A stretch of DNA of 64,000 bases, taken from positions 27,312,951-27,376,950 of the forward strand of contig CM020620.1 of the NCBI GenBank assembly GCA_009829735.1, given 5' to 3'. How positions within the stretch are numbered: the stretch's first letter is position 1; every line of letters begins with the position of its first letter. The notes under the pieces are model-generated. The model saw only the letters and a list, made by a program, of their open reading frames with translations, did no database searches and was not told the origin of the DNA. Shown one piece after another: positions 1 through 64,000 of the stretch. The stretch comes from Pyropia yezoensis (taxonomy: Eukaryota; Rhodophyta; Bangiophyceae; Bangiales; Bangiaceae). A program made the translations under genes and the position numbers.

Positions 1-1084
1 GACACTGTGTGGACGCTGCCAAGGCCCCTATCGGAGACAATGGGGACCCGCCCGCGTCGGCGCTGGACCCCCCCGCCGGCTTGTTCAGTGCGAGTGGGTA
101 TCCCGAGGGAGATTATTTTTCGAAGGTCCATTTGTAGGAGGTCCACGGCCCCGGCACTTTGTGGGTGGTTTGTCTACACGACGGGTACTGGGTGTCCGTG
201 GGGATTTATGGGTGGTTCTTGTACAAATTGTTTTCCATCTCGTTGTCCATCACGTGTCCAGGCCCCCACACGGGTGCCTCCGAAGTCTCTTGCGGGCCCC
301 CCCCCCCCCCCCCCCCCTCCCTCCCTATCTGGCGGCTACTGTACGCCATGGCCTCGTCGGGGTCCCCGGTCTTTTGTTTGTGGTCCATTGGACGGACACG
401 GAGTACCCCAGACGCCTTCGGCCGGTGTGAAGGTCCCATTTCGAGGCGCAAGAGGGCAGTGACGGCCAAGCAGGTCAGCACGGGCGCCTGGGCGTGGGCC
501 GACGTGTCCGTCGCGTCGCCCATTTTGGCGCGGCAGCACGCGTAGCGTAGCTGCGCAAGGACAAGAAGGTGAGCAAGTACTTGTCTGCCTGCGCTCCCCC
601 CCCCCCCCACATTGTGGCCCGCATTGGTGAGTAGGGCGCGTGGACGATACGGTTTTTTTGTACAGGTGGTGGGCCGGGGGCACGCTACACAACGCCAACG
701 CACGGTCGGCCAAGGACACGACCACGGACACAACGTGTAGAAACATGGGAATGATCTATACAAAACATGACACGCCTCCAACCCGCCCACATCTTTTTCA
801 CCATAGACAGAACATGTGGTCAAGTGTTGGCAGAGAGGCGCTCCACATGCGACAAAGTAGCTGTCAGTGGTGGGGCATGAGAAATCGCCCCCCCCCCCCC
901 GAACAGAAAAGGCAGCATCCTTTACATGCTTACCGCACACACGACCAAGAGAGTCGTCGTGTGAGCTCCCGTAGGCGCTCTCCAAACGGGCGTTTGCCGA
1001 CACGGCGTGGATGTACCGGGTGATGCACGGCACAGGGTCAAAGACAAAAGAAGGCGGGAGAGATGTCTTGGGCCCTTACCTCCA
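1..1084. other. No convincing gene; GC-rich spacer with C homopolymer
   Basis: Open frames exist on both strands but none shows a recognisable domain, and the longest minus-strand frame (206-1033) is Cys- and Pro-rich without family resemblance. A run of 21 C lies at 297-317 and shorter C runs near 600 and 890. A good 5' splice-donor-like sequence (GGAGGTAAG on the minus strand) lies near 1070-1080, just past the stop of the minus-strand gene at 1085-1726, so part of this stretch may be its 3' untranslated region. Confidence 0.4.
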
Positions 1085-1726
1085 CTATCGCCCTCGTGTG
1101 CTGCGCATGGCCAGGCGCTGACTCCGGCGACGGGACGGCGGGGAGGCTTCCGGGACCGCCGCCTCCTCAACGTGCTGCCCCGTAGCCTCTCCTGCGACAG
1201 CGGCCGCTGTCGCGGTGGTGCCAGCTTCCAAGACGAGGTGCATGTCAGGGTACTTACTGAGAACGGCCAGGTCCGCCGGGATACAAACCGCAGACGGCCA
1301 TGCACCCGTGCCCGTGCCGGTGGGAGCCATTGCCGCGTCCACGCAACGCCGCATGGACGCAACGTCTGCGACGGAAACGAACGAGGCGGCGCGCACGGTG
1401 GGATGGGCGTCCTGCCACACCGCGCGGAGGGCCAGCTCGGCAATGGCGACGGACAGCCCCTCAGCCTCGTTGAACGCCATCGGAGAGTAGATCAGCCGCA
1501 CGGGCTCTTGATCGGCTTCCGCAGCGTCCGCCGCCAGGCCACAACTCTGCAGCCGCCGACAGACGGCGCGACACGCAATGAGCAAGGCCGTGGGCACGTG
1601 CTCGCAGGCCACCGGCTGCTCCCGAGCCGGAGGGCGCCCGACACTCGCACGGGCAGCCACACAGTGCAGGTTTTCCCACTGGACAGCCACGGCCACCGCT
1701 GCTAGGGCCATTCCGCCGTGACACAT
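1085..1726 (-). CDS. Hypothetical protein, 213 aa
   Basis: I do not recognise the family. The reading frame looks like real protein: a mixed hydrophobic/charged middle part (around MAFNEAEGLSVAIAELALRA) followed by an acidic, Ala-rich stretch and a very basic tail with the run SRRRSQRLAMRSTRGR, which could be a nuclear-localisation signal. The start used is the first ATG; a second ATG (MALAAVAV) five codons downstream is equally plausible. Upstream, on the same strand, lies a degenerate copy of the leader cassette that also precedes the two large genes at 19.5 and 43.5 kb, so this may be a third gene of the same set. A splice-donor-like GGAGGTAAG lies immediately after the stop. It could instead be a fragment of a longer spliced gene. 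Confidence 0.42.
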   Translation of the reverse strand: MCHGGMALAAVAVAVQWENLHCVAARASVGRPPAREQPVACEHVPTALLIACRAVCRRLQSCGLAADAAEADQEPVRLIYSPMAFNEAEGLSVAIAELALRAVWQDAHPTVRAASFVSVADVASMRRCVDAAMAPTGTGTGAWPSAVCIPADLAVLSKYPDMHLVLEAGTTATAAAVAGEATGQHVEEAAVPEASPPSRRRSQRLAMRSTRGR

Positions 1727-1939
1727 TGCCGCGGCGTCCTCGCTGATACGGGAAGCGGCGGCGCTGGGGGCACCCGTGAGAAAGCCAAAAAAAGCGCAAG
1801 TAGTCTACAAACACATCGAAAGCAAAGTGAGCCGCCCCACCATGAAGGCTGTGCGCCGCATGCCCCGGCATGACGGCAACGTTCCCCGGGGGGGGTGCGG
1901 CTCTCGAAAACCCGTTTCACAGGCGACACACGCACCGCA

Positions 1940-2300
1940 CCGCCACCACCACCCGCCGACTTGGCCACCACCTAGGGAGGCGGGCGAGGGGGGGAAGGGC
2001 AAGGAGCAAGGAAGAGGCCACGCGGCTGTGGGGCGGGGGCGCGGCGGGGGGGCGGCACGCCAGCAGCGGTGCCGGCGCCGTTTCAAAAACCGCGCCGGCC
2101 GTGCTGGCGCGATCCGCCCCCCTTCCCCAACAGAGCCGCCGCGCCCGTGCTCCCTCCCCCGGCCAAGCCGACGATCCACCTCTCTGGCGACGCCCTCCCT
2201 CCCCCCCCCCCCCCCCCCCCCCTCCCCCCCCCGCCCCAAGCAACCCTATTCACCAACCCAGCCCAGACGACGATCGGGCAAGTCGCATAGGAGGGTCGTG
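1940..2300 (-). repeat. Degenerate leader cassette, minus-strand copy
   Basis: Read on the minus strand, this stretch matches the roughly 350-bp cassettes at 18.46-19.53 and 42.85-43.55 kb. It has the shared block around GCACGGGCGCGGCGGCTCTG, then a GCGCGG..TTT..GCGCC region, a pyrimidine tract ending in CCTCCCTAG, and a block coding VVAKSAGGGGG that corresponds to VVAAKAAGC in the other copies. It points toward the minus-strand gene at 1085-1726. It is more diverged than the other copies and includes C and G homopolymers. Confidence 0.6.
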
Positions 2301-2935
2301 GTGGTGCGACGGCGTGGGTGAGCGGGCGTCCCGACAATGGCGCGTGGTGGTGCGGCTTCACGGTGAGGGAGCGGCGTGCGTGCGGGCCGCTTCAATATAC
2401 AGACATCGCTGGCAGGGTAGGGGGCCGGAACGAGGGTCGCATTTTGCCAATGCGAGACGTGTCCGCAGTTTCCATGGGCGACCCGACCGCGCATACAGCA
2501 GTGCCGGACGGCGTCCAAGATCCCTCGATTAGGCAGGCCACGTGTGCTGCTCAGCGCTGAGCGTGTCCACGCACTTTGTAGCGTAGCCAGACTGAACCTC
2601 ATGTCGACCACTCTCGATGCGATCCTTGGTCTCTGTGTACTGCATGAGATGTACGACATACCACTTTGTAGAGGAGACTGGGGGGAGTCAGATGGTATTT
2701 TTCATTTTCTGAGGCCTCTTGTTCTCTCTAAACTATGAGGAGGGAAGGCAAAAGTACTGTCAGTTACGTGCTCCCCAAAGTCGACCACGTCTTGGGACCA
2801 ATGGGGGCACCCGACGTGCTCACCGTCGCGGGCTGGGTGGGTGCCGTCGCGCGTGCGGGCGTCCTTTGCCGCCCGCCGGAACGGGACCGTTGCGCGCGCG
2901 GGCGCTTTGAGCTGCAATGCCGGCGGCTCGCCACT
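2301..2935. other. No gene seen
   Basis: This gene-free stretch has lower GC than its surroundings between about 2550 and 2760. No domain, RNA gene or terminal repeat was recognised. Confidence 0.35.
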
Positions 2936-3545
2936 GGTGCGCCGTCGCTTCTTGGCTGTCCGCCGCGTCGCCGCGGGTGCTCGGCCACTTTCGGCCGGCG
3001 GTCGGGTGGCCGCGGGCGCTCGGCCGCTTGTGGTCTCTCGTCTGGTCGCCGCGGGTGCGCTGGTGCTTTTGGCTGGCCGTCGGGTAGCCGCTGGTGCCCC
3101 ACCGCTATTGGACGGCCGTTGGTTCCTCGCGGATCATTCCACGGCTCCTTTTTGGGCGGCCGTCTGGTTGCGGGGGGTAGCGGTGCGTGCCTGGCCGTGC
3201 TTCACCTTCTGGGTGGTCGCGGCGGGTTCTCGGCCTGGCTGTTCTGTCTGGCAGTCTGCCACGGGTGCTCGGCCGCTCCTGGCTCCCCGCCCGGTCGTAG
3301 CGGTTGAGCGGGTGCCTTTCGCCACCCGGCTGGTCGCCGCTGGTGCCCCGCCGCTTTCAGCCAGCCGTGGGGTCCTGGCGGATCATGCCACGGGTGCGTT
3401 TGGCCCGCCGTTGGGCCGCCGCTGGTGCGCCGCCGCGTTTGGCTGGTGGTCGGATCGCCGCGGAGTGCTCGGCCGCATCTGGCATCCCGCCCGGTCGTGG
3501 CGGGTGCGCGCGCGTGCTTGGCCTCCCGGCGGGTCGCGGCGATTG
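2936..3545 (+). repeat. 39-bp minisatellite, about 15 degenerate units
   Basis: The segment is built of diverged units with a period of 39 bp. In one forward frame they read as 13-residue repeats of the type RRVAAGARPLLAG. Because 39 is a multiple of three, several frames on both strands stay open through it, so open frames here (for example 2841-3890 on the plus strand) are not evidence of a protein. The units become harder to follow toward the right end. Confidence 0.7.
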
Positions 3546-4578
3546 CTCAGGCGCGCTTGGCAGGTGTGCACGGCAGAAGCTATGGACGAACTCCCGTCGC
3601 CGGTTGACGCTGCAAGACTGCTGGGCTTCTCCCCAGCGCATCCGCTGGTGTGCCTTGCTCGTATTCTACAGGGGACGTGTGAGCAGGTGGCGTTGTGCAC
3701 CAATGACGTCGTAACTGGTGCACAAGACCGACAGGACTGGCGCGTGGACACTCTCACACCCAAGCGACGTATGCTCTCACGGTTCTGTCCACAGCGGGCG
3801 TGGTACCTCGTCCAGCGCACTGGCCATGCAGCTGCTGCTACAACAGTGTGGGGCGCGGCCCGCGTATCCACACAGAAACACACCGGGTAGAAATGTCGGA
3901 TGGTTAACGATGCCAGTGCTTCGTTCTTGCTCAGTGAGCACAAGTGATTCAAGTACGCGTCCAGCATTCAAGTACTCACGTTGGACGCCACATGGCATGA
4001 AATGCATACCACGATCAATTACTACGTGTTCCGACGTTCTCCAAGACAGGGAACCAGGGCGGGTCTGTGTTATGTACATAACGACACCAGTGCGTGTTGG
4101 TCCTCCAGGTTGCTCTTTGCGGCCGCACTCGTTTTGTACAAAACACAACCACATGAACCGTTCTTCATTAAACGGCAAACAAACCCGTGCCGCATCATGC
4201 GCCATCGTCTTCGACTGCGAAAATGGGCACGACCGTCCGTATATTTTGTGTCTGTCGATTTCGTTCGCGAGATCAGTCCGCGTGATTTGCCACCGAATAA
4301 ACGGTCAAGCCGCCTGTGAACCACATTCATGTGATCGTGTGCCCGATCCGCTGTGTTGACAAGTCTGGGGGTTGGGGCCACTCGATCTGTGTCGCGTTAT
4401 GTACATAACAGCACCCCCCCCCCCCTGATCTTGATGGCTTCCTCCCCGGCACACTCGTCAGTGTAAGTCGCGGTACTTGTTACTGTTAAATACCCCCTAA
4501 AATGTTTGTGTAATGGCATGAGCAGCTTTGTTTGTTGTTGATTTTTTCACACCCCACAAATCGTTTGTCGGATGCGCT
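3546..4578. other. Gene-free stretch carrying two palindromic sites
   Basis: No gene was recognised. The stretch is less GC-rich than its neighbours and carries the two left-most copies of the GTTATGTACATAAC palindrome, listed separately. Confidence 0.4.
4066..4412. promoter_or_regulatory. Two copies of the GTTATGTACATAAC palindrome
   Basis: The sites at 4066-4085 and 4393-4412 both contain the perfect 14-bp core GTTATGTACATAAC with partly conserved flanks. They lie 0.5-0.8 kb upstream of the ParB-gene relic at 4.9-5.5 kb. The same palindrome recurs at 24.8-25.06 kb and 50.7-51.1 kb. A role as a binding site for a dimeric DNA-binding protein is inference. Confidence 0.7.
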
Positions 4579-4742
4579 GGCGGGTCTTGTGAACAGGGCG
4601 CTGAGTGACATGTACAGTTGTGCGCGTCCGGTTCCTGTTCACTCCCGCCAACCGCGCGGTGGCGGGTCTTGTGATCAGGGCGCTGAGTGACACGTACAGT
4701 TGTGCGCGTCCCGTTCCTGTTCACTCCCACCAACCGCCGTCG
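4579..4742. repeat. 82-bp tandem direct duplication
   Basis: Two adjacent copies (4579-4660 and 4661-4742) share the sequence from GGCGGGTCTTGTGA through TTCCTGTTCACTCCC with only a few differences. The function is unknown. Confidence 0.85.
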
Positions 4743-4876
4743 TCCTGCCGGACAGCTCCCCCTCTACTCGACGGACGTCCCCCGCCTTTCCACACCGCGT
4801 TTTTCCGGCTGGCGATTTTTTCCAGCCGAAGACCAATCCTTCCAGGTTCCCTGTTGTCCTCGACGGCAACCTGAGG

Positions 4877-5514
4877 CCTCTGGGCGGTTCGGGGGCATAT
4901 CGACGGTGACGGACGCCAATGGTGGTGGCCATCATGACCACGAACGCGACGACAGCACCGGTAGCTCTGGTTGCGGCCGTGTTGGTCACGACGGTGGTCC
5001 ATACGGCGGGTGCACTCGTGTCGGTGTCAGCGGCGGTGGTGGCGGTGATGACCGCAACGGGGGTGGATCTGGTGTGGTACCGGCGAAGGACACCGCCACC
5101 GTCCGTCCTATGGCGGTTATCGCAACGGTGGCAACGTGGACCGCGACGTCGCTCCACTCTTGTCGTTCCATGGAGCTGGCTACGCGGCCTCGATTGACAC
5201 GATGTGCGTGCATCGAGAGTTTGGTCGCTCCGCCCACGACCATGCCTTTCCTGTGGTGGACGGCTCTCATCGCCTGTACACGCTGCGGCGTATGCTGGTG
5301 GGGGCGGACAGTGCGCCCGCCTACGACCATGCCTTTCCTGTGGCGGACGGCTCTCATCGCCTGTACACGCTGCGGCGTATGCTGGTGGGAGCGGACTGTG
5401 CGCCCGCCCACGACCATGCCTTTCCTCTGGAGGACGGCTCTCACCACCCTTAGCTCTCATCGCCTTTACACACTGCAGAGGCTGGTCGCTGGTACAGCGC
5501 TTCTGTTGTGGTAG
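4877..5514 (+). pseudogene. Relic of a ParB-like gene with amplified motif
   Basis: The left part codes a Gly/Arg/Asp-rich stretch (GGGHHDHERDDSTGSSG and VGVSGGGGGDDRNGGG) like the N-terminal part of the gene at 19.5-24.6 kb. The right part, in another frame, codes three copies of a segment beginning DHAFPVVDGSHRLYTLRRML. This is the ParB-type core motif seen as LLVDGAHRLTALREL in the larger gene. The repeats are 87 bp (29 codons) long and start at 5231, 5318 and 5405; the third is degraded. No continuous long frame survives. I infer a decayed second copy of the ParB-like gene in which the motif was tandemly amplified before or during decay. Confidence 0.6.
5231..5491 (+). repeat. 87-bp tandem repeat inside the ParB relic
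   Basis: The period is exactly 87 bp, with two nearly identical units and a third that diverges halfway. Each unit starts with CGCC(C/T)ACGACCATGCC. Confidence 0.85.
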
Positions 5515-8183
5515 GGGCCCCCAAATCCCATTCGATTCTACTCTGGTACGATGGGTTTTCTATACATTTACCACCCGACGCGCCCGTTTGGGCGATGGCG
5601 ACTGCTCTGTACGCGTTGTACAACTCGGACCGGGCGTCTTTGTTTGATTGATCTCTGCCCCCCCTTGCCGTCAACTTAACTTTGCTTCCCCACCACGACG
5701 CTGCTCCAGCCGGAGGGCCTTCCCGGGTCGTGTAGGCAACAACGGCCGAGACAGTCACTGAGGGAACTTGAGGAATGCGGGCTGGGATGGGAGGGGGGAG
5801 GGGGACAGCTTGGGGGGGGGGGGGGGGGGGGGGGGGGGCGGGCATATTGGCACGTGGAAACCCCAAGCACTTTGCCGCCCGCCTGACTGCAGCAGCCGCA
5901 CCCTCCGCCGGTTCCAGCGGCCCCCCATCGGTAGCAGTCACTCCACACGCGTACCAGCAGCCCCCCTCCCCCCCCCCCCCCCCCCATCCGGCTGCAGCAG
6001 CGGGAGGAGCCGCCTCGCCCTCAGTTGCAACGGCCCACCACCGGAAGCAGCTACCCACCACCGGTGGCACCCACCGACCCCCCTCCTCCGCCAGTGTTAG
6101 CCACCGCCCCCCCCCCACAGCAGCAGCCGCCGCCCCGGCCACAGCAGACGCCCCTCTATGCCGGTACCAGCCGCACCCACGCCGGTAGCAGCCGCTCTTT
6201 CCCGGCTACATCAGCCGCTTCCCGCCGCAACCACCGGCCATCCTGGCCAGCAACCCTCACCGACCATCCGCACCGGTTACCGCCGCATGAAACCTCAGGT
6301 CGCCATCGCCACCGCTTACCATCGCCGTCAGCCACCCCCGCCGGCCAAAGCCTCCTGTCCCCGCCGCCTGCAGCCACCCCACGCCACTGCCGCCAGCCAC
6401 CCCACGCCGCTGCCGCCAGCCACCACCGCTGGCCAACCACGCCAGCCATCCCCAAGGCCACTGCCGCATGCAAAAGCCGTCGAGCGCCGCCGCCGGCCAC
6501 CCCCACCGGCCACCCCAGCAGGCCACCGCCTCCGCAGCCGCCGCAGGCCACCATCGCAGGCAATCTCCGCCGGTCACCCATGTCGGCCACCCTCACCTGC
6601 CCCCGCCGCAATGCACACCCGCCGGCCACTGCCGGAGGCTGCTGCTGCCCGCCATCTTCTCGCACCACTCCTCCTGGTTGCACCTGGGGTGCGGCAGCTC
6701 GCCTCTGCCGCCTACGTGCACGTCGCGTGCAGGGACTGGCACAGTCTGGGCTCTTAGCTGGCTCTATAATGGCTCCTTAAGTGGTCGACCCTTTAAAAAG
6801 GGCCTTCCCCCCCCCCCCCCCCCCCCCGTTACCAGGCATTTAACAATGAACCTGGCACCGAGAGTTGTTACATGCAGACTCCTTTTGCACGGCGGAAGTA
6901 AACGGACAAAGTGATGGGGAGAGGGGTGGCCCATCTGAAAGAGCTTCTTCGTTGCTCTTGTTAACTTCCTCAAGCCCCTGACCGCCGCTACACACCGCCA
7001 CAGGCCACCCCGCATTGACCGCTGCCGCCAGGCGTCACAGCTGGCCCCCACCGCTGGCCCCTGTCGCCGGCCACGAAGGCGGCACCCTGCAGCGGCCCAC
7101 CACCGCAGTGCACCACCGGCGGCCCCTGCAGCCGGCCACCGTAGTGTACAATCGCCACAAGCCACCTCCACCGGCACCCCCCCCCCCCCTCCCCCCCGCC
7201 GACCCGCCCCGCCGCTCGCCACGGCGGCGGCCGGCCACTGCCGCACGCCGCCCCATTCGGCCGCCACCGCACGCCACTCCTGCATGCCGTCCCCGCGGGC
7301 AATCGCCGCGGGCCTCCGGCCGTCCCCGCCGGTAATTGCCGCAGGCAATCGCCACAGGTAAGCCCCTCCGGCTGTCATCGCCGGCCATCCCCAGCGGCCG
7401 TCCCCGCCGGCCATACCCCGCCTGAACGACGACAGAAACCCACCTTTTCTTCCATCTTGTGGTACGCACCGTCGCTGTGCGTGTTGGCGTACCCTCATAA
7501 AAAATGGTGGGAAGGCGACATCTATAGGCAATTAACACGCCTCATAGACGAAGACAAAAATAAACAGTCGGCCCGCACGGGGGTGTGGAGGGGGGTTCAG
7601 GGGGCCACTTGACAAGTCGCGGAGTGGCGTAACGGCTGAAAAACAGGCTTGGCAAGGATCCCGGCTCAAGGATCACTGCGCGAAAGGCACTCGCCGTGCC
7701 CCACAGCGCAGTGGCCACACAGCATTCGGCGAGGGGATAGGGCGCAGCTTGGGAGTGTGACACCCTCTCTTGACGCAATCACGAATGTGGTCAACCACGC
7801 CTTTCCACCCTGTGTTTCAGTGAGGTCGGTCCTGTCGGCCCAGCACAAGAAACACGGGACGTGCTTGGGCCTGGGCATGGCATCACAGGCTCCCAATCTA
7901 TTGTATTAAAACCGGACCTAATCTGCCTCGTGCAAGGCGCCTCTCGGATTATCAGAGAGGAGACGCGTGGGGCCTGTAGCCTCTCTGCCAGCTCCACAGT
8001 ACCGTTCCCCCGTGGGCGGCCCCCTTCCCAGGACGGATGCTCGTCGGCCTGTGTGGGCTCTCCGCCACCCTTCCCGCCCTCCCGCCCCCCCCCCCTCCCC
8101 CCCCCTTCCCGCCCTCGTCACCCTCCACAAACTGTTTTTTTGCAGCCGCCTTGCCCGTCCCAAACCCCAGCCGGGCCTGGATC
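5515..8183. other. No gene recognised; low-complexity DNA
   Basis: This stretch holds a 27-G homopolymer (5812-5838), a C homopolymer near 6810-6827 and the CCGCCGGCCACC-type minisatellite listed separately. The many Pro/Ala/His or Gly/Trp/Arg open frames on both strands are products of that composition. Just before 8144, the sequence CTGTTTTTTTGCAG resembles a 3' splice site feeding the RING-like gene. Confidence 0.4.
6000..7425. repeat. Degenerate GC minisatellite (CCGCCGGCCACC type)
   Basis: Short, diverged units built around CGCCGGCCACC and CCGCCGGTCA recur many times, interrupted near 6740-6960 by unrelated sequence and a C homopolymer. The period is irregular, so I cannot give a clean consensus. 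Confidence 0.55.
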
Positions 8184-9179
8184 ATGTCGGCTGACGGCAA
8201 CTACCAGCCGCGCAGCTCGGATGACGACACGGGGGAGCGGCACGGGCGCCGGCCCCCCCGGCGGTCCTCTCGGTTGGCCGAGCGGGCTGGGCGCTCATCG
8301 GAGAGAGCGGAGGCGGATATCGCACTCTTGACGGGTAGCGGAGCGGTCGGGTACTCGGCGGGGGTCCACGGGGGGGCTCCTGTCCCCCCGCCCATCATCG
8401 ATTTGACCGATGACACGGCCACAGATCCTGTCGATGCCTCCCAGGGTGCAGCGGTCATGCCGGGGTCATCCACAGCCGCGACGGCGCCCGCCGGCACTCT
8501 GAGCACCGCGCGCGACAACCTCAGCACGGCGGCGACGACGCCCCATGGCTCGCGTGGCCAGGTTGTCTTTGTGATGGGCCGTGTACCACAGGCGGGCTCT
8601 ATCCCACAGGGGGGGTCCGCGGCGGGGGTGGTGCCGACTGCCCCCCCGTCTGGGCCGGTGGCCAACGCCCCTGTGGCGCACGGGCCGTGGCCGGCACTGC
8701 CAGCGGGTCTGCGCGTGCCCGTGATGCACGTCGATGTCTCGCTTCCGGGCATGTCCCCGGTGCCTGATGTGGGTACGATGCGTGCGGTTTCTGTCGCGAC
8801 TGCCCCCCCGTCTGGGCCGGTGGCCAAAGCCCCTGTGGCGCGCGGGCCGTGGCCGGCACTGCCAGCGGGTCAGCGCGTGCCCGTGGGGGGCGCTTGCGGC
8901 GGGGCCGGTGGCATGGGCCCGGTGCCCGCATGGGCAATGTTCATGCTCCCGTCGTTCACACTGCAGGCTGCGGACGCGGCTGGTGCTGAGGACCCGTGCA
9001 GTATCTGTTTGGAAGAGTTTCAGGCTTGGGACAAGGTGCGCCGCCTTCCGTGTATGTGCGTGTTTCACAGCGGCGAGATTGAAGAGTGGTTGTCACACAA
9101 GGGCAACTGCCCTGTGCATGCCATGCGGACCGTGGTTGAGTACCTCGGCTCCTCTGAGCGCTTTACGGGGAGTGAGTAG
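8184..9179 (+). CDS. RING-like protein with SUMO-interaction motif, 331 aa
   Basis: The protein starts MSADGNYQPR and ends in a RING-like domain. Around residue 70 it has PIIDLTDD, a textbook SUMO-interaction motif. The middle is Pro/Ala-rich with a 54-codon-spaced duplication of PPSGPVA(N/K)APVA. From residue 272 it reads CSICLEEF, then LPCMCVFH, then CPVH. Compared with a canonical RING-H2 the sixth ligand is Glu and the last is His, so zinc binding or E2 recruitment may be altered. The layout recalls SUMO-targeted ubiquitin ligases, which act in the nucleus; that role is inference. The ATG at 8184 is preceded by a splice-acceptor-like CTGTTTTTTTGCAG, suggesting an intron in the 5' untranslated region. 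It could be a host gene or cargo of the accessory region. Confidence 0.65.
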   Translation: MSADGNYQPRSSDDDTGERHGRRPPRRSSRLAERAGRSSERAEADIALLTGSGAVGYSAGVHGGAPVPPPIIDLTDDTATDPVDASQGAAVMPGSSTAATAPAGTLSTARDNLSTAATTPHGSRGQVVFVMGRVPQAGSIPQGGSAAGVVPTAPPSGPVANAPVAHGPWPALPAGLRVPVMHVDVSLPGMSPVPDVGTMRAVSVATAPPSGPVAKAPVARGPWPALPAGQRVPVGGACGGAGGMGPVPAWAMFMLPSFTLQAADAAGAEDPCSICLEEFQAWDKVRRLPCMCVFHSGEIEEWLSHKGNCPVHAMRTVVEYLGSSERFTGSE

Positions 9180-10327
9180 CCGCTTGCATGACCTTGTGTC
9201 GCCGTCACCGGGCGGGTCGTGGAATGGGGCTGTGCAGGCGCAAGTACTTGGCCTGCCCCACCCAATCCATGGAGCACGTTGCATTGCACCGGCGGGGTGG
9301 ACCAGGGGCGAAGGGTGGTCTGCTGGGGCGTGGTTGTCGGGCGGGCGTGCGGTGGGGGCGGCAGGTGTTGGGTCCCCAAGCGTAAATGTAGTGCGCGGGG
9401 GGCCCACACTTTACCCTTGAGTTGATTGGCGAGTCCAAGGCTGGCGAGGGCTATGACCGTGTCAGGGTGTACGCCCTGCCCACGTCACGCTGGTGGTGAC
9501 TGTCGGGCGGGAGAGGCCCGGTTTTTTACAGATGAACCACCGCAAAGAACTTGGCACTTGTGCACGCGCACACATTAAGCGTATCGCCGGGCAGTCTTGA
9601 ACTCCCCCCCGGCCTGCGACCGCGCGCGTCGCCTCGCATTCCGCTCCCGCCAGACCGTCTGCGTGTGGTCGCCCTTCTACTCGTTCATGTACTACACGCT
9701 TGCCCCGCTACGGACCCCCCCCAGAAGGGGAAGCGCCGGCGAGACTCCATTTTTGTGATGAGCATGAGGACAACCTTGTCGAGGGGTATGCGCAGAGTTT
9801 TTTTTTTTTTTTTTTTTTCGCCAGCACATCCTTAAGGTGCAGGAAGACGCCCTCAATCGGGTTTGCGGGTTGTGGATGCGATTGCGAAACCCCTCTGGCG
9901 GTACTGTCCGCCCCCGCTTTCTCTATTTTTTTTGTGTACTTTCTGTTGACGCTTCGTCGGCCGACGCACGCACGCGCTGCATATATAGATACGACCATCA
10001 TGTGAGGCATCATGCGCTGTGCTATTTATTTACAAAAGCATATGACGCGGAGGGCGTACCTCTGTCTCCCGACCGTCCCCTGCATGTGCGCCCCACAGCC
10101 GCTGTCAAAACGGACCCGCATTGTACTGTAGAAAAGGGAAACCCGCTATGGAAGGGCTATGAACGCGCATTTCTCAGCTGGGGGTGCTGGACGATAAAGA
10201 GTGCTGGCTGGCTGATACTCACCCAGCCATCGAGACCAGACCGCGTGCTGAGTTTTTACCGGTTAATGCTCGCGAAGTCGTCACCCGGAGCCTTCCCGCA
10301 AATGTGTGCCCCGCAAATTTTCGCGTA

Positions 10328-10358
<31 letters not shown>

Positions 10359-10650
10359 GGCGGGGGGGGGGGTGGGGTGGGGTTCGAATTGCGTTGGGCA
10401 CATGCACACGCGCGTGCGGGTGTGGGCGCGCGCAGGGGGACAACGTGAAGAGGGGTCCAAGCCGGGGGGGTAGCCTGCGGAGCGCAAAGGCCCGGTTGCA
10501 TTTCTGCGTTCATGGTCCACAGCAATGCAGGATGCCAATAATGTCGCCAGGCAGTGCAAGGAGTGTTCACTGACCCACCACCTGGCGCGCACAGGCGAGC
10601 AGAGTGGAATTTATCGCGTCAAGAGGAAATCATGTCCTAAAACAACCTCA
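9180..10650. other. No gene recognised
   Basis: The stretch contains a T homopolymer near 9799-9820 and a 30-G homopolymer (10328-10357). Open frames are short or low in complexity. It ends at the 8-bp target duplication of the hAT element. Confidence 0.4.
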
Positions 10651-10658
10651 GTACGTAC
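10651..10658. repeat. hAT target-site duplication, left copy (GTACGTAC)
   Basis: The 8-bp sequence GTACGTAC stands directly before the left inverted terminus and is repeated directly after the right terminus (17918-17925). Eight base pairs is the family-typical length for hAT. The target is itself a palindrome. Confidence 0.9.
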
Positions 10659-10676
10659 CAGGCCCTGTCATAAGTA
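10659..10676 (+). repeat. hAT left terminal inverted repeat
   Basis: CAGGCCCTGTCATAAGTA; it is an exact reverse complement of 17900-17917. Confidence 0.92.
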
Positions 10677-10905
10677 CTGTTTTCGGCCTGGCGTAAAGTA
10701 TGACGGGCACTGAAATTTCCGACTATGGGTACGGTGAAATAGATTTTTGACTCGTAGTATTGAGTACTCGTCGACCAGGGTGGGTACGATTATCGCGTAT
10801 ATACTCTCAAATTGAGTATATAGAATCGCTGCTTATAGCTCGCGCCTGACGACTGGCCATTACGCGCGGCCTGCTGTCAGCCGCGCGCGCCGGCCGTCAC
10901 AGCGC

Positions 10906-13745
10906 ACGTGGACACGCGACTGTATGCTGAAGAAGGATTGGCCCTCCACTTCGGTGCTCGCCCGCCCCACACGCGGGCCGCGCTCCCACCCGACACGCCG
11001 CGCGCGGGCCGCCCCCCGCGCGCCACCCTCCACGGGCCCCCGCGAGCAGGCCCCCCCCCGCGACCCGATCCCCGCGAGTCTTCACTCCCCGCCCCCCCGC
11101 CCTGCGCGCCCCCCCCCCCCCGCCCTGATTGCCCCCCCCCCCCCGCCCTGCGCGCCCCCCCCCCCCCGCCTTGATTTCCCCCCCCCCCCGCCCTGCGCGC
11201 CCCCCCCCCCCGCCGTCATTGCCCCCCCGCCCCCGCGCTGCGTGCCCCCCCCTTCAGGGCCACACCCGACCAGACAGTACCTACCCCCTTGCGCGAGCGC
11301 AAACCGGCACCGGCCGCCGCGCCCTGCTCAGTGGCCTCACACCGTATTTTGGCCAGGCCCAGGGGGCCTCGCTGGAGGGTGCCCACCGGTAGGCGGCGAC
11401 TGCAGTGGGGCCGCTGACGCGGGTCCGTCTGACGGGCCCCTGGAGCTGGTCAATTTGAGGGGTCGGCGTGCCGCGAGGGGGTGTAGAAGGGCTGGAAGCA
11501 GGTGGCACCGCCTCGTCCAGGCTGCCGCCTCATTGTAAGAGTCCCCACCCAGTTGCGCCCCCCCCACTGGCGTCCCCCTCAGTGCCTGCGACTGTCCGTC
11601 CCGCAGCCACGAGGGCGCCCGCGCCAGCCATCCGTCGCACGCACCGGCCATCCGTGGCCCTTCCCGCACCAAAGCCACCCCACTTTGTCTGTGCCGCCGC
11701 ACTGTATGCCCCCTCGGTCGGCGGCGCTCCCCACAGGACGACGCTGGCTTCCCGTGCGGCGGTCGCTTTTTTTCCCTACGCCCTCACCTGCAGGGCCACC
11801 CTTTCGCCGATAGCGACCTCCCCATGGTAGGAGCGACCGCCCTCTTTTGACCCCCACCTCCCCCTTCCCGCGGCCACCGCCCACTGGCGGCGGCCGTGTC
11901 GCCATGGCGGCCGCGCTCTCGCTGGCGGCGGCGGCGTGGCTCTCGCCGCGGCCTTCCGCGCGTTGGCGCCGTCCGCCCGCCCTGTCGTGCTGCTCCCCTC
12001 CTCGCCGCCCCCCCTTTTTATGGCGACTCGCCGCGCGGCGGCGGCCGCCTCGGTCCGGTGGCGTCTGTCGTGGCGGCACCCTCGCCTGCCGCTGGTGGTC
12101 TGTGTTGCTCTTGGCGCCCTTTCCTGCGGATCCCCCCCCCTCCTGGCGGACTGCGCCCTGCTCTCTGGCGGCGCCTTCCCCAAAGGACGGCTTTCCTGGC
12201 GTCGCCCCCTGCCGTGGCGCCCTTTTTCCTTTGCTGCTCAACTCCTCACTGGCGGTGGCACCTCCCTGTGCCGGCGGTGCTGCTCATGTGGCGGCTCCGC
12301 TACCCGGCGGCTCTGGCTGCCACGACGAGAGGGCGGGTGGACGGATGCACCCGGTCATTGCGATGGGGGGGCGGCCTGTCGTGCAGTCACTGGGACAGAG
12401 CAGCGGTGGCACGACAGGGGGGGAGGGTGGCCGGTGGGAAGGTGGGCAGCAACGGGGGGTTGGAGACGGGGGCGACAGCAGGAGGTGTGGTGACGGCGAG
12501 TGCGGTGCAGGCGGCGAGAAACTAGGAAAAAAAAAAAAAAAAAAAAGGAGGAAGCAAGAACCCTCCGCTGGTGTAAATGCAACTGATTTGACATCCATCC
12601 AACGTTACTTACTTGCAAGCTCGTGAGAACCAGCTCGCGCTCAGCTGACCGTGCGGGGTCGGCAGGTGGCTAGCAGCCACCGCCAGTGCGGGGGGGGTGC
12701 CGCTGCAAGCCCCGCGTCCCAACGTTGGGCCACCGATGCAACCAGTTGCCCGTCTCTTGGGGGGGTCGGCGCGGCATGCACTAGCGCTGCTACCGACCGC
12801 CGCCCCATCGTCGTTAGGCGCTCTCACCGGCGGCCCCATGCCACCAGTCACTCCCCTCCCCTCCCCTATCGTGGTGCCCTGCCCCCCCTCCTCACCGCCC
12901 GCACTTCCCCATGGTGCCCAGCCCGCCGCGGCGCTGCCGGGCGCCTGCCCCACCCTCGACTGCCAAACAGACCAGCACCGCGTCGTCGTCGGGGCGCGGC
13001 GTGTTCGCCTTTCGCTGCTCAGCTGGGCGGGGGGGGCCCCTGGTAAAGCGTGTGGCGTCCCCCCCCCTATTGGCAACATCTCGCCTCAGCCGTTGGCGCC
13101 GCCGTCTTGCCGCAGGCGGCGCCACCCCCCCCCGGACGGCGCCGACGTTGGTGCTGTTGGCGGCGTTGGTGGTTCTTTTTTGGGGGCGGCCGCATCCCCG
13201 CTGGCGGCGGCGCCCCCCCCCCCTCCTCTGACGGCGGCGGCGTTGCTGCTGCTGGCGGCGTTGGTGGTTCTTCCTGTCTTCCTGTCTTCCTGGTGGGGCC
13301 GCCTGCGCGGCGGTGGCGGCGACCCCCCCCCCATCGGCGGCATCCCTGCTCGCGTTGGCGCGGCGCTCCCTGCGGCGGCGGCGGCCCCCCCCCCATCGGC
13401 GGCAACATGATGTTGCCGCCGTTGGCGGCGCCGCCCCGCAGGTGGCGCCCCCCCTCCCCCGTCGACGGCGGTATGTCGCTGCCATTGGCGCGGCCCCGCT
13501 ACAGGCGCGGCCACCCCCCCCCCTCTTTCCTGGACGGCGGCATGTCGCTGCCGTTGGGGTTGGTGTGCTTTTTTTGGGTGGCCGGCCGCCTGCCTGCCCT
13601 GGACGGTTGGGGGGGGGGGCATGATGAGGGAGTGTTGACCTTCCGCTGTGCGCTCCCCGGGGCCACCTGGGCCGCGTCTACCTCCCCACTCGCCGTCGCG
13701 ACGGCCTCGCGCGGTCGTCGTGCGGGAGTTTGATGTTCCGCTTTC
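10906..13745. other. Low-complexity interior of the hAT element, no gene called
   Basis: The stretch has a tandem arrangement of C tracts separated by GCCCTGCGCGCC or GCCTTGATTTC (about 11085-11240), an A homopolymer near 12530-12547, and triplet-biased GCGGCGG/GTTGGTGG repeats (about 13050-13600). Pro-, Ala- and Arg-rich frames are open on both strands because of this composition. I see no domain and do not call a protein. Confidence 0.5.
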
Positions 13746-14540
13746 TGGTGGCGTACGCCTGCTCCTGCGTGGGGGTATCTCTGTTTGCGGGGAGTGTATA
13801 TGCTAGCCCGCCGGCCACCCAATGAGCAACGGGGTCTTTCTTTCTACCTGTTTACGCCACGGACGTGGCGTCGTGCGGCGCGGCCCTGATCGGGGTCTCG
13901 GCTCGCACGGGTGTCGAAGGCGAGACGGTGCGTGTGGGCGAGTGTGAGTTTGAGCCCGCGGACGCGCCAGTCGGGGTGGGCGCTCCCATGCTGTGTTTAT
14001 ATGACTGCGAGAGGGGGAAGTTTTGAACCATGCCATGCCTGCGCTGCCCAGACCACTACAAGCTTATAGTAGATGGGGATGTGACTCGCTTTTCCGACCG
14101 TCTCAGTTTCCGTTTTCTAGGGGTGCAAAGTAGACGGCCAGCAGGCACGCACAAGCAGAGAGCGTAGCCCATACGTTTGTGTGGATGTTCTCTTCACTGA
14201 CCGCCGGGCGCGGCGGCTGTGTGTATGCTAACGGGCTCGGCCGATGGGCAGAAAAGAAGGGGGGCATGAGCTCTGGCCGGCATGATACCCCCAGTCACTG
14301 ACAACCACTCAGGCGCGCTCTTGCTGCTGCGGGGGTGCGCGGTGCACTGCCTTTGACGCACGTCTGCCGACCTACCTAATCCCACCTGCCGCTCCTCTTC
14401 TCGGGCCGCTCGTCTAACACACTTATTGTCGTGTCCCGCACCCGTTTCGACCAGCACTCACCGTAGTACTAAGGTGCACCGAGGTGCATCAGGGGCATGT
14501 ATAGAAGAGCGGGTACAAAAAAGAGGGGTTCCTATCTGCT

Positions 14541-17192
14541 CTACCCTTCCACCGAGGACTCGTCCTCGCCCTCCTCAAAATCAGCAGACGACTCCCAGTA
14601 CCCTCCCTCGTCCCCCACATCATCTACCGTTGGCTCAAACGTGTTCATTGCGCACCTGTACTCATCCGCCGCCGCGTGCGAAAGGATGGGCACGGAAGCC
14701 GTGTCCTCGGACACCAGGTCAGCGTTGGCTGACACGAGCGAATGCATCTCCACACTTGAAATGGAAAGCGACGCACGGTCAGGCCGCACCAGCCGACCCG
14801 CAAACGAAAAGTCGCGCTCGCACGAGGCAGAAGATCCAACGGCACCAAACGCAGAGGCGGCCACCAAATACAAGGTGGGGAGCTGTTCACGGTGCCGGCG
14901 CCAAAATGTGGAGGTCTCATCAGCTGACATGTTCTTGGAAAGAGTGCGATAGCGCGTCAGCTCCGCGTGGACGTCCCCAGCATCCCCAGCGTGCATAGGG
15001 CGGCCACCTTGCTGACGCCCAGGGACAGCAGCACCCCAAAGCACCAAGGAAGACCGTGCCGCGGCTCGCTGCTCGGAGTGCCGCGACGCAGTGACAGGGG
15101 TGGGCGGTGCACTGGGCGCGCGACGGTTGTCACCTGTCGAGGTTGGGGCTTTCCACCTGGTGGCGGTGGTCAAAACGGCAGCCTCGGCCACCGGCGATGG
15201 GTCCGGGTCGCCCAGCCACGTGGCCACCTCCCGCAGCATTCTGGATCCCCCGGGCGTCAGCGTCATTGCCCTTAGCACGGCATCATTCTGCAACCAGTTC
15301 TTGGTGGCGTCCTTTCGGCTAAAAAAAAGCCGATCCAACTCCGACCGGAGAAGATGAACGGCCGTCCGAGCTTCCGGGCACAGACATTCAAACCCCGGCG
15401 TGGTGTCCACGTACACATCTTCGCTCGGGAACAGGCGGTCGTCCAACTCCATCACGTCCACGTCCCGGTTGTCGGCCAAGTACTGCTCAATGGCGGCCGC
15501 GCCGACCGCCAGCGGCGGCTCGGGGTACTTGGGGACGACCATCGTGTCGCAGTGCATGGTCTTGCGCAAAGCGACGAGCAGGGGGAGCAGGTCCGCGAGG
15601 GTGGCCGTTCCGCTCTCAGCGGCCTTGGTGACCTCGTAGCACGGCGTCAATACGCCGATGAAGTGCCTTAGCTTGTCCCAGTCACTGCGCGTGATACGCC
15701 GCTGCCGCTGCTCCGCCGTCAACGACGCAGATCGAAAGTACGCCGTCAACGGCTCCCACATGGTGAACAGGCGACAGTGCGACTCGTACGTCGAGCCCCA
15801 GCGCGTTGCCACGTCCTGCACCAGCCCGCGGGAGCTGGGATCCCCCGCCGCGTCGACTCCGCGCATGCGCTTCGCCTCGCCCGGGGAGTGCTCGAAAAAC
15901 CGGACCGTGGTGCGCAAGCGAGCAAGTGCCTCTCGCGCCCCATCATTGGGGCAGGGCTTGAGCTGGCGACGGGCGGCCTCGCCACCCTTGGCCATGCGTG
16001 CCGAGCGCTGGGTGGCCGACTCGCCCGGGCCCCCGAGAGCCTTCCTGACAGCGTTGTGCAAGGAATGGGCGGCACACGGGACCCACGCGTCAGTGAACCC
16101 GATCATGGCCTTGCGAACGTTGGCGCCGGAATCGGTAGTCGAGCTCGCAATGTCTTCCATCGTAAGCCCAAAGTACGCCAGCCGGTTCTTGGTCCAAGCT
16201 CGAATGCTTGCAAAGTCGTGCTTCCCGCCGCACTTCCATACCCCAAGAGAACGTTCACCGCCCGCAAACGTGCTCGTCTCAGTAAAGCGAATGACGAGCG
16301 ACCCATAGCTCTCCTTGGAGTGCCGCGCCGTCCACAGGTCGAGGGAGATGTGGCCCCAGGGCACACCGGAGGAGCCTTCCTTCACCTTGGCAAGCATACC
16401 CGTCAAGGCGCCGTGAACAACCGACGCCAGCTCCGTGAGGTGGTGCCGCACCGTCGCTTGCGCTGGTGGCGTGTACGTTACGCGCAGCCCCGCGAGGAAG
16501 GTCCGCAGGCGCTCTTTGCGGGCAAACGCGTGAGGTGACGCGCTCGTTACCAGCATCATGACGAACCGGACGTGGTGATCCCGTCGGGCAGCCGGGCGCA
16601 GGAACTGGGTGAGCGACCCGTCGTTGGCCACCTCTCGAGTTCTCGGACCGCCCTTGATATTTTTAGATAGGTAGAGAGCTGCCAGCAGATGGTCGCCCCG
16701 CCGGGTTTCCGAGCCCCTGCCCTTGCCCGCCGATTCAAAGTGCTTTGACGCGTTGCTCGAGACCCCGTCCTTAAGGAAGAGAAAAGTTGTGACATTCTCA
16801 AGCCCGCAAACCCGGCAGAGGACGTAAACGTCGTCGGTGCCAGCCCTGGTGTACACGTCCACGAGGCCCCAAACCTTTGAACGCACGCTTTTTGAGCGGT
16901 AGTCCGCAGCCAGCGTCCAGCTGTGGTTGCCCTGGTCAACGGATATCGGTGGGCTCTTGACCACCACAGCACGCTGGATGCCGACTTCATCGCGCAGTAC
17001 CGACGCCTTCCATAATTCACTTGGGGCAGGCGACGCACCAGAGCTCAGCGGCCGCTTCCGCACTCGGGGCGGTTCCGCTCCTTCTTCCTCCTCGTCGGAA
17101 CCCCCTCCGCGGTCCGCAGCCGTGGGGGCGAGTGCTACGAGCTCCCGTCCAACTGGGGCGATACCATCGTCCTCAGTGCTCGTGGTCGACAT
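14541..17192 (-). CDS. hAT-family transposase, 883 aa
   Basis: This is the DDE-type transposase that cuts and pastes the surrounding element. After an acidic N terminus there is a BED-like zinc-finger region (CRVCG near residue 126, then NASKHFES). The catalytic core follows with SLDLWTARH near residue 285, the CAAHSLHNAV block, and TRWGSTYESH. The C-terminal hAT dimerisation domain contains SSASCERDFSFAGRL near residue 788. Order and spacing match intact hAT transposases, and no interruption is seen. The start is an ATG about 0.7 kb inside the right terminus, leaving room for a promoter next to the subterminal motifs. The stop is TAG. Confidence 0.93.
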   Translation of the reverse strand: MSTTSTEDDGIAPVGRELVALAPTAADRGGGSDEEEEGAEPPRVRKRPLSSGASPAPSELWKASVLRDEVGIQRAVVVKSPPISVDQGNHSWTLAADYRSKSVRSKVWGLVDVYTRAGTDDVYVLCRVCGLENVTTFLFLKDGVSSNASKHFESAGKGRGSETRRGDHLLAALYLSKNIKGGPRTREVANDGSLTQFLRPAARRDHHVRFVMMLVTSASPHAFARKERLRTFLAGLRVTYTPPAQATVRHHLTELASVVHGALTGMLAKVKEGSSGVPWGHISLDLWTARHSKESYGSLVIRFTETSTFAGGERSLGVWKCGGKHDFASIRAWTKNRLAYFGLTMEDIASSTTDSGANVRKAMIGFTDAWVPCAAHSLHNAVRKALGGPGESATQRSARMAKGGEAARRQLKPCPNDGAREALARLRTTVRFFEHSPGEAKRMRGVDAAGDPSSRGLVQDVATRWGSTYESHCRLFTMWEPLTAYFRSASLTAEQRQRRITRSDWDKLRHFIGVLTPCYEVTKAAESGTATLADLLPLLVALRKTMHCDTMVVPKYPEPPLAVGAAAIEQYLADNRDVDVMELDDRLFPSEDVYVDTTPGFECLCPEARTAVHLLRSELDRLFFSRKDATKNWLQNDAVLRAMTLTPGGSRMLREVATWLGDPDPSPVAEAAVLTTATRWKAPTSTGDNRRAPSAPPTPVTASRHSEQRAAARSSLVLWGAAVPGRQQGGRPMHAGDAGDVHAELTRYRTLSKNMSADETSTFWRRHREQLPTLYLVAASAFGAVGSSASCERDFSFAGRLVRPDRASLSISSVEMHSLVSANADLVSEDTASVPILSHAAADEYRCAMNTFEPTVDDVGDEGGYWESSADFEEGEDESSVEG

Positions 17193-17899
17193 GCCGCCCG
17201 TTCAGCGGAGCGTGGGCAATGGGGGGGGCAGGGAAGAAGAGTGCGTGAGCGGGACGAAAGAGAGAGCGGGGGGGGGGGGAAGGGCCCGTGCCTCCCTTTG
17301 CCGTGGATAAGGCGACAGGCACCGGTTTGACAGGAAAAGTACAGGGAGGCCTCGACGGGACGGTAGGCAGGCGCGTGTGGGCCAACTGAGCGGTGGGAGG
17401 CACCCAAAGAACCCCGAGTCTGGCAACAAGGAACCAATGTCTTGCCGCTACATTGCCACGCGGGGTCGGTCACCGAGCGCGGCACCTCTGTCCCTTCCTC
17501 TGAACCTGGAGGCGGGCAACTGCTCTGTTTTGGTCGGTGGTGTCTGCTTCCATCGCCAACAGTACGCGCACGCATCCGTCGCCAGCGACGCACAGGAGAC
17601 CGGCGGGACGGGCGGTAACCGTGTGGGTCCATTTCGAAGGCATAAACGGACCTGTTTATTAACAGAAGCGCACAGAAACTGCGCTTTCACCGTACTGGCT
17701 GCACCCGACAGACCGCTCTTGTGGGTCGTATGAGGCACTGCCTTGTGCGCAACTAATACTCGTGAAATACCTACTGAGCGACCGGCACGAGTATGAGTGC
17801 GTGCCTTCTCACGGGACAGAGTGCAGTATCAGCGTCTGCAAAAAGCCGCCAGTACGGGTATACTGGCACTCATACTGTAGAAAGTACTCACCCATCATC
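17193..17899 (-). promoter_or_regulatory. hAT subterminal/5' region
   Basis: This is the non-coding stretch between the transposase start and the right terminus. Its outer 150 bp are rich in ATACTC, GAGTAT, CAGTAT and AGTACTC motifs that mirror those at the left end. It probably holds the transposase promoter and binding sites. Confidence 0.5.
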
Positions 17900-17917
17900 T
17901 ACTTATGACAGGGCCTG
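17900..17917 (-). repeat. hAT right terminal inverted repeat
   Basis: TACTTATGACAGGGCCTG; it is an exact reverse complement of 10659-10676. Confidence 0.92.
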
Positions 17918-17925
17918 GTACGTAC
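17918..17925. repeat. hAT target-site duplication, right copy (GTACGTAC)
   Basis: Identical to 10651-10658. Confidence 0.9.
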
Positions 17926-18004
17926 GGTCGTTTTTCCTCGACCATTTATTAATTTGCCGCTCTGATTTCGAAACGGGGTGCTGTGACGCGCACGCATTCG
18001 TGCA

Positions 18005-18463
18005 CCAACGCACGCGCGCATGCATGCGCGCGGCGCCCGAAGAACGGGCATGCATGCGCGCATGCGTGCGCGCGCGGCCCCGTCCCCCCACATCCCTCCC
18101 CGCCGCGCTCTGTGCGTGCCACCCCCCACCCTCCCTTTCCCGGCCGTGCCGCGCCCTCTCCCCCTCACCCTCTCCACGGTGTGCCGCGCCCCCTCCCTTC
18201 CCCCACCCTCCCTTTCCCGGCCGTGCCGCGCCCTCTCCCCCTCACCCTCTCCACGGTGTGCCGCGCCTTCTCCCTTCCCCAACCCTCCCTTTCCCGGTTG
18301 CGCCGCGCCCTTTCCCTCTCACCCTCTCCACGATGTGCCGCGCCCCCTCTCTTCCTTAACCCTCCCTTTCCCGGTTGCGCCGCGCCCTCTCCCCCATTCC
18401 CGACCACCCTCTCCACGGTGTGCCGCGCCCCCTCCCTTCCCCCACCCCTCCCCCCACCCCCCC
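18005..18463. repeat. Alternating purine-pyrimidine tract plus 76-bp minisatellite
   Basis: An alternating GCGCATGCATGCGCGC-type tract (about 18005-18080, with Z-DNA-forming potential) is followed by about four and a half pyrimidine-rich units. The GGTGTGCCGCGCC (or GATGTGCCGCGCC) boxes start near 18179, 18255, 18332 and 18417, giving periods of 76, 77 and 85 bp. The same two-part arrangement occurs at 42.57-42.84 kb. Confidence 0.8.
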
Positions 18464-19527
18464 CGCTGCTGGTGGCTGCCAAGGCGGCGGGTTGTGTGGT
18501 GTTGGCGGCGAACGGACCGGTGCGTTTGTTGTGGGGGGGGGGGCGAGAGGAGGGGGCGTGAGGAGGGGGCGTGAGACTGAGAGAGGGGTGGGGTGGAGGA
18601 TCGGCGGCCGGCCGGGGGGGAGCACGGGCGCGGCGGCTCTGTTGGGGGAGGGGGGCAGGTCGCGCCAGCACCGGCTGCGCGGTTTCTTTAAACCGCGCCG
18701 CCGTCGCTGCTGGTGTGCTGCCCCTAAGCCGCGCCCCCACCCCACGGCCGCCGATTCTCTGCCGTACTCTTTTCCCCTCTTCCCCCCCTCCTCTCCCTCT
18801 CCCCCTCCCCCCGCAGGTGGTCGCGGCCAAGGCGGCGGGAGGTGGTGGTTGCGGTGGTTGTAGCCGCCGGACCGGTGCGTTCGTTGTTGGGGGGGGGCGT
18901 GAGTTGGGGGGGGGGCGTGAGGAGCAGGGGGGAGAGTGTGGGAGGGATGGGGTGGCGGATCGGCGGCCGGCCGGGGGGGAGCACGGGCGCGGCGGCTCTG
19001 TTGGGGGAGGGGGGCAGGTCGCGCTAGCACCGGCGGCGCGGTTTCTTCAAGCCGCGCCGCCGCCGCTGCTGGTGTGCTGCCCTCAAGCCGCGCCCCCACC
19101 CCACGGCCGCTGATTCTCTGCCGTACCCATTTCCCCTCTTCCCCCCCACCCCCCTCCCCCTCCCCCTCCCCCCGCAGGTGGTAGCAACCAAGGCGGCGGG
19201 CTGTGTCGCGGTCGTAGCGGCCGGACCGGTGCGTTTGTTGTGGGGGGGGGGGGGCGAGAGGAGGGGGCGTGAGGAGGAGGGGGGATAGTGTGGAAGGGGT
19301 GGGGTGGAGGATCGGCGGCCGGCCGGGGGGGAGCACGGGCGCGGCGGCTCTGTTGGGGGAGGGGGGCAGGTCGCGCCAGCACCGGCGGCACGGTTTCTTT
19401 AAACCGCGCCGCCGCCGCTGCTGGTGTGCTGCCCCAAGGCCGCGCCCCTACCCCACGGCCGCCGATTCTCTGCCGTACCCTTTTCGCCTATTTCGCCCCA
19501 CCCCCCTCCCCCACCCACCCCGCGCAG
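18464..19527 (+). repeat. Tandem array of ~350-bp leader cassettes (three copies)
   Basis: AAGGCGGCGGG boxes recur at 18481, 18829, 19190 and 19540, giving units of 348-361 bp. Each unit has a short block coding about VVAAKAAGCVAVVAAGP, then GGTGCGT, a G tract, the block GGCCGGCCGGGG..GCACGGGCGCGG, a hairpin-like GGCGCGGTTTCTT(C/T)AAACCGCGCC, and a long pyrimidine tract ending CGCAG. The short block is 51 nt in the regular copies and is bordered by acceptor-like CCCCCGCAG and donor-like GGTGCGTTTG, so it could be a mini-exon. The last unit runs directly in frame into the gene starting at 19528. Confidence 0.85.
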
Positions 19528-20703
19528 GTGCTAGCGGCCAAGGCGGCGGGTTGTGTGGTGTTGGCGGTCTGTGTGGTGCGCGTGGTGGCGAGGCCGACAC
19601 CCCTTGGTGGCTCTACAGGACCGATGGCACCGGGAAAGGCCGGTGGTGGTGCCCGTGGTGGTGGCCGTGGCCGTGGTGGCGGCGGTGGTGGCGGCGGTGG
19701 TGGTGGCGGTGCTCGGGGTGGTGCCCGGGGCGGTCCCCGTAGCGGTCCCCGTGGTGGCGGTAGCCATGGTGGACGTGGCGGTGCCCGCCGTGGTGATTGT
19801 GGTGGTAGTAGCGGTGGTGGACGTGGCGGTGTCTCTAGTGGTGGCAGCATGGGTCACGGAGCCGATGATGGCGACCGAGGAGTCGCCCTGCAAAACGCTG
19901 ATTGCGACGGACGTTGTGGCGATGACGGCGGACGTCGGGATAGCCGCGGCAATGACCGACTTGGTCACGCTTTTCGCGTTGCCGGCCGGCCTCGCCAAAC
20001 GTTTCGTGACGCTGCTGATCGTGGTCGCGGTCACGCTCGTAGCACCGATCGCGGTTGACGCGGAGGCGATGACGGCGGACGTCGAGCTGATGGCGGTGGT
20101 GACCGACCTCGCACGACTTCCCGTGACACCACTGATCGTGGTCGCAGTCAGGCTGGTAGCACCGATCACGGTGGACGCGGAGGCGATGATGGCGGACGTC
20201 GGGCCGATGGCGGGGCTGACCGACCTCGCACGACTTCCCGTGACGCTACTGATCGTGGTCGCGGTCACGCTCGAAGCACCGATCGTGGTGGACGCGGAGG
20301 CGATGACGGCGGACGTCGGGCCGATGGCGGGGCTGACCGACCTCGCACGACTTCCCGTGACGCTGAGCGTGGTCGCAGTCGTAGCGCCGAGCGTGACGGT
20401 CGGGGTGACGGTCGGGGTGGCGGTGGTGGTGGCGGTGGTGGTGGCGGAGGTGGTGCATCAGCGGGAGCGGGTGGGGCGGGCCGACCAGGCGGTGGTGGAG
20501 ACGGCTACGGTCGTGGCGTCGCTGGCGGCAGTTCTGGTCGTCGAACTGGCACCGGCGGAGCGAGTGGGTCCGGCGGACCGGGCAGTGGTGGAGACGGCGG
20601 TGGCCGTGGCGTCGCTGATGACAGTAGTTCTGACAGCAACTCTCGGGCTTCGTCTGACGATGAGCAGCTGACACCAGCACCAGGGGATGTTCCAGTACCG
20701 CAT

Positions 20704-21441
20704 ATGGACAGTGGCGTGGTGACGGCGTCGGCGCCTACATGGGTCGGTCCTTCCAGCGACTACGTTATCGCGTCGAAGCGGTATGTACCGATCGAGGCCA
20801 TTCGCATTGCCCCGCGGACGGTGCGTACTATCAACCGCGGCACTGTCGACGAACAGCTGCGGTCGTACCGCGACTTTGGTTATACGACCACGTACGGAAT
20901 GATATCCGTATGCGCAGACCCAGAGTGTCCCGGGGCCGAGGATAGCTTTTTACTTGTGGACGGCGCTCATCGACTGACGGCGCTGCGGGAGCTGCACAAG
21001 GAAGGGCACGCCAACGCTGTCGGTGGGGTGCAAGTGGCGGTCATCGTTCGGCGTGACGGGCAACCCTTGACGCTCATGATGGCCCTCACGTTGGGGGTGC
21101 GCGCCAACTCGACGGCCGCCAAAGCCGAAGAGATGAGCGACGTGGACAACATCCACTTCATTACAAGCTGGCTACGAGAGTACAACGACCGCCAACCTTT
21201 GGGCAAGAAGCAGTCTCTGTTCCAGCACAGTATGTCGGACCTCATTCGCATCTTCTACAACTACATGGACAACCGCAAGCAGGACCCCATGGACGTGGAC
21301 TTTGCTCACCGTGAGTCCGATGAGGGAGACCGTGAACAAGAGGACCAAGACGACGCGACCGCCAGGGGCGGCCCGGAAACGTCCCGTATTGGCACGGCCG
21401 TCTTGCGACGCATGATCAAGATTGCCCTGATCTACATTTAG
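20704..21441 (+). CDS. ParB-like domain segment, 245 aa
   Basis: This is the best-preserved N-terminal part of the decayed gene. It starts at an in-frame ATG (MDSGVVTASAPTW), but the same phase is open for another 0.6 kb upstream as Arg/Gly-rich repeats, so this ATG is probably internal. YVPIEAIRIAPRTVRTINRG, then FLLVDGAHRLTALRELHKEG, is the classic ParB/sulfiredoxin-fold pattern (strand, then V-D-G-x-H-R-L). In this superfamily members bind or cut DNA or phosphorylate partners using nucleotides. The C-terminal part is charged. A shattered paralogue of the core motif lies at 5.2-5.5 kb. Confidence 0.6.
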   Translation: MDSGVVTASAPTWVGPSSDYVIASKRYVPIEAIRIAPRTVRTINRGTVDEQLRSYRDFGYTTTYGMISVCADPECPGAEDSFLLVDGAHRLTALRELHKEGHANAVGGVQVAVIVRRDGQPLTLMMALTLGVRANSTAAKAEEMSDVDNIHFITSWLREYNDRQPLGKKQSLFQHSMSDLIRIFYNYMDNRKQDPMDVDFAHRESDEGDREQEDQDDATARGGPETSRIGTAVLRRMIKIALIYI

Positions 21442-21959
21442 GACGAGCGGTCTGGCGAATACATTATCAAGCGCGTCACCGACTCTGTGGGCTCCCGGGG
21501 CGAGCAGGCCTTGACGACCGAGTCGTGTGCGTCTCCGGCACTTTGCACTTTGGGGGGCGTACCGCTGGAGTACTGCAATAAGGTGCGCCTGTGGATGGTC
21601 CAGGTCGGTTGGGAGTGGACGGGTCGTCGCAACGCGGGCAACAATGCCATCCGGCGGCTGACACGGGGCACCGACTCTGCGTTCTTTGCTACTTTCGTGT
21701 ATTTCGTGCGCTTCGCGATCAACGAAGCGAAGTTTCGGCGCACCCTTCTTCGCATGGCATCGGCCAAGGACCGTGCAATTGCAGAGGCGCAGGCGCTTAC
21801 GGCTGGGTGTGCCGTTTTCACACACAGAGCGCCTCTGACGGACGTTTTGAAGCAGAAGCGTCGCCGACAGAACCTCTCGCTGCTGCACGAGCTCCAGGTG
21901 TTGGTCCTCACCAAGTACAACGCTCCACAGCCACCGGCCCGAGCCGTCTTGGCTGCAGG

Positions 21960-22640
21960 TGGCGGTGGCGGCGGCAAGGGCAAGGGCAAGGGTCGACCCG
22001 GAAGCAGGGGCACGGCGGCGTCGGGTGGTGCAGAAGACCCTTTCCGGTTTGTGGAAGACCTGTCGTTTCACGAGCTCTTCTTCCCCGCGTGGGCAGCCGA
22101 GGTGCGGGCCTTCATAATCCCTCCCCCAGATGTGCAGGACCGCCCCCTCCCTACCAATTCAGCCACCGCGTCGGGTACGGCGCCGGCGGCTACCAGGGCC
22201 GGTTTACGTGAGGGGGGTGGCAATAGTGCCGTCGCGGGGACCATGTCTGATGCCGATGCCCGCATGGGTCGCCGTACCGGTGGCGATGCTGACGGCGACG
22301 GTGACGGCGACGGTGCTGGGAGCGGAGCTGGGAGCGGAGCTGGGAGCGGAGGGTGTGGAGGTGATGGTGGGGTCGGTGGCGGAGGTGATGGCGAGGTTGG
22401 AGGCGACCACGTGACCGGCACCGACGGGGCCGCTGGTGGTGACGGTGGTGACGGTGGCGACGGTGGTGACGGTGGCGACGGTGGCGACGGTGGCGACGGT
22501 GACGACAATGGCGACGGTGGCGACGGCGAGGGCGGTGGCGACGGCGGGGGCGGTGGCGACGGCGGAGGTGGTGGTGACGGTGGCGACGGCGGGGGCGGCG
22601 GGGGGCGACGGCGGGGGCGGCGGGGGTGGCGGGGGCGGTG
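21960..22640 (+). repeat. Gly/Asp-coding GGTGACGGTGGCGAC repeats
   Basis: Short GGCGACGGTGGTGAC units (strongest at 22270-22630) code runs of GDGGDGG. The reading phase changes within this G-rich stretch. Confidence 0.7.
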
Positions 22641-23293
22641 GTGACCGTGGCGACAAGGCACCCGCTGCACCTGACGTTACGGGCACAGCCGGCCCCGAGG
22701 AGCCGGCCAACGGTGGCGACGGTGCCGTCGGCGACGGGGGCGTTCGCAAGTCAAACCGACTGACGCGCCCGCGCAAACCACCTTCGGAAGAGAACGATTC
22801 TGATTCTAGTGGCGGAGCGCCTGTGCCACCGCCCAAAAAGAAGCGTCGCCGGACGGCGCCGCGAAAGAAGGGGAAGAGTGGTGCTGGTGCTCCCGGTGGC
22901 CGCGGAAGCGCTGGCAGTGGAGAGGGGGGCCGTGGACAAGGTGGCGGTCATGGGCCGTTTGCTCGCAAGCGCACTGTCACACTAGGGCGTCCAAGTGTTC
23001 CAGGAGGCTTTCAGGAAGACGGCGACCAGGCCTATGAGGATACCGTACCAGACATTCCGGACAGTATGAAGGAGGCGGCCAAGGAGAGTCGCCGGGCATT
23101 GGACCTCTCTTCTGGGCCCCGTTATACTGCTGTGCGGACGCCGCTGCCGCCCTTTGCTCTTCTGCTGCCCCTGGAGCACCAGAGCCGCGACTTTGTTCCA
23201 CGGTCCACGTGGGACGCAATGGGTAATGCGGCCGAGACGCTCATGTGTAACCGTGGCCTGGCGCTCCTTGACTAAACATACCTGGCCCTGGAC

Positions 23294-24556
23294 ATGCCCA
23301 GCGCCCCCCCCGCCGCGGTGGAGCGCGATCGACATATCCCCGACACCCGTTTGCTGCTGACCAACCTAGCGCGTATCCAGTACGGGACCGAGCTTGTCGA
23401 GCGAGGCTGGACGGTGGCCAAGCACGCGATGACCTACATGACCCGTGTGGAGGGTGCTGGTGGCGCGGAAGTCGGCGTCGACGGCGCTGCCGTATCGTCT
23501 GGATCATCCACACCCCCGACCAAGATGGACCCCGTCGGCGATTTTCTTCATTCTGTGATCAACAAGTTTCCGGGTGAAGCCGCGCTCAAGGACGACGACC
23601 CGATGTGGACGCCCATTCACAACGTCGACCTTGGCAAGGTCGACGAAACCGCAATGAAACGTGGTCAGGGGCGGCTCACCGTGCGACAGTTGGCTCTGGC
23701 CGCCAATGGGGATGATAAGGACGCGGACGACTTGTACAAGACCAAGCTGCACTGTGACATGCTGATGGCTGCTATGGCTCACCAAGTGCTGGTCGGTGCA
23801 CAGACGGCGCAGCAGCTTAATGAGCGCCCACTGGTGCGGGTGCCCAAGTCCGGCGCCCGAGTATTGCTGACCACCTCTCGTGCGGTGCGGCAACAGCCAC
23901 ACGTGGACGCCACTGTCCGTGTCGAGAAACCAGACCCCCCTACTGACCAGAATGCCGACGACAGCCGCCGAGCGCCGCTACAGACGTTTTCGCGCCCGCG
24001 CAGCCACAACTACTTTGCCATGGCGGCCGGTAAGGATGGGTTCACTGTGGTCGTGTATCCCGGCAGCTTTCACGTTGTCCATCGCCTGGAGAAGAAGCTG
24101 GATGTCCCGCATCTGGTGAGACCTGAGAAGGTGGTTATGCCTGCGGGTGGTCTCCTCGTCGTCCGCGCGGACGTTCCTCACTGTCGTGCCGGTCACGAGG
24201 ACGATCTCTGGCGACTGCGCGCCGCGCCGGCATTGCTGTCCTACTCGCACTCCATCCGGCTGCACCTCTACCTACAACGTTTTGACGAGCCGCTGCAGAA
24301 CGCCATATACAAGGTCCCTGGGTGGTTGTTTGGTGAGGGCACTGGCGCGCGCCCGAGTCTCGAGCCGAGCAAGTGCAAGAATTGCGGCGAAATGGTGTAC
24401 GCCAGTGACGTGGCAGATGCCCACCCTGCAGAATGGGCGGACGTATCAGACACCTCGTCCCGGGACAAGGATGATCAAGATGATGCAGAGGACTCCCAGC
24501 AGTCTAGCTCGTCGGATGAAGACTACGATCCTCCAGGGCCGCCGAGGGTTGTATAG
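23294..24556 (+). CDS. 2OG-Fe(II)-dioxygenase-like protein segment, 420 aa
   Basis: The frame has its own ATG (MPSAPPAAVERDRHIP), although coding-like sequence continues upstream in the same phase. The C-terminal half has the pattern of a jelly-roll 2-oxoglutarate/iron oxygenase: QQPHVDATVRV with an H-x-D pair (His codon at 23900), a strand-rich stretch GFTVVVYPGSFHVVHRL, then MPAGGLLVVRADVPHCRAG supplying the distal His (codon at 24179). A C-terminal CKNCGEMVYASDVADAH could bind zinc, and the tail is acidic. In such enzymes H-x-D...H binds iron. The substrate could be a DNA base, histone or protein; the ParB-like and methyltransferase neighbours favour nucleic acid or chromatin, which is inference. 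A cupin-type non-enzymatic role cannot be excluded. Confidence 0.55.
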   Translation: MPSAPPAAVERDRHIPDTRLLLTNLARIQYGTELVERGWTVAKHAMTYMTRVEGAGGAEVGVDGAAVSSGSSTPPTKMDPVGDFLHSVINKFPGEAALKDDDPMWTPIHNVDLGKVDETAMKRGQGRLTVRQLALAANGDDKDADDLYKTKLHCDMLMAAMAHQVLVGAQTAQQLNERPLVRVPKSGARVLLTTSRAVRQQPHVDATVRVEKPDPPTDQNADDSRRAPLQTFSRPRSHNYFAMAAGKDGFTVVVYPGSFHVVHRLEKKLDVPHLVRPEKVVMPAGGLLVVRADVPHCRAGHEDDLWRLRAAPALLSYSHSIRLHLYLQRFDEPLQNAIYKVPGWLFGEGTGARPSLEPSKCKNCGEMVYASDVADAHPAEWADVSDTSSRDKDDQDDAEDSQQSSSSDEDYDPPGPPRVV

Positions 24557-25304
24557 TACTTGACAGCGTTGTCTCTCTTGTCTACGACTGCTTTGGTAGT
24601 GTTGTTTTCTGTCGTTTGTGGAAAGGTGGAGGACGTGGCCCGTTGGCTTTATCATGTGATAATGTCTCGGCGAGGTCTTCACGCCCAGTCTCCAGGTGTC
24701 GATTTTCATAACGAGAACTCCGCACGGCTCGCCGAACTGTCCACGACACAATCACGCTGCTGATGAGACGACTCAGTCGGCGTGCGTGCCTCTTGTCTTT
24801 GGGCACAACCCCAGGGTCGCGTTATGTACATAACGCGACCACTGGACGGGCGCTCGTGCGACGGGGCAAGAAACATCTCGCAGGATTACATTTGCACAGC
24901 AAGGAAGGGTGGACAAGCCCGCCGCTGTGTCGTTGCGCAAAATCGCCCCACCCGGGCCAGACTGCATTGCAATCCCGTGAGACGCGTTATGTACATAACG
25001 CGAGCATGGGCTCGGCGCGGGTGCTCTGACACCTCGCGATGTTATGTACATAACAAACTCATGGTTCCGATGCTGTAATTCTTTTAAATGCTTGGTAGAT
25101 ATGTTGGTAATGGACAACTCGGACGAGGCGTTCCCTGTACTGGAAGCAAATTCATTTGTACTTATGATACGACCAGTGTCAGTCTCCTTGCCGGTCTCCT
25201 CTCGGCACCGTCATCGCCGTTCCTCTCCACGTCTACTGTCGGCACGGTGCGACCTTGGCTGCGTTCTCTTCCGCGGTTTGTGGCCCCTTCTCTGCGTCAC
25301 CACC
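24557..25304. promoter_or_regulatory. Intergenic region before the methyltransferase-SET gene
   Basis: This 0.75-kb region of lower GC lies between the oxygenase-like frame and the likely ATG at 25305. It carries three palindromic sites. A longer upstream start exists at 25044, but its ATG lies inside a palindrome, so I treat this whole stretch as regulatory or untranslated. Confidence 0.5.
24815..25057. promoter_or_regulatory. Three copies of the GTTATGTACATAAC palindrome
   Basis: The sites are at 24815-24840 (a perfect 26-bp palindrome), 24983-25002 (perfect 20 bp, CGCGTTATGTACATAACGCG) and 25038-25057 (perfect 14-bp core). They sit 250-490 bp upstream of the likely start of the methyltransferase-SET gene, a position that fits operators. 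Confidence 0.8.
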
Positions 25305-28300
25305 ATGCCGTCAAGTGATTCTGTAGAGCTGGTCAACCTTGTCACAATATTCGCAGAGCGTGCCGCGTTGGCGGTAGCGCGAGCAGAGACGTCTTGTTCA
25401 TCTTTGCCGTATCCTTGTGGGGTTGTCGTCTACGTCCTTGGGTCGTTGCGCGATCTGTTTGTCCTCCATTTCCTGGAGGGCAGGGGAGGGCTCTTGCTAC
25501 GCTCTGGGACATGGGCTGATCTTGTCGACTGGTGCGAGCACCATTGCCGGCCTATGGTTCACATGGATCCGGTCTATCTGTGGGACAGAGTGGGCCCACC
25601 CAGGCTACATTCCCGCACTCGCTGGCTGCACGATAGCATCGCGCACGGGGTCTATGAAGCCGTGTGGGTACTGAAGCGGTTCGTAGCAGTACCGCGTGCT
25701 TCCTTCAGTCGTGGTCGGGTACTGCGCTTTGCATCCGGGTCGCGGTGGCACACAGTGGCAACCGCGAGCGGTACTGTCCCCCGTGCTGGGGCCGAAGACC
25801 CCTCGGATGACGAGAACATGCACCGGCAGCGGAACGTTAGGCTGGTGCCCGTCCCCGCGGACGAGGATGTTGACCTGAGGGTGTGGCAACTGCTGCTTGT
25901 ACTGGGCGGCGAGGTTGATGGCGTTGCCGAGCTCTGTCGTTGGGCTTCCCGCCGGCGGTGTCAGACGGAAGAGGAGGATGCCCCAGATCGCCCTGTAAGG
26001 GGAAGTTGGCGCGCGTGTCCCGGGCTAGCGCAACACCTACTGCTTCGCGACGTGCTCGGTGTGGGTGGTCGCCGTACCCCGTCAGATACTGTGGACGACG
26101 ACGACGACAACCTGTCCACCTTTCGTGCATTTGAGCACGTTATGTCCATGTCGTGTTACTACTGTCTTGAGCAACATCTCCGGCGGGCATCCCGGTCCAC
26201 ACGGACTCCACACACGGGCGAGCAGGAACGGCAGTACGAGGGGCGTCTAGCCGGCTGTTTGGACGGCGTGGCAGCCCGAATTCGGACTATTGTTCGCGAC
26301 GTCGTTTCTGTTTGGGATGTCGTGGCGCGCAGTCGGGGTTTTCGCTCCGCCGAGGTGATGCTGTCTACGCACATGCTCTGGTGCCCGTCTGTGGGCTTCT
26401 TCGTGGCGCTGGGGCGGCCATTGGACGCAGAGGACAACCTCACATCGCCCGACGGACAGGCAGTGGACCTGCACACCAGCAAAGGGCCGGTCAGTGGTCG
26501 CACTGTCCCGGTACAACGGCAGAGCGCAGTGTCAGGCCAGCAGTCGGATGGACAAGATGATGAGCAGAGGGCGATGGGGAGGCTGACGCCGCTCGCAGAT
26601 GCTCAGCTCCGTGCGGCCGCTGGCACCATGCTTGAGCACGTACACGTGTGCACCGGCGCAGACCGCCTGGGTATTACGGTGACACGCGGCCTGCTGGGCC
26701 GCGGAGGTCGAGGGGACGCGAGCGTTGCGACCCCTGCGGGCGACGGTGACAAGGTGTCCCACACAGGACAGCGGCGTCGTACGCAGCGCAAGGTCAGGGG
26801 CTTCTTGACCGTGGAGGACTACAGGCACCCAGAGTGGGACCGCCTGTCTGGCAATGTGCCTAGAGTACTGCGCAGCGTCTTGTCGTGGCTGACTGCGTTT
26901 TCAAGCCCCCCTCCCGCTGGCCGCGGGGGTACGGCGCCTGCGTGGGCGACGGCGTCTACCGTCGCTCGTCGGGGGCTGTCACCTGCGCCCGACCGTTGTG
27001 CATCTCCCGCCAGAACGAGTGAAATGGCGTTTCGTGCTGACTGCAGAGTGGCTGGCTTGATGGCGGAGCAGCAGGTGGTGGGAGGGTGTCGATCCGGGCT
27101 GTCAATTGGCCAAGGGGCGGCGTTGCTGTGTGGGGATGGCCGGCAGGACCGGCCGTGTCAGCAGCCTCAGCGGCCCGACGGTGATGCTCCGCAGGCTGAC
27201 CTGGGGGAAGCCTGGGGCGTCCTGGATGATGCCATGGGCCAGGTATGTGCGACCTACGCTTGTGGGTTTGATGACTTGCTCTCGGCACATGCCACAAAAG
27301 TGGCGACGCGGTCCAACGCGTCTCGTCGCAGGGGTGGTGGCGGTGCGCGTGGCATCCTCGGGGACGGTAGCGGCGGGGGGGGGGCGACGACAACCTCTAC
27401 ACCGACAGGCGAGCACACCCTCCCTCCCTTTACTAGTTCTTCGGTACAGCTGGTGCTCTGTGATCCTCCGTACAACATTCGGGCGGACAGGAGCCTGGAA
27501 CAGTCTGCACATGACGTGTTTACCTCTGACGACATGCAGCGTGCCGCCCGGTTGTTCCAGACCGTTGTCCGCCCTGGCGGCCATGTGCTCATTTTTTGCT
27601 CTGCGGGTCAGCTGGGTCCGTCGATGGACACGCTCAAGGCGCTCAAGGATATGGACCCGGTGGGGAGGAAGAGCCTGTCGGCGTTTCGAGTGGACGGCCA
27701 CCCGCTGGTGGCGATCAAGGACACACACGCGGTGAACTCGCTGCGGCAGAGCACGACCAACCTGTCCAACAAGGTCGAGTTTATTGTCCACGCCACGCGC
27801 GCTGGGGTGTCCCGGGAAGAGTGCTACGCCATGGTCAACTATCGTACTTGGAACGCTGTGCCGTCGCGGTTCCTGGCACACGACAATGTCATTGACAATG
27901 TGAGACCGCCACACATTAAGGAGGTGGTGCTTCGATGGCGGGACGGGTCGCGGCAATGGATAGGACCAGAGCCAAAGTGTCTTGCCCTCATCCTCGGGCT
28001 CATATTGCGGTTTTCCCAGCCCGGGGACATCGTACTGGACACGTTTGCGGGGACGTGTGTGACGGCGGCAGCGTGTGTACGGGCCGTCCTGGGCCAGCAC
28101 CGTTTGGTCATCAGGTGCGACTCGGATTCTGTTGTCATGGACGCGAGTCGGGCCCGTCTGCGTCGGGAGATTGTCAACCAGGTGCTGGTGGGGGGCTACG
28201 AAAGCTCGGGGGTCGTCACATCCGATGTCATTGCGGCCGCACGGACAATCGAAGCCGCGTCGGTCGCTGCTGCTACAGCTAAAACAGCAGCAGGGGCGGT

Positions 28301-29591
28301 GGGGGAGACCGGCAGCGAGGGTCGAGGCGGTAGTGGTGCGGCTGTCGGGGAGGAGATTGAGCTGATGATCAACCCACCCTCGTCTGTCATGGGAGATGAT
28401 GCTGCTGTCTGGGAGCCTCCCCCCGGGCTGCCTTGCCATTCTGCCTTTTCGTTGGAGCTGGTGCGATACTTTGCCGGGCGGTGGGCCATGCAAGCAGACG
28501 CTGAACGGGTGGGCCGCGTGGCACAGACGCCCGGGCTGCCGCGACCTGGTGCAGATGTGGGTGTCGAGGTGGCCCGCCTGGAAGGCATTGGCGTCGGGAG
28601 CTGGCCGCGCCTGTACCAGTGCGCCCTCGCCGTGGAGGACGCGGAGGTCGCGCTTCACGTGTCCGCCGCACACCTGGGGCTGTACGTTGCCCAAAGCCGC
28701 TTGGCGGGTGGGACGGCCGGTCGTGGCGTCTTTGCGCTGCGCCCGTTCAAACGACAGGACGCGATTGGACCTTTTTGGGGGGCCATTGTGTACGCTGACC
28801 TGACAAAGCAGCGGGTCAAGATGCCGCGGTATGCCGCTTCTGTGCTGGGTGCCCACGGCCCCACGCCGCGGGAGTTTTCGGAGCGCGCGATGGAAGTGGT
28901 GTTTGACGAACTGGACGTACATGGCCCGAATGACGCGGTAGAGGCGGACGTCGGGGAGGGTGGGCCGGGTAACCAGGAGCACGCTGACGTTCGCCCTCGC
29001 CACCACCGCCGCCGTCGGTACGATGGCGAAGAAGGGGGGGGGGGTGGTCGCACAATGCGAAAGCGACACAACCAAAAAGGCCACAACCACGGCGGCGGCG
29101 GCCCTGCTGCTGACCTCGGTACCGGAACATTGGCTGGGTGCAGGGGCGTGCCGACATCTCTGTTAATCTTACCGTCACCACTGTGTGTGACGGGCTATGT
29201 CAATGACGGGCGGGCAACGTCCCCGGTTGATGCCGAAGCGACATTGGCCCAGACTGGCGCCGGGCCCGCGGACAGTGATGGGAGACGAGGCGGCGCCGGC
29301 GGCAGACGTGGCGACCGGGGAGACGTCTGGCTGGTGCGACCAAACGTGGCCATCGTCGCCAATGTCGACGACGCGCAGCCGGTACGACTGACCCCTGCAC
29401 TCTTTGTCAGGCCCGACATGATGGTGGTCATCGCGCTGAGGGACATTGCCGTTGGTGAGGAGCTCGTTGCGGATTACGGGCCGGACTATGTCTTTTCTTC
29501 GGCCGACTGGGAGCGGCGCGGCCGGGCAAGTGGGGCGGTCGTGCTCCTGAGCCACTCGACACCCCACACGTTTGCCCCCATGAGCGGGTGA
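25305..29591 (+). CDS. Amino-DNA-methyltransferase fused to SET domain, 1428 aa
   Basis: One uninterrupted frame encodes two modification domains. Near residue 719 it reads LVLCDPPYNIRAD, the catalytic DPPY motif of N6-adenine/N4-cytosine DNA methyltransferases. Near residue 911 PGDIVLDTFAGTCVTAAAC gives the AdoMet-binding motif. Catalytic motif before binding motif is the beta-group order common in bacteria. From residue 1138 AGRGVFALRPF begins a SET domain, completed near 1383 by ALRDIAVGEELVADYG; the usual NHS motif is degenerate. A Gly/basic low-complexity insert splits the SET domain. The N-terminal 650 residues are unrecognised. I chose ATG 25305 (context CACCATGC) because the earlier ATG lies in an operator-like palindrome. 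It is expected to methylate DNA, and perhaps a histone or other protein, in the nucleus. It is intact although its neighbours are broken. Confidence 0.85.
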   Translation: MPSSDSVELVNLVTIFAERAALAVARAETSCSSLPYPCGVVVYVLGSLRDLFVLHFLEGRGGLLLRSGTWADLVDWCEHHCRPMVHMDPVYLWDRVGPPRLHSRTRWLHDSIAHGVYEAVWVLKRFVAVPRASFSRGRVLRFASGSRWHTVATASGTVPRAGAEDPSDDENMHRQRNVRLVPVPADEDVDLRVWQLLLVLGGEVDGVAELCRWASRRRCQTEEEDAPDRPVRGSWRACPGLAQHLLLRDVLGVGGRRTPSDTVDDDDDNLSTFRAFEHVMSMSCYYCLEQHLRRASRSTRTPHTGEQERQYEGRLAGCLDGVAARIRTIVRDVVSVWDVVARSRGFRSAEVMLSTHMLWCPSVGFFVALGRPLDAEDNLTSPDGQAVDLHTSKGPVSGRTVPVQRQSAVSGQQSDGQDDEQRAMGRLTPLADAQLRAAAGTMLEHVHVCTGADRLGITVTRGLLGRGGRGDASVATPAGDGDKVSHTGQRRRTQRKVRGFLTVEDYRHPEWDRLSGNVPRVLRSVLSWLTAFSSPPPAGRGGTAPAWATASTVARRGLSPAPDRCASPARTSEMAFRADCRVAGLMAEQQVVGGCRSGLSIGQGAALLCGDGRQDRPCQQPQRPDGDAPQADLGEAWGVLDDAMGQVCATYACGFDDLLSAHATKVATRSNASRRRGGGGARGILGDGSGGGGATTTSTPTGEHTLPPFTSSSVQLVLCDPPYNIRADRSLEQSAHDVFTSDDMQRAARLFQTVVRPGGHVLIFCSAGQLGPSMDTLKALKDMDPVGRKSLSAFRVDGHPLVAIKDTHAVNSLRQSTTNLSNKVEFIVHATRAGVSREECYAMVNYRTWNAVPSRFLAHDNVIDNVRPPHIKEVVLRWRDGSRQWIGPEPKCLALILGLILRFSQPGDIVLDTFAGTCVTAAACVRAVLGQHRLVIRCDSDSVVMDASRARLRREIVNQVLVGGYESSGVVTSDVIAAARTIEAASVAAATAKTAAGAVGETGSEGRGGSGAAVGEEIELMINPPSSVMGDDAAVWEPPPGLPCHSAFSLELVRYFAGRWAMQADAERVGRVAQTPGLPRPGADVGVEVARLEGIGVGSWPRLYQCALAVEDAEVALHVSAAHLGLYVAQSRLAGGTAGRGVFALRPFKRQDAIGPFWGAIVYADLTKQRVKMPRYAASVLGAHGPTPREFSERAMEVVFDELDVHGPNDAVEADVGEGGPGNQEHADVRPRHHRRRRYDGEEGGGGGRTMRKRHNQKGHNHGGGGPAADLGTGTLAGCRGVPTSLLILPSPLCVTGYVNDGRATSPVDAEATLAQTGAGPADSDGRRGGAGGRRGDRGDVWLVRPNVAIVANVDDAQPVRLTPALFVRPDMMVVIALRDIAVGEELVADYGPDYVFSSADWERRGRASGAVVLLSHSTPHTFAPMSG

Positions 29592-29632
29592 AGAGTGGGG
29601 TGGGGTGTGCCCTTTTTTCGTTGGCACTTTGG

Positions 29633-29633
<1 letters not shown>

Positions 29634-29668
<35 letters not shown>
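29634..29668. repeat. 35-G homopolymer
   Basis: An uninterrupted G run lies between the convergent 3' ends of the methyltransferase-SET gene and the split minus-strand gene. Length accuracy in the assembly is doubtful for such tracts. Confidence 0.9.
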
Positions 29669-29824
29669 CGGTCTTGCAGACAGGCAGGTGCGGGAGGGAA
29701 ACGTGTGAGCATCAGCCACGCATACGCGCGGAGAAGAGCTACGAAGAAAAGCCAGGATGAAGAAGAAAACAACAGAGAGACAATACAAAGCCGACGCCAG
29801 CAAGCCGGTGGCTGTGGCTCCCTG

Positions 29825-30234
29825 TCAACGGCGGCCAGGCTCCGGCCCTGCCGGCTGGTTCGAACCCCCACTCCCACCCAATGCGCCCCCGCACCCGCCC
29901 CCACCGGAGTCATCCGACCCCTCAAGGGAGTCGTCGTCGTCGCCCCGCTGCCGTGCAGCGCCTGCACGCGCGAGTGCGTCGCGGAGCTCCTCGTTCCAGC
30001 GCCTCTGGTGTGCCAAGTCGATGGACGTCGTTTGTAGATTCCTCGAGGATTCGAGGAGCCTCTCCGACGTCCCGGCCAAGATGCTCAGCGCCTCAGTGAC
30101 GTGAGGAGTGGCGGGGTCGGACTCCCGGGACACGCGCACGGGACCTACCTCCGTGGATGGTCCGCCAGTGAACACCACGTTGGGCACGTCAGTATGCAGC
30201 AGCGCGGCCAGATTGTTGGTCGTCTGCAGCAGGT
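29825..30234 (-). pseudogene. 3' part of a minus-strand gene split by the LTR element
   Basis: The minus-strand frame here has no start of its own that fits: it is open right up to the LTR. It reads through VPNVVFTGGPSTEVG, a helical stretch (ALSILAGTSERLLESSRNLQ), an acidic patch and a Gly-rich tail. Its phase agrees with the 5' part on the far side of the retrotransposon when the 5-bp target duplication is counted once. I recognise no family; the helical content suggests a coiled coil. The gene is convergent with the methyltransferase-SET gene. Confidence 0.6.
30230..30234. repeat. LTR-element target-site duplication, left (CAGGT)
   Basis: The five bases CAGGT before the 5' LTR are repeated directly after the 3' LTR (40804-40808). 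A 5-bp duplication is usual for Ty3/Gypsy integrases. Confidence 0.9.
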
Positions 30235-30597
30235 TGTAGCAATATGGTTGGCCGTATTGTAACCCTAATATTAGGGGGGCTACTTCTAACCCTTAACTTC
30301 CAATTTGAGAGTCCGGACTGGTCACGGTATCTACAAGTTACGTATGACCAGAGGGACTTGCATCTTGGGGTGGAGGGTAGTTAGTAGTGTCTCCGAGGGT
30401 TTATAACGAGGGGGCCGGCGGCGAATTCACCGCCGGCCAAGGCAGAACAACAAACCCCTCCCATTTGGGCTCCCATCTTGGTCCCGTGGCTTGCGCTCCA
30501 AGGACAGCAACCTTGGCCTCCCGGTGACGTTGGTGCCGATCCCCCTTGGTGAGTGTTCCCTGAGAGTGGACGTGCGACGGATCCCTATTGTGCTACA
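30235..30597 (+). repeat. 5' LTR, 363 bp
   Basis: It begins TGTAGCAATATGG and ends CCTATTGTGCTACA. A TTTATAACGAGGG box in the middle could be a TATA-like element. Confidence 0.95.
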
Positions 30598-33500
30598 TTG
30601 GTGGAGCAGCAGGGGACGGGTTTCCGTCACCCTTGCGGTGACGCCGTCTTCGGCCCTGGCACACGGATAGGGATCCGGTCCTTTTCTTGTACTCGTGGTG
30701 TTGCGACCTGATCGATTGTGTTGGGTTTTTACCTTTGACTGTGATCTACTGTTACTCTCCCAAATCTACCCCCTCGCTCTCTTATTCGTGGTGATTGTTA
30801 CGTCGGTTGACTGATTGTGACTATGTCTACCCAAGAGACGGGGAACGTTCAAGATGACGGATCGGCGTCGACGCCGACTCCGGAGGTGACTACGGGAGCC
30901 GGGATCGGGAACCCGATCGACAACGTTGAGACGCCAATGCTTTCCGGTGCCGGATCGACGTTTGGCACGGCTCGGACGGCAGGAGGCGGGGGCCCGCCTC
31001 AACTGTCGTCGACCGACCTCACTCCGCCGCCTCCTTCACCAGGGGATTCCCTGATGGCATCAATGGCCCGCATCGAGGCCCGGTTTTCCGGACTCGACGC
31101 TCGCCAGGAGCGGACGGAGGACGCGATGGCAGTGTTGATGTCAGCACGCCACACGACGGGACCCCGTCGTGTTCCTCCCACCCCGGTACGATTCGAACCG
31201 GCCGGACTACTTTCGGAGTCCACCAGGGTCGACCCCGGCGCAGCTACTCCGGGACAACCCCCGGACACAATGGGGTATGGATCCGACTCGTCGGCAGAGT
31301 TGGAACGGAGCCACACGGAGCGATACGCTCGGAGCACCCAAAGCGGACTCCGCGGACACGACCCGGCGGATACTTACGCCGGTGGAGAGTCGGTTATTGG
31401 GGGAGGGGGTACCCTCTCACAGTATCCCCACGACGAAGGAGGCCAGGCAACTCGGGTTCCCGAGGTGCCGACGCCTGAAGTACCAGCTTCAGTGGTGGAA
31501 TCTATGACCGCGCAGGTCACTGCGAGCCTACTGGACGGATGAAGTCCGATGAGTTTGCTCATCAACTGGCTAAGCGACTGGATATCCAGGACGCTGACAC
31601 GGAGATCGTCAACGAAGTCTTCAGGTCGGTACTGACTCCCGAACGTTATCGTTTGGAAGACCGATCTACCACCGTATCGGAATCGATGCGTAATACGTCG
31701 CACCGAGCGATCCGCTCTATGCAGACCCTTATGAAGGGAGTCCCTATGTTCGGGGGCCCCAACGGACGTCCGTTGGCAGTCATCGGCTTCTTGACTAGCT
31801 TCAAGGCAGCCGCGGACAAGGCGCTCGTTAACGAGGGGCTGGCTCTGGAGATCCTCCCGTTCTTTGTTGATGAACGGGTGCGAGGCATTCTTCGCCAGGC
31901 ATCCCCGATGCCGGGAATGAGGGTCGCGGCCACGCCCATGGATTACCGTGGGATTCCCAAGAAGCTGCTGAGCAGTTACCTCAGCGAGGACAAGTGCGAG
32001 GACCACTACCGGGCCCTGCGCACTGCCACCGCCCAGAGCTGGGAGGATGAAGAGATGTTTGGACGCCGGATCCAAGAGCTCGACTACGAGCTGGGGAAGC
32101 TCCTCGGAGAAGGGGAGCTACGGGCCATCCTGTTCACTGGAGTACCCAACTACGTGCGGATATCCGCTCGGGGAGCCAATACGGCCCGGACGAACTTCAG
32201 TCGACTGATGCATATGTGCAAGTCCCGAGGGGACGCCTACCGCGTTCTACACCCGGAGTGTGCCTTGGCCCCGAAGCCCAAGGGTGAGGGAGGCAAGCCC
32301 AGGCTTACCCCGGTACCGAGGCAAGAGAAGGTGGAACGTAAGGCCGCACCAGTACTGGTGGCGACCGAACAGACCCCTACGGGCGAGGATGAACCTCTAG
32401 TTGACCAACAGGGCCACCTGTTGCTACCGGCGACGCCGGTGATTGATGAGCACAGTACGGTAGCGTACATCGCCCCGGCTGGGACCCAGTTCCAGGTCAA
32501 CGAGGGAGCGGGACGGCGCGTCCCGTATGTGCGGACGACGGGGTATGCCCCGGTTACGGGTAACCCCCACCAGCCCCTGCCTACATGGGCAGTACGTACG
32601 GAGGCACCTCCGCAGATTGCGGGCCGACCCAACCGGTTGGGGGAGTCCATGTTCCGGTTGACCCAAGGACCCAAGGCCTACCAGGGAGCAGGCACTCGGG
32701 CGCCCGAGGGAGGCAACCGCAGCTACGGGGCTACCCCGATGCGAACTCAAGGAGGAACCGGCACGTCCGGATGTATGTTGTGTGGGGATCCCCAGCACTG
32801 GGTGTCTTCCTGCCCACTCATCCCCGAGGAGTCTCGGCAGGCAGCGGCGCACCGCAAGGCATCCACCGGGGGGTATCCCGCCAGAGCACCCGGACCCGCA
32901 CCGGGTAAGCAGCCAGCTCCAGGTGGAGTACTGGCCGTCGAGGAGGCACCTCCGCAGCCGGATTTCCCGGCGGACAGCACCCTACCAAGGGCGGGAAACG
33001 AGTAAGAGGAAGGATGACCGGGGGGCGCTGGGGTAACCCAAGCAAGCCACCCCGGAGTACCGCGGGGAAAGCCCCACGAAGAGCGCGGTTGAGCCGACGC
33101 CGCATCAACCCCCGGGTACACCTTCCGGCCCCGACGACACGGCGTCAGGGGATTGATGACCAACCACCAAGGTTGGGAGGAGAGGACGGGAAGCCCCGTC
33201 ACATGGAACCAGACAAGGGTGCTGTTCAGGATGCCCGAGCTACACCGGATATCGGTGTAGGCCACGTGCTTTTTACCTTGGAGAACTTCAAGGTATCAGC
33301 CACACTGGGGGTTGACCCCCAGTCGACACGATCGTACTACCCCGTACTGGATACAGGGGCTGGACCCAACCTTATCCGGAAGGATACCCTCCCGGACAAG
33401 TGGCTTCCGCGAGTCAGAGTTACTCGGGGACCCACCATCAAGGACGCGAATGGTCGCCTCATTCGTACGACCGCAGCGATGTCGCTGCGGGTGAACATCG

Positions 33501-36500
33501 GGGAACTCACCACGGAAGTCGACTTCCTGGTGTGTGAGACCCTATCGGTGCCCTGCATACTGGGGTGCACCTTCATCAACGTTCACGTTGATGCAATCCG
33601 GCCAGGCCGGAGGACCGTCGAGCTTCAAGAAGCCGACGGGACGAAGCGAGGACACACGGCTATCGTCAGGGACCTGACGCTACAAGGGAGCCACGTTAAC
33701 GTGGCTGAGGTGTACGCAAGTGTCGAGCCGAAGACACTTCGGTTGGCCAAGCGAACTCGCTTTGAGCCGTTGTCGGAGACAGTCCTCCCGGTTAACTGTG
33801 ACCTCGCAGGCATCTGCAGAGTCAAGTACAGCTTGCGGACGTACAAGCGCCATGGGATGACCATGGCCAACGGTCTCATAGACCTCCCATCAGGAGGGAC
33901 GTCCCTCCTAGTGATGGCGAACTATCGCCGTAAGGCAGTCACCCTCCCGAAGGGAACTATCCTCGGGATTGCCGAGCTCTACGAAGGAGATATCCTTACC
34001 CCTGACAAGGAAGGTCAAGTGGACCCACTTGAGGTGCTGGCGGTCGCCGAGACCACCGAGCAACAGCAACCCGATGACGGGAAGCCTAGTCGACCATCAT
34101 TACCGGCGGATATTCCGCCGAAGGACCAAGAAGCATTGAAGGCACTGGCCGAGGCTGACCTCGACCACCTTCCCCCTTCCGTAGCCGAAGGGGTACGACG
34201 GATGTTAAGAAATCATGACGTCATGTGGACGGGCGGAGCCCTGGGTACCATTGGGGCAACCCAACATCGTATTGACCTGGTACCAGGCGCGCGCCCCGCC
34301 CGGTCACAACCACAACGAGCGGGACCTATGCAACGAGAGATCGTTGATGGAGAAGTGAAGAGGATGAGTGAAGCTAAGGTGATCCGACCTTCGATGTCGG
34401 AATGGGGCGCCCCAGTCGTTATCGTACCGAAGAAGGATCAAACCCCTCGGTTTTGCATCGATTATCGACGCCTCAACTTGGTTACCAAGAAGGACTCCTA
34501 CCCTTTACCAAGGATGGATGAATGCATCGACTCCCTGGGGGAAGCTACGGTGTTTACCACCATCGACTGCAATGCCGGATACTGGCAGATCCCGGTGGCG
34601 GACGAGGATATCCCCAAGACGGCATTCGTCTGTCACAGTGGAGTGTACGAGTTCCTAAGGATGCCCTTCGGATCGTCCAACGCCCCCGCTACATTCCAGC
34701 GGGCTATCGACATTATACTGTCGGGGGTGAAGTGGCGTAACTGCCTAGTGTACCTCGATGACGTCATCGTCTTCTCGCGTAACATGGATGACCATGTGCA
34801 ACATGTTGACGAGGTACTCACCCTTTTGAGGAACGCCGGGGTAACCCTGCGTCTGAAGAAGTGCGCCTTCTTCCAACAGACGGTCGAGTATCTGGGCCAC
34901 CAGATAACCCCTGGTAAACTAGGGGTACTCGAAGCCAATACCCGGGCACTCCGGGATGCCCGGTTCCCTAACACCCAGACGCAGCTCAAGAGCTTCCTGG
35001 GAATGTGCAATGTATAGCGACGGTTCGTCAAGGACTTCGCTCGGATAGCTAAACCGTTAACGGTTCTTACGAGCAGTACCCTGCCCAAGGTACTCCAACC
35101 CCCTTCGCCTAGCGAAGAGGAGGCATTCGAGTCGCTGAAGCGAGCCCTACTATCCCCACCCGTCCTTGCGTTACCGCACCGACGGGGTACCTTCGTCATC
35201 GATGTCGATGCGTGCGACACCCAAATGGGATGCACCCTGCTACAGGGGGAGACATTGATCGGTACCGATAACGTTATCCCGGACCTACTTCCGGTAGGAT
35301 ACTTCAGCCGGACACTCAACCCGGCTGAGCGTAACTATAGTGCCACCGAGCGTGAATGCCTCGGAGTTATATGGGCAGTGCAACTGCTCCGTCCATACCT
35401 GGAGGGCTCCAGGTTCATCGTGAGGTCCGACCACGAACCCCTACGATGGCTCCTCAACCTTGGTGACAAGGATTCCGATAGCCATGGGAGGCTAGCCCGA
35501 TGGAGGCTAAAAATGGCCGAGCACGACTACCGTACCGTGTATAAGGCTGGGTCAACCCACCATCTCGGAGACGCATTGTCTCGACTCGACACCCCGAGCG
35601 GGGATACTCGCCCGGTGGACGAGGACATCCCGGTGGTACCGGTCTGCATGGTGGGTAACGCTACCCAAGGTATGGTTGGCCATACCATGGCACACAGAGC
35701 ATGCCCACTAACCCTCGCGGACTTTCGCGAGGCACAAGCCAATGAGGACGACTGTAGACGTCATCGCGCTAACCTCCTGGCCGGTACGGCCGGCATCTTC
35801 TCCGAGAACGAAGACGGACTCATAGACCGGCGGGCACCCGCCGATGGACGACATCAAGTCGTGGTTCCCGTGTCCTTACGGCAAGCCGTCATGGAACGAG
35901 AACACGAGAACCCCACAGCCGGACACCCGGGGGGTTCACGTATGTTCGCAGCAATGCGAAGGTTCTTCTACTGGCCAGCAATGGCCGTCGACGTGGTCGA
36001 CCACGTAAGGGGATGCCACCCCTGTGCGCGTAACCGCATGAGTCTACATAGGCAGGCGTCTGCCATGAAGCTATTCCCACCCGATGGGCCCAACGAGCAA
36101 GTCGCTATCGACATACTCGGGCCACTTCCGGTAACGGAAGAAGGGAACAAGTACATCCTGGTCATGTCTGACCGCTTTACTAAGCTGTCACGAGCGGCAG
36201 CCATCCCGAATGATACGGCATACACCATCATGAACGCAGTGGTTGACCGCTGGATCAGTGCATACGGAGTCATGAAGCAACTCCTCTCCGACAACGGAGC
36301 GAACCTTACGTCAGCATTCTGCACTAAGGTCCTGGGCATGTTCGGTATCGAACCACGTCGGGCATCCGACTACCACCCGCAAACCAACGGGCAGGTGGAG
36401 CGGTTCAACCGCACCATCGTCAAGATGCTACAGTGCTACGTGGCAGAGCACACGAACACTTGGGACAGGCTTCTGTCCGTACTCACCCTGGCATACAATG

Positions 36501-37260
36501 CCAGGCCGCATCGGAGCACGAACATCGCTCCGCTGGAGTGGGTCATGCCACTAGGCGTCGGTAACCTGACGCTGCCACCAGGCAGGTGCACTCGGTATGA
36601 TACACCGAAAGGCCGACCGGCCGAACGTATCCACCTAGCTTGGTTGGCCAAGCTATCGTGGATGATTCCTAAGCTCAGGGGTGCCCTTGACAGAACACAA
36701 CTTCGATATAAGAAGAACTTCGACGCCCGGTTACGGGTGCGCAACGCAACCCTGGTAACAGGTGACTGGGTCTATATCAGACACCAGAAGTTCCGGGGGG
36801 ACAAGCTCATGCAACCGGTCAAGGGACCGTACCAGATTCTCCACAGAGATGACCACTCTGTTATCTTACACTCCGATACGGAGATCCAACGCATCAGTGT
36901 GAATGATGTCACACCTGCTCCGAAGCCGGAACAGCCTCAGCCGGTACCGGCTGGGTTGCTACATGAAGCTCTTACAACGCACCGGTCAGATGACCCGGTG
37001 GGACCGGGTGGGATTCCATACCAAGTAGAGAGCGTGGTCGGACACACCCTCCCGGACCTACCAGGACCCTGGTACGTCAAGGTTAGGTGGGTCGGATACG
37101 ACTCACCCACCTGGGAACAGGCGGCGAAGATACCCCGCCAACTCCTCATGCCTTACATGAGGCGACGACGCCTACTGTAACAACCCAACCGACACCGACT
37201 TCGGCTGTCGGGGGGTGAGGCTTATACCTACTAAGTAGGGTGTGACATGGTTACGGCAGA

Positions 37261-37356
37261 CTTAGGTTTCTAAGTCAAATCAGACTTAGGTTTCTAAGTC
37301 GAACCAAGCTTAGGCAACTAAGTAGAGTCAAGCTTAGGTAACTAAGTAAAACCTGA
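37261..37356. repeat. 24-bp tandem repeat, four copies, inside the LTR element
   Basis: Units at 37261, 37285, 37309 and 37333 share CTTAGG(T/C)(T/A)(T/A)CTAAGT, itself an imperfect palindrome. They lie just after pol. Confidence 0.85.
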
Positions 37357-37658
37357 ACCTTAATAAGTTAACTTAGAGGTAAAGGCTAACTTCGATAATA
37401 TCGAAGTAAATAGGGGGCTTACACGGGAGGATGACCTCCCCAAGCCAAGACACAAAGTGAGGGAGGATGACCTCCCCAAGCAGGAACCAACCGGAAGAAG
37501 CTGGGCGGGAGGCAAGGCACCACTGAGCCAGAAGGGGTACTCCCCAGGGCAGCAAACAGAGGCAAGCAATGCCCCCAAAGGGGATGAGTTTATACTCACT
37601 ACTACCCGGCCACCATAAGGGTCACCGGGGCCCTCTCCCGCACTAACAATAGCACTCC

Positions 37659-39850
37659 TCAGTGCGTAGACCCACTGCCCGAGGGAGGCCACTCACGCGT
37701 CAGCGCGTATACCTCCGTGCTCCACCGGTCGGCAATCTCACGACGGTCAATCACCCGAGTTACCTCGGTGCATAGCTGGACGAGGGTGCTGCGGCCAGCC
37801 TCCACGTCCTCCAGAGCTTTCTGGAGGCGGTCCAGCACGCCACCGAAGCAACGCGCTGACCCAACTAGCGCAGCACCTGGGGGGATATCCCCCCAGCTAA
37901 CAGAGAGACCCTCCCGCATTGCGCGGGCAACAAGGGCGTCAACGCCCTCATACCAGAGACGGGGACCCCCGTCTTGTATGACTGGGGCGGGAGCGGACAC
38001 TGGCGCAGCCAGAGGAGCCAAAGGAGCCGACACGGCTACCACCGGAGCCGGTGGCACCTGATACGAGGCTCGGTAGGACCCTACCGAAGGGGCTACACCG
38101 TAACCCCGGCGGGGCTCCGCCCGACGACGGGACACCTCACGCTCCCCACCCGCAGAGCCCCACTCTCGGGGACGACGGCCAACCGCCGCCGGTATCGGGT
38201 TACCGAACCACGGGGCAAGGACCTGAAGAGGGTCATGAATAACCATGGGAATACCCAGGTCAGGAACGGCCTCGGTGGACGCCCACCCATGGCAACTAGG
38301 CTCACCCGGCTGAGTACGCCGGATACGCAACGAGTGACGAGGCAAGGGGGTAGCCCCAGCCTGCGGGTCCCGGTACGGGGGAAGGGCCAACACCCCAGCC
38401 CAGTTCACGGCATCGTGAACAGCCAGCAGGGCCTCGAACTCCCGGGCCAACCCGGTCTTGGCAGCTATCAGGTCCACGCCCAACTGCGCGATGTGCCGAC
38501 GGACACCCGTCGGAAGATGAAACAGGCGCCCCTGCCGGCGGACGGACAGCAAGAAGGAGGACGCCTGCCCGAGGGTAACCTCAAGGGTGAAGGTACCCTG
38601 CAACGGGTGGACCGGCCGGGAGGCCAACACACTCCCGAAGTATCGGAGACAGGAGCCGGTGTCAAACCGGAAAGCAGGGGCGGGTTCCCACCCCTCCTGC
38701 CATAGCGGCGGGCGCACGGGAGTGTATACCGGCGCACGACCGTTGCCGGTCTGCAACGCACACGTTATATCCGTGCGAAACGCATCCGCCATGACACCAT
38801 GGTTACGTCGCCAGCTCGACGCCGACTTCAACCCCGCCATAGGCGGTTAGGGAGCCGTCAACGACAGATACGGGGATACCCCCGGGTAGTAATCAAAGTC
38901 GGGATACTGACCGGTACTGCCCACCGTCTCCCCAAACGCAACCGGCTCCGCCGCCGCCGCAATCCCCCGAGCACTAGCCGGGTAGTCAATCTCCCGCGGC
39001 AACGCGGGAGCAATCAGGTCGCATACCCCGAAGGCGGGGTCGAGGTAGACCTCACCCCGTCCCACCCGAGTACGCCAGAGCTGCGCATGCCGGTCGTCCG
39101 GCTGACTCAGGATCCAATGGTGTTCCACTCGCACCGCGTTCGGCTGGTTGACCAGCCGCACCAACTCCTGCTCCCAACTCGGGTCCACCTTGACGCGCCG
39201 GGAGGACTCTCCACGGGGATGGGGCAGGTGGAAGTCCACCCGCATCCGCCCATCGGACTCCATTGACTCGTGCACAGTCAGGCCTCGAACCCGAGCCACC
39301 AAGTCGAACATCGACATGGCGGGTTGACCCGCCGCCACGGCGACGCCGCCACCCAACGGGGCAACCAAGGCAGAGCATCGCCGCCACCCGGACCCGACGT
39401 GGGTACCACGGGGGCAGCACGGGTAGATCCGCTACCCGCCGCAGCGGACACACCAACCGGGCGGGCACCCGCGCCGTCTTGACCCGCCGGACTGGACGGG
39501 GTGCCAACACCACCATCCGCCACGCCGGCGACACCGTCTTGAGGTAGAGCCACGCCGGTACCGGCGACAGAAGCCATCCGGGCCGCCGGAGGAGAAGCGG
39601 TAGAAGCCACCGCTGCACGCGGTTGTCCGCCACCCGACGGAGCCGTCGTGCCGCTACACACGGACGACAACCCGCCCGGCGCGCCGTCCGGAGCCACACG
39701 AACGGTCTCCCGGACGTCCTCGTCCTCCGACGAGCTCGCTAGGAAGCACTCGGCGGCGGTGGCGGAGACGGGAACGTCGTCCACCATCACCTCTTTCCCC
39801 TCTTCAGGCAGGAGGTCGTCCTCGCCCCCGGGTACCGGGGGGTCCGACAT
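37659..39850 (-). other. Antisense coding region between pol and the 3' LTR
   Basis: On the strand opposite to gag-pol this stretch is densely open. The largest frame (393 codons, from about 38840 leftward) has protein-like composition (PPAPVVAVSAPLAPLAAP; a helical segment with VGSARCFGGVLDRLQKALED). The part nearer the 3' LTR encodes an acidic Ser/Glu segment and a mixed segment with PSWEQELVRLVNQPNAVRVE. I recognise no family. Antisense frames in this position are known from some plant Ty3/Gypsy elements. Whether they make protein here is unknown. Confidence 0.5.
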
Positions 39851-40440
39851 GGTGCAACCGGGGTGGCAGGGGCGCCCCTTGCAGAAAAGCCGAGGCCGGC
39901 TCGACCCGGTACGAGGAACGCTCGCGCGGACGAGCCAGGGAAGCGCGGGCGCCCGCGCTTATGACCACAAACGGCCACGAGAAGCGCCGCAGGCGCGCGG
40001 GTCGACCCGCGCTCCACGAGGCTACGAACGGGCTCCACCCAGGCACCTGGGCGGGCCGCGGCCACACCCCCGTACGGGGCAATTAAGAGGGGTTCACCCC
40101 GAAACCGCCCCCGCGAAAAGCGGGAGCGGCCGCCCCCATTCACTCGGTGACACGAGAGGGGCTCCCCTACCACCAGACACCTGGTGGCGGATCCGCTTGC
40201 CACCCCTCGGAAAGGGGGGTCGTGAACAGAAACCCGCATCGGGAATTTAACGGTCCGGAAAACGGATCGTGTGTGTACCACACAAAGGAGGGCACCCCCC
40301 TCAGACAACCTCGAAAAGGGGTGTCTGTCGCGACGGGGCGCAAAGCCCCACCCGACTGGTAAACGGTCACGCGACCCACTTACATTCGGAAACCCGAATG
40401 CAACTCGACCCGAGGACGGGCCGAATCTAAGGGGGGGATA

Positions 40441-40803
40441 TGTAGCAATATGGTTGGCCGTATTGTAACCCTAATATTAGGGGGGCTACTTCTAACCCTT
40501 AACTTCCAATTTGAGAGTCCGGACTGGTCACGGTATCTACAAGTTACGTATGACCAGAGGGACTTGCATCTTGGGGTGGAGGGTAGTTAGTAGTGTCTCC
40601 GAGGGTTTATAACGAGGGGGCCGGCGGCGAATCCACCGCCGGCCAAGGCAGAACAACAAACCCCTCCCATTTGGGCTCCCATCTTGGTCCCGTGGCTTGC
40701 GCTCCAAGGACAGCAACCTTGGCCTCCCGGTGACGTTGGTGCCGATCCCCCTTGGTGAGTGTTCCCTGAGAGTGGACGTGCGACGGATCCCTATTGTGCT
40801 ACA
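40441..40803 (+). repeat. 3' LTR, 363 bp
   Basis: Same length and, apart from one base, the same sequence as 30235-30597; followed by the target duplication CAGGT. Confidence 0.95.
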
Positions 40804-41490
40804 CAGGTGCTGTACGAGTGCGGCTTGCTCTGCCACCCGGCGGTTGAGGTCCTTCATCACCCCACGGCGCGCGCCCGTAAGTCTGCGACGGAGGAGCTGC
40901 CTCTTGGTCACTCTGCCCGCCTGGCCATCCTGTTCGGCGGCCCCCCCAGCCCCAGTGTCCGGTTCGAAAAAACCGATGCGCGTCAGCACGTCTTTGTTGC
41001 TGGTAAGGGGTGACTCGTCGGCTGCGGGGCCCGCCCCACCTGCCCCATCCTCCTCGTCGTCGTCAATGGCGGCATCATAGCGCGGGGGCGGCTGCGCCGC
41101 CGCCGCACCCATTCCCCCGCCCGATGCGGCCGCCGCGGAGTCGATGGCGCGCTCACCTGCCGCGCCGCCCTCGCCGGCCCAATCGGATGGCGCCCGTTTC
41201 CCGCGCGTCGTAGACACGCGCCGCATGAAATTTAGCACGGCGTCCTTGACGGCCGTCGACATGTCGAGCCGTCCCGGGTTCCTCAGTTCGACTTTACGTC
41301 TGGTCCTTGCCGGTCCTGCCCCACTGCCGCCGTCTGCCTCGCTATGGGCCTCGAGTGCCAGGCGCCGAAAAGACGCCACAGCTTCATCGGCAACGTCAAA
41401 GGCAGTGCGGAGTACATCTGGGTGCACCTCACGCGCGACGGCCAGCCGGGCCTTGGCGGCCGAGACGCGGCGCGCAGGGTGCCGAGGCAT
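40804..41490 (-). pseudogene. 5' part of the minus-strand gene split by the LTR element
   Basis: The frame starts with an ATG at 41490 (MPRHPARRVSAAKARLAVAR) and stays open into the LTR. It is basic and helical at the N terminus, has an acidic/Gly-Ala linker (DDDEEDGAGG) and a second helical segment ending near NRRVAEQAALVQHL. The remaining C-terminal part lies at 29825-30234. The undisrupted protein would be about 360 residues. I recognise no family. In this copy the insertion certainly separates the gene from its normal 3' end. Confidence 0.62.
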
Positions 41491-42565
41491 GTCTGCGTAG
41501 CAGGGCCCGCCACCGCCGCCGACGACGACCACACACCGGCAAACGGCGCGTCCAGGCAAAGTTTGCCAGTCACACACGAGCCAGCAGCAGCAGTGCGCCC
41601 GTCACTACCCGCCTGCCCACCTTCAGACACCCCTGCGGTCGCTGCGCACCCGTGGCGGCGGCGGCTACCGGCCCTTAATCTTGAAGCGCCCCTGCTGTCG
41701 CCGCCACCCGTGGTGGCCGCGGCCAAGAACGTCCCGGGGGACGCTCCCGCCCACCTGGCAAATGCTGTATGTACGCGCAGGGGGTCGCAACCGCCCAAGC
41801 GCAACGGAAGAATAAATCGTCCACTTACCGCCGACAGGCCACCGGGCCAGGAATGCTCCGTGTCGGACGGTCTGGTCGGTGCATACACGCTGCTGTCGGC
41901 GCCGCCTGCTCGAAATGGCTGCGCGAGCACGGGCTTGACGTCTCAGGGCCGTCACAGGAAATGCGAATCAGAACAAAGCGATATTTTGGCTGCCTTTAGT
42001 TCCATGCTAAATAGCCACGGGTGAGTCCCGGCATGTGTCCGGTGGTCCATGCCAGGACGAAATTCCGGTAGTCAATGAGGTTTTGATTCTGCAGGCTTGT
42101 CCGGCGAGTAGTCTTATTGTCGCTTCCTGTGACAACCGACGGCGGTCTATATGCATAATACCGGATACACCGCGTTTCCCAGTCCATTGATCGATTGGAG
42201 TAGGGGTTACACAAACTCCGCGCTTTTTCAGATGTCCGCACACACGGAGTTTGCTCTACGATCTAGCCGTCTGTCGATCTTACGAACGATTCTCCATTGT
42301 GGGCCCACAGCTCACACCCTTGCCACGAACCCTCCCCCCCCCCCTCCCCCCCCCTCAAAAGGAACCGCCCCCTCCAAATGAATCGCCCCTCCTAATGAAC
42401 CACCCCCTCCGAATGAACCGCCCCTCACTCTGATCTTGGGGGCGACGATCGCTAAGGGATGTGCTGAAAAGTCTTGTCGCTTTTCCGCAAACTGCCAGTG
42501 TGTAATACGCAGGACAAAAATCGTCGGGACAAAAATCGTCGTTTCCCTGGGCGCACGTCTCGCGG
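41491..42565. other. Spacer with a helicase-gene fragment and short repeats
   Basis: At about 41875-41945 the plus strand codes HAAVGAACSKWLREHG, which resembles AAVGAACSKLLHDHG in the helicase gene near 45256-45300, so a small duplicated fragment seems to lie here. At 42356-42430 a 17-18-bp unit (CCCCTCC.AATGAACCG) is repeated about four times, and at 42512-42541 a 15-bp unit GGACAAAAATCGTCG is doubled. No complete gene was seen. Confidence 0.45.
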
Positions 42566-42845
42566 GCGTGCGCGCGCGAATGCATGCGCGCATGCGCGCG
42601 AACGCCCTCCCGCGCCCTCGCTCATGCGTGCGCGCGGACTGTGCGCGTGCATCCACGGGCATGCACGCGCGCATGCGTGCACGCGCGGCCCCCACCCCCC
42701 CCCGCCCTCTCCACGGTGTGCCGCGCCCCTTCCCCTCCCCCACCTCTCCCATTCCCGGTCGTGCCGCGCCCTCTCCCCCATTCCCGACCACCCTCTCCAC
42801 GGTGTGCCGCGCCCCCTCCCTTCCCCCACCCCTCCCCCCACCCCC
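42566..42845. repeat. Alternating GCGCATGC tract plus minisatellite, second copy
   Basis: An alternating purine-pyrimidine GCGCGAATGCATGCGCGC tract and the GGTGTGCCGCGCC minisatellite (boxes at 42715 and 42799) occur in the same order as at 18.0-18.46 kb. Confidence 0.8.
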
Positions 42846-43546
42846 TCCGCTGCTGGTAGCGGCCAAGGCGGCGGGCTGTGTGGCGGTTGTAGCGGCCGGA
42901 CCGGTGCGTTTGTTGTGGGGGGGGGGGGGCGAGAGGAGGGGGCGTGAGGAGGAGGGGTGAGACTGTGCGAGGGGTGGGGTGGAGGATCGGCGGCCGGCCG
43001 GGGGGGAGCACGGGCGCGGCGGCTCTGTTGGGGGAGGGGGGCAGGTCGCGCCAGCACCGGCGGCGCGGTTTCTTCAAACCGCGCCGCCGCCGCTGCTGGC
43101 GTGCTGCCCCCAAGCCGCGCCCCCACCCCACGGCCGCCGATTCTCTGCCGTGCCTTTTTCCCCTCTTCCTCCCCACCCCTCCCCCACCCACTCTCCCCGC
43201 AGGTGGTAGCGGCCAAGGCGGCGGGTTGTGTGGCGGTGGCGGCGGCGGGACCGGTGCGTTTGTTGTGGGGGGGGCGAGAGGAGGGCGCGTGAGGAGGAGG
43301 GGGGAGAGTGTGGGGGGGGCGAGGTGGATGATCGGCGGCCGGCCGGGGGGGAGCACGGGCGCGGCGGCTCTGTTGGGGGAGGGGGGCAGGTCGCGCCACC
43401 ACCGGCGGCGCGGGTTTTCAAACCGCGCCGCCGCCGCTGCTGGTGTGCCGCCCCCAAGCCGCTCCCCCACCCCACGGCCGCCGATTCTCTGCCGTACCCT
43501 TCTCCCCTCTTCCCCCCAACCCCTCCCCCTCCCCCTCCCCCCGCAG
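42846..43546 (+). repeat. Tandem array of ~350-bp leader cassettes (two copies)
   Basis: AAGGCGGCGGG boxes lie at 42865, 43215 and 43559, giving units of 350 and 344 bp. The layout is the same as at 18.46-19.53 kb: candidate 51-nt mini-exon, GGTGCGT, G tract, GC-rich block, GGCGCGGTTT..AAACCGCGCC hairpin, pyrimidine tract, CCGCAG. The final acceptor-like CCCCCCGCAG at 43537-43546 runs in frame into the helicase gene. Confidence 0.85.
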
Positions 43547-46500
43547 GTGGTAGCGGCCAAGGCGGCGGGTTGTGTGGGGTTGCTGTGTCTGGCGGCCCAG
43601 CGTGCGGGTGTTGGGGCGGCAACGAGGCCGGTGGGTCCGCTGGTGGGGATGGCGGTCACGCCACCGGGGGCTGACCCGGCTGCCGCGTCGGCGGTGGCGG
43701 TGTCGGCAGTCGAGTCAGTCGCGTCGGCGGGTACGATGCCCGCTGCGTCGGCATCGGCCGCGGCTGACGTGGTGGCCGAGCCGGCTGGTGTGGCGCCGGC
43801 GGAGCCGACGGTCTCGGCGGCAGCGGCGCCACCGGCAGAGTCGTCGGGGGCGTCGGCCGCGGCTGACGTGGTGGCCGAGCCGGCTGGTGTGGCGCCGGCG
43901 GAGCCGACGGCCTCGGCTGCAGCGGCGCCACCGACAGATTCGTTGGAGGCGGCGGCGCCACCGGGAGAGTCGTCGGCGGCGTCGGCCGCGGCAGACGTGG
44001 TGGCCGAGCCGGCTGGTGTGGCGCTGGCAGAGCCGACGGTCTCGGCTGCAGCGGCGCCACCGGCAGAGTCGTTGGAGGCGGCGTCGGCGGGCAAGTGCAC
44101 GGCAGCCTCGGTGGGTGTGGCGGCGACCGTCGAGTCGGCCGTGTCTGCGGGTATGTGGACGGCGGCATCGGGGGGTGTGGCGCCGGCGGAGCCGCCGGCC
44201 GTGTCGGCGGCTGCGATGCCGGTCGCCGAGTCGGTGGGTGTGGTGCATGAGGCGTCACAGACTGACCCGGTGGCCGTGGCGCTGGGGACCCCGGTGGTCG
44301 AGGCGGAGGTGCAAATGTCGGGCGTAGCCCAGCTGATGGGGTCACCAGTGCGGGCGGCCGATTTGTTGGAGCGGCTGAAGGAGATGGACTGTGACGTCGA
44401 CGAGATTGTGCCGGTGCGACCGGGTAGGTCTGCGCCTGTAGTGGCAGATGAGCCGGCGGAGACCATGCTGGACGTCACTCACCCGGTGGTGAGGTCCGCG
44501 GTGACGGGAGCGGCGGCCGTTGGTACCGACCCGGCGGGGGGTGCCATGGCCACGCGGGGTGACACGACGAGTGCCCTCGGACTGATGCATGCTTGTGACA
44601 CCCTCTTTGCTTGCATGGGCCCGCAGGCGACGTCCCAGGCCGACGCCTTGTGTGTCATCCAGACAACGTCGGCCCTTCTTCGTTGCGACCCGGGTGTACG
44701 GGTTGCCAAAGCCGCTGTTGCCCACCTGTCCCGTCTGTACCAGCCGCACGCGAGTAACCTGGTCGTGGTACGTGAGATGGCCACCACTGTGAGGCACGCC
44801 CTTCGCGGCCCGGGCTTGGCCAACCTGCCGCGCGCCAGCCTCGAGGCACTCGTGGACATGTTTGTCATCCCCATCATGGTTCCGAACGTGTGGCGGGCAA
44901 GAAAGGCAATCGACGACCTGTCTTTTCGGGCGGCGGCGGCGGTGGCCGCAGCGCCCACCCGGATGATGATCACCGGCGGGTCGGGGCAAAAGCGGCTGCG
45001 TCTCACCGCGCCTGGTGGTCCTGGTGGCCCCGCGGGTCCGGCTGCGCGTCTCACCGCGCCCGGTGGTCCTGGTGGCCCCGTGGGTCCGGCTGCGGCGCCG
45101 TCTCCCCGTTTTTTGGCGCTGACCCCCCCCCGCGCGGCCGGTCGTCGACCTGGGACGGACGCGCCGCCGGCGACGCTTCCCGCGCAAGGTGCGCGTGCAG
45201 CGGACGCTGGCAGTGGGGGTGGTCCGGAGCTCGCCCACTTCAGCCGCGAGATGGTCGCTGCAGTCGGCGCCGCCTGCTCCAAACTGTTGCACGATCACGG
45301 GTCGCTGGCCGATTCTCCCTCCTGGCCGCACCAAGTGACCTTTTTTCGCACCGCCTGGTCCATGGGTGTCTGGCTCCCCGAGGCCCAGAGGTTCCTACTG
45401 AGCGCGTGTAGCGCAGACACTGCCATCGTCCACCGGGCGGTGCTGGCGGGAAAGGGAGGTGCTGCGGTGGCGCAGCCACAGCCGTTGAATCTGCACACCC
45501 GCCTGTGGTCGCATTTGGTCGAGTCTGGCCGCAGCCTCTCCGCCCTGGGGCGGGGTCATGGCGACGACAAGCTTGTCCCGGAAGGCGCAGGCAGCCCCGA
45601 CGACGTGGCCCTGCTGATGTCCATGCCCGGGTCGTTGGCAATGTTGCCGACAGACTTCTTCGTCGCCTTTAAAGAGGTAGACGCATGGAAAACCGTCATA
45701 TGCGACATGACGGCGTTGCTGTTTTCGTTCGTCCTTGGCTCTCCGGGTGCTTCTACTGCTGTCGCGCCGGCTGCGGCCCTTTTTTCACGTGTTGCGAGTG
45801 TGACAGCTTCAAACACTGGCGTCGGGTAGCTGGTAGCCCCCAGTACACACTTCCGACGGACCGCCCGGCAGGTCATCCGCTGCCTGTCCGGTGTGGGTGA
45901 GCGGGGGGGCGGTGGGGCTGATTCGTGGTCCATCACGGACCTGTTGGAAGGGTGTGCACCCGTCCCGTCCGATGAGGGGTGGCGCGCTGTGTCCGCCCGC
46001 GAGACCACCAGCGCTCCCGCCCCGGGTGTGTCGACGGGTGGCCCCCCCCGGCCTTTTGACGCCCTGCGCGTCATCGACAACGCCCTGCACTTGCTGGACG
46101 TCTCGGTGCGCGCTCGCGGGGAAGATCGTGCCTGGAACGGTGTCCCCCTGCAGCAGTTTGCCGTATGTACGGCGTTTGTGCGGAGCAGCCGGCAAGTGTT
46201 GGCAGACGTGGGCGCGGGGCGCCCGCCTGCGGACTCACCCGGCGAGTCGGTTAAGCTGTTGGCGAGCGGAGCGCTCGCCCGTGTCTTGCTCCTGCTCATG
46301 CGGCTGGACATCCACCAAAAAGTGAAGCGCACACGGGGTGTCGTCCAAAGGGCCTTGGTCTCGTGCCTCATCCTACTCTCCGACCACAAGCAGTTCTGCA
46401 CGCACTTTGATACCATGGACGTGGCAAACCTGGCCCCCGTTGTCGACGAGTGGATGGAGGCACTCCCGTGGCTTTGGGAGGTTCTCATCGGGCACGTGGA

Positions 46501-49500
46501 GGCGGACCGGTCACTATACAACTGGTTGTACTTCGCGGCCGTCCATAACCTGGTGCGGACGCCTCTTGCGGTTGGCGTGTGGGCATCTCGGCGGGTGTTG
46601 GCCCAGTCAACGTTGGATTGGTTGGCGTCACCGTTGGGCCTGCGGCCCTGGGTCGGAAAAATCGGTGGTACGACCTGTTCGGGGGCCCTCCACGCGCTGA
46701 AGGGTGCGATCTGTCCGCCGGCCAGGCCTGGCAAGCGGGCCAGCCCCCTGGTCGTACGACTACGTCAGCGCATCGACGAAGTACTGAGCGGGTATGCTGT
46801 GCCAGACGACGCAGAGGCGGGTGTGGGTGCAGCAGCAGCCTCCGCCGGTGCTGGTGCGGTTGCGGCGGCTGCCGCTGGGGCGGGTGCAGCAGCTGCCGCT
46901 GGGGCGGGTGCCGGCTCAGGAGCCGAGGACGATGGACCGCCACCCGCAACGCCCGGTGTGGACAGGGCGAGCCCACCAGGTGACCCAGACGCCTTTTCCA
47001 TTGGCGACGACGCGGGGGGCGAAGTCGAATTTGTGTGCTACCTACCCGCAGTGGCGGTCCCAGACAATGTGTTGGCTGCGCAGGCAGTTTCCCCTGTCTA
47101 CAATGCGGAACCCTGCAACGTCATTGTGTTCATTGACGACGACGATAACTGGAATGACGCAGAGAACGATGACGTGACTGTCGTCAGTGTGACCCGGGTG
47201 GTCCGGGCTGGCCAACTGGTCGGGCAGCGGCGGACGTCCTCCGCCACTGGGGCGGCCGCCCATGTGGCAGTAGCTCAGAGTGCTGCCACCTCTGTCGCGA
47301 CGGTAGCTGCCACCTCCTTCGCGACGGCTGCCGTCCCAGGCGGGCCCTCTACGCCCGAGGTTGCTGTTACCGCTGCTGCTCCCGATGCTCCATCGGCGGC
47401 GGTTATTGCCACAGGCGCGGTGGATGCTGTGGCTGTGGGTGCTCCTGACGTTGGTGGGGCTCCTGCGGGCACGGCGGCCGTGGCCGACGCGGGTGTTGGC
47501 GGAGGTGCACCTGCTCAACCTGGTACTGCTGCAGCAACCGACACCGCGGGGGTAGCTGCTGTGGGCACGGCAGTGTCTCGGGGGGAGGAGCCCTCTCCCG
47601 CTTTGCCTGCAGTTGCAGACGCGGGGGCGGCTGTTGCTGGAGGTGAGACCGCCGGCGTAGGAGGCCCTTGTATCGGTTCCCCGGCTGGTGGGGGGGACGC
47701 GTCTCCCACTGCTGCACCTCTGCCCGCGGCGGCGGCGGCGGCGGGGGGGGGTGCCACCGAGGCCAGTCCTCCCACACTGTGTGGCGCGGATGGTGACCGG
47801 GTGGCGCTCGGTCAGTTGACGCTCTGTACGTCCGAGTCGGGGTGGAAGGGTGTCCCAACCCACCTGCGCCCGTCCCCGTTGTACGCAAGAGGACCTGGGG
47901 GCCACTGGTAGGCCATCGTTGTCGCCACCTTGTGCCAGCTCGCCACCCGCGGTACAGAGGCGGTGGCGCAGTCTATCGAAGGCAGCAGCAAGGGCCATGG
48001 CGGCGGCGGCGGACGCAGTGGGCGCGTGACCACATCGTCATCGTGCTCCCGCTTTGGCGTGGCTCGCATCGAGGCGCCCATCACCCTGTCGTCGCCGCAG
48101 GTGGGGGGCTCCATCCTGGACGACCCGCGGGCGTGTCGCATGTGCAACGTGCTCGTGCGTATGCCCGCCCCCCGGGGTGGTCCCCCCGGTGGGGGCGGCC
48201 GCCCTACCGGGGGATCCGCTGGGCGCCACCACCGCCGCCACAAGGACCGCGTGGGAGAGTGTCAAGTGGACCCCACAGACGCCACCCCGGGTGATTTGTG
48301 TGCCTTTTGGGTACCAGAACCCGTCGGCTCGGTGTGCAGCACCCCCGTGGACGCCGTATTTATTGGCCGCTTCGAGGACAAGGAGGGGCAACCCGGCGGG
48401 GGGGTTGGTGGCCCACCGCCCGCGGGGGCAGGCCAGTGGTGGGTGGACAAGACGCCTGGCCCGGGGCTGGACGAGCAGGACGATGACGCCGGCAGGGCGC
48501 GCCACGGTGGCGCATCCGGTCCCCCCCCGCGGTGGTGGTTTGCGGTGCGTCGTTCAGACGTGCGGCGGATGCTTCATCGCCGGACGGCAAATGTGGTCGT
48601 CACCCTGTCTCATAGTATCCTGTCGGACAGCCGCGAGTTTGGCGGCCTCGGCCACTAGGACCTTCTTCCGCCAGTCATGCAGAGGGCGCTCGCCATCCAC
48701 GCAACGCCTTCGCACGGGGGACAGCAGATGGTACCTGTACCGGCACCGGGGCCTCCCCCCCTTCAGAGTGCTCCTCCACGCTACGCCCACCTGGACGAGT
48801 TCCAGTGGCGCGCAGTCAATTGCATGCGCCAGGGGCTGTTGTCGGACGAGTGTGACGTGCAGCTGGTGACGGGCCCCCCCGGGACGGGCAAGACACGCGC
48901 CATTGTCTCCATGGTGGACATGGTACTTGGGACCCTGCCAGACGGGCGGGTCCTGCTGACGTCGCGCACCAACACGGCGTGTGACGAGCTGTTGGACGCA
49001 GTGCACGAGTTGTTCTGTCCGTCGGTGGCTGCCAGTCGACACGGCGTCGCGAAACCCGATGCCGTGACGCTCCTCCGTGTGGGTGAACCCCCTCCGGACG
49101 GCCACCGTGCCAAGACAGCGCACATTGACGCCGTGGTGGACGAGCGCCTTCCTGTCGCCTACCCGTCCGTGACAGCCGCGGTGGAAGGGGCAAGGGCACG
49201 GGTGGCCGATGTGGGCCGTCTTGTGGATCGTTCACGCGCCCAGGGTGCAGAGCCGGGCGCGGGTGGGTCACAAATCCTCCTCGAGGAATGTGCCGATGCG
49301 GAGCAAGCCCTGGAGGCTGCCTTGCGTCGCCAGCAGCGTGCGGAACGGGAGCTCCGCAAGCGAATCGTGGGCGGCGCGTCCGTCATTGTCACAACAACGT
49401 CAACGTCGGCGGGGGCGCTCGGGGGGGGTCAAGGCTTTGACGCCATTATCATTGACGAGGGTGCGGCAACAAGCGGCCCTGCGTCTGTCGCCGCCATTGT

Positions 49501-50698
49501 TCGCGCCAAGCGGGCGGGGCGTGCGGGTGGCTCGTCAGATGAAGAAGAGGACGGTCATCCGGCAGAGCGGACCAAGTACATTGTCCTTGTTGGCGACAAT
49601 GCCCAGCTGAGGCCGAGCGCCGGCATGGAGTACAGAGGCGAGACACGGCCGATGACATCAAGCGTTTTTTAGCGGCTCGCCAGGTTTCTGTCCGCTTGCG
49701 TCATCCTCTCCGTGCAGTACCGCATGCGGCCGCTGTTATGGTCCCTCCTCCGAGAAGTCTTTTACCGGCACATTGGCGTATGGTCGGACGGGCGCGGGCC
49801 CAAGGCCCGCCATGAGGAGGGGTTTGGAACACCCGCGTGGCTAAACCATCCGAGTCGGCGTATTCGCTTTGGAGGGCTGCAAGTGACAGACACTTCCCGC
49901 CTACCGGCCAACGATCGGGCGCACAAGTCGGGTTCCACCACCTCCAACAACAAGAGCCTGATCAACGTTGCAGAGCTTCGGTTGGTCGAGATGGCTCTTA
50001 CGGATCTCCTGCTGGCGTGGGCGACGTCCAGCGGGGCTACCGAGCTGAAGATGATGCTCATCACCCCGTACACTGCGCAGCGGAACAAGCTGAATGAAAT
50101 GGTGCAGTCGATGAGAGACAGCAGGCGGCTGCCCCGCAGACCATGTGCCGACGTCAGGGTGTCCACCGTGGATGGCTGCCAAGGCGCTTCTGTGGACTGT
50201 GTCATACTCTCCCTCGTGCGGTCAGAGCCTGGGGCGCCACCTGGCGGGAGCACCGACTTTTTGTCCGACGAGCGGCGCGTGAACGTCATGATGTCGCGGG
50301 CACAGAGCCATCTCCACGTGATTGGTGACATGGACTACCTTTCAAGCTCTGGGGGTGTGTGGAAGAGCTGGTGGGACAACGTCCGCCATAGGTGGAGCCG
50401 TCCAGATCGACGGGACCGCGAGCACATCAACATTGTGGCTCGCGACAGGGTGTTCTATTCGGGAGTATGTGGGGGGGGGGGGGGGGGGGGCGGGGCAGGT
50501 GGAAGGGGGGTGGGACTGTACGGCACCCCCTCTTTTTTATGCTTTGAAGGTGTCGCTGGTCATGTGGTGGCCGGTTGTTGCGTGACATGTTGGTGGAGGT
50601 TCACTTGGCAAGGCACTCTTGTTGGGCGATGGGGAAGGGGGGGGGGGGGGGGGTGTGGGGGGGGGAGCGGGCGTGTGTGGCCCATGGTACCACCATAA
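43547..50698 (+). pseudogene. Giant Sen1/Upf1-like SF1 helicase frame with in-frame amber codons
   Basis: A single phase runs for 2384 codons from the last leader cassette (first ATG 43649, MAVTPPGADPAAASAVAV). The order is: Ala/Pro repeats of 33-43 codons (ADVVAEPAGVAPAEP); helical regions (44.3-45.8 and 45.9-46.8 kb); Ala-rich linkers; and a superfamily-1 helicase core (48.8-50.4 kb). Total size and N-terminal helical content resemble Sen1/senataxin, nuclear RNA:DNA helicases that resolve R-loops; Upf1-like is the alternative. The phase is broken only by four in-frame TAG codons, with no frameshift. One of these falls inside the core between conserved blocks, where relatives have a Glu/Gln. 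It may be a young pseudogene or a gene read through at amber codons. Confidence 0.7.
48677..50460 (+). other. Superfamily-1 (Upf1/Sen1-type) helicase core
   Basis: The motifs appear in order: Q-like region FQWRAVNCMRQGL; motif I TGPPGTGKTRAI; Ia LLTSRTNTACDEL; II IIIDEGAATSGPAS (DEGA in place of DEAA/DEAS); III VLVGDNAQLRPSA; IV VQYRMRPLLWSLL; V VSTVDGCQGASVDCVILSLV; VI NVMMSRAQSHLHVIGD. All catalytic motifs for ATP binding and strand separation are present. The sequence after this core is Gly-rich and probably not part of the fold. Confidence 0.88.
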
Positions 50699-50712
50699 GT
50701 CTTGAGTCACGC

Positions 50713-51090
50713 CATGTTGTGTGCATAACGCAACAGATGGGTACGTTCCATGGTCGGATGTTGGCCGGGACTTGGCCAAGGCAGACCGAGTCGCGTTATG
50801 TACATAACGCGTCTGTCGAGCACCTGGCATCGTCCCAACAGATTGCCGAGGCTGACCGTGACGCGTTATGTACATAACGCGTGAGGTGAGCCTTTTTGAG
50901 AATCTGGTAGGTGTGGTATGGTAGACAGACCGTGGCGCGTTATGTACATAACGCTCTTCTGATGTTTGTCGAGATAGTTCGCCAGAGCTGATCGTGTCGC
51001 GTTGTGTACATAACGCGGCAGATGAGCCATTGGAGAATCTGGGACTTGTGACTTGTCAGATGGACCGTGGGGCGTTATGTACATAACGCT
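50713..51090. promoter_or_regulatory. Iteron-like array of six CGCGTTATGTACATAACGCG palindromes
   Basis: The sites are at 50713-50732 (degenerate), 50792-50811, 50862-50881, 50936-50955, 50998-51017 and 51071-51090, spaced 62-79 bp apart. Intervening DNA also repeats: a block of about 135 bp holding two sites is duplicated, with ACCGTGG before and CTCTTC(T/G)GAT(G/C)TTTGTCGAGAT after the palindrome. The array lies directly behind the helicase frame. It may be a protein-binding array such as an operator cluster, replication iterons or a parS-like site; function is inference. Confidence 0.85.
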
Positions 51091-52425
51091 CTTCGGATCT
51101 TTGTCGAGATTGTTGTGTGTCGACGCGTGAATAAGTGTTTTCCGATTGCGTTATGATTTTGATGCTTTGGTATTTGTTAATTTCTTTTCGGCAAATTGAC
51201 TACTTTCAGGAGGAAAAGGGGGGTCGTGGGGGGCGAGAGGTTGAACTTACCTGTTCACCATTTACGAGTCGGGTGCGGTGCCGTTGCCAGACATGTGATG
51301 GCTTCGTCGTCTAGTCGATTCGATCGTTTGACCTCGTCGGCGATGGTGTGGGCTGCCGCTAAGCGACTTGGCCCCCCCCGCGCCCTCCTGCCGCCAAGGG
51401 ACTTGCACTCACGCCTCACTCACGCCTCACTGCCCCTTAAACACGCACACACGCACTCGTGCGTTACTGCCTCTCAAACAGCCCGCAAGGCGCACATCAC
51501 CAGGGCGGTGACGCGCCACTGCTCAGCAGGTGCTTTCTTGGTCTGCGATGAAAATTAGGGTCATTTTACCCATCACTCGGTGTCACAAAAATGACTCGGA
51601 CACACGCAGGACCCACCATTCGCTCATTAAAAGCTCCATAGGTCATTAGACATCTTATCGACCCCTCAATGGGCGCGCGCACCTCTAGTGATGAACGCCA
51701 CGCGCTCCAGCCCGGGCATGGGCATTTCGCACGGTTCACATAATTTTCTTGCATAGCTACACTTTGGTGGACAGGAGGACATCCCTGGGGGGGGCAGGCT
51801 CGAATGCGCTCGAGCACACTCACAGAAGAAAGTCAGGTGGGAGTGGGGGGGAAACCATAAAGAGAGGGCGACGGGCGGGGGAGGGGGCACGAATTGAATT
51901 TCGAATTCCGAGGAGCCCGATCACCGGCCGACACCGACGCTAAATAGATAGGGTGGGAGGGCCGTCTTTGTCAAGAGGGGCGGGGTGGGAGTGGGAGGGA
52001 AACCATAAAGAGAGGGCGACGGGCGTGGGAGGGGGGACGAATTGAATTTCGAATTCCGAGGAGCCCGATCACCGGCTGACACCGACGCGGATCAAACGGG
52101 AGGGGAGGGGATTTGGGCGGCTGCGCGAGATGATGTTGAATTGGACGGTGACGTGGGTGTCCGGGGATGGGTGCTCTCATCCGTCGGCCGCACGTTCAGC
52201 CACAGGCAGGTCATGTCAGTCGTTTCCCTCGGCGCCCCCGGGTCTGACGAGAGCCGTAGGTCCACGCGGCCCGCGCGGTGTCGTGTGCTGGTGTCAGGCC
52301 ATTTGGGTGCACCGCGCGGTGAGCTCGCAGCATGGCAATGCCGTCTGTGGCGGTGGGTTTGAGGTACACAACTGCCCCCCCTCCCCCCCCCACCAAGACG
52401 TCCAGGATGACATTTTTCCCTAACG
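51091..52425. other. Spacer before the Fanzor-like gene
   Basis: No clear gene. It includes a lower-GC stretch (51100-51300), CACTCACGCCTCACT repeats near 51410-51440, and the direct duplication listed separately. The region 52110-52360 has some protein-like frames that might hold an upstream exon of the Fanzor-like gene. Confidence 0.35.
51838..52090. repeat. Direct duplication of ~104 bp separated by ~45 bp
   Basis: Both copies run from GTGGGAGTGGG, through AAACCATAAAGAGAGGGCGA and GAATTGAATTTCGAATTC, to CACCGGC(C/T)GACACCGACGC. They are nearly identical, so the duplication is recent or maintained. Confidence 0.8.
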
Positions 52426-54342
52426 GTGGCCGCGGCGCTCCTGCGTGGGGCAGGCGTCCAAGACGGGGTGGCGGCAGCCGCAACCACGCCCGAAGGCCAC
52501 CCACCAAGGGGGTCTAGGAAGCGGGCGGCGGCGGGCGCCCCGGCTGCAGGGGCGGGAACAGGGGGGGGGCGTTCCAAGCGACAAGCGCGGCGGTCGTCAC
52601 CCGAGGGCAGCGACGATGATGCGGCGGCGGTGGCTCCGGCAGCGGCGGGTGGGACGACGCCCCCCGAGGCAAAGACCTACCAGACGGCGAGCCCCGGCGG
52701 CGGCCACGGGCGCGTGCGGCGTGGGCCGCAGGCGTCCATCCGACGGGCCCGCCGCACCCAGCTCGCCACCTCGGTGCGGCGTGTGCTGCGTCGCACGCGC
52801 GTGTCCCGGTGGACTGTGCCCCGTCACGAGGCAGAAAAGGTGGCACGGTGGCTGGTGGACCCCACTGCCGCGGCGGGCGACAGTGCCAGCGGCACCACCC
52901 CAGACGCGCCGCTACAGGACCGGGTGGACGCGCTGCCCCGGCGCAAGGGGTGTCGTCGACTGGCACCCGTCTCCGGCCTTCGCTACAGCCCGAGTGCCGC
53001 CTACTTTCGCGAGGCCAGCGGCGGTAACTTTTTGGCCCGTGCGTGGAAGCAGTGGCGGGCACGCAGAGGTACTGAGGCGGGACCGGTGGCGGCGGCGGTG
53101 GCGGGACTGGTGGCGGCGGCGGGTGACGGAGGCGGCGTCGCTGGCCACCTACCACCCGTCGACTTGGCAGCAGCACACGGCACGATGCGTACCGGCGACG
53201 ACGGCAAGCACCTGCAGGCAACGCTCGAGTGGGCCGCCCGTCGCGACACGGCCGCGTACGGCCAGCGATTTGGCGCGCAAGCCACGCGACACCTGCGGGC
53301 GGCGCGTGTGCACAAGTCCATCCAACGCGGTCGCTTTGCTGCCTCGGTGGCGCGGGACCTGACCGGCGGCCTCCTTCGCCAGGTCCGTGGCGGCGGCGCG
53401 GTCGTCGTGGCCATGGGCACCGCGCGCGTGCGCGGGGGGGACGCCTGGCTCCGCCGCCACCTCCGACGGCTGTGCTGGTTTGTCGACCAGGACGAGTTCA
53501 ACACGAGCAAGGCGTGCTCCGAGTGTCACGACAAGATGGTGCTCATCTACTCGACGGGCAACTCCCCCCCCAAGATTCCAGGAGAGCTGTACGGGCCGCC
53601 GGCCGGCCCTCTGCCGTCGACACGGCGTGTGCGGATGGCGGCTGGCTCCCGTCGGGGGCGGCCAAAGCGGGCCCTCCCCTCTGCTACCCACGTGACGCGC
53701 CGAGGGCCGGACCCCGACGCCTACCGGGCGGCCGTCCGAGCCACTGCCCGCGCTGCTGCTGTGGCGCGGCGCGCGGCCGCGCTGGCCGCCTGTGCCGTCG
53801 AGGACCGCGCCGTCTATGCCGACCCGAGGCGGCTGAGCGTGTGGGCGGCCAAGGGCTGCTACACGTGCTCTCTCGCGGCCCCACAAGGCCGCGGTCATCC
53901 AGCGCCACACCCGCCCGTGATTCGCAATCGGGACGACGTTGCGGCCCGCAACATGGCGTGGGTGGCCGCTCGTCGTCTAACGGGTACCAACGTGTGGCCT
54001 TTCAAGCGCCCGTTTGGTATGAGGTGGGCCTGGACGGCCAAGCGTCCTCCAAGTGGTGTTCCCGTCCCGCCTGTACGTCGCACCCGTGCGACTACGCGGG
54101 TCGATGTATGGCCCGTACTGGCTGCAGTGGACACTGTCGTCGACGGTGGTGGTGGTGGTGGTGGTGGTGGTGGTAGGGGGGCTGTCGACGGCGACGCGAC
54201 GGCGGCGTCCTGTACGACGGGACGCGGTGCTCCTGGTGGGGAACGGGTGGCGGCGGCCGGCAGTTCCATGGACGGGGTACGTCGGGCGGAGGCGGGGGCG
54301 ACAGACGCGCCCCGTGGTCTGGTGGACACTGCAAGACGCTAA
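52426..54342 (+). CDS. Fanzor/TnpB-like RNA-guided nuclease, probably incomplete N terminus
   Basis: The C-terminal half has the eukaryotic TnpB (Fanzor) signature. VVVAMGTARVRGG precedes CWFVDQDEFNTSKACSECHD; a zinc ribbon has Cys pairs CSEC (codons from 53515) and CYTC (near 53857); and RNRDDVAARNMAWVA (about 53923-53965) gives the RuvC-III Asp. Upstream, YSPSAAYFREASG and KQWRAR match the region after RuvC-I, but a canonical RuvC-I motif is not clear. The frame has no ATG before about 53184 and begins at 52426 only by virtue of a GTG, so a 5' exon or the N terminus is missing. The C terminus ends in a Gly tract. Fanzors use a guide RNA to cut DNA and ride on diverse eukaryotic transposons and viruses. 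Confidence 0.72.
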   Translation: MAAALLRGAGVQDGVAAAATTPEGHPPRGSRKRAAAGAPAAGAGTGGGRSKRQARRSSPEGSDDDAAAVAPAAAGGTTPPEAKTYQTASPGGGHGRVRRGPQASIRRARRTQLATSVRRVLRRTRVSRWTVPRHEAEKVARWLVDPTAAAGDSASGTTPDAPLQDRVDALPRRKGCRRLAPVSGLRYSPSAAYFREASGGNFLARAWKQWRARRGTEAGPVAAAVAGLVAAAGDGGGVAGHLPPVDLAAAHGTMRTGDDGKHLQATLEWAARRDTAAYGQRFGAQATRHLRAARVHKSIQRGRFAASVARDLTGGLLRQVRGGGAVVVAMGTARVRGGDAWLRRHLRRLCWFVDQDEFNTSKACSECHDKMVLIYSTGNSPPKIPGELYGPPAGPLPSTRRVRMAAGSRRGRPKRALPSATHVTRRGPDPDAYRAAVRATARAAAVARRAAALAACAVEDRAVYADPRRLSVWAAKGCYTCSLAAPQGRGHPAPHPPVIRNRDDVAARNMAWVAARRLTGTNVWPFKRPFGMRWAWTAKRPPSGVPVPPVRRTRATTRVDVWPVLAAVDTVVDGGGGGGGGGGRGAVDGDATAASCTTGRGAPGGERVAAAGSSMDGVRRAEAGATDAPRGLVDTARR

Positions 54343-54700
54343 GACAGCGCACATCTTGCCCGTGACCCTCACCTACCACGGGGTGCGTCACCCGCCCCCT
54401 TTTTCGCCGACGAGCCAATTATGGGTAATTGTCGGCCGTTCACTAGTAGGTTAGACGCCGGCTTTTCCCGGGGACCTTTCCCAGGATGAGTCGGATGTTT
54501 CCCGGAGGGGTTTAACCGATAGCTAATGCGGACTAGGCCCCCGGAAGGGGACCCCCAGATGGTCGCGTTCATTCGTCCGATCGGGACACCCTCCCTGTTG
54601 GTCCGAACGTATCCCATTTGCCTGCCAGACCAGGACACCAATGAGTGTCGAGCGTAGCCCCGGTTATTGAGGGGACCAAAATTACTGATGATGCAAGTCT
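54343..54700. other. 3' flank of the Fanzor-like gene; possible guide-RNA region
   Basis: This non-coding stretch of moderate GC has several short self-complementary parts (GCCCCCGGAAGGGGACCCCC near 54535-54555; CCCGGGGACCTTTCCCAGG near 54467-54485). In Fanzor and TnpB loci the guide RNA commonly lies at the 3' end of the nuclease gene, so this is the place to look. No terminal repeat was recognised. It also marks the border to the host-gene block. Confidence 0.3.
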
Positions 54701-54823
54701 ATGGAGAAAACTTCACTGCATTCAATGAAATTCTCCTCAATAGTAATGGGGCGACAGTACTGTCCGTGTGCTTCCCTCCACAGATGTATTGTGGCAGATC
54801 ACTCCAATCCAGAAAGTAGCCAG

Positions 54824-54828
54824 CCAAT
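54824..54828 (+). promoter_or_regulatory. CCAAT box candidate upstream of plastid L10 gene
   Basis: AGCCAGCCAATCTCGCGCC lies about 235 bp before the L10 start codon, a plausible promoter position. The evidence is a short motif only. Confidence 0.25.
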
Positions 54829-55058
54829 CTCGCGCCGTCGCCCGAGGACTCTCTGCGCCAGCCGCCGCCACCGTCCCCATCGAGCTGCCCACACCAACCT
54901 CGCGCATTGCCACCGCCCCGCCCCCCCTCCGCCGCCCCCTTCACGCCCTGCCGCCCGCCGCTGCCCCTCTCTCCCATCCACCCTCTGCGCCCCTTCCACC
55001 CCTGTGCGGCAATTCTCGCCGTGCCAGGCTTGCCCGTTCCCCCCTCTACCCCCTCGTC

Positions 55059-55748
55059 ATGGCGGCCTTTGCGTCCACGGCGGTGCCCGTTCGGGGCATG
55101 TTTGGCGCCGCCCCCGCCGCCGCGGCCGCGCCCTGCTGCGGCCGGCCTAGTCTCCCCTGCGTCGCTGCTCCCCCGCGGCGCGCTGCGTTGAGGATGGAAG
55201 GGCTGGGTAACCCCGCCAACCTGTCGGGCAAGGCCGGCGTCATTAAGACGGTCGAGGGCCTCCTCTCCGACACCTCCTTCCTCTTCTCCGCCCCGCTGCC
55301 CGGCCTGACGGTGGCGCAGGTGGCGCAGCTGAAGAACTCGATGCCCGAGTCCACCACAGTCATGACCGTGAAGAACACCCTGATGCGCAAGGCCATTGCC
55401 GGCTCTCCGTTTGAGTCGGCCGAGCCCCTGACGGCGGGCAGCAACATGTGGTTCTTTGTGCAGGGGGACATTAAGGAGAGCGTGGGGCCACTCAAGACCT
55501 TTGCAAAGGCCAACAAGCTGAAGGAATTCGCGCCGCTGGGCGGCGTCCTGGACGGTGAGGTGTTTGATAACAAGGGCGTGCTGGCCGTTGCCGAGATGCC
55601 CACCAAGCAGGAGCTGTACGGGAAGATTGCGTGCCTCATCCAGATGGTACCCACCAAGGTCGCCCGGTCCGTCAAGGCGGTGCCGACCAAGCTTGGCCGG
55701 GCCATCAAGCTCGCCAAGTGCCCAGACGACGAGCCCGAGTCTGCATAA
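55059..55748 (+). CDS. RPL10: Plastid ribosomal protein uL10 (L10), nuclear-encoded precursor, 229 aa
   Basis: This is a bacterial-type L10 of the large-subunit stalk, which anchors the L7/L12 dimers. The first 45 or so residues (MAAFASTAVPVRGMFG...PPRRAALR) are Ala/Pro/Arg-rich and low in acidic residues, like a plastid transit peptide. The mature part starts near MEGLGNPANL. LPGLTVAQVAQLKNSMPEST and MTVKNTLMRKAIAGSPFE are the hallmark L10 blocks (compare GLTVAEMTELR and VVKNTLLKRA), followed by KLKEFAPLGGVLDGEVFD and LPT-like EMPTKQELYGK. Plastid genomes generally lack rpl10, which agrees with a nuclear gene. ATG 55059 (context CCCTCGTCATGG) is chosen because the next upstream in-frame starts give a Pro/Arg-rich non-conserved extension. 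It is a single exon ending in TAA. Confidence 0.9.
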   Translation: MAAFASTAVPVRGMFGAAPAAAAAPCCGRPSLPCVAAPPRRAALRMEGLGNPANLSGKAGVIKTVEGLLSDTSFLFSAPLPGLTVAQVAQLKNSMPESTTVMTVKNTLMRKAIAGSPFESAEPLTAGSNMWFFVQGDIKESVGPLKTFAKANKLKEFAPLGGVLDGEVFDNKGVLAVAEMPTKQELYGKIACLIQMVPTKVARSVKAVPTKLGRAIKLAKCPDDEPESA

Positions 55749-56492
55749 GCGCCACTGGCGTGTGCGTCGCCCGAGGCAAGGGGGGGGTTGTAGGGGTTGT
55801 TGGGGTTGTAGGTTGTGCCTGGTGAGGCCCTTTTTTCCTGGCGGCGTCTGGCTCGGCGGGGTGATTGCCGGTGCTTTTGTTCGTGCTGTGGTGTGCCCTC
55901 GATTTTCTCTGTTGTGCTGGTAACCACCACGTGAGGATCTCTGTTGTGCTGGTCACCACCACGTGAGGATCACGGCCTTTCATGGCGCTCCCATGCACAG
56001 TGCCCCTCATGGGTGTCGGGTCGTTGTCTGTGCGTCGATCAGTGCACGTCGTCTTGGCTGCTATCGACACATGTGCTATCGACACACGCGGGTGCGAAAG
56101 CGTGCGGGTCAGCGCTCGACCAGACAACCCGAGACTGGCTCTCTTGGGTTCTACTCGGGAACAAGTGCGCTCCCGTCAGCACGGAGCGCTGTAAGGTACC
56201 CAGCATATGTTTGGCGACGTGCTGTTTTTCTTTTTCTCGCCTCCCCTGACGTCGTGTGTTCGACTCTCCGGTGCCTTCTCGTTGTCCAGAGACGCCTGTC
56301 CACACTCCAACGTGCTCCTCCTCGCCTCCCAACGCCGACAGCTCTGCGCCTAGCCCCACCAACCCGCTGTCAAAAGGAGTTGCACTTCGCTGCAACACAG
56401 AGTTAACCACCCAAGAAAAGGTGCCCCCCCGACTTCCCCCAACTGGCCCCAGACCTCTCACCCGCCACCCACCCCCAGCACCCGCCCCGCCC
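55749..56492. other. Convergent 3' region between L10 and PI4K genes
   Basis: There is no gene. It holds GTTGTAGGG-type repeats just after the L10 stop and a tandem 32-bp duplication at 55906-55971 (TCTCTGTTGTGCTGGT(A/C)ACC..CCACGTGAGGATC), so the CCACGTG box occurs twice. Confidence 0.5.
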
Positions 56493-59400
56493 TCACATGA
56501 TGCCGTTGGTCAGGTACTGGAAGCTGTCGTATAGCTTGCTGCGCGAGTTGCCCGTGCTCTCTGCAATCAGCCCGAGCACATTGGAGACGCACTGGGACTC
56601 GGGTACGCCGAGGAAGAAGCGGCGGCGGAGGCCCTCCACCACTGCCAGCCCGCCCGTCATGCAGGGCATGGACGTGCCCTCGAGCATGATCTCCACCAGC
56701 GTTGTCAGCCGGTCCGAATGCTTACGGGCCGCGAGAAAGCCGAGGACGCACAGCTCCCGGAAGTAGCGACAGCCCGGCGTGTCTGCAAAGCCAGCGGAAT
56801 CGGCCGCCCCAGGCCGCCCCGCCATCACGTCGATAAACTCGTCTGTGAGCTTAAACGGCGCTGACTCAAACTTGATAGCCCCAGGCGAGTTGCTGAGAAT
56901 GTAGCCAAAGTCAATATGTACAATGCGACCGTTGGCGTCCAGCATGATGTTGCCATTGTGCCGGTCCTTGATCTGCAGCAGGTACGTCACAACCGAGTAG
57001 GCCGCCATGGACTGGATGAACCGACGCTGCGCCTGGTGGAAGCCACTTGTGCCCACTCTCCCGTAGGCGCGCTCAAAGTAGTTGAGCAGGGATGAAAAGT
57101 TGGGCGTTCGCTTCTTCAGCACGTGCAGCGACACCGCGTCGGCAATCGTCTCAATCAACCCCGAGTCGGCGCTCACACACATGACCGTAAATGGCCGCAG
57201 GTACAGGTCGAGACTCTCCTCCTTAAAAATAGCGTCGAACTGGGCAATCAACTGGATGGCAAGCTGCTCCTGTCGAAGGTCGTCGCCAGCCTTGACGATA
57301 AATGGCACCAGCTTAGCACCGTGCATCTTGCCAAACGGTGACGCCAACAGCACCCTTTCCTCCTTCCACGCCCACAGTTCGCCATAGACGGCCAGCAACG
57401 CCGCCTGCCGCGACTTCGCAGCATTCTCCGCCGCCTCGGCGGACAGGCCCGCGTCAACGGGGCGCAGGCCACCACCGCCGTCATCGTCAAATGGCTGCAC
57501 CTGTGCTGCCGACGCGCCATACACGTGTTTGCGGACGTTGAGCTTTAACCGATCCGCAGGGGTTAGGTCCGCCACACTACCAGACGAGCCCGACCGGTGG
57601 ATGGAAGTGGTGCTGCCCGATGGGGATGGCCCGGGTGCGGCCGCCCCCGCAGACTCTGTCGACGGAGGCACCTTGTGGGTAGGGGTGCCCGCCGCTGACG
57701 ATGGCGCCGCCACTGCCGCAGATGGGCGCCGCGACAGGGCAGCGACAGTCACGCCCATTGCTGCGGCCTGCTCGGCAACCACCGCCACCAGGTTACCCGG
57801 AGGCGCAGATGGCGTAGCCACGGCCTTGCCACGGGCGGGCGGCCCGCTCTCAGCACCCTCCGCAGTCCCCGCGGTGAGCGTCTCGGCAATGATGTGATGA
57901 CAAAAGAGGAATGGGTCCGCGCAGAGGGCGGGAGTCTCGAGGACCTCGATACAGATCATGTAAGGCGCCCTCGTCCGGGAGTTAAGGATGGTCACCTCGT
58001 CTGGGCTCACCCGAAGGATCCGCAAGGCTGCTTCGGACGCCCGCGCCAGCGGGAGGTGCACCGACCGGAGGGCGGCGGCCTCGCCCAAGGCCGCTACCTC
58101 CCCCGCCGTCGGGACGGCGGCGTTACCAAACGGCGACGCCACCGACGAGGACGACCCCGCCATCCGTGCAAGCAACAGGTCGTTGATGCGGAGGAGGCCC
58201 CGTCGCAGGTGAACGGCGCGAGCCTCAACGGGAAGCTCCCGCAAGGACAGCGACAACTTCACAAACGCCTTCACGATAGTGAGGGTGTCGTTGAAGTAGT
58301 CAAACCGCTCCTGCTTCATCGTCAACAGGGCCAGCGCGTCAGCTGACGAGGTAGCCTCAGCCACGGGTGCCGCTGTGGTGGGTGGGACAGGCGCAGCGGT
58401 GGGCACTGCTGCCGCGGCCGTCGCCCTCGACGACATGAGTGGTGGCCGCGCGTCTCGCCCATCCGCCGATACGGAACGAGGCACCGCCGCCGCGCTAGCG
58501 GCCTCCCCGTCTGGCCCGCCCAGCACCTCGGTCACGCGCACATCGCGGGCAGCGGGCTCCCCGTGCACCTCCTTATCCGCTGGTACAACCGGTCCGGCTG
58601 GCGGGGGGACGGCCGCCCCCGCAGCTGCAGCGGGAGCTTCCCTGCCGCCGCTCCCCCCCCCCTCCCCACCTCCGCCACCTGCTGCATCTCGCTCCAGTGC
58701 CATCCGGTGGAGGAGGGCCTCCCGCTTGTCTGGTCGCACGACCCGTCTTCTCGCCGGCGCGGGCGGGCGCTTAGCCGACGTGGGCGTGCCGGCCGCGCCG
58801 TCAGCGGCAGCAGCGACGTCACCACCGGCAACAGCCCCACTACCCTCATTGTCTGCCGAATCAGGCCGCTGACGGCTGTCACTGCCGCTGCTCGACAATT
58901 CCCCTGGCGGAGGCGACCGACCCCGATCGCCACCGCGACCACCGTCGTCGCCACGGCGCCCTCCCGCCGACTCGGCCGAGTCGTCACCCGGCAGGGCGCC
59001 CGCCATGGCCGCCCAGCCTGCCGGCGGCTCAGAGGAAGAACGCGTGTGGGTGCCACCGCCCCGGCGGGGTGATATTGGCGCGCCCGCCGACGCATCACGG
59101 CTCGACGCGGGGGAGCCTGCCATGAGCAGCGACGCAGGCACGGGCGGGTGGGAGCTGTCCGTGCCACCACCCCCAGCGGTGGCGACAGGAGGCGGCCGGC
59201 CGCCATCCCCGCTGCTCCTCCCTCCGGCCGCCGCCGCCACCGCCGCGCTGTCGCGCGCGGCGGCGGCCAAAAACCCAATATGCGGCGACCCGTTGACCGC
59301 CGCCGTCTCGCAGCGGGTGCGCAGCAGCCGCGCACGCGCCTCGGCGTCCCGGTTGAGCTCCCGCACCGCATCGTCCACGGCGGCGTGGAGGAACCAGTAC

Positions 59401-60034
59401 ACCTGCAGCGCAAAGTGCATGCTATCCGCGCACTTGTCCATGACAAATCGCTCCAGGGCGGGCGAGTCCCGCGCGTGGTACACGAGCAGGTTGCACAACT
59501 GGGGGAGGAACGCCTCGAGGTCCGCGTCCGACAGGTGGTACAGCTCGTTGCACAGGTAGTCGTGGACGCCCCGCGAGTGGCGGTACCGGTACAGGTACGT
59601 GACGGCCATCCACGCGTCAAAGAACTCAGAGCGGAACAGCCGGAGAAGCCAACCCATGGACAAGGAGGGGGCAGAGCCGGTCGGGCCACCGCCGCCTCCG
59701 CCACCACCACCACCGCCGGGGCCGAGGCTACCCCCAGACCGCCGTGTTATCGAACCATCGCTGCCACCGCCGCCGCCGCCACCACCGCCGCGACCGCCGC
59801 CGCCGCCACTGCCACCGACCCCCCCCGCCATCCGCTCCAAGCTCTGCGTGCTCCGGCTACGCTCCCGGGACAGCACGGTCGCCGTGGCGCGCCCGGAACG
59901 GGACGCCACCGCGGCAGGCGCCACGACGGCAGCGCCCCCCGCCCCGCCGCCGCCACCATCCCGCCCCGACCCGCCCGCCGCCGCACCATCGGCGCCAAAC
60001 CACCCCGTCCCCCCCCACCACCGCCGCTGACGGG

Positions 60035-60065
<31 letters not shown>

Positions 60066-60258
60066 CGCCGCTCCCCCCCCCCCCGCCCCCAGCCGCAGGC
60101 CCAAGCGGCGCGTCCGAGCTGCCCATCCCACGCGCGTCCCCACTGTAACGCACATCGGGGGCGGCGGCCTCGTTGGCCACCAGCTCAGCGTCCAGGTCCC
60201 GGATGACCAGCCGCGGGTCGGGCGTGCGGCTGGCCGAACCGCTGCTGACGCCCCACAT
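56493..60258 (-). CDS. Phosphatidylinositol 4-kinase, beta type
   Basis: The enzyme makes phosphatidylinositol 4-phosphate at Golgi/trans-Golgi and endosomal membranes. The N terminus is Gly-rich. A helical PIK-type domain follows (MGWLLRLFRSEFFDAWMAVT, then YLCNELYHLSDADLEAFLPQ), then long Ala/Pro/Ser-rich linkers. The kinase domain is near the C terminus: LVPFIVKAGDDLRQEQLAIQ (ATP-binding Lys), DRHNGNIML (catalytic loop), HIDFGY (metal-binding Asp), and the ending YDSFQYLTNGIM, which is characteristic of the beta type. I place the start at 60258 (MWGVSSGSASRTPDPRLVIR), which looks coding. Between that segment and the rest lies a 28-C homopolymer (60039-60066) across which the phase differs, so the tract length in this sequence is probably wrong or variable. 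No introns are evident. Confidence 0.88.
60039..60066. repeat. 28-C homopolymer inside the PI4K coding region
   Basis: It codes a Gly run on the minus strand. The reading phase of the N-terminal segment and that of the kinase differ across it. Confidence 0.85.
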
Positions 60259-60822
60259 GCCGGGCGGGCGTGGGGGGAGAGGTCGAAGAGGGCGGGGATG
60301 TGGGAAAAGAATAAGAGGGAGAAAGGGGGGGGGGGAGAGGGGGGTGTAGGAGGGGGGGGCGGCGGCGGTGGCGGGCAAACGCAAGAGAGGGGCGGCCGTC
60401 GCCGTTGGCGGCGCCCGAGTGACCACGACGTCTGGGTTGTGGTGAAGTGGCGCAGCAGCAGCAGGGACGGCAGCGGCTGGTGGGCGAGAAAAGTCAAAGC
60501 GGTGAGCCGCTCGCGGGGTCCACCACACGGAGGTGCGTCCCGAGGTTACCAGGCGTCGCGGCCCCCCACAGCGCCGCGCTCGCCGCTGGTCACCACGGCC
60601 GACCCGTCAACGCTCTCCTCCAACTCTTGCCCCCTCCCCCCTTCCCCCCTCCCCCCCTCCCCCCCTCCCCCCCTCCCCCCTCCCCCCCTCCCCCCCTCCC
60701 CCCGGCACTCCCTCCACCCCCCCTCAACGTTCTGTTGCCCGCACCACCCCTTCCAACAACTGTCCCGTCCCCCCCGTCCAACCCGCTCCTGCGCAGCCGG
60801 CGGGAGCACGCCGAGCACCCTC

Positions 60823-60853
<31 letters not shown>

Positions 60854-61512
60854 GGCACGGCGGGGAGCGCGCGCGCCAGCAGCGGTCGGCAGCGCGGCGC
60901 GACGGCGACCACGCTGACGGTGGTGGCGCGCGGGAGGGGGGCGTATGCGGCATGGGCGTCCCCGAGGCCATGCGCAGGGGCAGCCACCCCGCTGGTCCTG
61001 CGGGAGGAGAGGGAGCGGGCCGTTTGGTGGGGGAACGCGCGCACTCCAGCGGCCAGCCGGGCCGCGCGGCCTCGCGAGTAGCGTCATTGGCGCCGCCACG
61101 TACAGCCATTTTGCAATTCCGTGAGGCACTGGGAGGATAATTGCTCTTCACGTGAAAACGGATGAAAAATGGCACCGATTCATCGCGGATCAGTGCCGCC
61201 TCGGACACACCGACGATGCGCCGCGCTGGCGGACGGTCGTCGCCCCTGCACCCGGCTGTAAAAAGTCAGACGCGGAGCGACGCTGGCTGTAGTGCTATGT
61301 ACCAACGAGCCCCCGTAGCTCTCGGTGCCCATCCGTACCTGTCTTTTTTTTCGGAGCTCTCTCACCCCCTCCCCCCCCTCGTCCCCGCGCCCTCTTTTTT
61401 TGTCAAGCCCTGCGCCGTTGACTGGGTGCCTGTGAAGTCAGTTGCCCCTCTACTCTTTCCTCGTTGCCGCCCCCTGCACACCCCCTTTCGGCGCGCCCCT
61501 CGCCCCCCTGCC
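60259..61512. promoter_or_regulatory. Divergent promoter region, PI4K and NBP35 genes
   Basis: This 1.25-kb region separates the two head-to-head genes. It contains CCCCCCTCC repeats (about 60627-60705), a GGCGGC triplet run (about 60825-60850) and G/C tracts. The part next to the NBP35 ATG is pyrimidine-rich (about 61365-61510), like a transcription-start/5' UTR zone. No gene was recognised in it. Confidence 0.5.
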
Positions 61513-62724
61513 ATGGGGCCCGCCGCGTCGGACGTGCCCGCCGACGCACCCCCCGCGTGCCCTGGTACCACCTCAGAGGCGGCGGGCACCACCGACGCGT
61601 GCGTGGGGTGCCCCAACGCCACCGCGTGTGCGTCGGGGTCGGGGTCGGCGGCGGCGGGCGGTGGGGGCGCGCCCACCGCCGAGGCGGCCGCCCTGGCGTC
61701 GCGCATGCGGCGGGTGCGGCACAAGCTGCTCGTCCTCAGTGGCAAGGGGGGGGTGGGCAAGAGCACCCTTGCCGCCCAGCTCGCGATGGCCCTCGCGGCG
61801 GGCGCGGCCGCCGACGCACCCCCCGCCGCGGCCAACGGTGCGGGCGGCGTCACTGGCGGCGACGGCGGCGGCGGGCTTGACGGCGGCGGCGGGGGCGGCG
61901 GCGACAGCGACAGTGCGGGGGCGGACGCAGAGGAGGAGCCGCTGGAGGTGGGCCTCCTTGACGTGGACATTTGTGGGCCGTCGGCGCCCCACCTGCTTGG
62001 CGTCACCGCCGCGGAGGTTCGCCAGACGGCGGGTGGCTGGGAGCCCGTCTACGCGGCTGACAACCTGGCGGTGATGAGCATAGGGTTCATGTTGCCCGCG
62101 TCGGACGAGGCCATCATCTGGCGGGGTGCCCGCAAGACGGGCCTCATCCGCCAGTTCCTCCGGGACGTGGCGTGGGGGGAGCTCGACTACCTTGTCGTCG
62201 ACGCGCCGCCGGGCACCAGTGACGAGCACATCTCGCTGGTGCAGGCGCTCATGGCCAAGCCCACCGACGTCGACGGTGGCCCATCGTCGGGTGGCGTGAC
62301 GGCCGCCATCATCGTCACCACCCCCCAGGAGGTGTCCCTCCTGGACGTCCGCAAGGGCATCTCCTTTTGCACCAAGGCGGGTCTGCCCGTCCTGGGGGTG
62401 GTGGAAAACATGGCGGGCTTTGTGTGCCCCCACTGCGCGGGGTGCACGGACATTTTCGCGCCCTCGTCGGGGGGGGCCGCCGCGCTCGCCGCTGCAACGG
62501 GGGTGCCCCTCCTCGGCCGCATCCCGCTGGACCCGGCGCTGGGCGCCGCAGGGGAGCGGGGCGTGTCGGCGTTTGCGGGGGGGAAGGGGAAGAGCAGCAG
62601 CCCGGGCGTGGCCGCCCTGCGGTCGCTGGTGGGGGCGGTCAAGGCGGCGGTTGCGGCCACTGAGGCGAGAGGAGTGGGGGGGGGGGGTGGGGGGGCGCCC
62701 GCGGGGGGGGCCCCGCCGGGCTAG
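61513..62724 (+). CDS. NBP35: NBP35/NUBP1-type cytosolic Fe-S cluster scaffold ATPase, 403 aa
   Basis: This is a P-loop ATPase of the Mrp/NBP35 family that assembles and hands on 4Fe-4S clusters in the cytosolic iron-sulphur (CIA) pathway. The N terminus has the NBP35 cysteine signature C-x13-C-x2-C-x5-C at Cys16, 30, 33 and 39, which Cfd1/NUBP2 lacks. The deviant Walker A GKGGVGKST starts near residue 77. DVDICGPSAPHLLGV, IGFMLPASDEAIIWRG, YLVVDAPPGTSDEHISL and IVTTPQEVSLLDVRKG follow. The C-terminal bridging CxxC is Cys305/Cys308 in VCPHCAGC. A Gly/Ala/Asp insert after Walker A and a Gly-rich tail are lineage-specific. ATG 61513 (context CTGCCATGG) gives the conserved N terminus. Plants and algae often keep NBP35 without Cfd1. 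The stop is TAG. Confidence 0.92.
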   Translation: MGPAASDVPADAPPACPGTTSEAAGTTDACVGCPNATACASGSGSAAAGGGGAPTAEAAALASRMRRVRHKLLVLSGKGGVGKSTLAAQLAMALAAGAAADAPPAAANGAGGVTGGDGGGGLDGGGGGGGDSDSAGADAEEEPLEVGLLDVDICGPSAPHLLGVTAAEVRQTAGGWEPVYAADNLAVMSIGFMLPASDEAIIWRGARKTGLIRQFLRDVAWGELDYLVVDAPPGTSDEHISLVQALMAKPTDVDGGPSSGGVTAAIIVTTPQEVSLLDVRKGISFCTKAGLPVLGVVENMAGFVCPHCAGCTDIFAPSSGGAAALAAATGVPLLGRIPLDPALGAAGERGVSAFAGGKGKSSSPGVAALRSLVGAVKAAVAATEARGVGGGGGGAPAGGAPPG

Positions 62725-63345
62725 GCCGTCGCCTCGCCGGCCTGGCAGGCTGTGTATTGATTTTGCGGCGTGCGCGCCGCGGGGGGGGCGCGGGCTGGTT
62801 GACTGGGGCCCGCCCCCGAGAGCGCCCGCGTGGCTCACCATTGGGCAGCGTTGTCGCCCTGAGGTGGTGTCTGGCGGTAGGGCAGTTCCTCCCCCTGCGT
62901 GCGTGTGCATGGGTAGCGTGCGGGGGGCGGCCGCTGGCCCACGACAGGCGCCGGCATGTAGCTGTGGCCTTCATCACCTCCGTGCTGCGGCCGGCCCGGC
63001 CGTTGGTGTCCTGCTGAGAGGAGTGACACCGTCGACATAGGAACAGCCGGACTGTCTGGCTTGTGGCGCCACTGTTTAGTGCTTCATGCCATCACGCCGT
63101 GCGGAACTGGGGGTGGTACAAGTGGAGTACTTTTGGGGGATGGTTAGCCCGCGTGTGCTTGTCCAGCTCGTAAAGAAGAGAAGGTGGGCAGGGTCCCAGA
63201 AGCGTGCACGCCATCAGTAATGCTTCACCCCAGCCAACGCAAACCCAGGGGCCTGCAGCGGGGCATCCGCCCGCCCCAGCCCCATGCAGCGCAGTCATTA
63301 CCCCACGCACGAAGGGCCCCCCCACCGGCCCCACGGGGGCCATTC
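62725..63345. other. Convergent 3' region between NBP35 and SNF1-like kinase genes
   Basis: No gene, RNA or repeat was recognised in this stretch. Confidence 0.5.
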
Positions 63346-64000
63346 CTACAACCTCAGCTCGGCCATGAGCTCGTCGGCAGCCTTGATAAACGGGAACAAA
63401 TCCCCGTCGAGGCGGTGGAGGTCGACGTGGAAGAAGCACCCATACTTGAACAGCTGCAGACACAGCCGGACCGGGACGGCCCAGCTCTCACGCTCCACCA
63501 GCACCCGGATCTGGAAGCTCTGCGCCGGCGGGGTCTTCCACTTCCACCGCAACGCCGCGAGCGCGCGGTACAGCTCCGCCATGACCACCGACGCAGACGC
63601 CAGGTGGCTGGTCACGCCCAGGCTCCACCGCCGCCGCGGCTGGTAGGCAGGGGTGACGATCGATGCAGGGCTGGTTGTCGTCATGGCAGTCGACGTGGGG
63701 GATGTTGGAGCAGACGGCCTCGCCTGCTGGTGCCCACCCCGGCCATCTTCCGCACCACCGCCGGTCGAGCTGCCAGACTGCGGGGGAGCGCCACTACTGC
63801 TGCCACCCCCACCCGGCGCCGGGACTGGCCGTCCGTTGGGTAGGCCACCCTCGGTCTCATTGTCGGCCATGGCCGGGTCGTCCGCCTTGAGGTCGTTGGT
63901 GCTGACACCACCACCTCCCCCAATGCCACTGCCGATTCCCCGGGAGGCTTCCGCAGCCGCCGCAGCGGCGGCCGCGGCCTCTGCCGGGTCCACAACCCGC
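63346..64000 (-). CDS. SNF1/AMPK/SnRK1 catalytic-subunit kinase, C-terminal part only
   Basis: The frame is cut by the right window edge, so the kinase domain is not visible. After an Ala/Gly/Ser-rich linker the last 95 or so residues match the AMPK alpha/SnRK1 C-terminal (KA1-like, beta/gamma-subunit-binding) domain. RRRWSLGVTSHLASASVVMA corresponds to KWALGLQSRAHPREIM in plant SnRK1. ALAALRWKWKTP matches the LNVCWKKIG block, LCLQLFKYGCFFHVDLHRLD matches FEIQLYKTREDKYLLDLQRV, and the end DELMAELRL matches AAFLTQLRVL. This kinase family senses low energy. The stop is TAG. Another KA1-bearing kinase (a CIPK/SnRK3 or MARK relative) is possible, but the order of blocks fits SnRK1 best. Confidence 0.8.
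   Translation of the reverse strand, partial: RVVDPAEAAAAAAAAAEASRGIGSGIGGGGGVSTNDLKADDPAMADNETEGGLPNGRPVPAPGGGGSSSGAPPQSGSSTGGGAEDGRGGHQQARPSAPTSPTSTAMTTTSPASIVTPAYQPRRRWSLGVTSHLASASVVMAELYRALAALRWKWKTPPAQSFQIRVLVERESWAVPVRLCLQLFKYGCFFHVDLHRLDGDLFPFIKAADELMAELRL

Follow-up and report, generated by a model that had tools for sequence, protein, structure and literature searches.

Gene content of the locus

The window analysed here, a stretch of 64,000 nucleotides from Pyropia yezoensis, carries a series of genes whose products probably act on DNA and chromatin. The first, the ParB/2OG-like gene (19,624–24,556, plus strand), is interrupted here by in-frame stops as well as a frameshift, and overlapping open frames pieced together from several copies elsewhere in the genome suggest one long frame. 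Its ParB domain lies at 20,704–21,441. The window's own ORF for this domain had no Pfam match, whereas that of another copy, 95% identical, matched phrog_1033 ('ParB-like partition protein') at E 0.001, as well as DGQHR at E 0.009, below the cut-off, so the ParB-like domain that had been predicted is recognisable in a sibling copy rather than in the window itself. A protein search with this gene scored 8000 candidates and returned none at E 0.001, glycine-rich stretches having probably swamped it. The 2OG-like part (23,294–24,556) is recognised by motif letters. The hallmark of 2OG-Fe(II) oxygenases is a double-stranded beta-helix with HxD...H...R, and the HxD, distal H and R are kept in four of four copies. 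However, no oxygenase profile matched this part in profile searches, and the structure model of the domain (three sequences, mean pLDDT 28) is too poor for use; the predicted oxygenase-like domain thus stands at the level of its motif.

The DNA methyltransferase-SET gene (25,044–29,591, plus strand) is open in this copy as a 1,515-aa ORF, with a likely start at 25,305 judging from the alignment of homologues. It contains an N6_N4_Mtase domain (Pfam, E 2.5e-10) and, in the same ORF, a SET domain with E 3.1e-5 for the whole protein (24.8 bits against a cut-off of 22.4, passed by the whole-protein score and by no single stretch alone). With both domains over cut-off in one frame, the proposed fusion of a beta-group DNA methyltransferase to SET is confirmed: DPPY precedes FxGxG, as in the beta group, and across 12 homologues the D-P-P columns and the later G-T columns are invariant, with F nearly so and Y in the majority only. 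The methyltransferase profile comes closest to the adenine methylases DpnA, RsrI and CcrM, and the SET part is nearest to KMT2C and SETD8. Among 16 homologues scanned (23 were found), SET is over cut-off in six, weak in four and missing in six.

Farther downstream lies the helicase gene (42,893–50,698, plus strand), broken here by in-frame stops and open over 1,779 aa in a related copy, copy C. Pfam places AAA_11 and AAA_12 helicase parts at 48,677–50,698, and the solved chains nearest to the copy C frame include UPF1, NAM7, DNA2 and SEN1, in agreement with the Sen1/Upf1-like helicase expected here.

The Fanzor-like nuclease gene is represented in the window by its C-terminal part only (52,426–54,342, plus strand, by homology to copy C), about 3.3 kb of the copy C gene, including the DPG and TDG part, being gone; it is in copy C that the original prediction of such a nuclease finds its fingerprint. 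There the gene is an open frame of 1,455 aa that includes a CCHC knuckle, and long insertions lie both between its RuvC parts and inside its zinc finger. The RuvC-I DPG is found at residue 765 (719 in the homologue P0001), the TDG of Fanzor1, which presumably sits in the WED domain, 72 residues before it (74 in P0001), and the alternative catalytic Glu six residues before the first CxxC (E-FNTSQA-CSEC, with the same spacing in P0001). The published search pattern (PMC10711439) has 120–160 residues from DPG to Glu and 12–18 between CxxC pairs, whereas here the former distance is about 400 and the second CxxC follows about 110 residues on and is missing from P0001. The copy C frame matched Pfam Cas12f1-like_TNB at E 0.014, below the cut-off, no PDB sequence matching the protein was found, and a structure model of the C-terminal part (three sequences, mean pLDDT 32) is too poor for use.

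Two further genes complete the picture. In the left arm, a RING-H2 protein is encoded at 8,037–9,179 (plus strand, open frame 7,980–9,179; zf-RING_2 E 5.3e-8, over cut-off), with a stretch, PIIDLTDDT, that we take to be SUMO-interaction-like; the other left-arm ORFs selected for scanning had no Pfam family over cut-off. On the minus strand, 40,804–41,601 holds the start of a gene of about 350–400 aa, to which no family could be given; an LTR retrotransposon cuts it here, while in copies B and C its frame is open.

A decayed copy of a giant transposon family

Across positions 1–54,524 (plus strand), the window consists of a decayed member of a giant, multi-gene transposon family found in P. yezoensis. 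Homology with three other copies, A, B and C, begins at the first base of the window and is over by 54,525, with part of the middle missing from C. These copies run about 7–16 kb farther left, reaching a common left end, so the left end of the present copy should lie left of the window; its right end, at 54,524, is shared with copy C. The block of DNA- and chromatin-related genes first described, from 18,005 to 54,342, is therefore real in substance but differently bounded: its left edge marks the boundary of a nested hAT element, and its right edge was close to the true end, after which the gene for ribosomal protein L10 starts at 54,768.

Genome searches found 20 full-length ParB copies (88–100% identity), 47 helicase copies, 76 right ends and 46 left ends. 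A same-strand right end could be paired with 27 of the left ends, and 14 of these 27 pairs span 45–60 kb. When the two copy lists were matched by hand, 18 of the 20 ParB copies had a same-strand helicase match 11–47 kb downstream, some of these matches being partial. Longer versions of the genes occur in other copies, namely ParB with the 2OG-oxygenase-like part, the adenine-type methyltransferase-SET gene, the Sen1/Upf1-like helicase and the protein with the Fanzor fingerprint, while the present copy is mostly broken and interrupted by two unrelated elements. Since copies occur at many sites with collinear gene order and common ends, it is strongly supported that the genes belong together as one mobile element, as had been proposed, although the element is larger than was thought. 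The search for sibling blocks thus yielded dozens of copies with identifiable ends, and nothing within this genome supports the contrary expectation of conserved, separate loci for each gene.

The two nested elements are foreign to the giant one. A hAT transposon (10,659–17,917, minus strand; Dimer_Tnp_hAT), with its transposase ORF at 14,541–17,192, is flanked by the 8-bp duplication GTACGTAC; it is missing from copies A and B, which rules its transposase out as the engine of the giant element, and copy C lacks the whole region. A 10.6-kb LTR retrotransposon (30,235–40,803, plus strand), on which the original prediction was silent even though it lies inside the block, has 363-bp LTRs with one mismatch between them and the duplication CAGGT. 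Copies A, B and C lack it at this position, and so it is not part of the giant element either. These insertions are what could be said for a chance cluster of unrelated transposons, an explanation of vanishingly small probability that is refuted by the collinear copies elsewhere, which lack the nested elements, and opposed also by the ParB–helicase pairing.

An excess at third codon positions was seen in frames of the helicase gene (z 2.0–3.2), the Fanzor-like gene (2.9) and the 2OG part (3.2). This signal is weak, with antisense frames reaching z 2.9, it is absent over most of the element, and in copy C the main frame of the methyltransferase (L045:4477-7284) stays below 1.5, which argues that most copies decay neutrally.

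The palindrome GTTATGTACATAAC has nine exact sites in the window, two of them left of the stretch first described, and the full 20-bp CGCG...CGCG form is present at four of the nine. By pattern match, two sites lie in the left arm (4,069–4,409, at 4,069 and 4,396), a pair that recurs in copy C at 32,647,366 and 32,647,692, and three lie between the ParB/2OG and methyltransferase genes (24,821–25,054), while a cluster of four exact and two near sites separates the helicase and Fanzor-like genes (50,716–51,087). Genome-wide, CGTTATGTACATAAC has 198 matches per strand against none for the reversed pattern. Among the matches listed, all on C1, 58 of 60 sites are within 40 kb of an element mark, ground that makes up 8.5% of C1, and the remaining two are 48 kb off. 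The palindrome therefore clusters in this transposon family.

Leader cassettes, in tandem units of about 350 bp, form one array 5' of the ParB gene (18,438–19,550, plus strand), whose units carry a donor-like GTGCGT and an acceptor-like CCCGCAG, and a second 5' of the helicase gene (42,824–43,582, plus strand); a diverged cassette lies on the minus strand near 1,933–2,239. None was found before the methyltransferase or Fanzor-like gene, so both kinds of repeat exist but the claim that they unite most of the genes was too strong.

Ends, insertion and a proposed mechanism

The element ends are AGTTATCC and CGATAGTT. AGTT is present at 43 of 46 left ends and GTT at 68 of 76 right ends, where the next base is A in 34, C in 20, G in 7 and T in 7; the present copy has AGCT at its right end against AGTT in most copies. 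Copy C is the sole one for which both flanks were compared. When joined, these flanks match nowhere but at their own place, and their overlap is confined to AGTTA, with no target duplication beyond it; outside AGTT they agree in at most one base (left ...AA, right AC...). Pfam scans of selected ORFs recognised no transposase or recombinase of the element. Tyrosine recombinases (PF00589) have 13 hits in the genome, the nearest being 47.7 kb away from any marked element end or gene and the rest about 90 kb or more, and serine recombinases have none.

A possible, if doubtful, alternative is a giant DDE-type transposon of the EnSpm, Sola or KDZ kind, with a transposase that is too diverged, encoded in an unscanned ORF or supplied in trans, and with the other genes as passive cargo. 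EnSpm/CACTA elements are marked by CACTA-type ends and a short target duplication, whereas the Pyropia ends are not CACTA-like, no duplication beyond AGTTA is seen at copy C, and the constant, non-palindromic AGTT is unlike a randomly duplicated target. On the other hand, the ends of copy C show inverted subterminal similarity, the best score of which was matched in 4 of 1000 shuffles. According to PMC12477816, giant KDZ, EnSpm and Sola-1 elements exist in Ectocarpus, several giant families there have no transposase-like gene, and giant EnSpm elements are cited from red algae.

Methyltransferase, helicase and 2OG-like genes are also known from giant viruses. Descent from a large DNA virus that became endogenous, whether whole or as a remnant, would account for these and for the large size, and Fanzor proteins have been found in large dsDNA viruses (PMC3627910); one match to the phage spike domain PRD1_P5_C, at a sub-cut-off E of 0.0022, also overlaps the helicase. 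We nevertheless regard this origin as very improbable, since the element has defined ends at many dispersed sites and, in the ORFs scanned with Pfam, nothing over cut-off points to a capsid, to packaging or to a DNA-directed DNA polymerase. Pattern-based scans of IMG/VR viral contigs, which reach close relatives only, returned no relative of the methyltransferase or of the Fanzor-like protein, and phage records none of the latter.

The Fanzor-like stop codon is about 180 bp from the right end, and the region between them (54,343–54,524, plus strand) may encode a guide RNA. Over the last 183 bp from the stop codon, this copy and copy C differ by one mismatch against a mean of 7.0, and only 1 of 152 pieces of equal size has one mismatch or fewer. 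The RNA fold at this end surpasses that of shuffled sequence by a small margin only (z -1.5 and -1.8). Because the left end is conserved too, with 2 to 5 mismatches in 190 bp, the conservation of the right end need not mean RNA.

Taken as a whole, a giant transposon family that combines AGTT recombination, ParB gathering, self-marking, Fanzor-like cutting and helicase aid is the best explanation and, in our opinion, a probable one. Insertion would proceed by a recombination that joins short AGTT sites, and not by duplication of a random target, through an enzyme that either has yet to be recognised or is provided in trans. The ParB-like protein would bind the palindromes and gather element DNA, and the methyltransferase-SET protein would next mark this DNA and its nucleosomes, in order to escape silencing or to set self apart from host. 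Such self-marking of DNA and chromatin is plausible as a prediction from gene content. The Fanzor-like nuclease, guided by right-end RNA, would cut sites that are empty or have lost the element by excision, and the element would thereby be retained or copied; the helicase may aid replication or transcript handling. A more specific scheme, that of a self-marking, RNA-guided giant transposon, is unlikely to hold in full: ParB-like protein on the palindromes of its element would recruit the adenine-methyltransferase-SET writer together with the oxygenase as an eraser, while the nuclease, programmed by the right end, would home the element through non-DDE recombination at AGTT.

For eukaryotic Fanzor nucleases, as for DNA methyltransferases carried by transposons, the benefit to the element itself is largely open. 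Here both gene kinds occur together in a single element that is abundant in a cultivated red alga and that has defined ends and a clustered palindrome, and the palindrome and possible guide-RNA region make binding, adenine methylation and RNA guiding directly testable. If the proposal is true, it would show that giant transposons are able to bring along chromatin writers of their own.

Comparison with known systems

Starships carry large cargo, and both Starships and Cryptons have short direct repeats at their ends. The Pyropia element resembles them in these respects, but no tyrosine recombinase of the PF00589 kind lies near its marked copies, more diverged kinds being possible. Like the red-algal giant EnSpm elements (Petroll et al. 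2025, as cited in PMC12477816), it is a giant transposon of a red alga with several accessory genes, but its ends are not CACTA-like.

Giant algal transposons with ParB-methyltransferase cargo are already published. Sola1-1_Ec32 of Ectocarpus (PMC12477816) is 21.5 kb long and encodes a ParB-like domain and a methyltransferase in one 1,104-aa protein beside a transposase, and its authors suggest that proteins of this sort may attach to the transposon that encodes them and modify it. Like the Pyropia element, it is a giant DNA transposon of an alga in which a ParB-like domain occurs along with a DNA methyltransferase of the N4C/N6A type. In contrast, the Pyropia element is 45–60 kb in about half of its paired ends, shows no transposase in the ORFs scanned, has ParB joined to a 2OG-like part and the methyltransferase fused to SET, and adds the helicase and Fanzor-like genes. 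We did not find this gene combination described in the literature searched, though Petroll et al. 2025 may cover a related element. With Fanzor1 (PMC3627910, PMC10711439, PMC10432273) the nuclease shares the DPG and alternative-Glu fingerprint, the TDG and a gene position adjoining the right end, while differing in its much-inserted 1,455-aa frame with a CCHC knuckle and in its place inside a giant element.

Copies and ends of the giant element

The window spans C3:27,312,951–27,376,950 of a genome of 107.5 Mb in 11 contigs, which holds many copies of the ParB-like and helicase genes, in an arrangement that bears out the original prediction that they belong to a single mobile element. A search with the ParB domain yields 63 hits, of which 20 are full-length at 88–100% identity and the remainder are fragments and distant relatives, many at ~35% identity, while the helicase part has 100 matches, 47 of which show at least 80% identity across at least 281 of 331 residues (both sets count the window's own copy). 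A same-strand helicase match, sometimes partial, is found 11–47 kb downstream of ParB in 18 of the 20 cases, the exceptions being the copies at C1:43,435,803 and C3:8,576,914. Three other copies, all on contig C1 and called A, B and C here, align with the window at ~95% identity along most of its length, with substitutions at 1,374 of 33,918, 1,730 of 39,335 and 1,437 of 36,366 aligned bases, respectively, counts which take in parts of a nested retrotransposon.

Copies A, B and C share the left end AGTTATCC, and the window copy and C share the right end CCGATAG, which in the window lies at 54,524, shortly before a ribosomal protein L10 gene. Allowing up to two mismatches, the right-end 26-mer occurs at 76 genome sites (48 exact), with none for the reversed-pattern control; the left-end 28-mer with up to three mismatches occurs at 44 sites and a second left-end pattern at 46, again with empty controls. 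Pairing with a same-strand right end inside 150 kb is observed for 27 of these 46 left ends, over spans of 24.8 to 121 kb; 14 pairs span 45–60 kb, and in the longer ones the two ends may come from different copies. None of the left ends found by pattern search belongs to the window copy, and the left ends of A, B and C lie about 16, 10 and 7 kb past the point matching window base 1. Truncation, the sensitivity of the patterns or right ends that stand alone, as in the Fanzor 'ghost loci' of PMC10432273, may explain why right ends (76) outnumber left ends (46).

On C1 the palindrome clusters with the element. Among the matches listed there are at least 60 distinct sites in at least 26 clusters, all on C1, and 58 of the 60 are within 40 kb of a located giant-element end or gene, ground that makes up 8.5% of C1, with the other two at 48 kb. 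Within the window it is intergenic, preceding the methyltransferase gene and following the helicase gene; further sites lie in the left arm. The natural guess is that it represents a putative binding site of the ParB-like protein. Distant ParB-like copies (32–46% identity), several in open frames of more than 1,500 aa, are seen near contig ends (C1 43.53–43.58 Mb; C3 29.30–29.38 Mb; C2 24,973 and 34,190,026; C7 9,850) and perhaps form a second, subtelomeric family; others of like distance sit chromosome-internally.

Nested elements, insertion and decay

The left edge originally placed at 18,005 is actually ~90 bases beyond the right end of a nested hAT element (10,659–17,917, with the 8-bp duplication GTACGTAC), and the original gene list omitted domains that Pfam identifies: hAT at 14.5–17.2 kb, and reverse transcriptase, RNase H and integrase at 33–37 kb. 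An LTR retrotransposon, flanked by a CAGGT duplication, occupies 30,235–40,803 and is recent, since its 363-bp LTRs differ by one mismatch. Both nested elements are missing from A and B; copy C has no retrotransposon at the corresponding site and lacks the region of the hAT site.

AGTT is present at 43 of 46 left ends, and 68 of 76 right ends show G then TT followed by a variable base (A 34, C 20, G 7, T 7). The joined flanks of copy C match only their own place in the genome, and the sequence they have in common is AGTTA alone. A short recombination core explains these features better than a random duplicated target would, although the flank comparison covers a single copy, C. The two ends of this copy share an inverted subterminal motif, equalled in score by 4 of 1,000 shuffles. 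No recombinase or transposase of the giant element's own was recognised in Pfam scans of selected ORFs or in genome searches for tyrosine and serine recombinases. Four tyrosine-recombinase matches at C1:39,063,250–39,078,480, ~4,959 bases apart, probably belong to some other element arrayed in tandem.

In the window, in-frame stops interrupt both the ParB/2OG gene, which also carries a frameshift, and the helicase gene. The first part of the Fanzor-like gene is missing; the methyltransferase-SET frame remains open, and longer open frames are present in other copies. Substitutions show a strong third-position excess in the retrotransposon and a small one in the giant-element genes (z 2.0 to 3.2 in the helicase-gene, Fanzor-like and 2OG-part frames, with antisense frames reaching 2.9; below 1.5 in copy C's main methyltransferase frame), as would be expected if most copies decay once inserted.

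Gene content and the Fanzor-like nuclease

Pfam confirms the predicted methyltransferase fusion, with N6_N4_Mtase and SET sharing one 1,515-aa frame, and identifies AAA_11 and AAA_12 in the helicase. The methyltransferase search (8,000 candidates scored) found 23 proteins, three from P. yezoensis and one from P. vietnamensis, and SET exceeded the cut-off in 6 of the 16 homologues scanned. The ParB-like assignment is weak: in another copy the domain matches phrog_1033 at E 0.001, and the window's own ORF has no Pfam match. The 2OG-like part is assigned on motif letters. The frame at 7,980–9,179 contains a RING-H2 domain, and the RING protein (8,184–9,179), which carries a PIIDLTDDT stretch, is suggestive of SUMO-targeted ubiquitin ligases and could target SUMO-dependent silencing. 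The left arm contains a short tandem ParB-like motif, DHAFPVVDGSHRLYTLRRML, in a 133-aa open frame (5,052–5,453). On L043, a left-arm sequence piece, two similar-looking small proteins lie on opposite strands (2,647–3,393, +; 4,378–5,205, −); neither matched a family over the cut-off, and one gave a TFIIB repeat at E 0.05.

The Fanzor-like protein is best seen in copy C, where a 1,455-aa open frame has TDG at 693, DPG at 765, CxxC at 1,174 with a glutamate six residues before it, and NRD at 1,311. PMC10711439 names DPG plus the alternative glutamate as the molecular fingerprint of Fanzors and describes TDG as typical of Fanzor1; the spacing of the search pattern stated there is not matched, owing to long insertions and a distant second CxxC. 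P0001, a homologue of this protein, lacks the second CxxC, and no solved structure matches the Fanzor-like protein by sequence. Between its stop codon and CCGATAG are 183 bp with one mismatch between the window copy and C, compared to a mean of 7.0 per equal piece, and only 1 of 152 pieces is this low. The left end is likewise conserved (copies A, B and C show 2 to 5 mismatches per 190 bp), and therefore the right-end conservation may stem from end function rather than from an RNA.

Giant algal transposons with ParB-methyltransferase cargo are described in PMC12477816, so the kind of element is already known. We found no earlier description in the open-licence literature of one that also combines SET, helicase and a right-end Fanzor-like nuclease.
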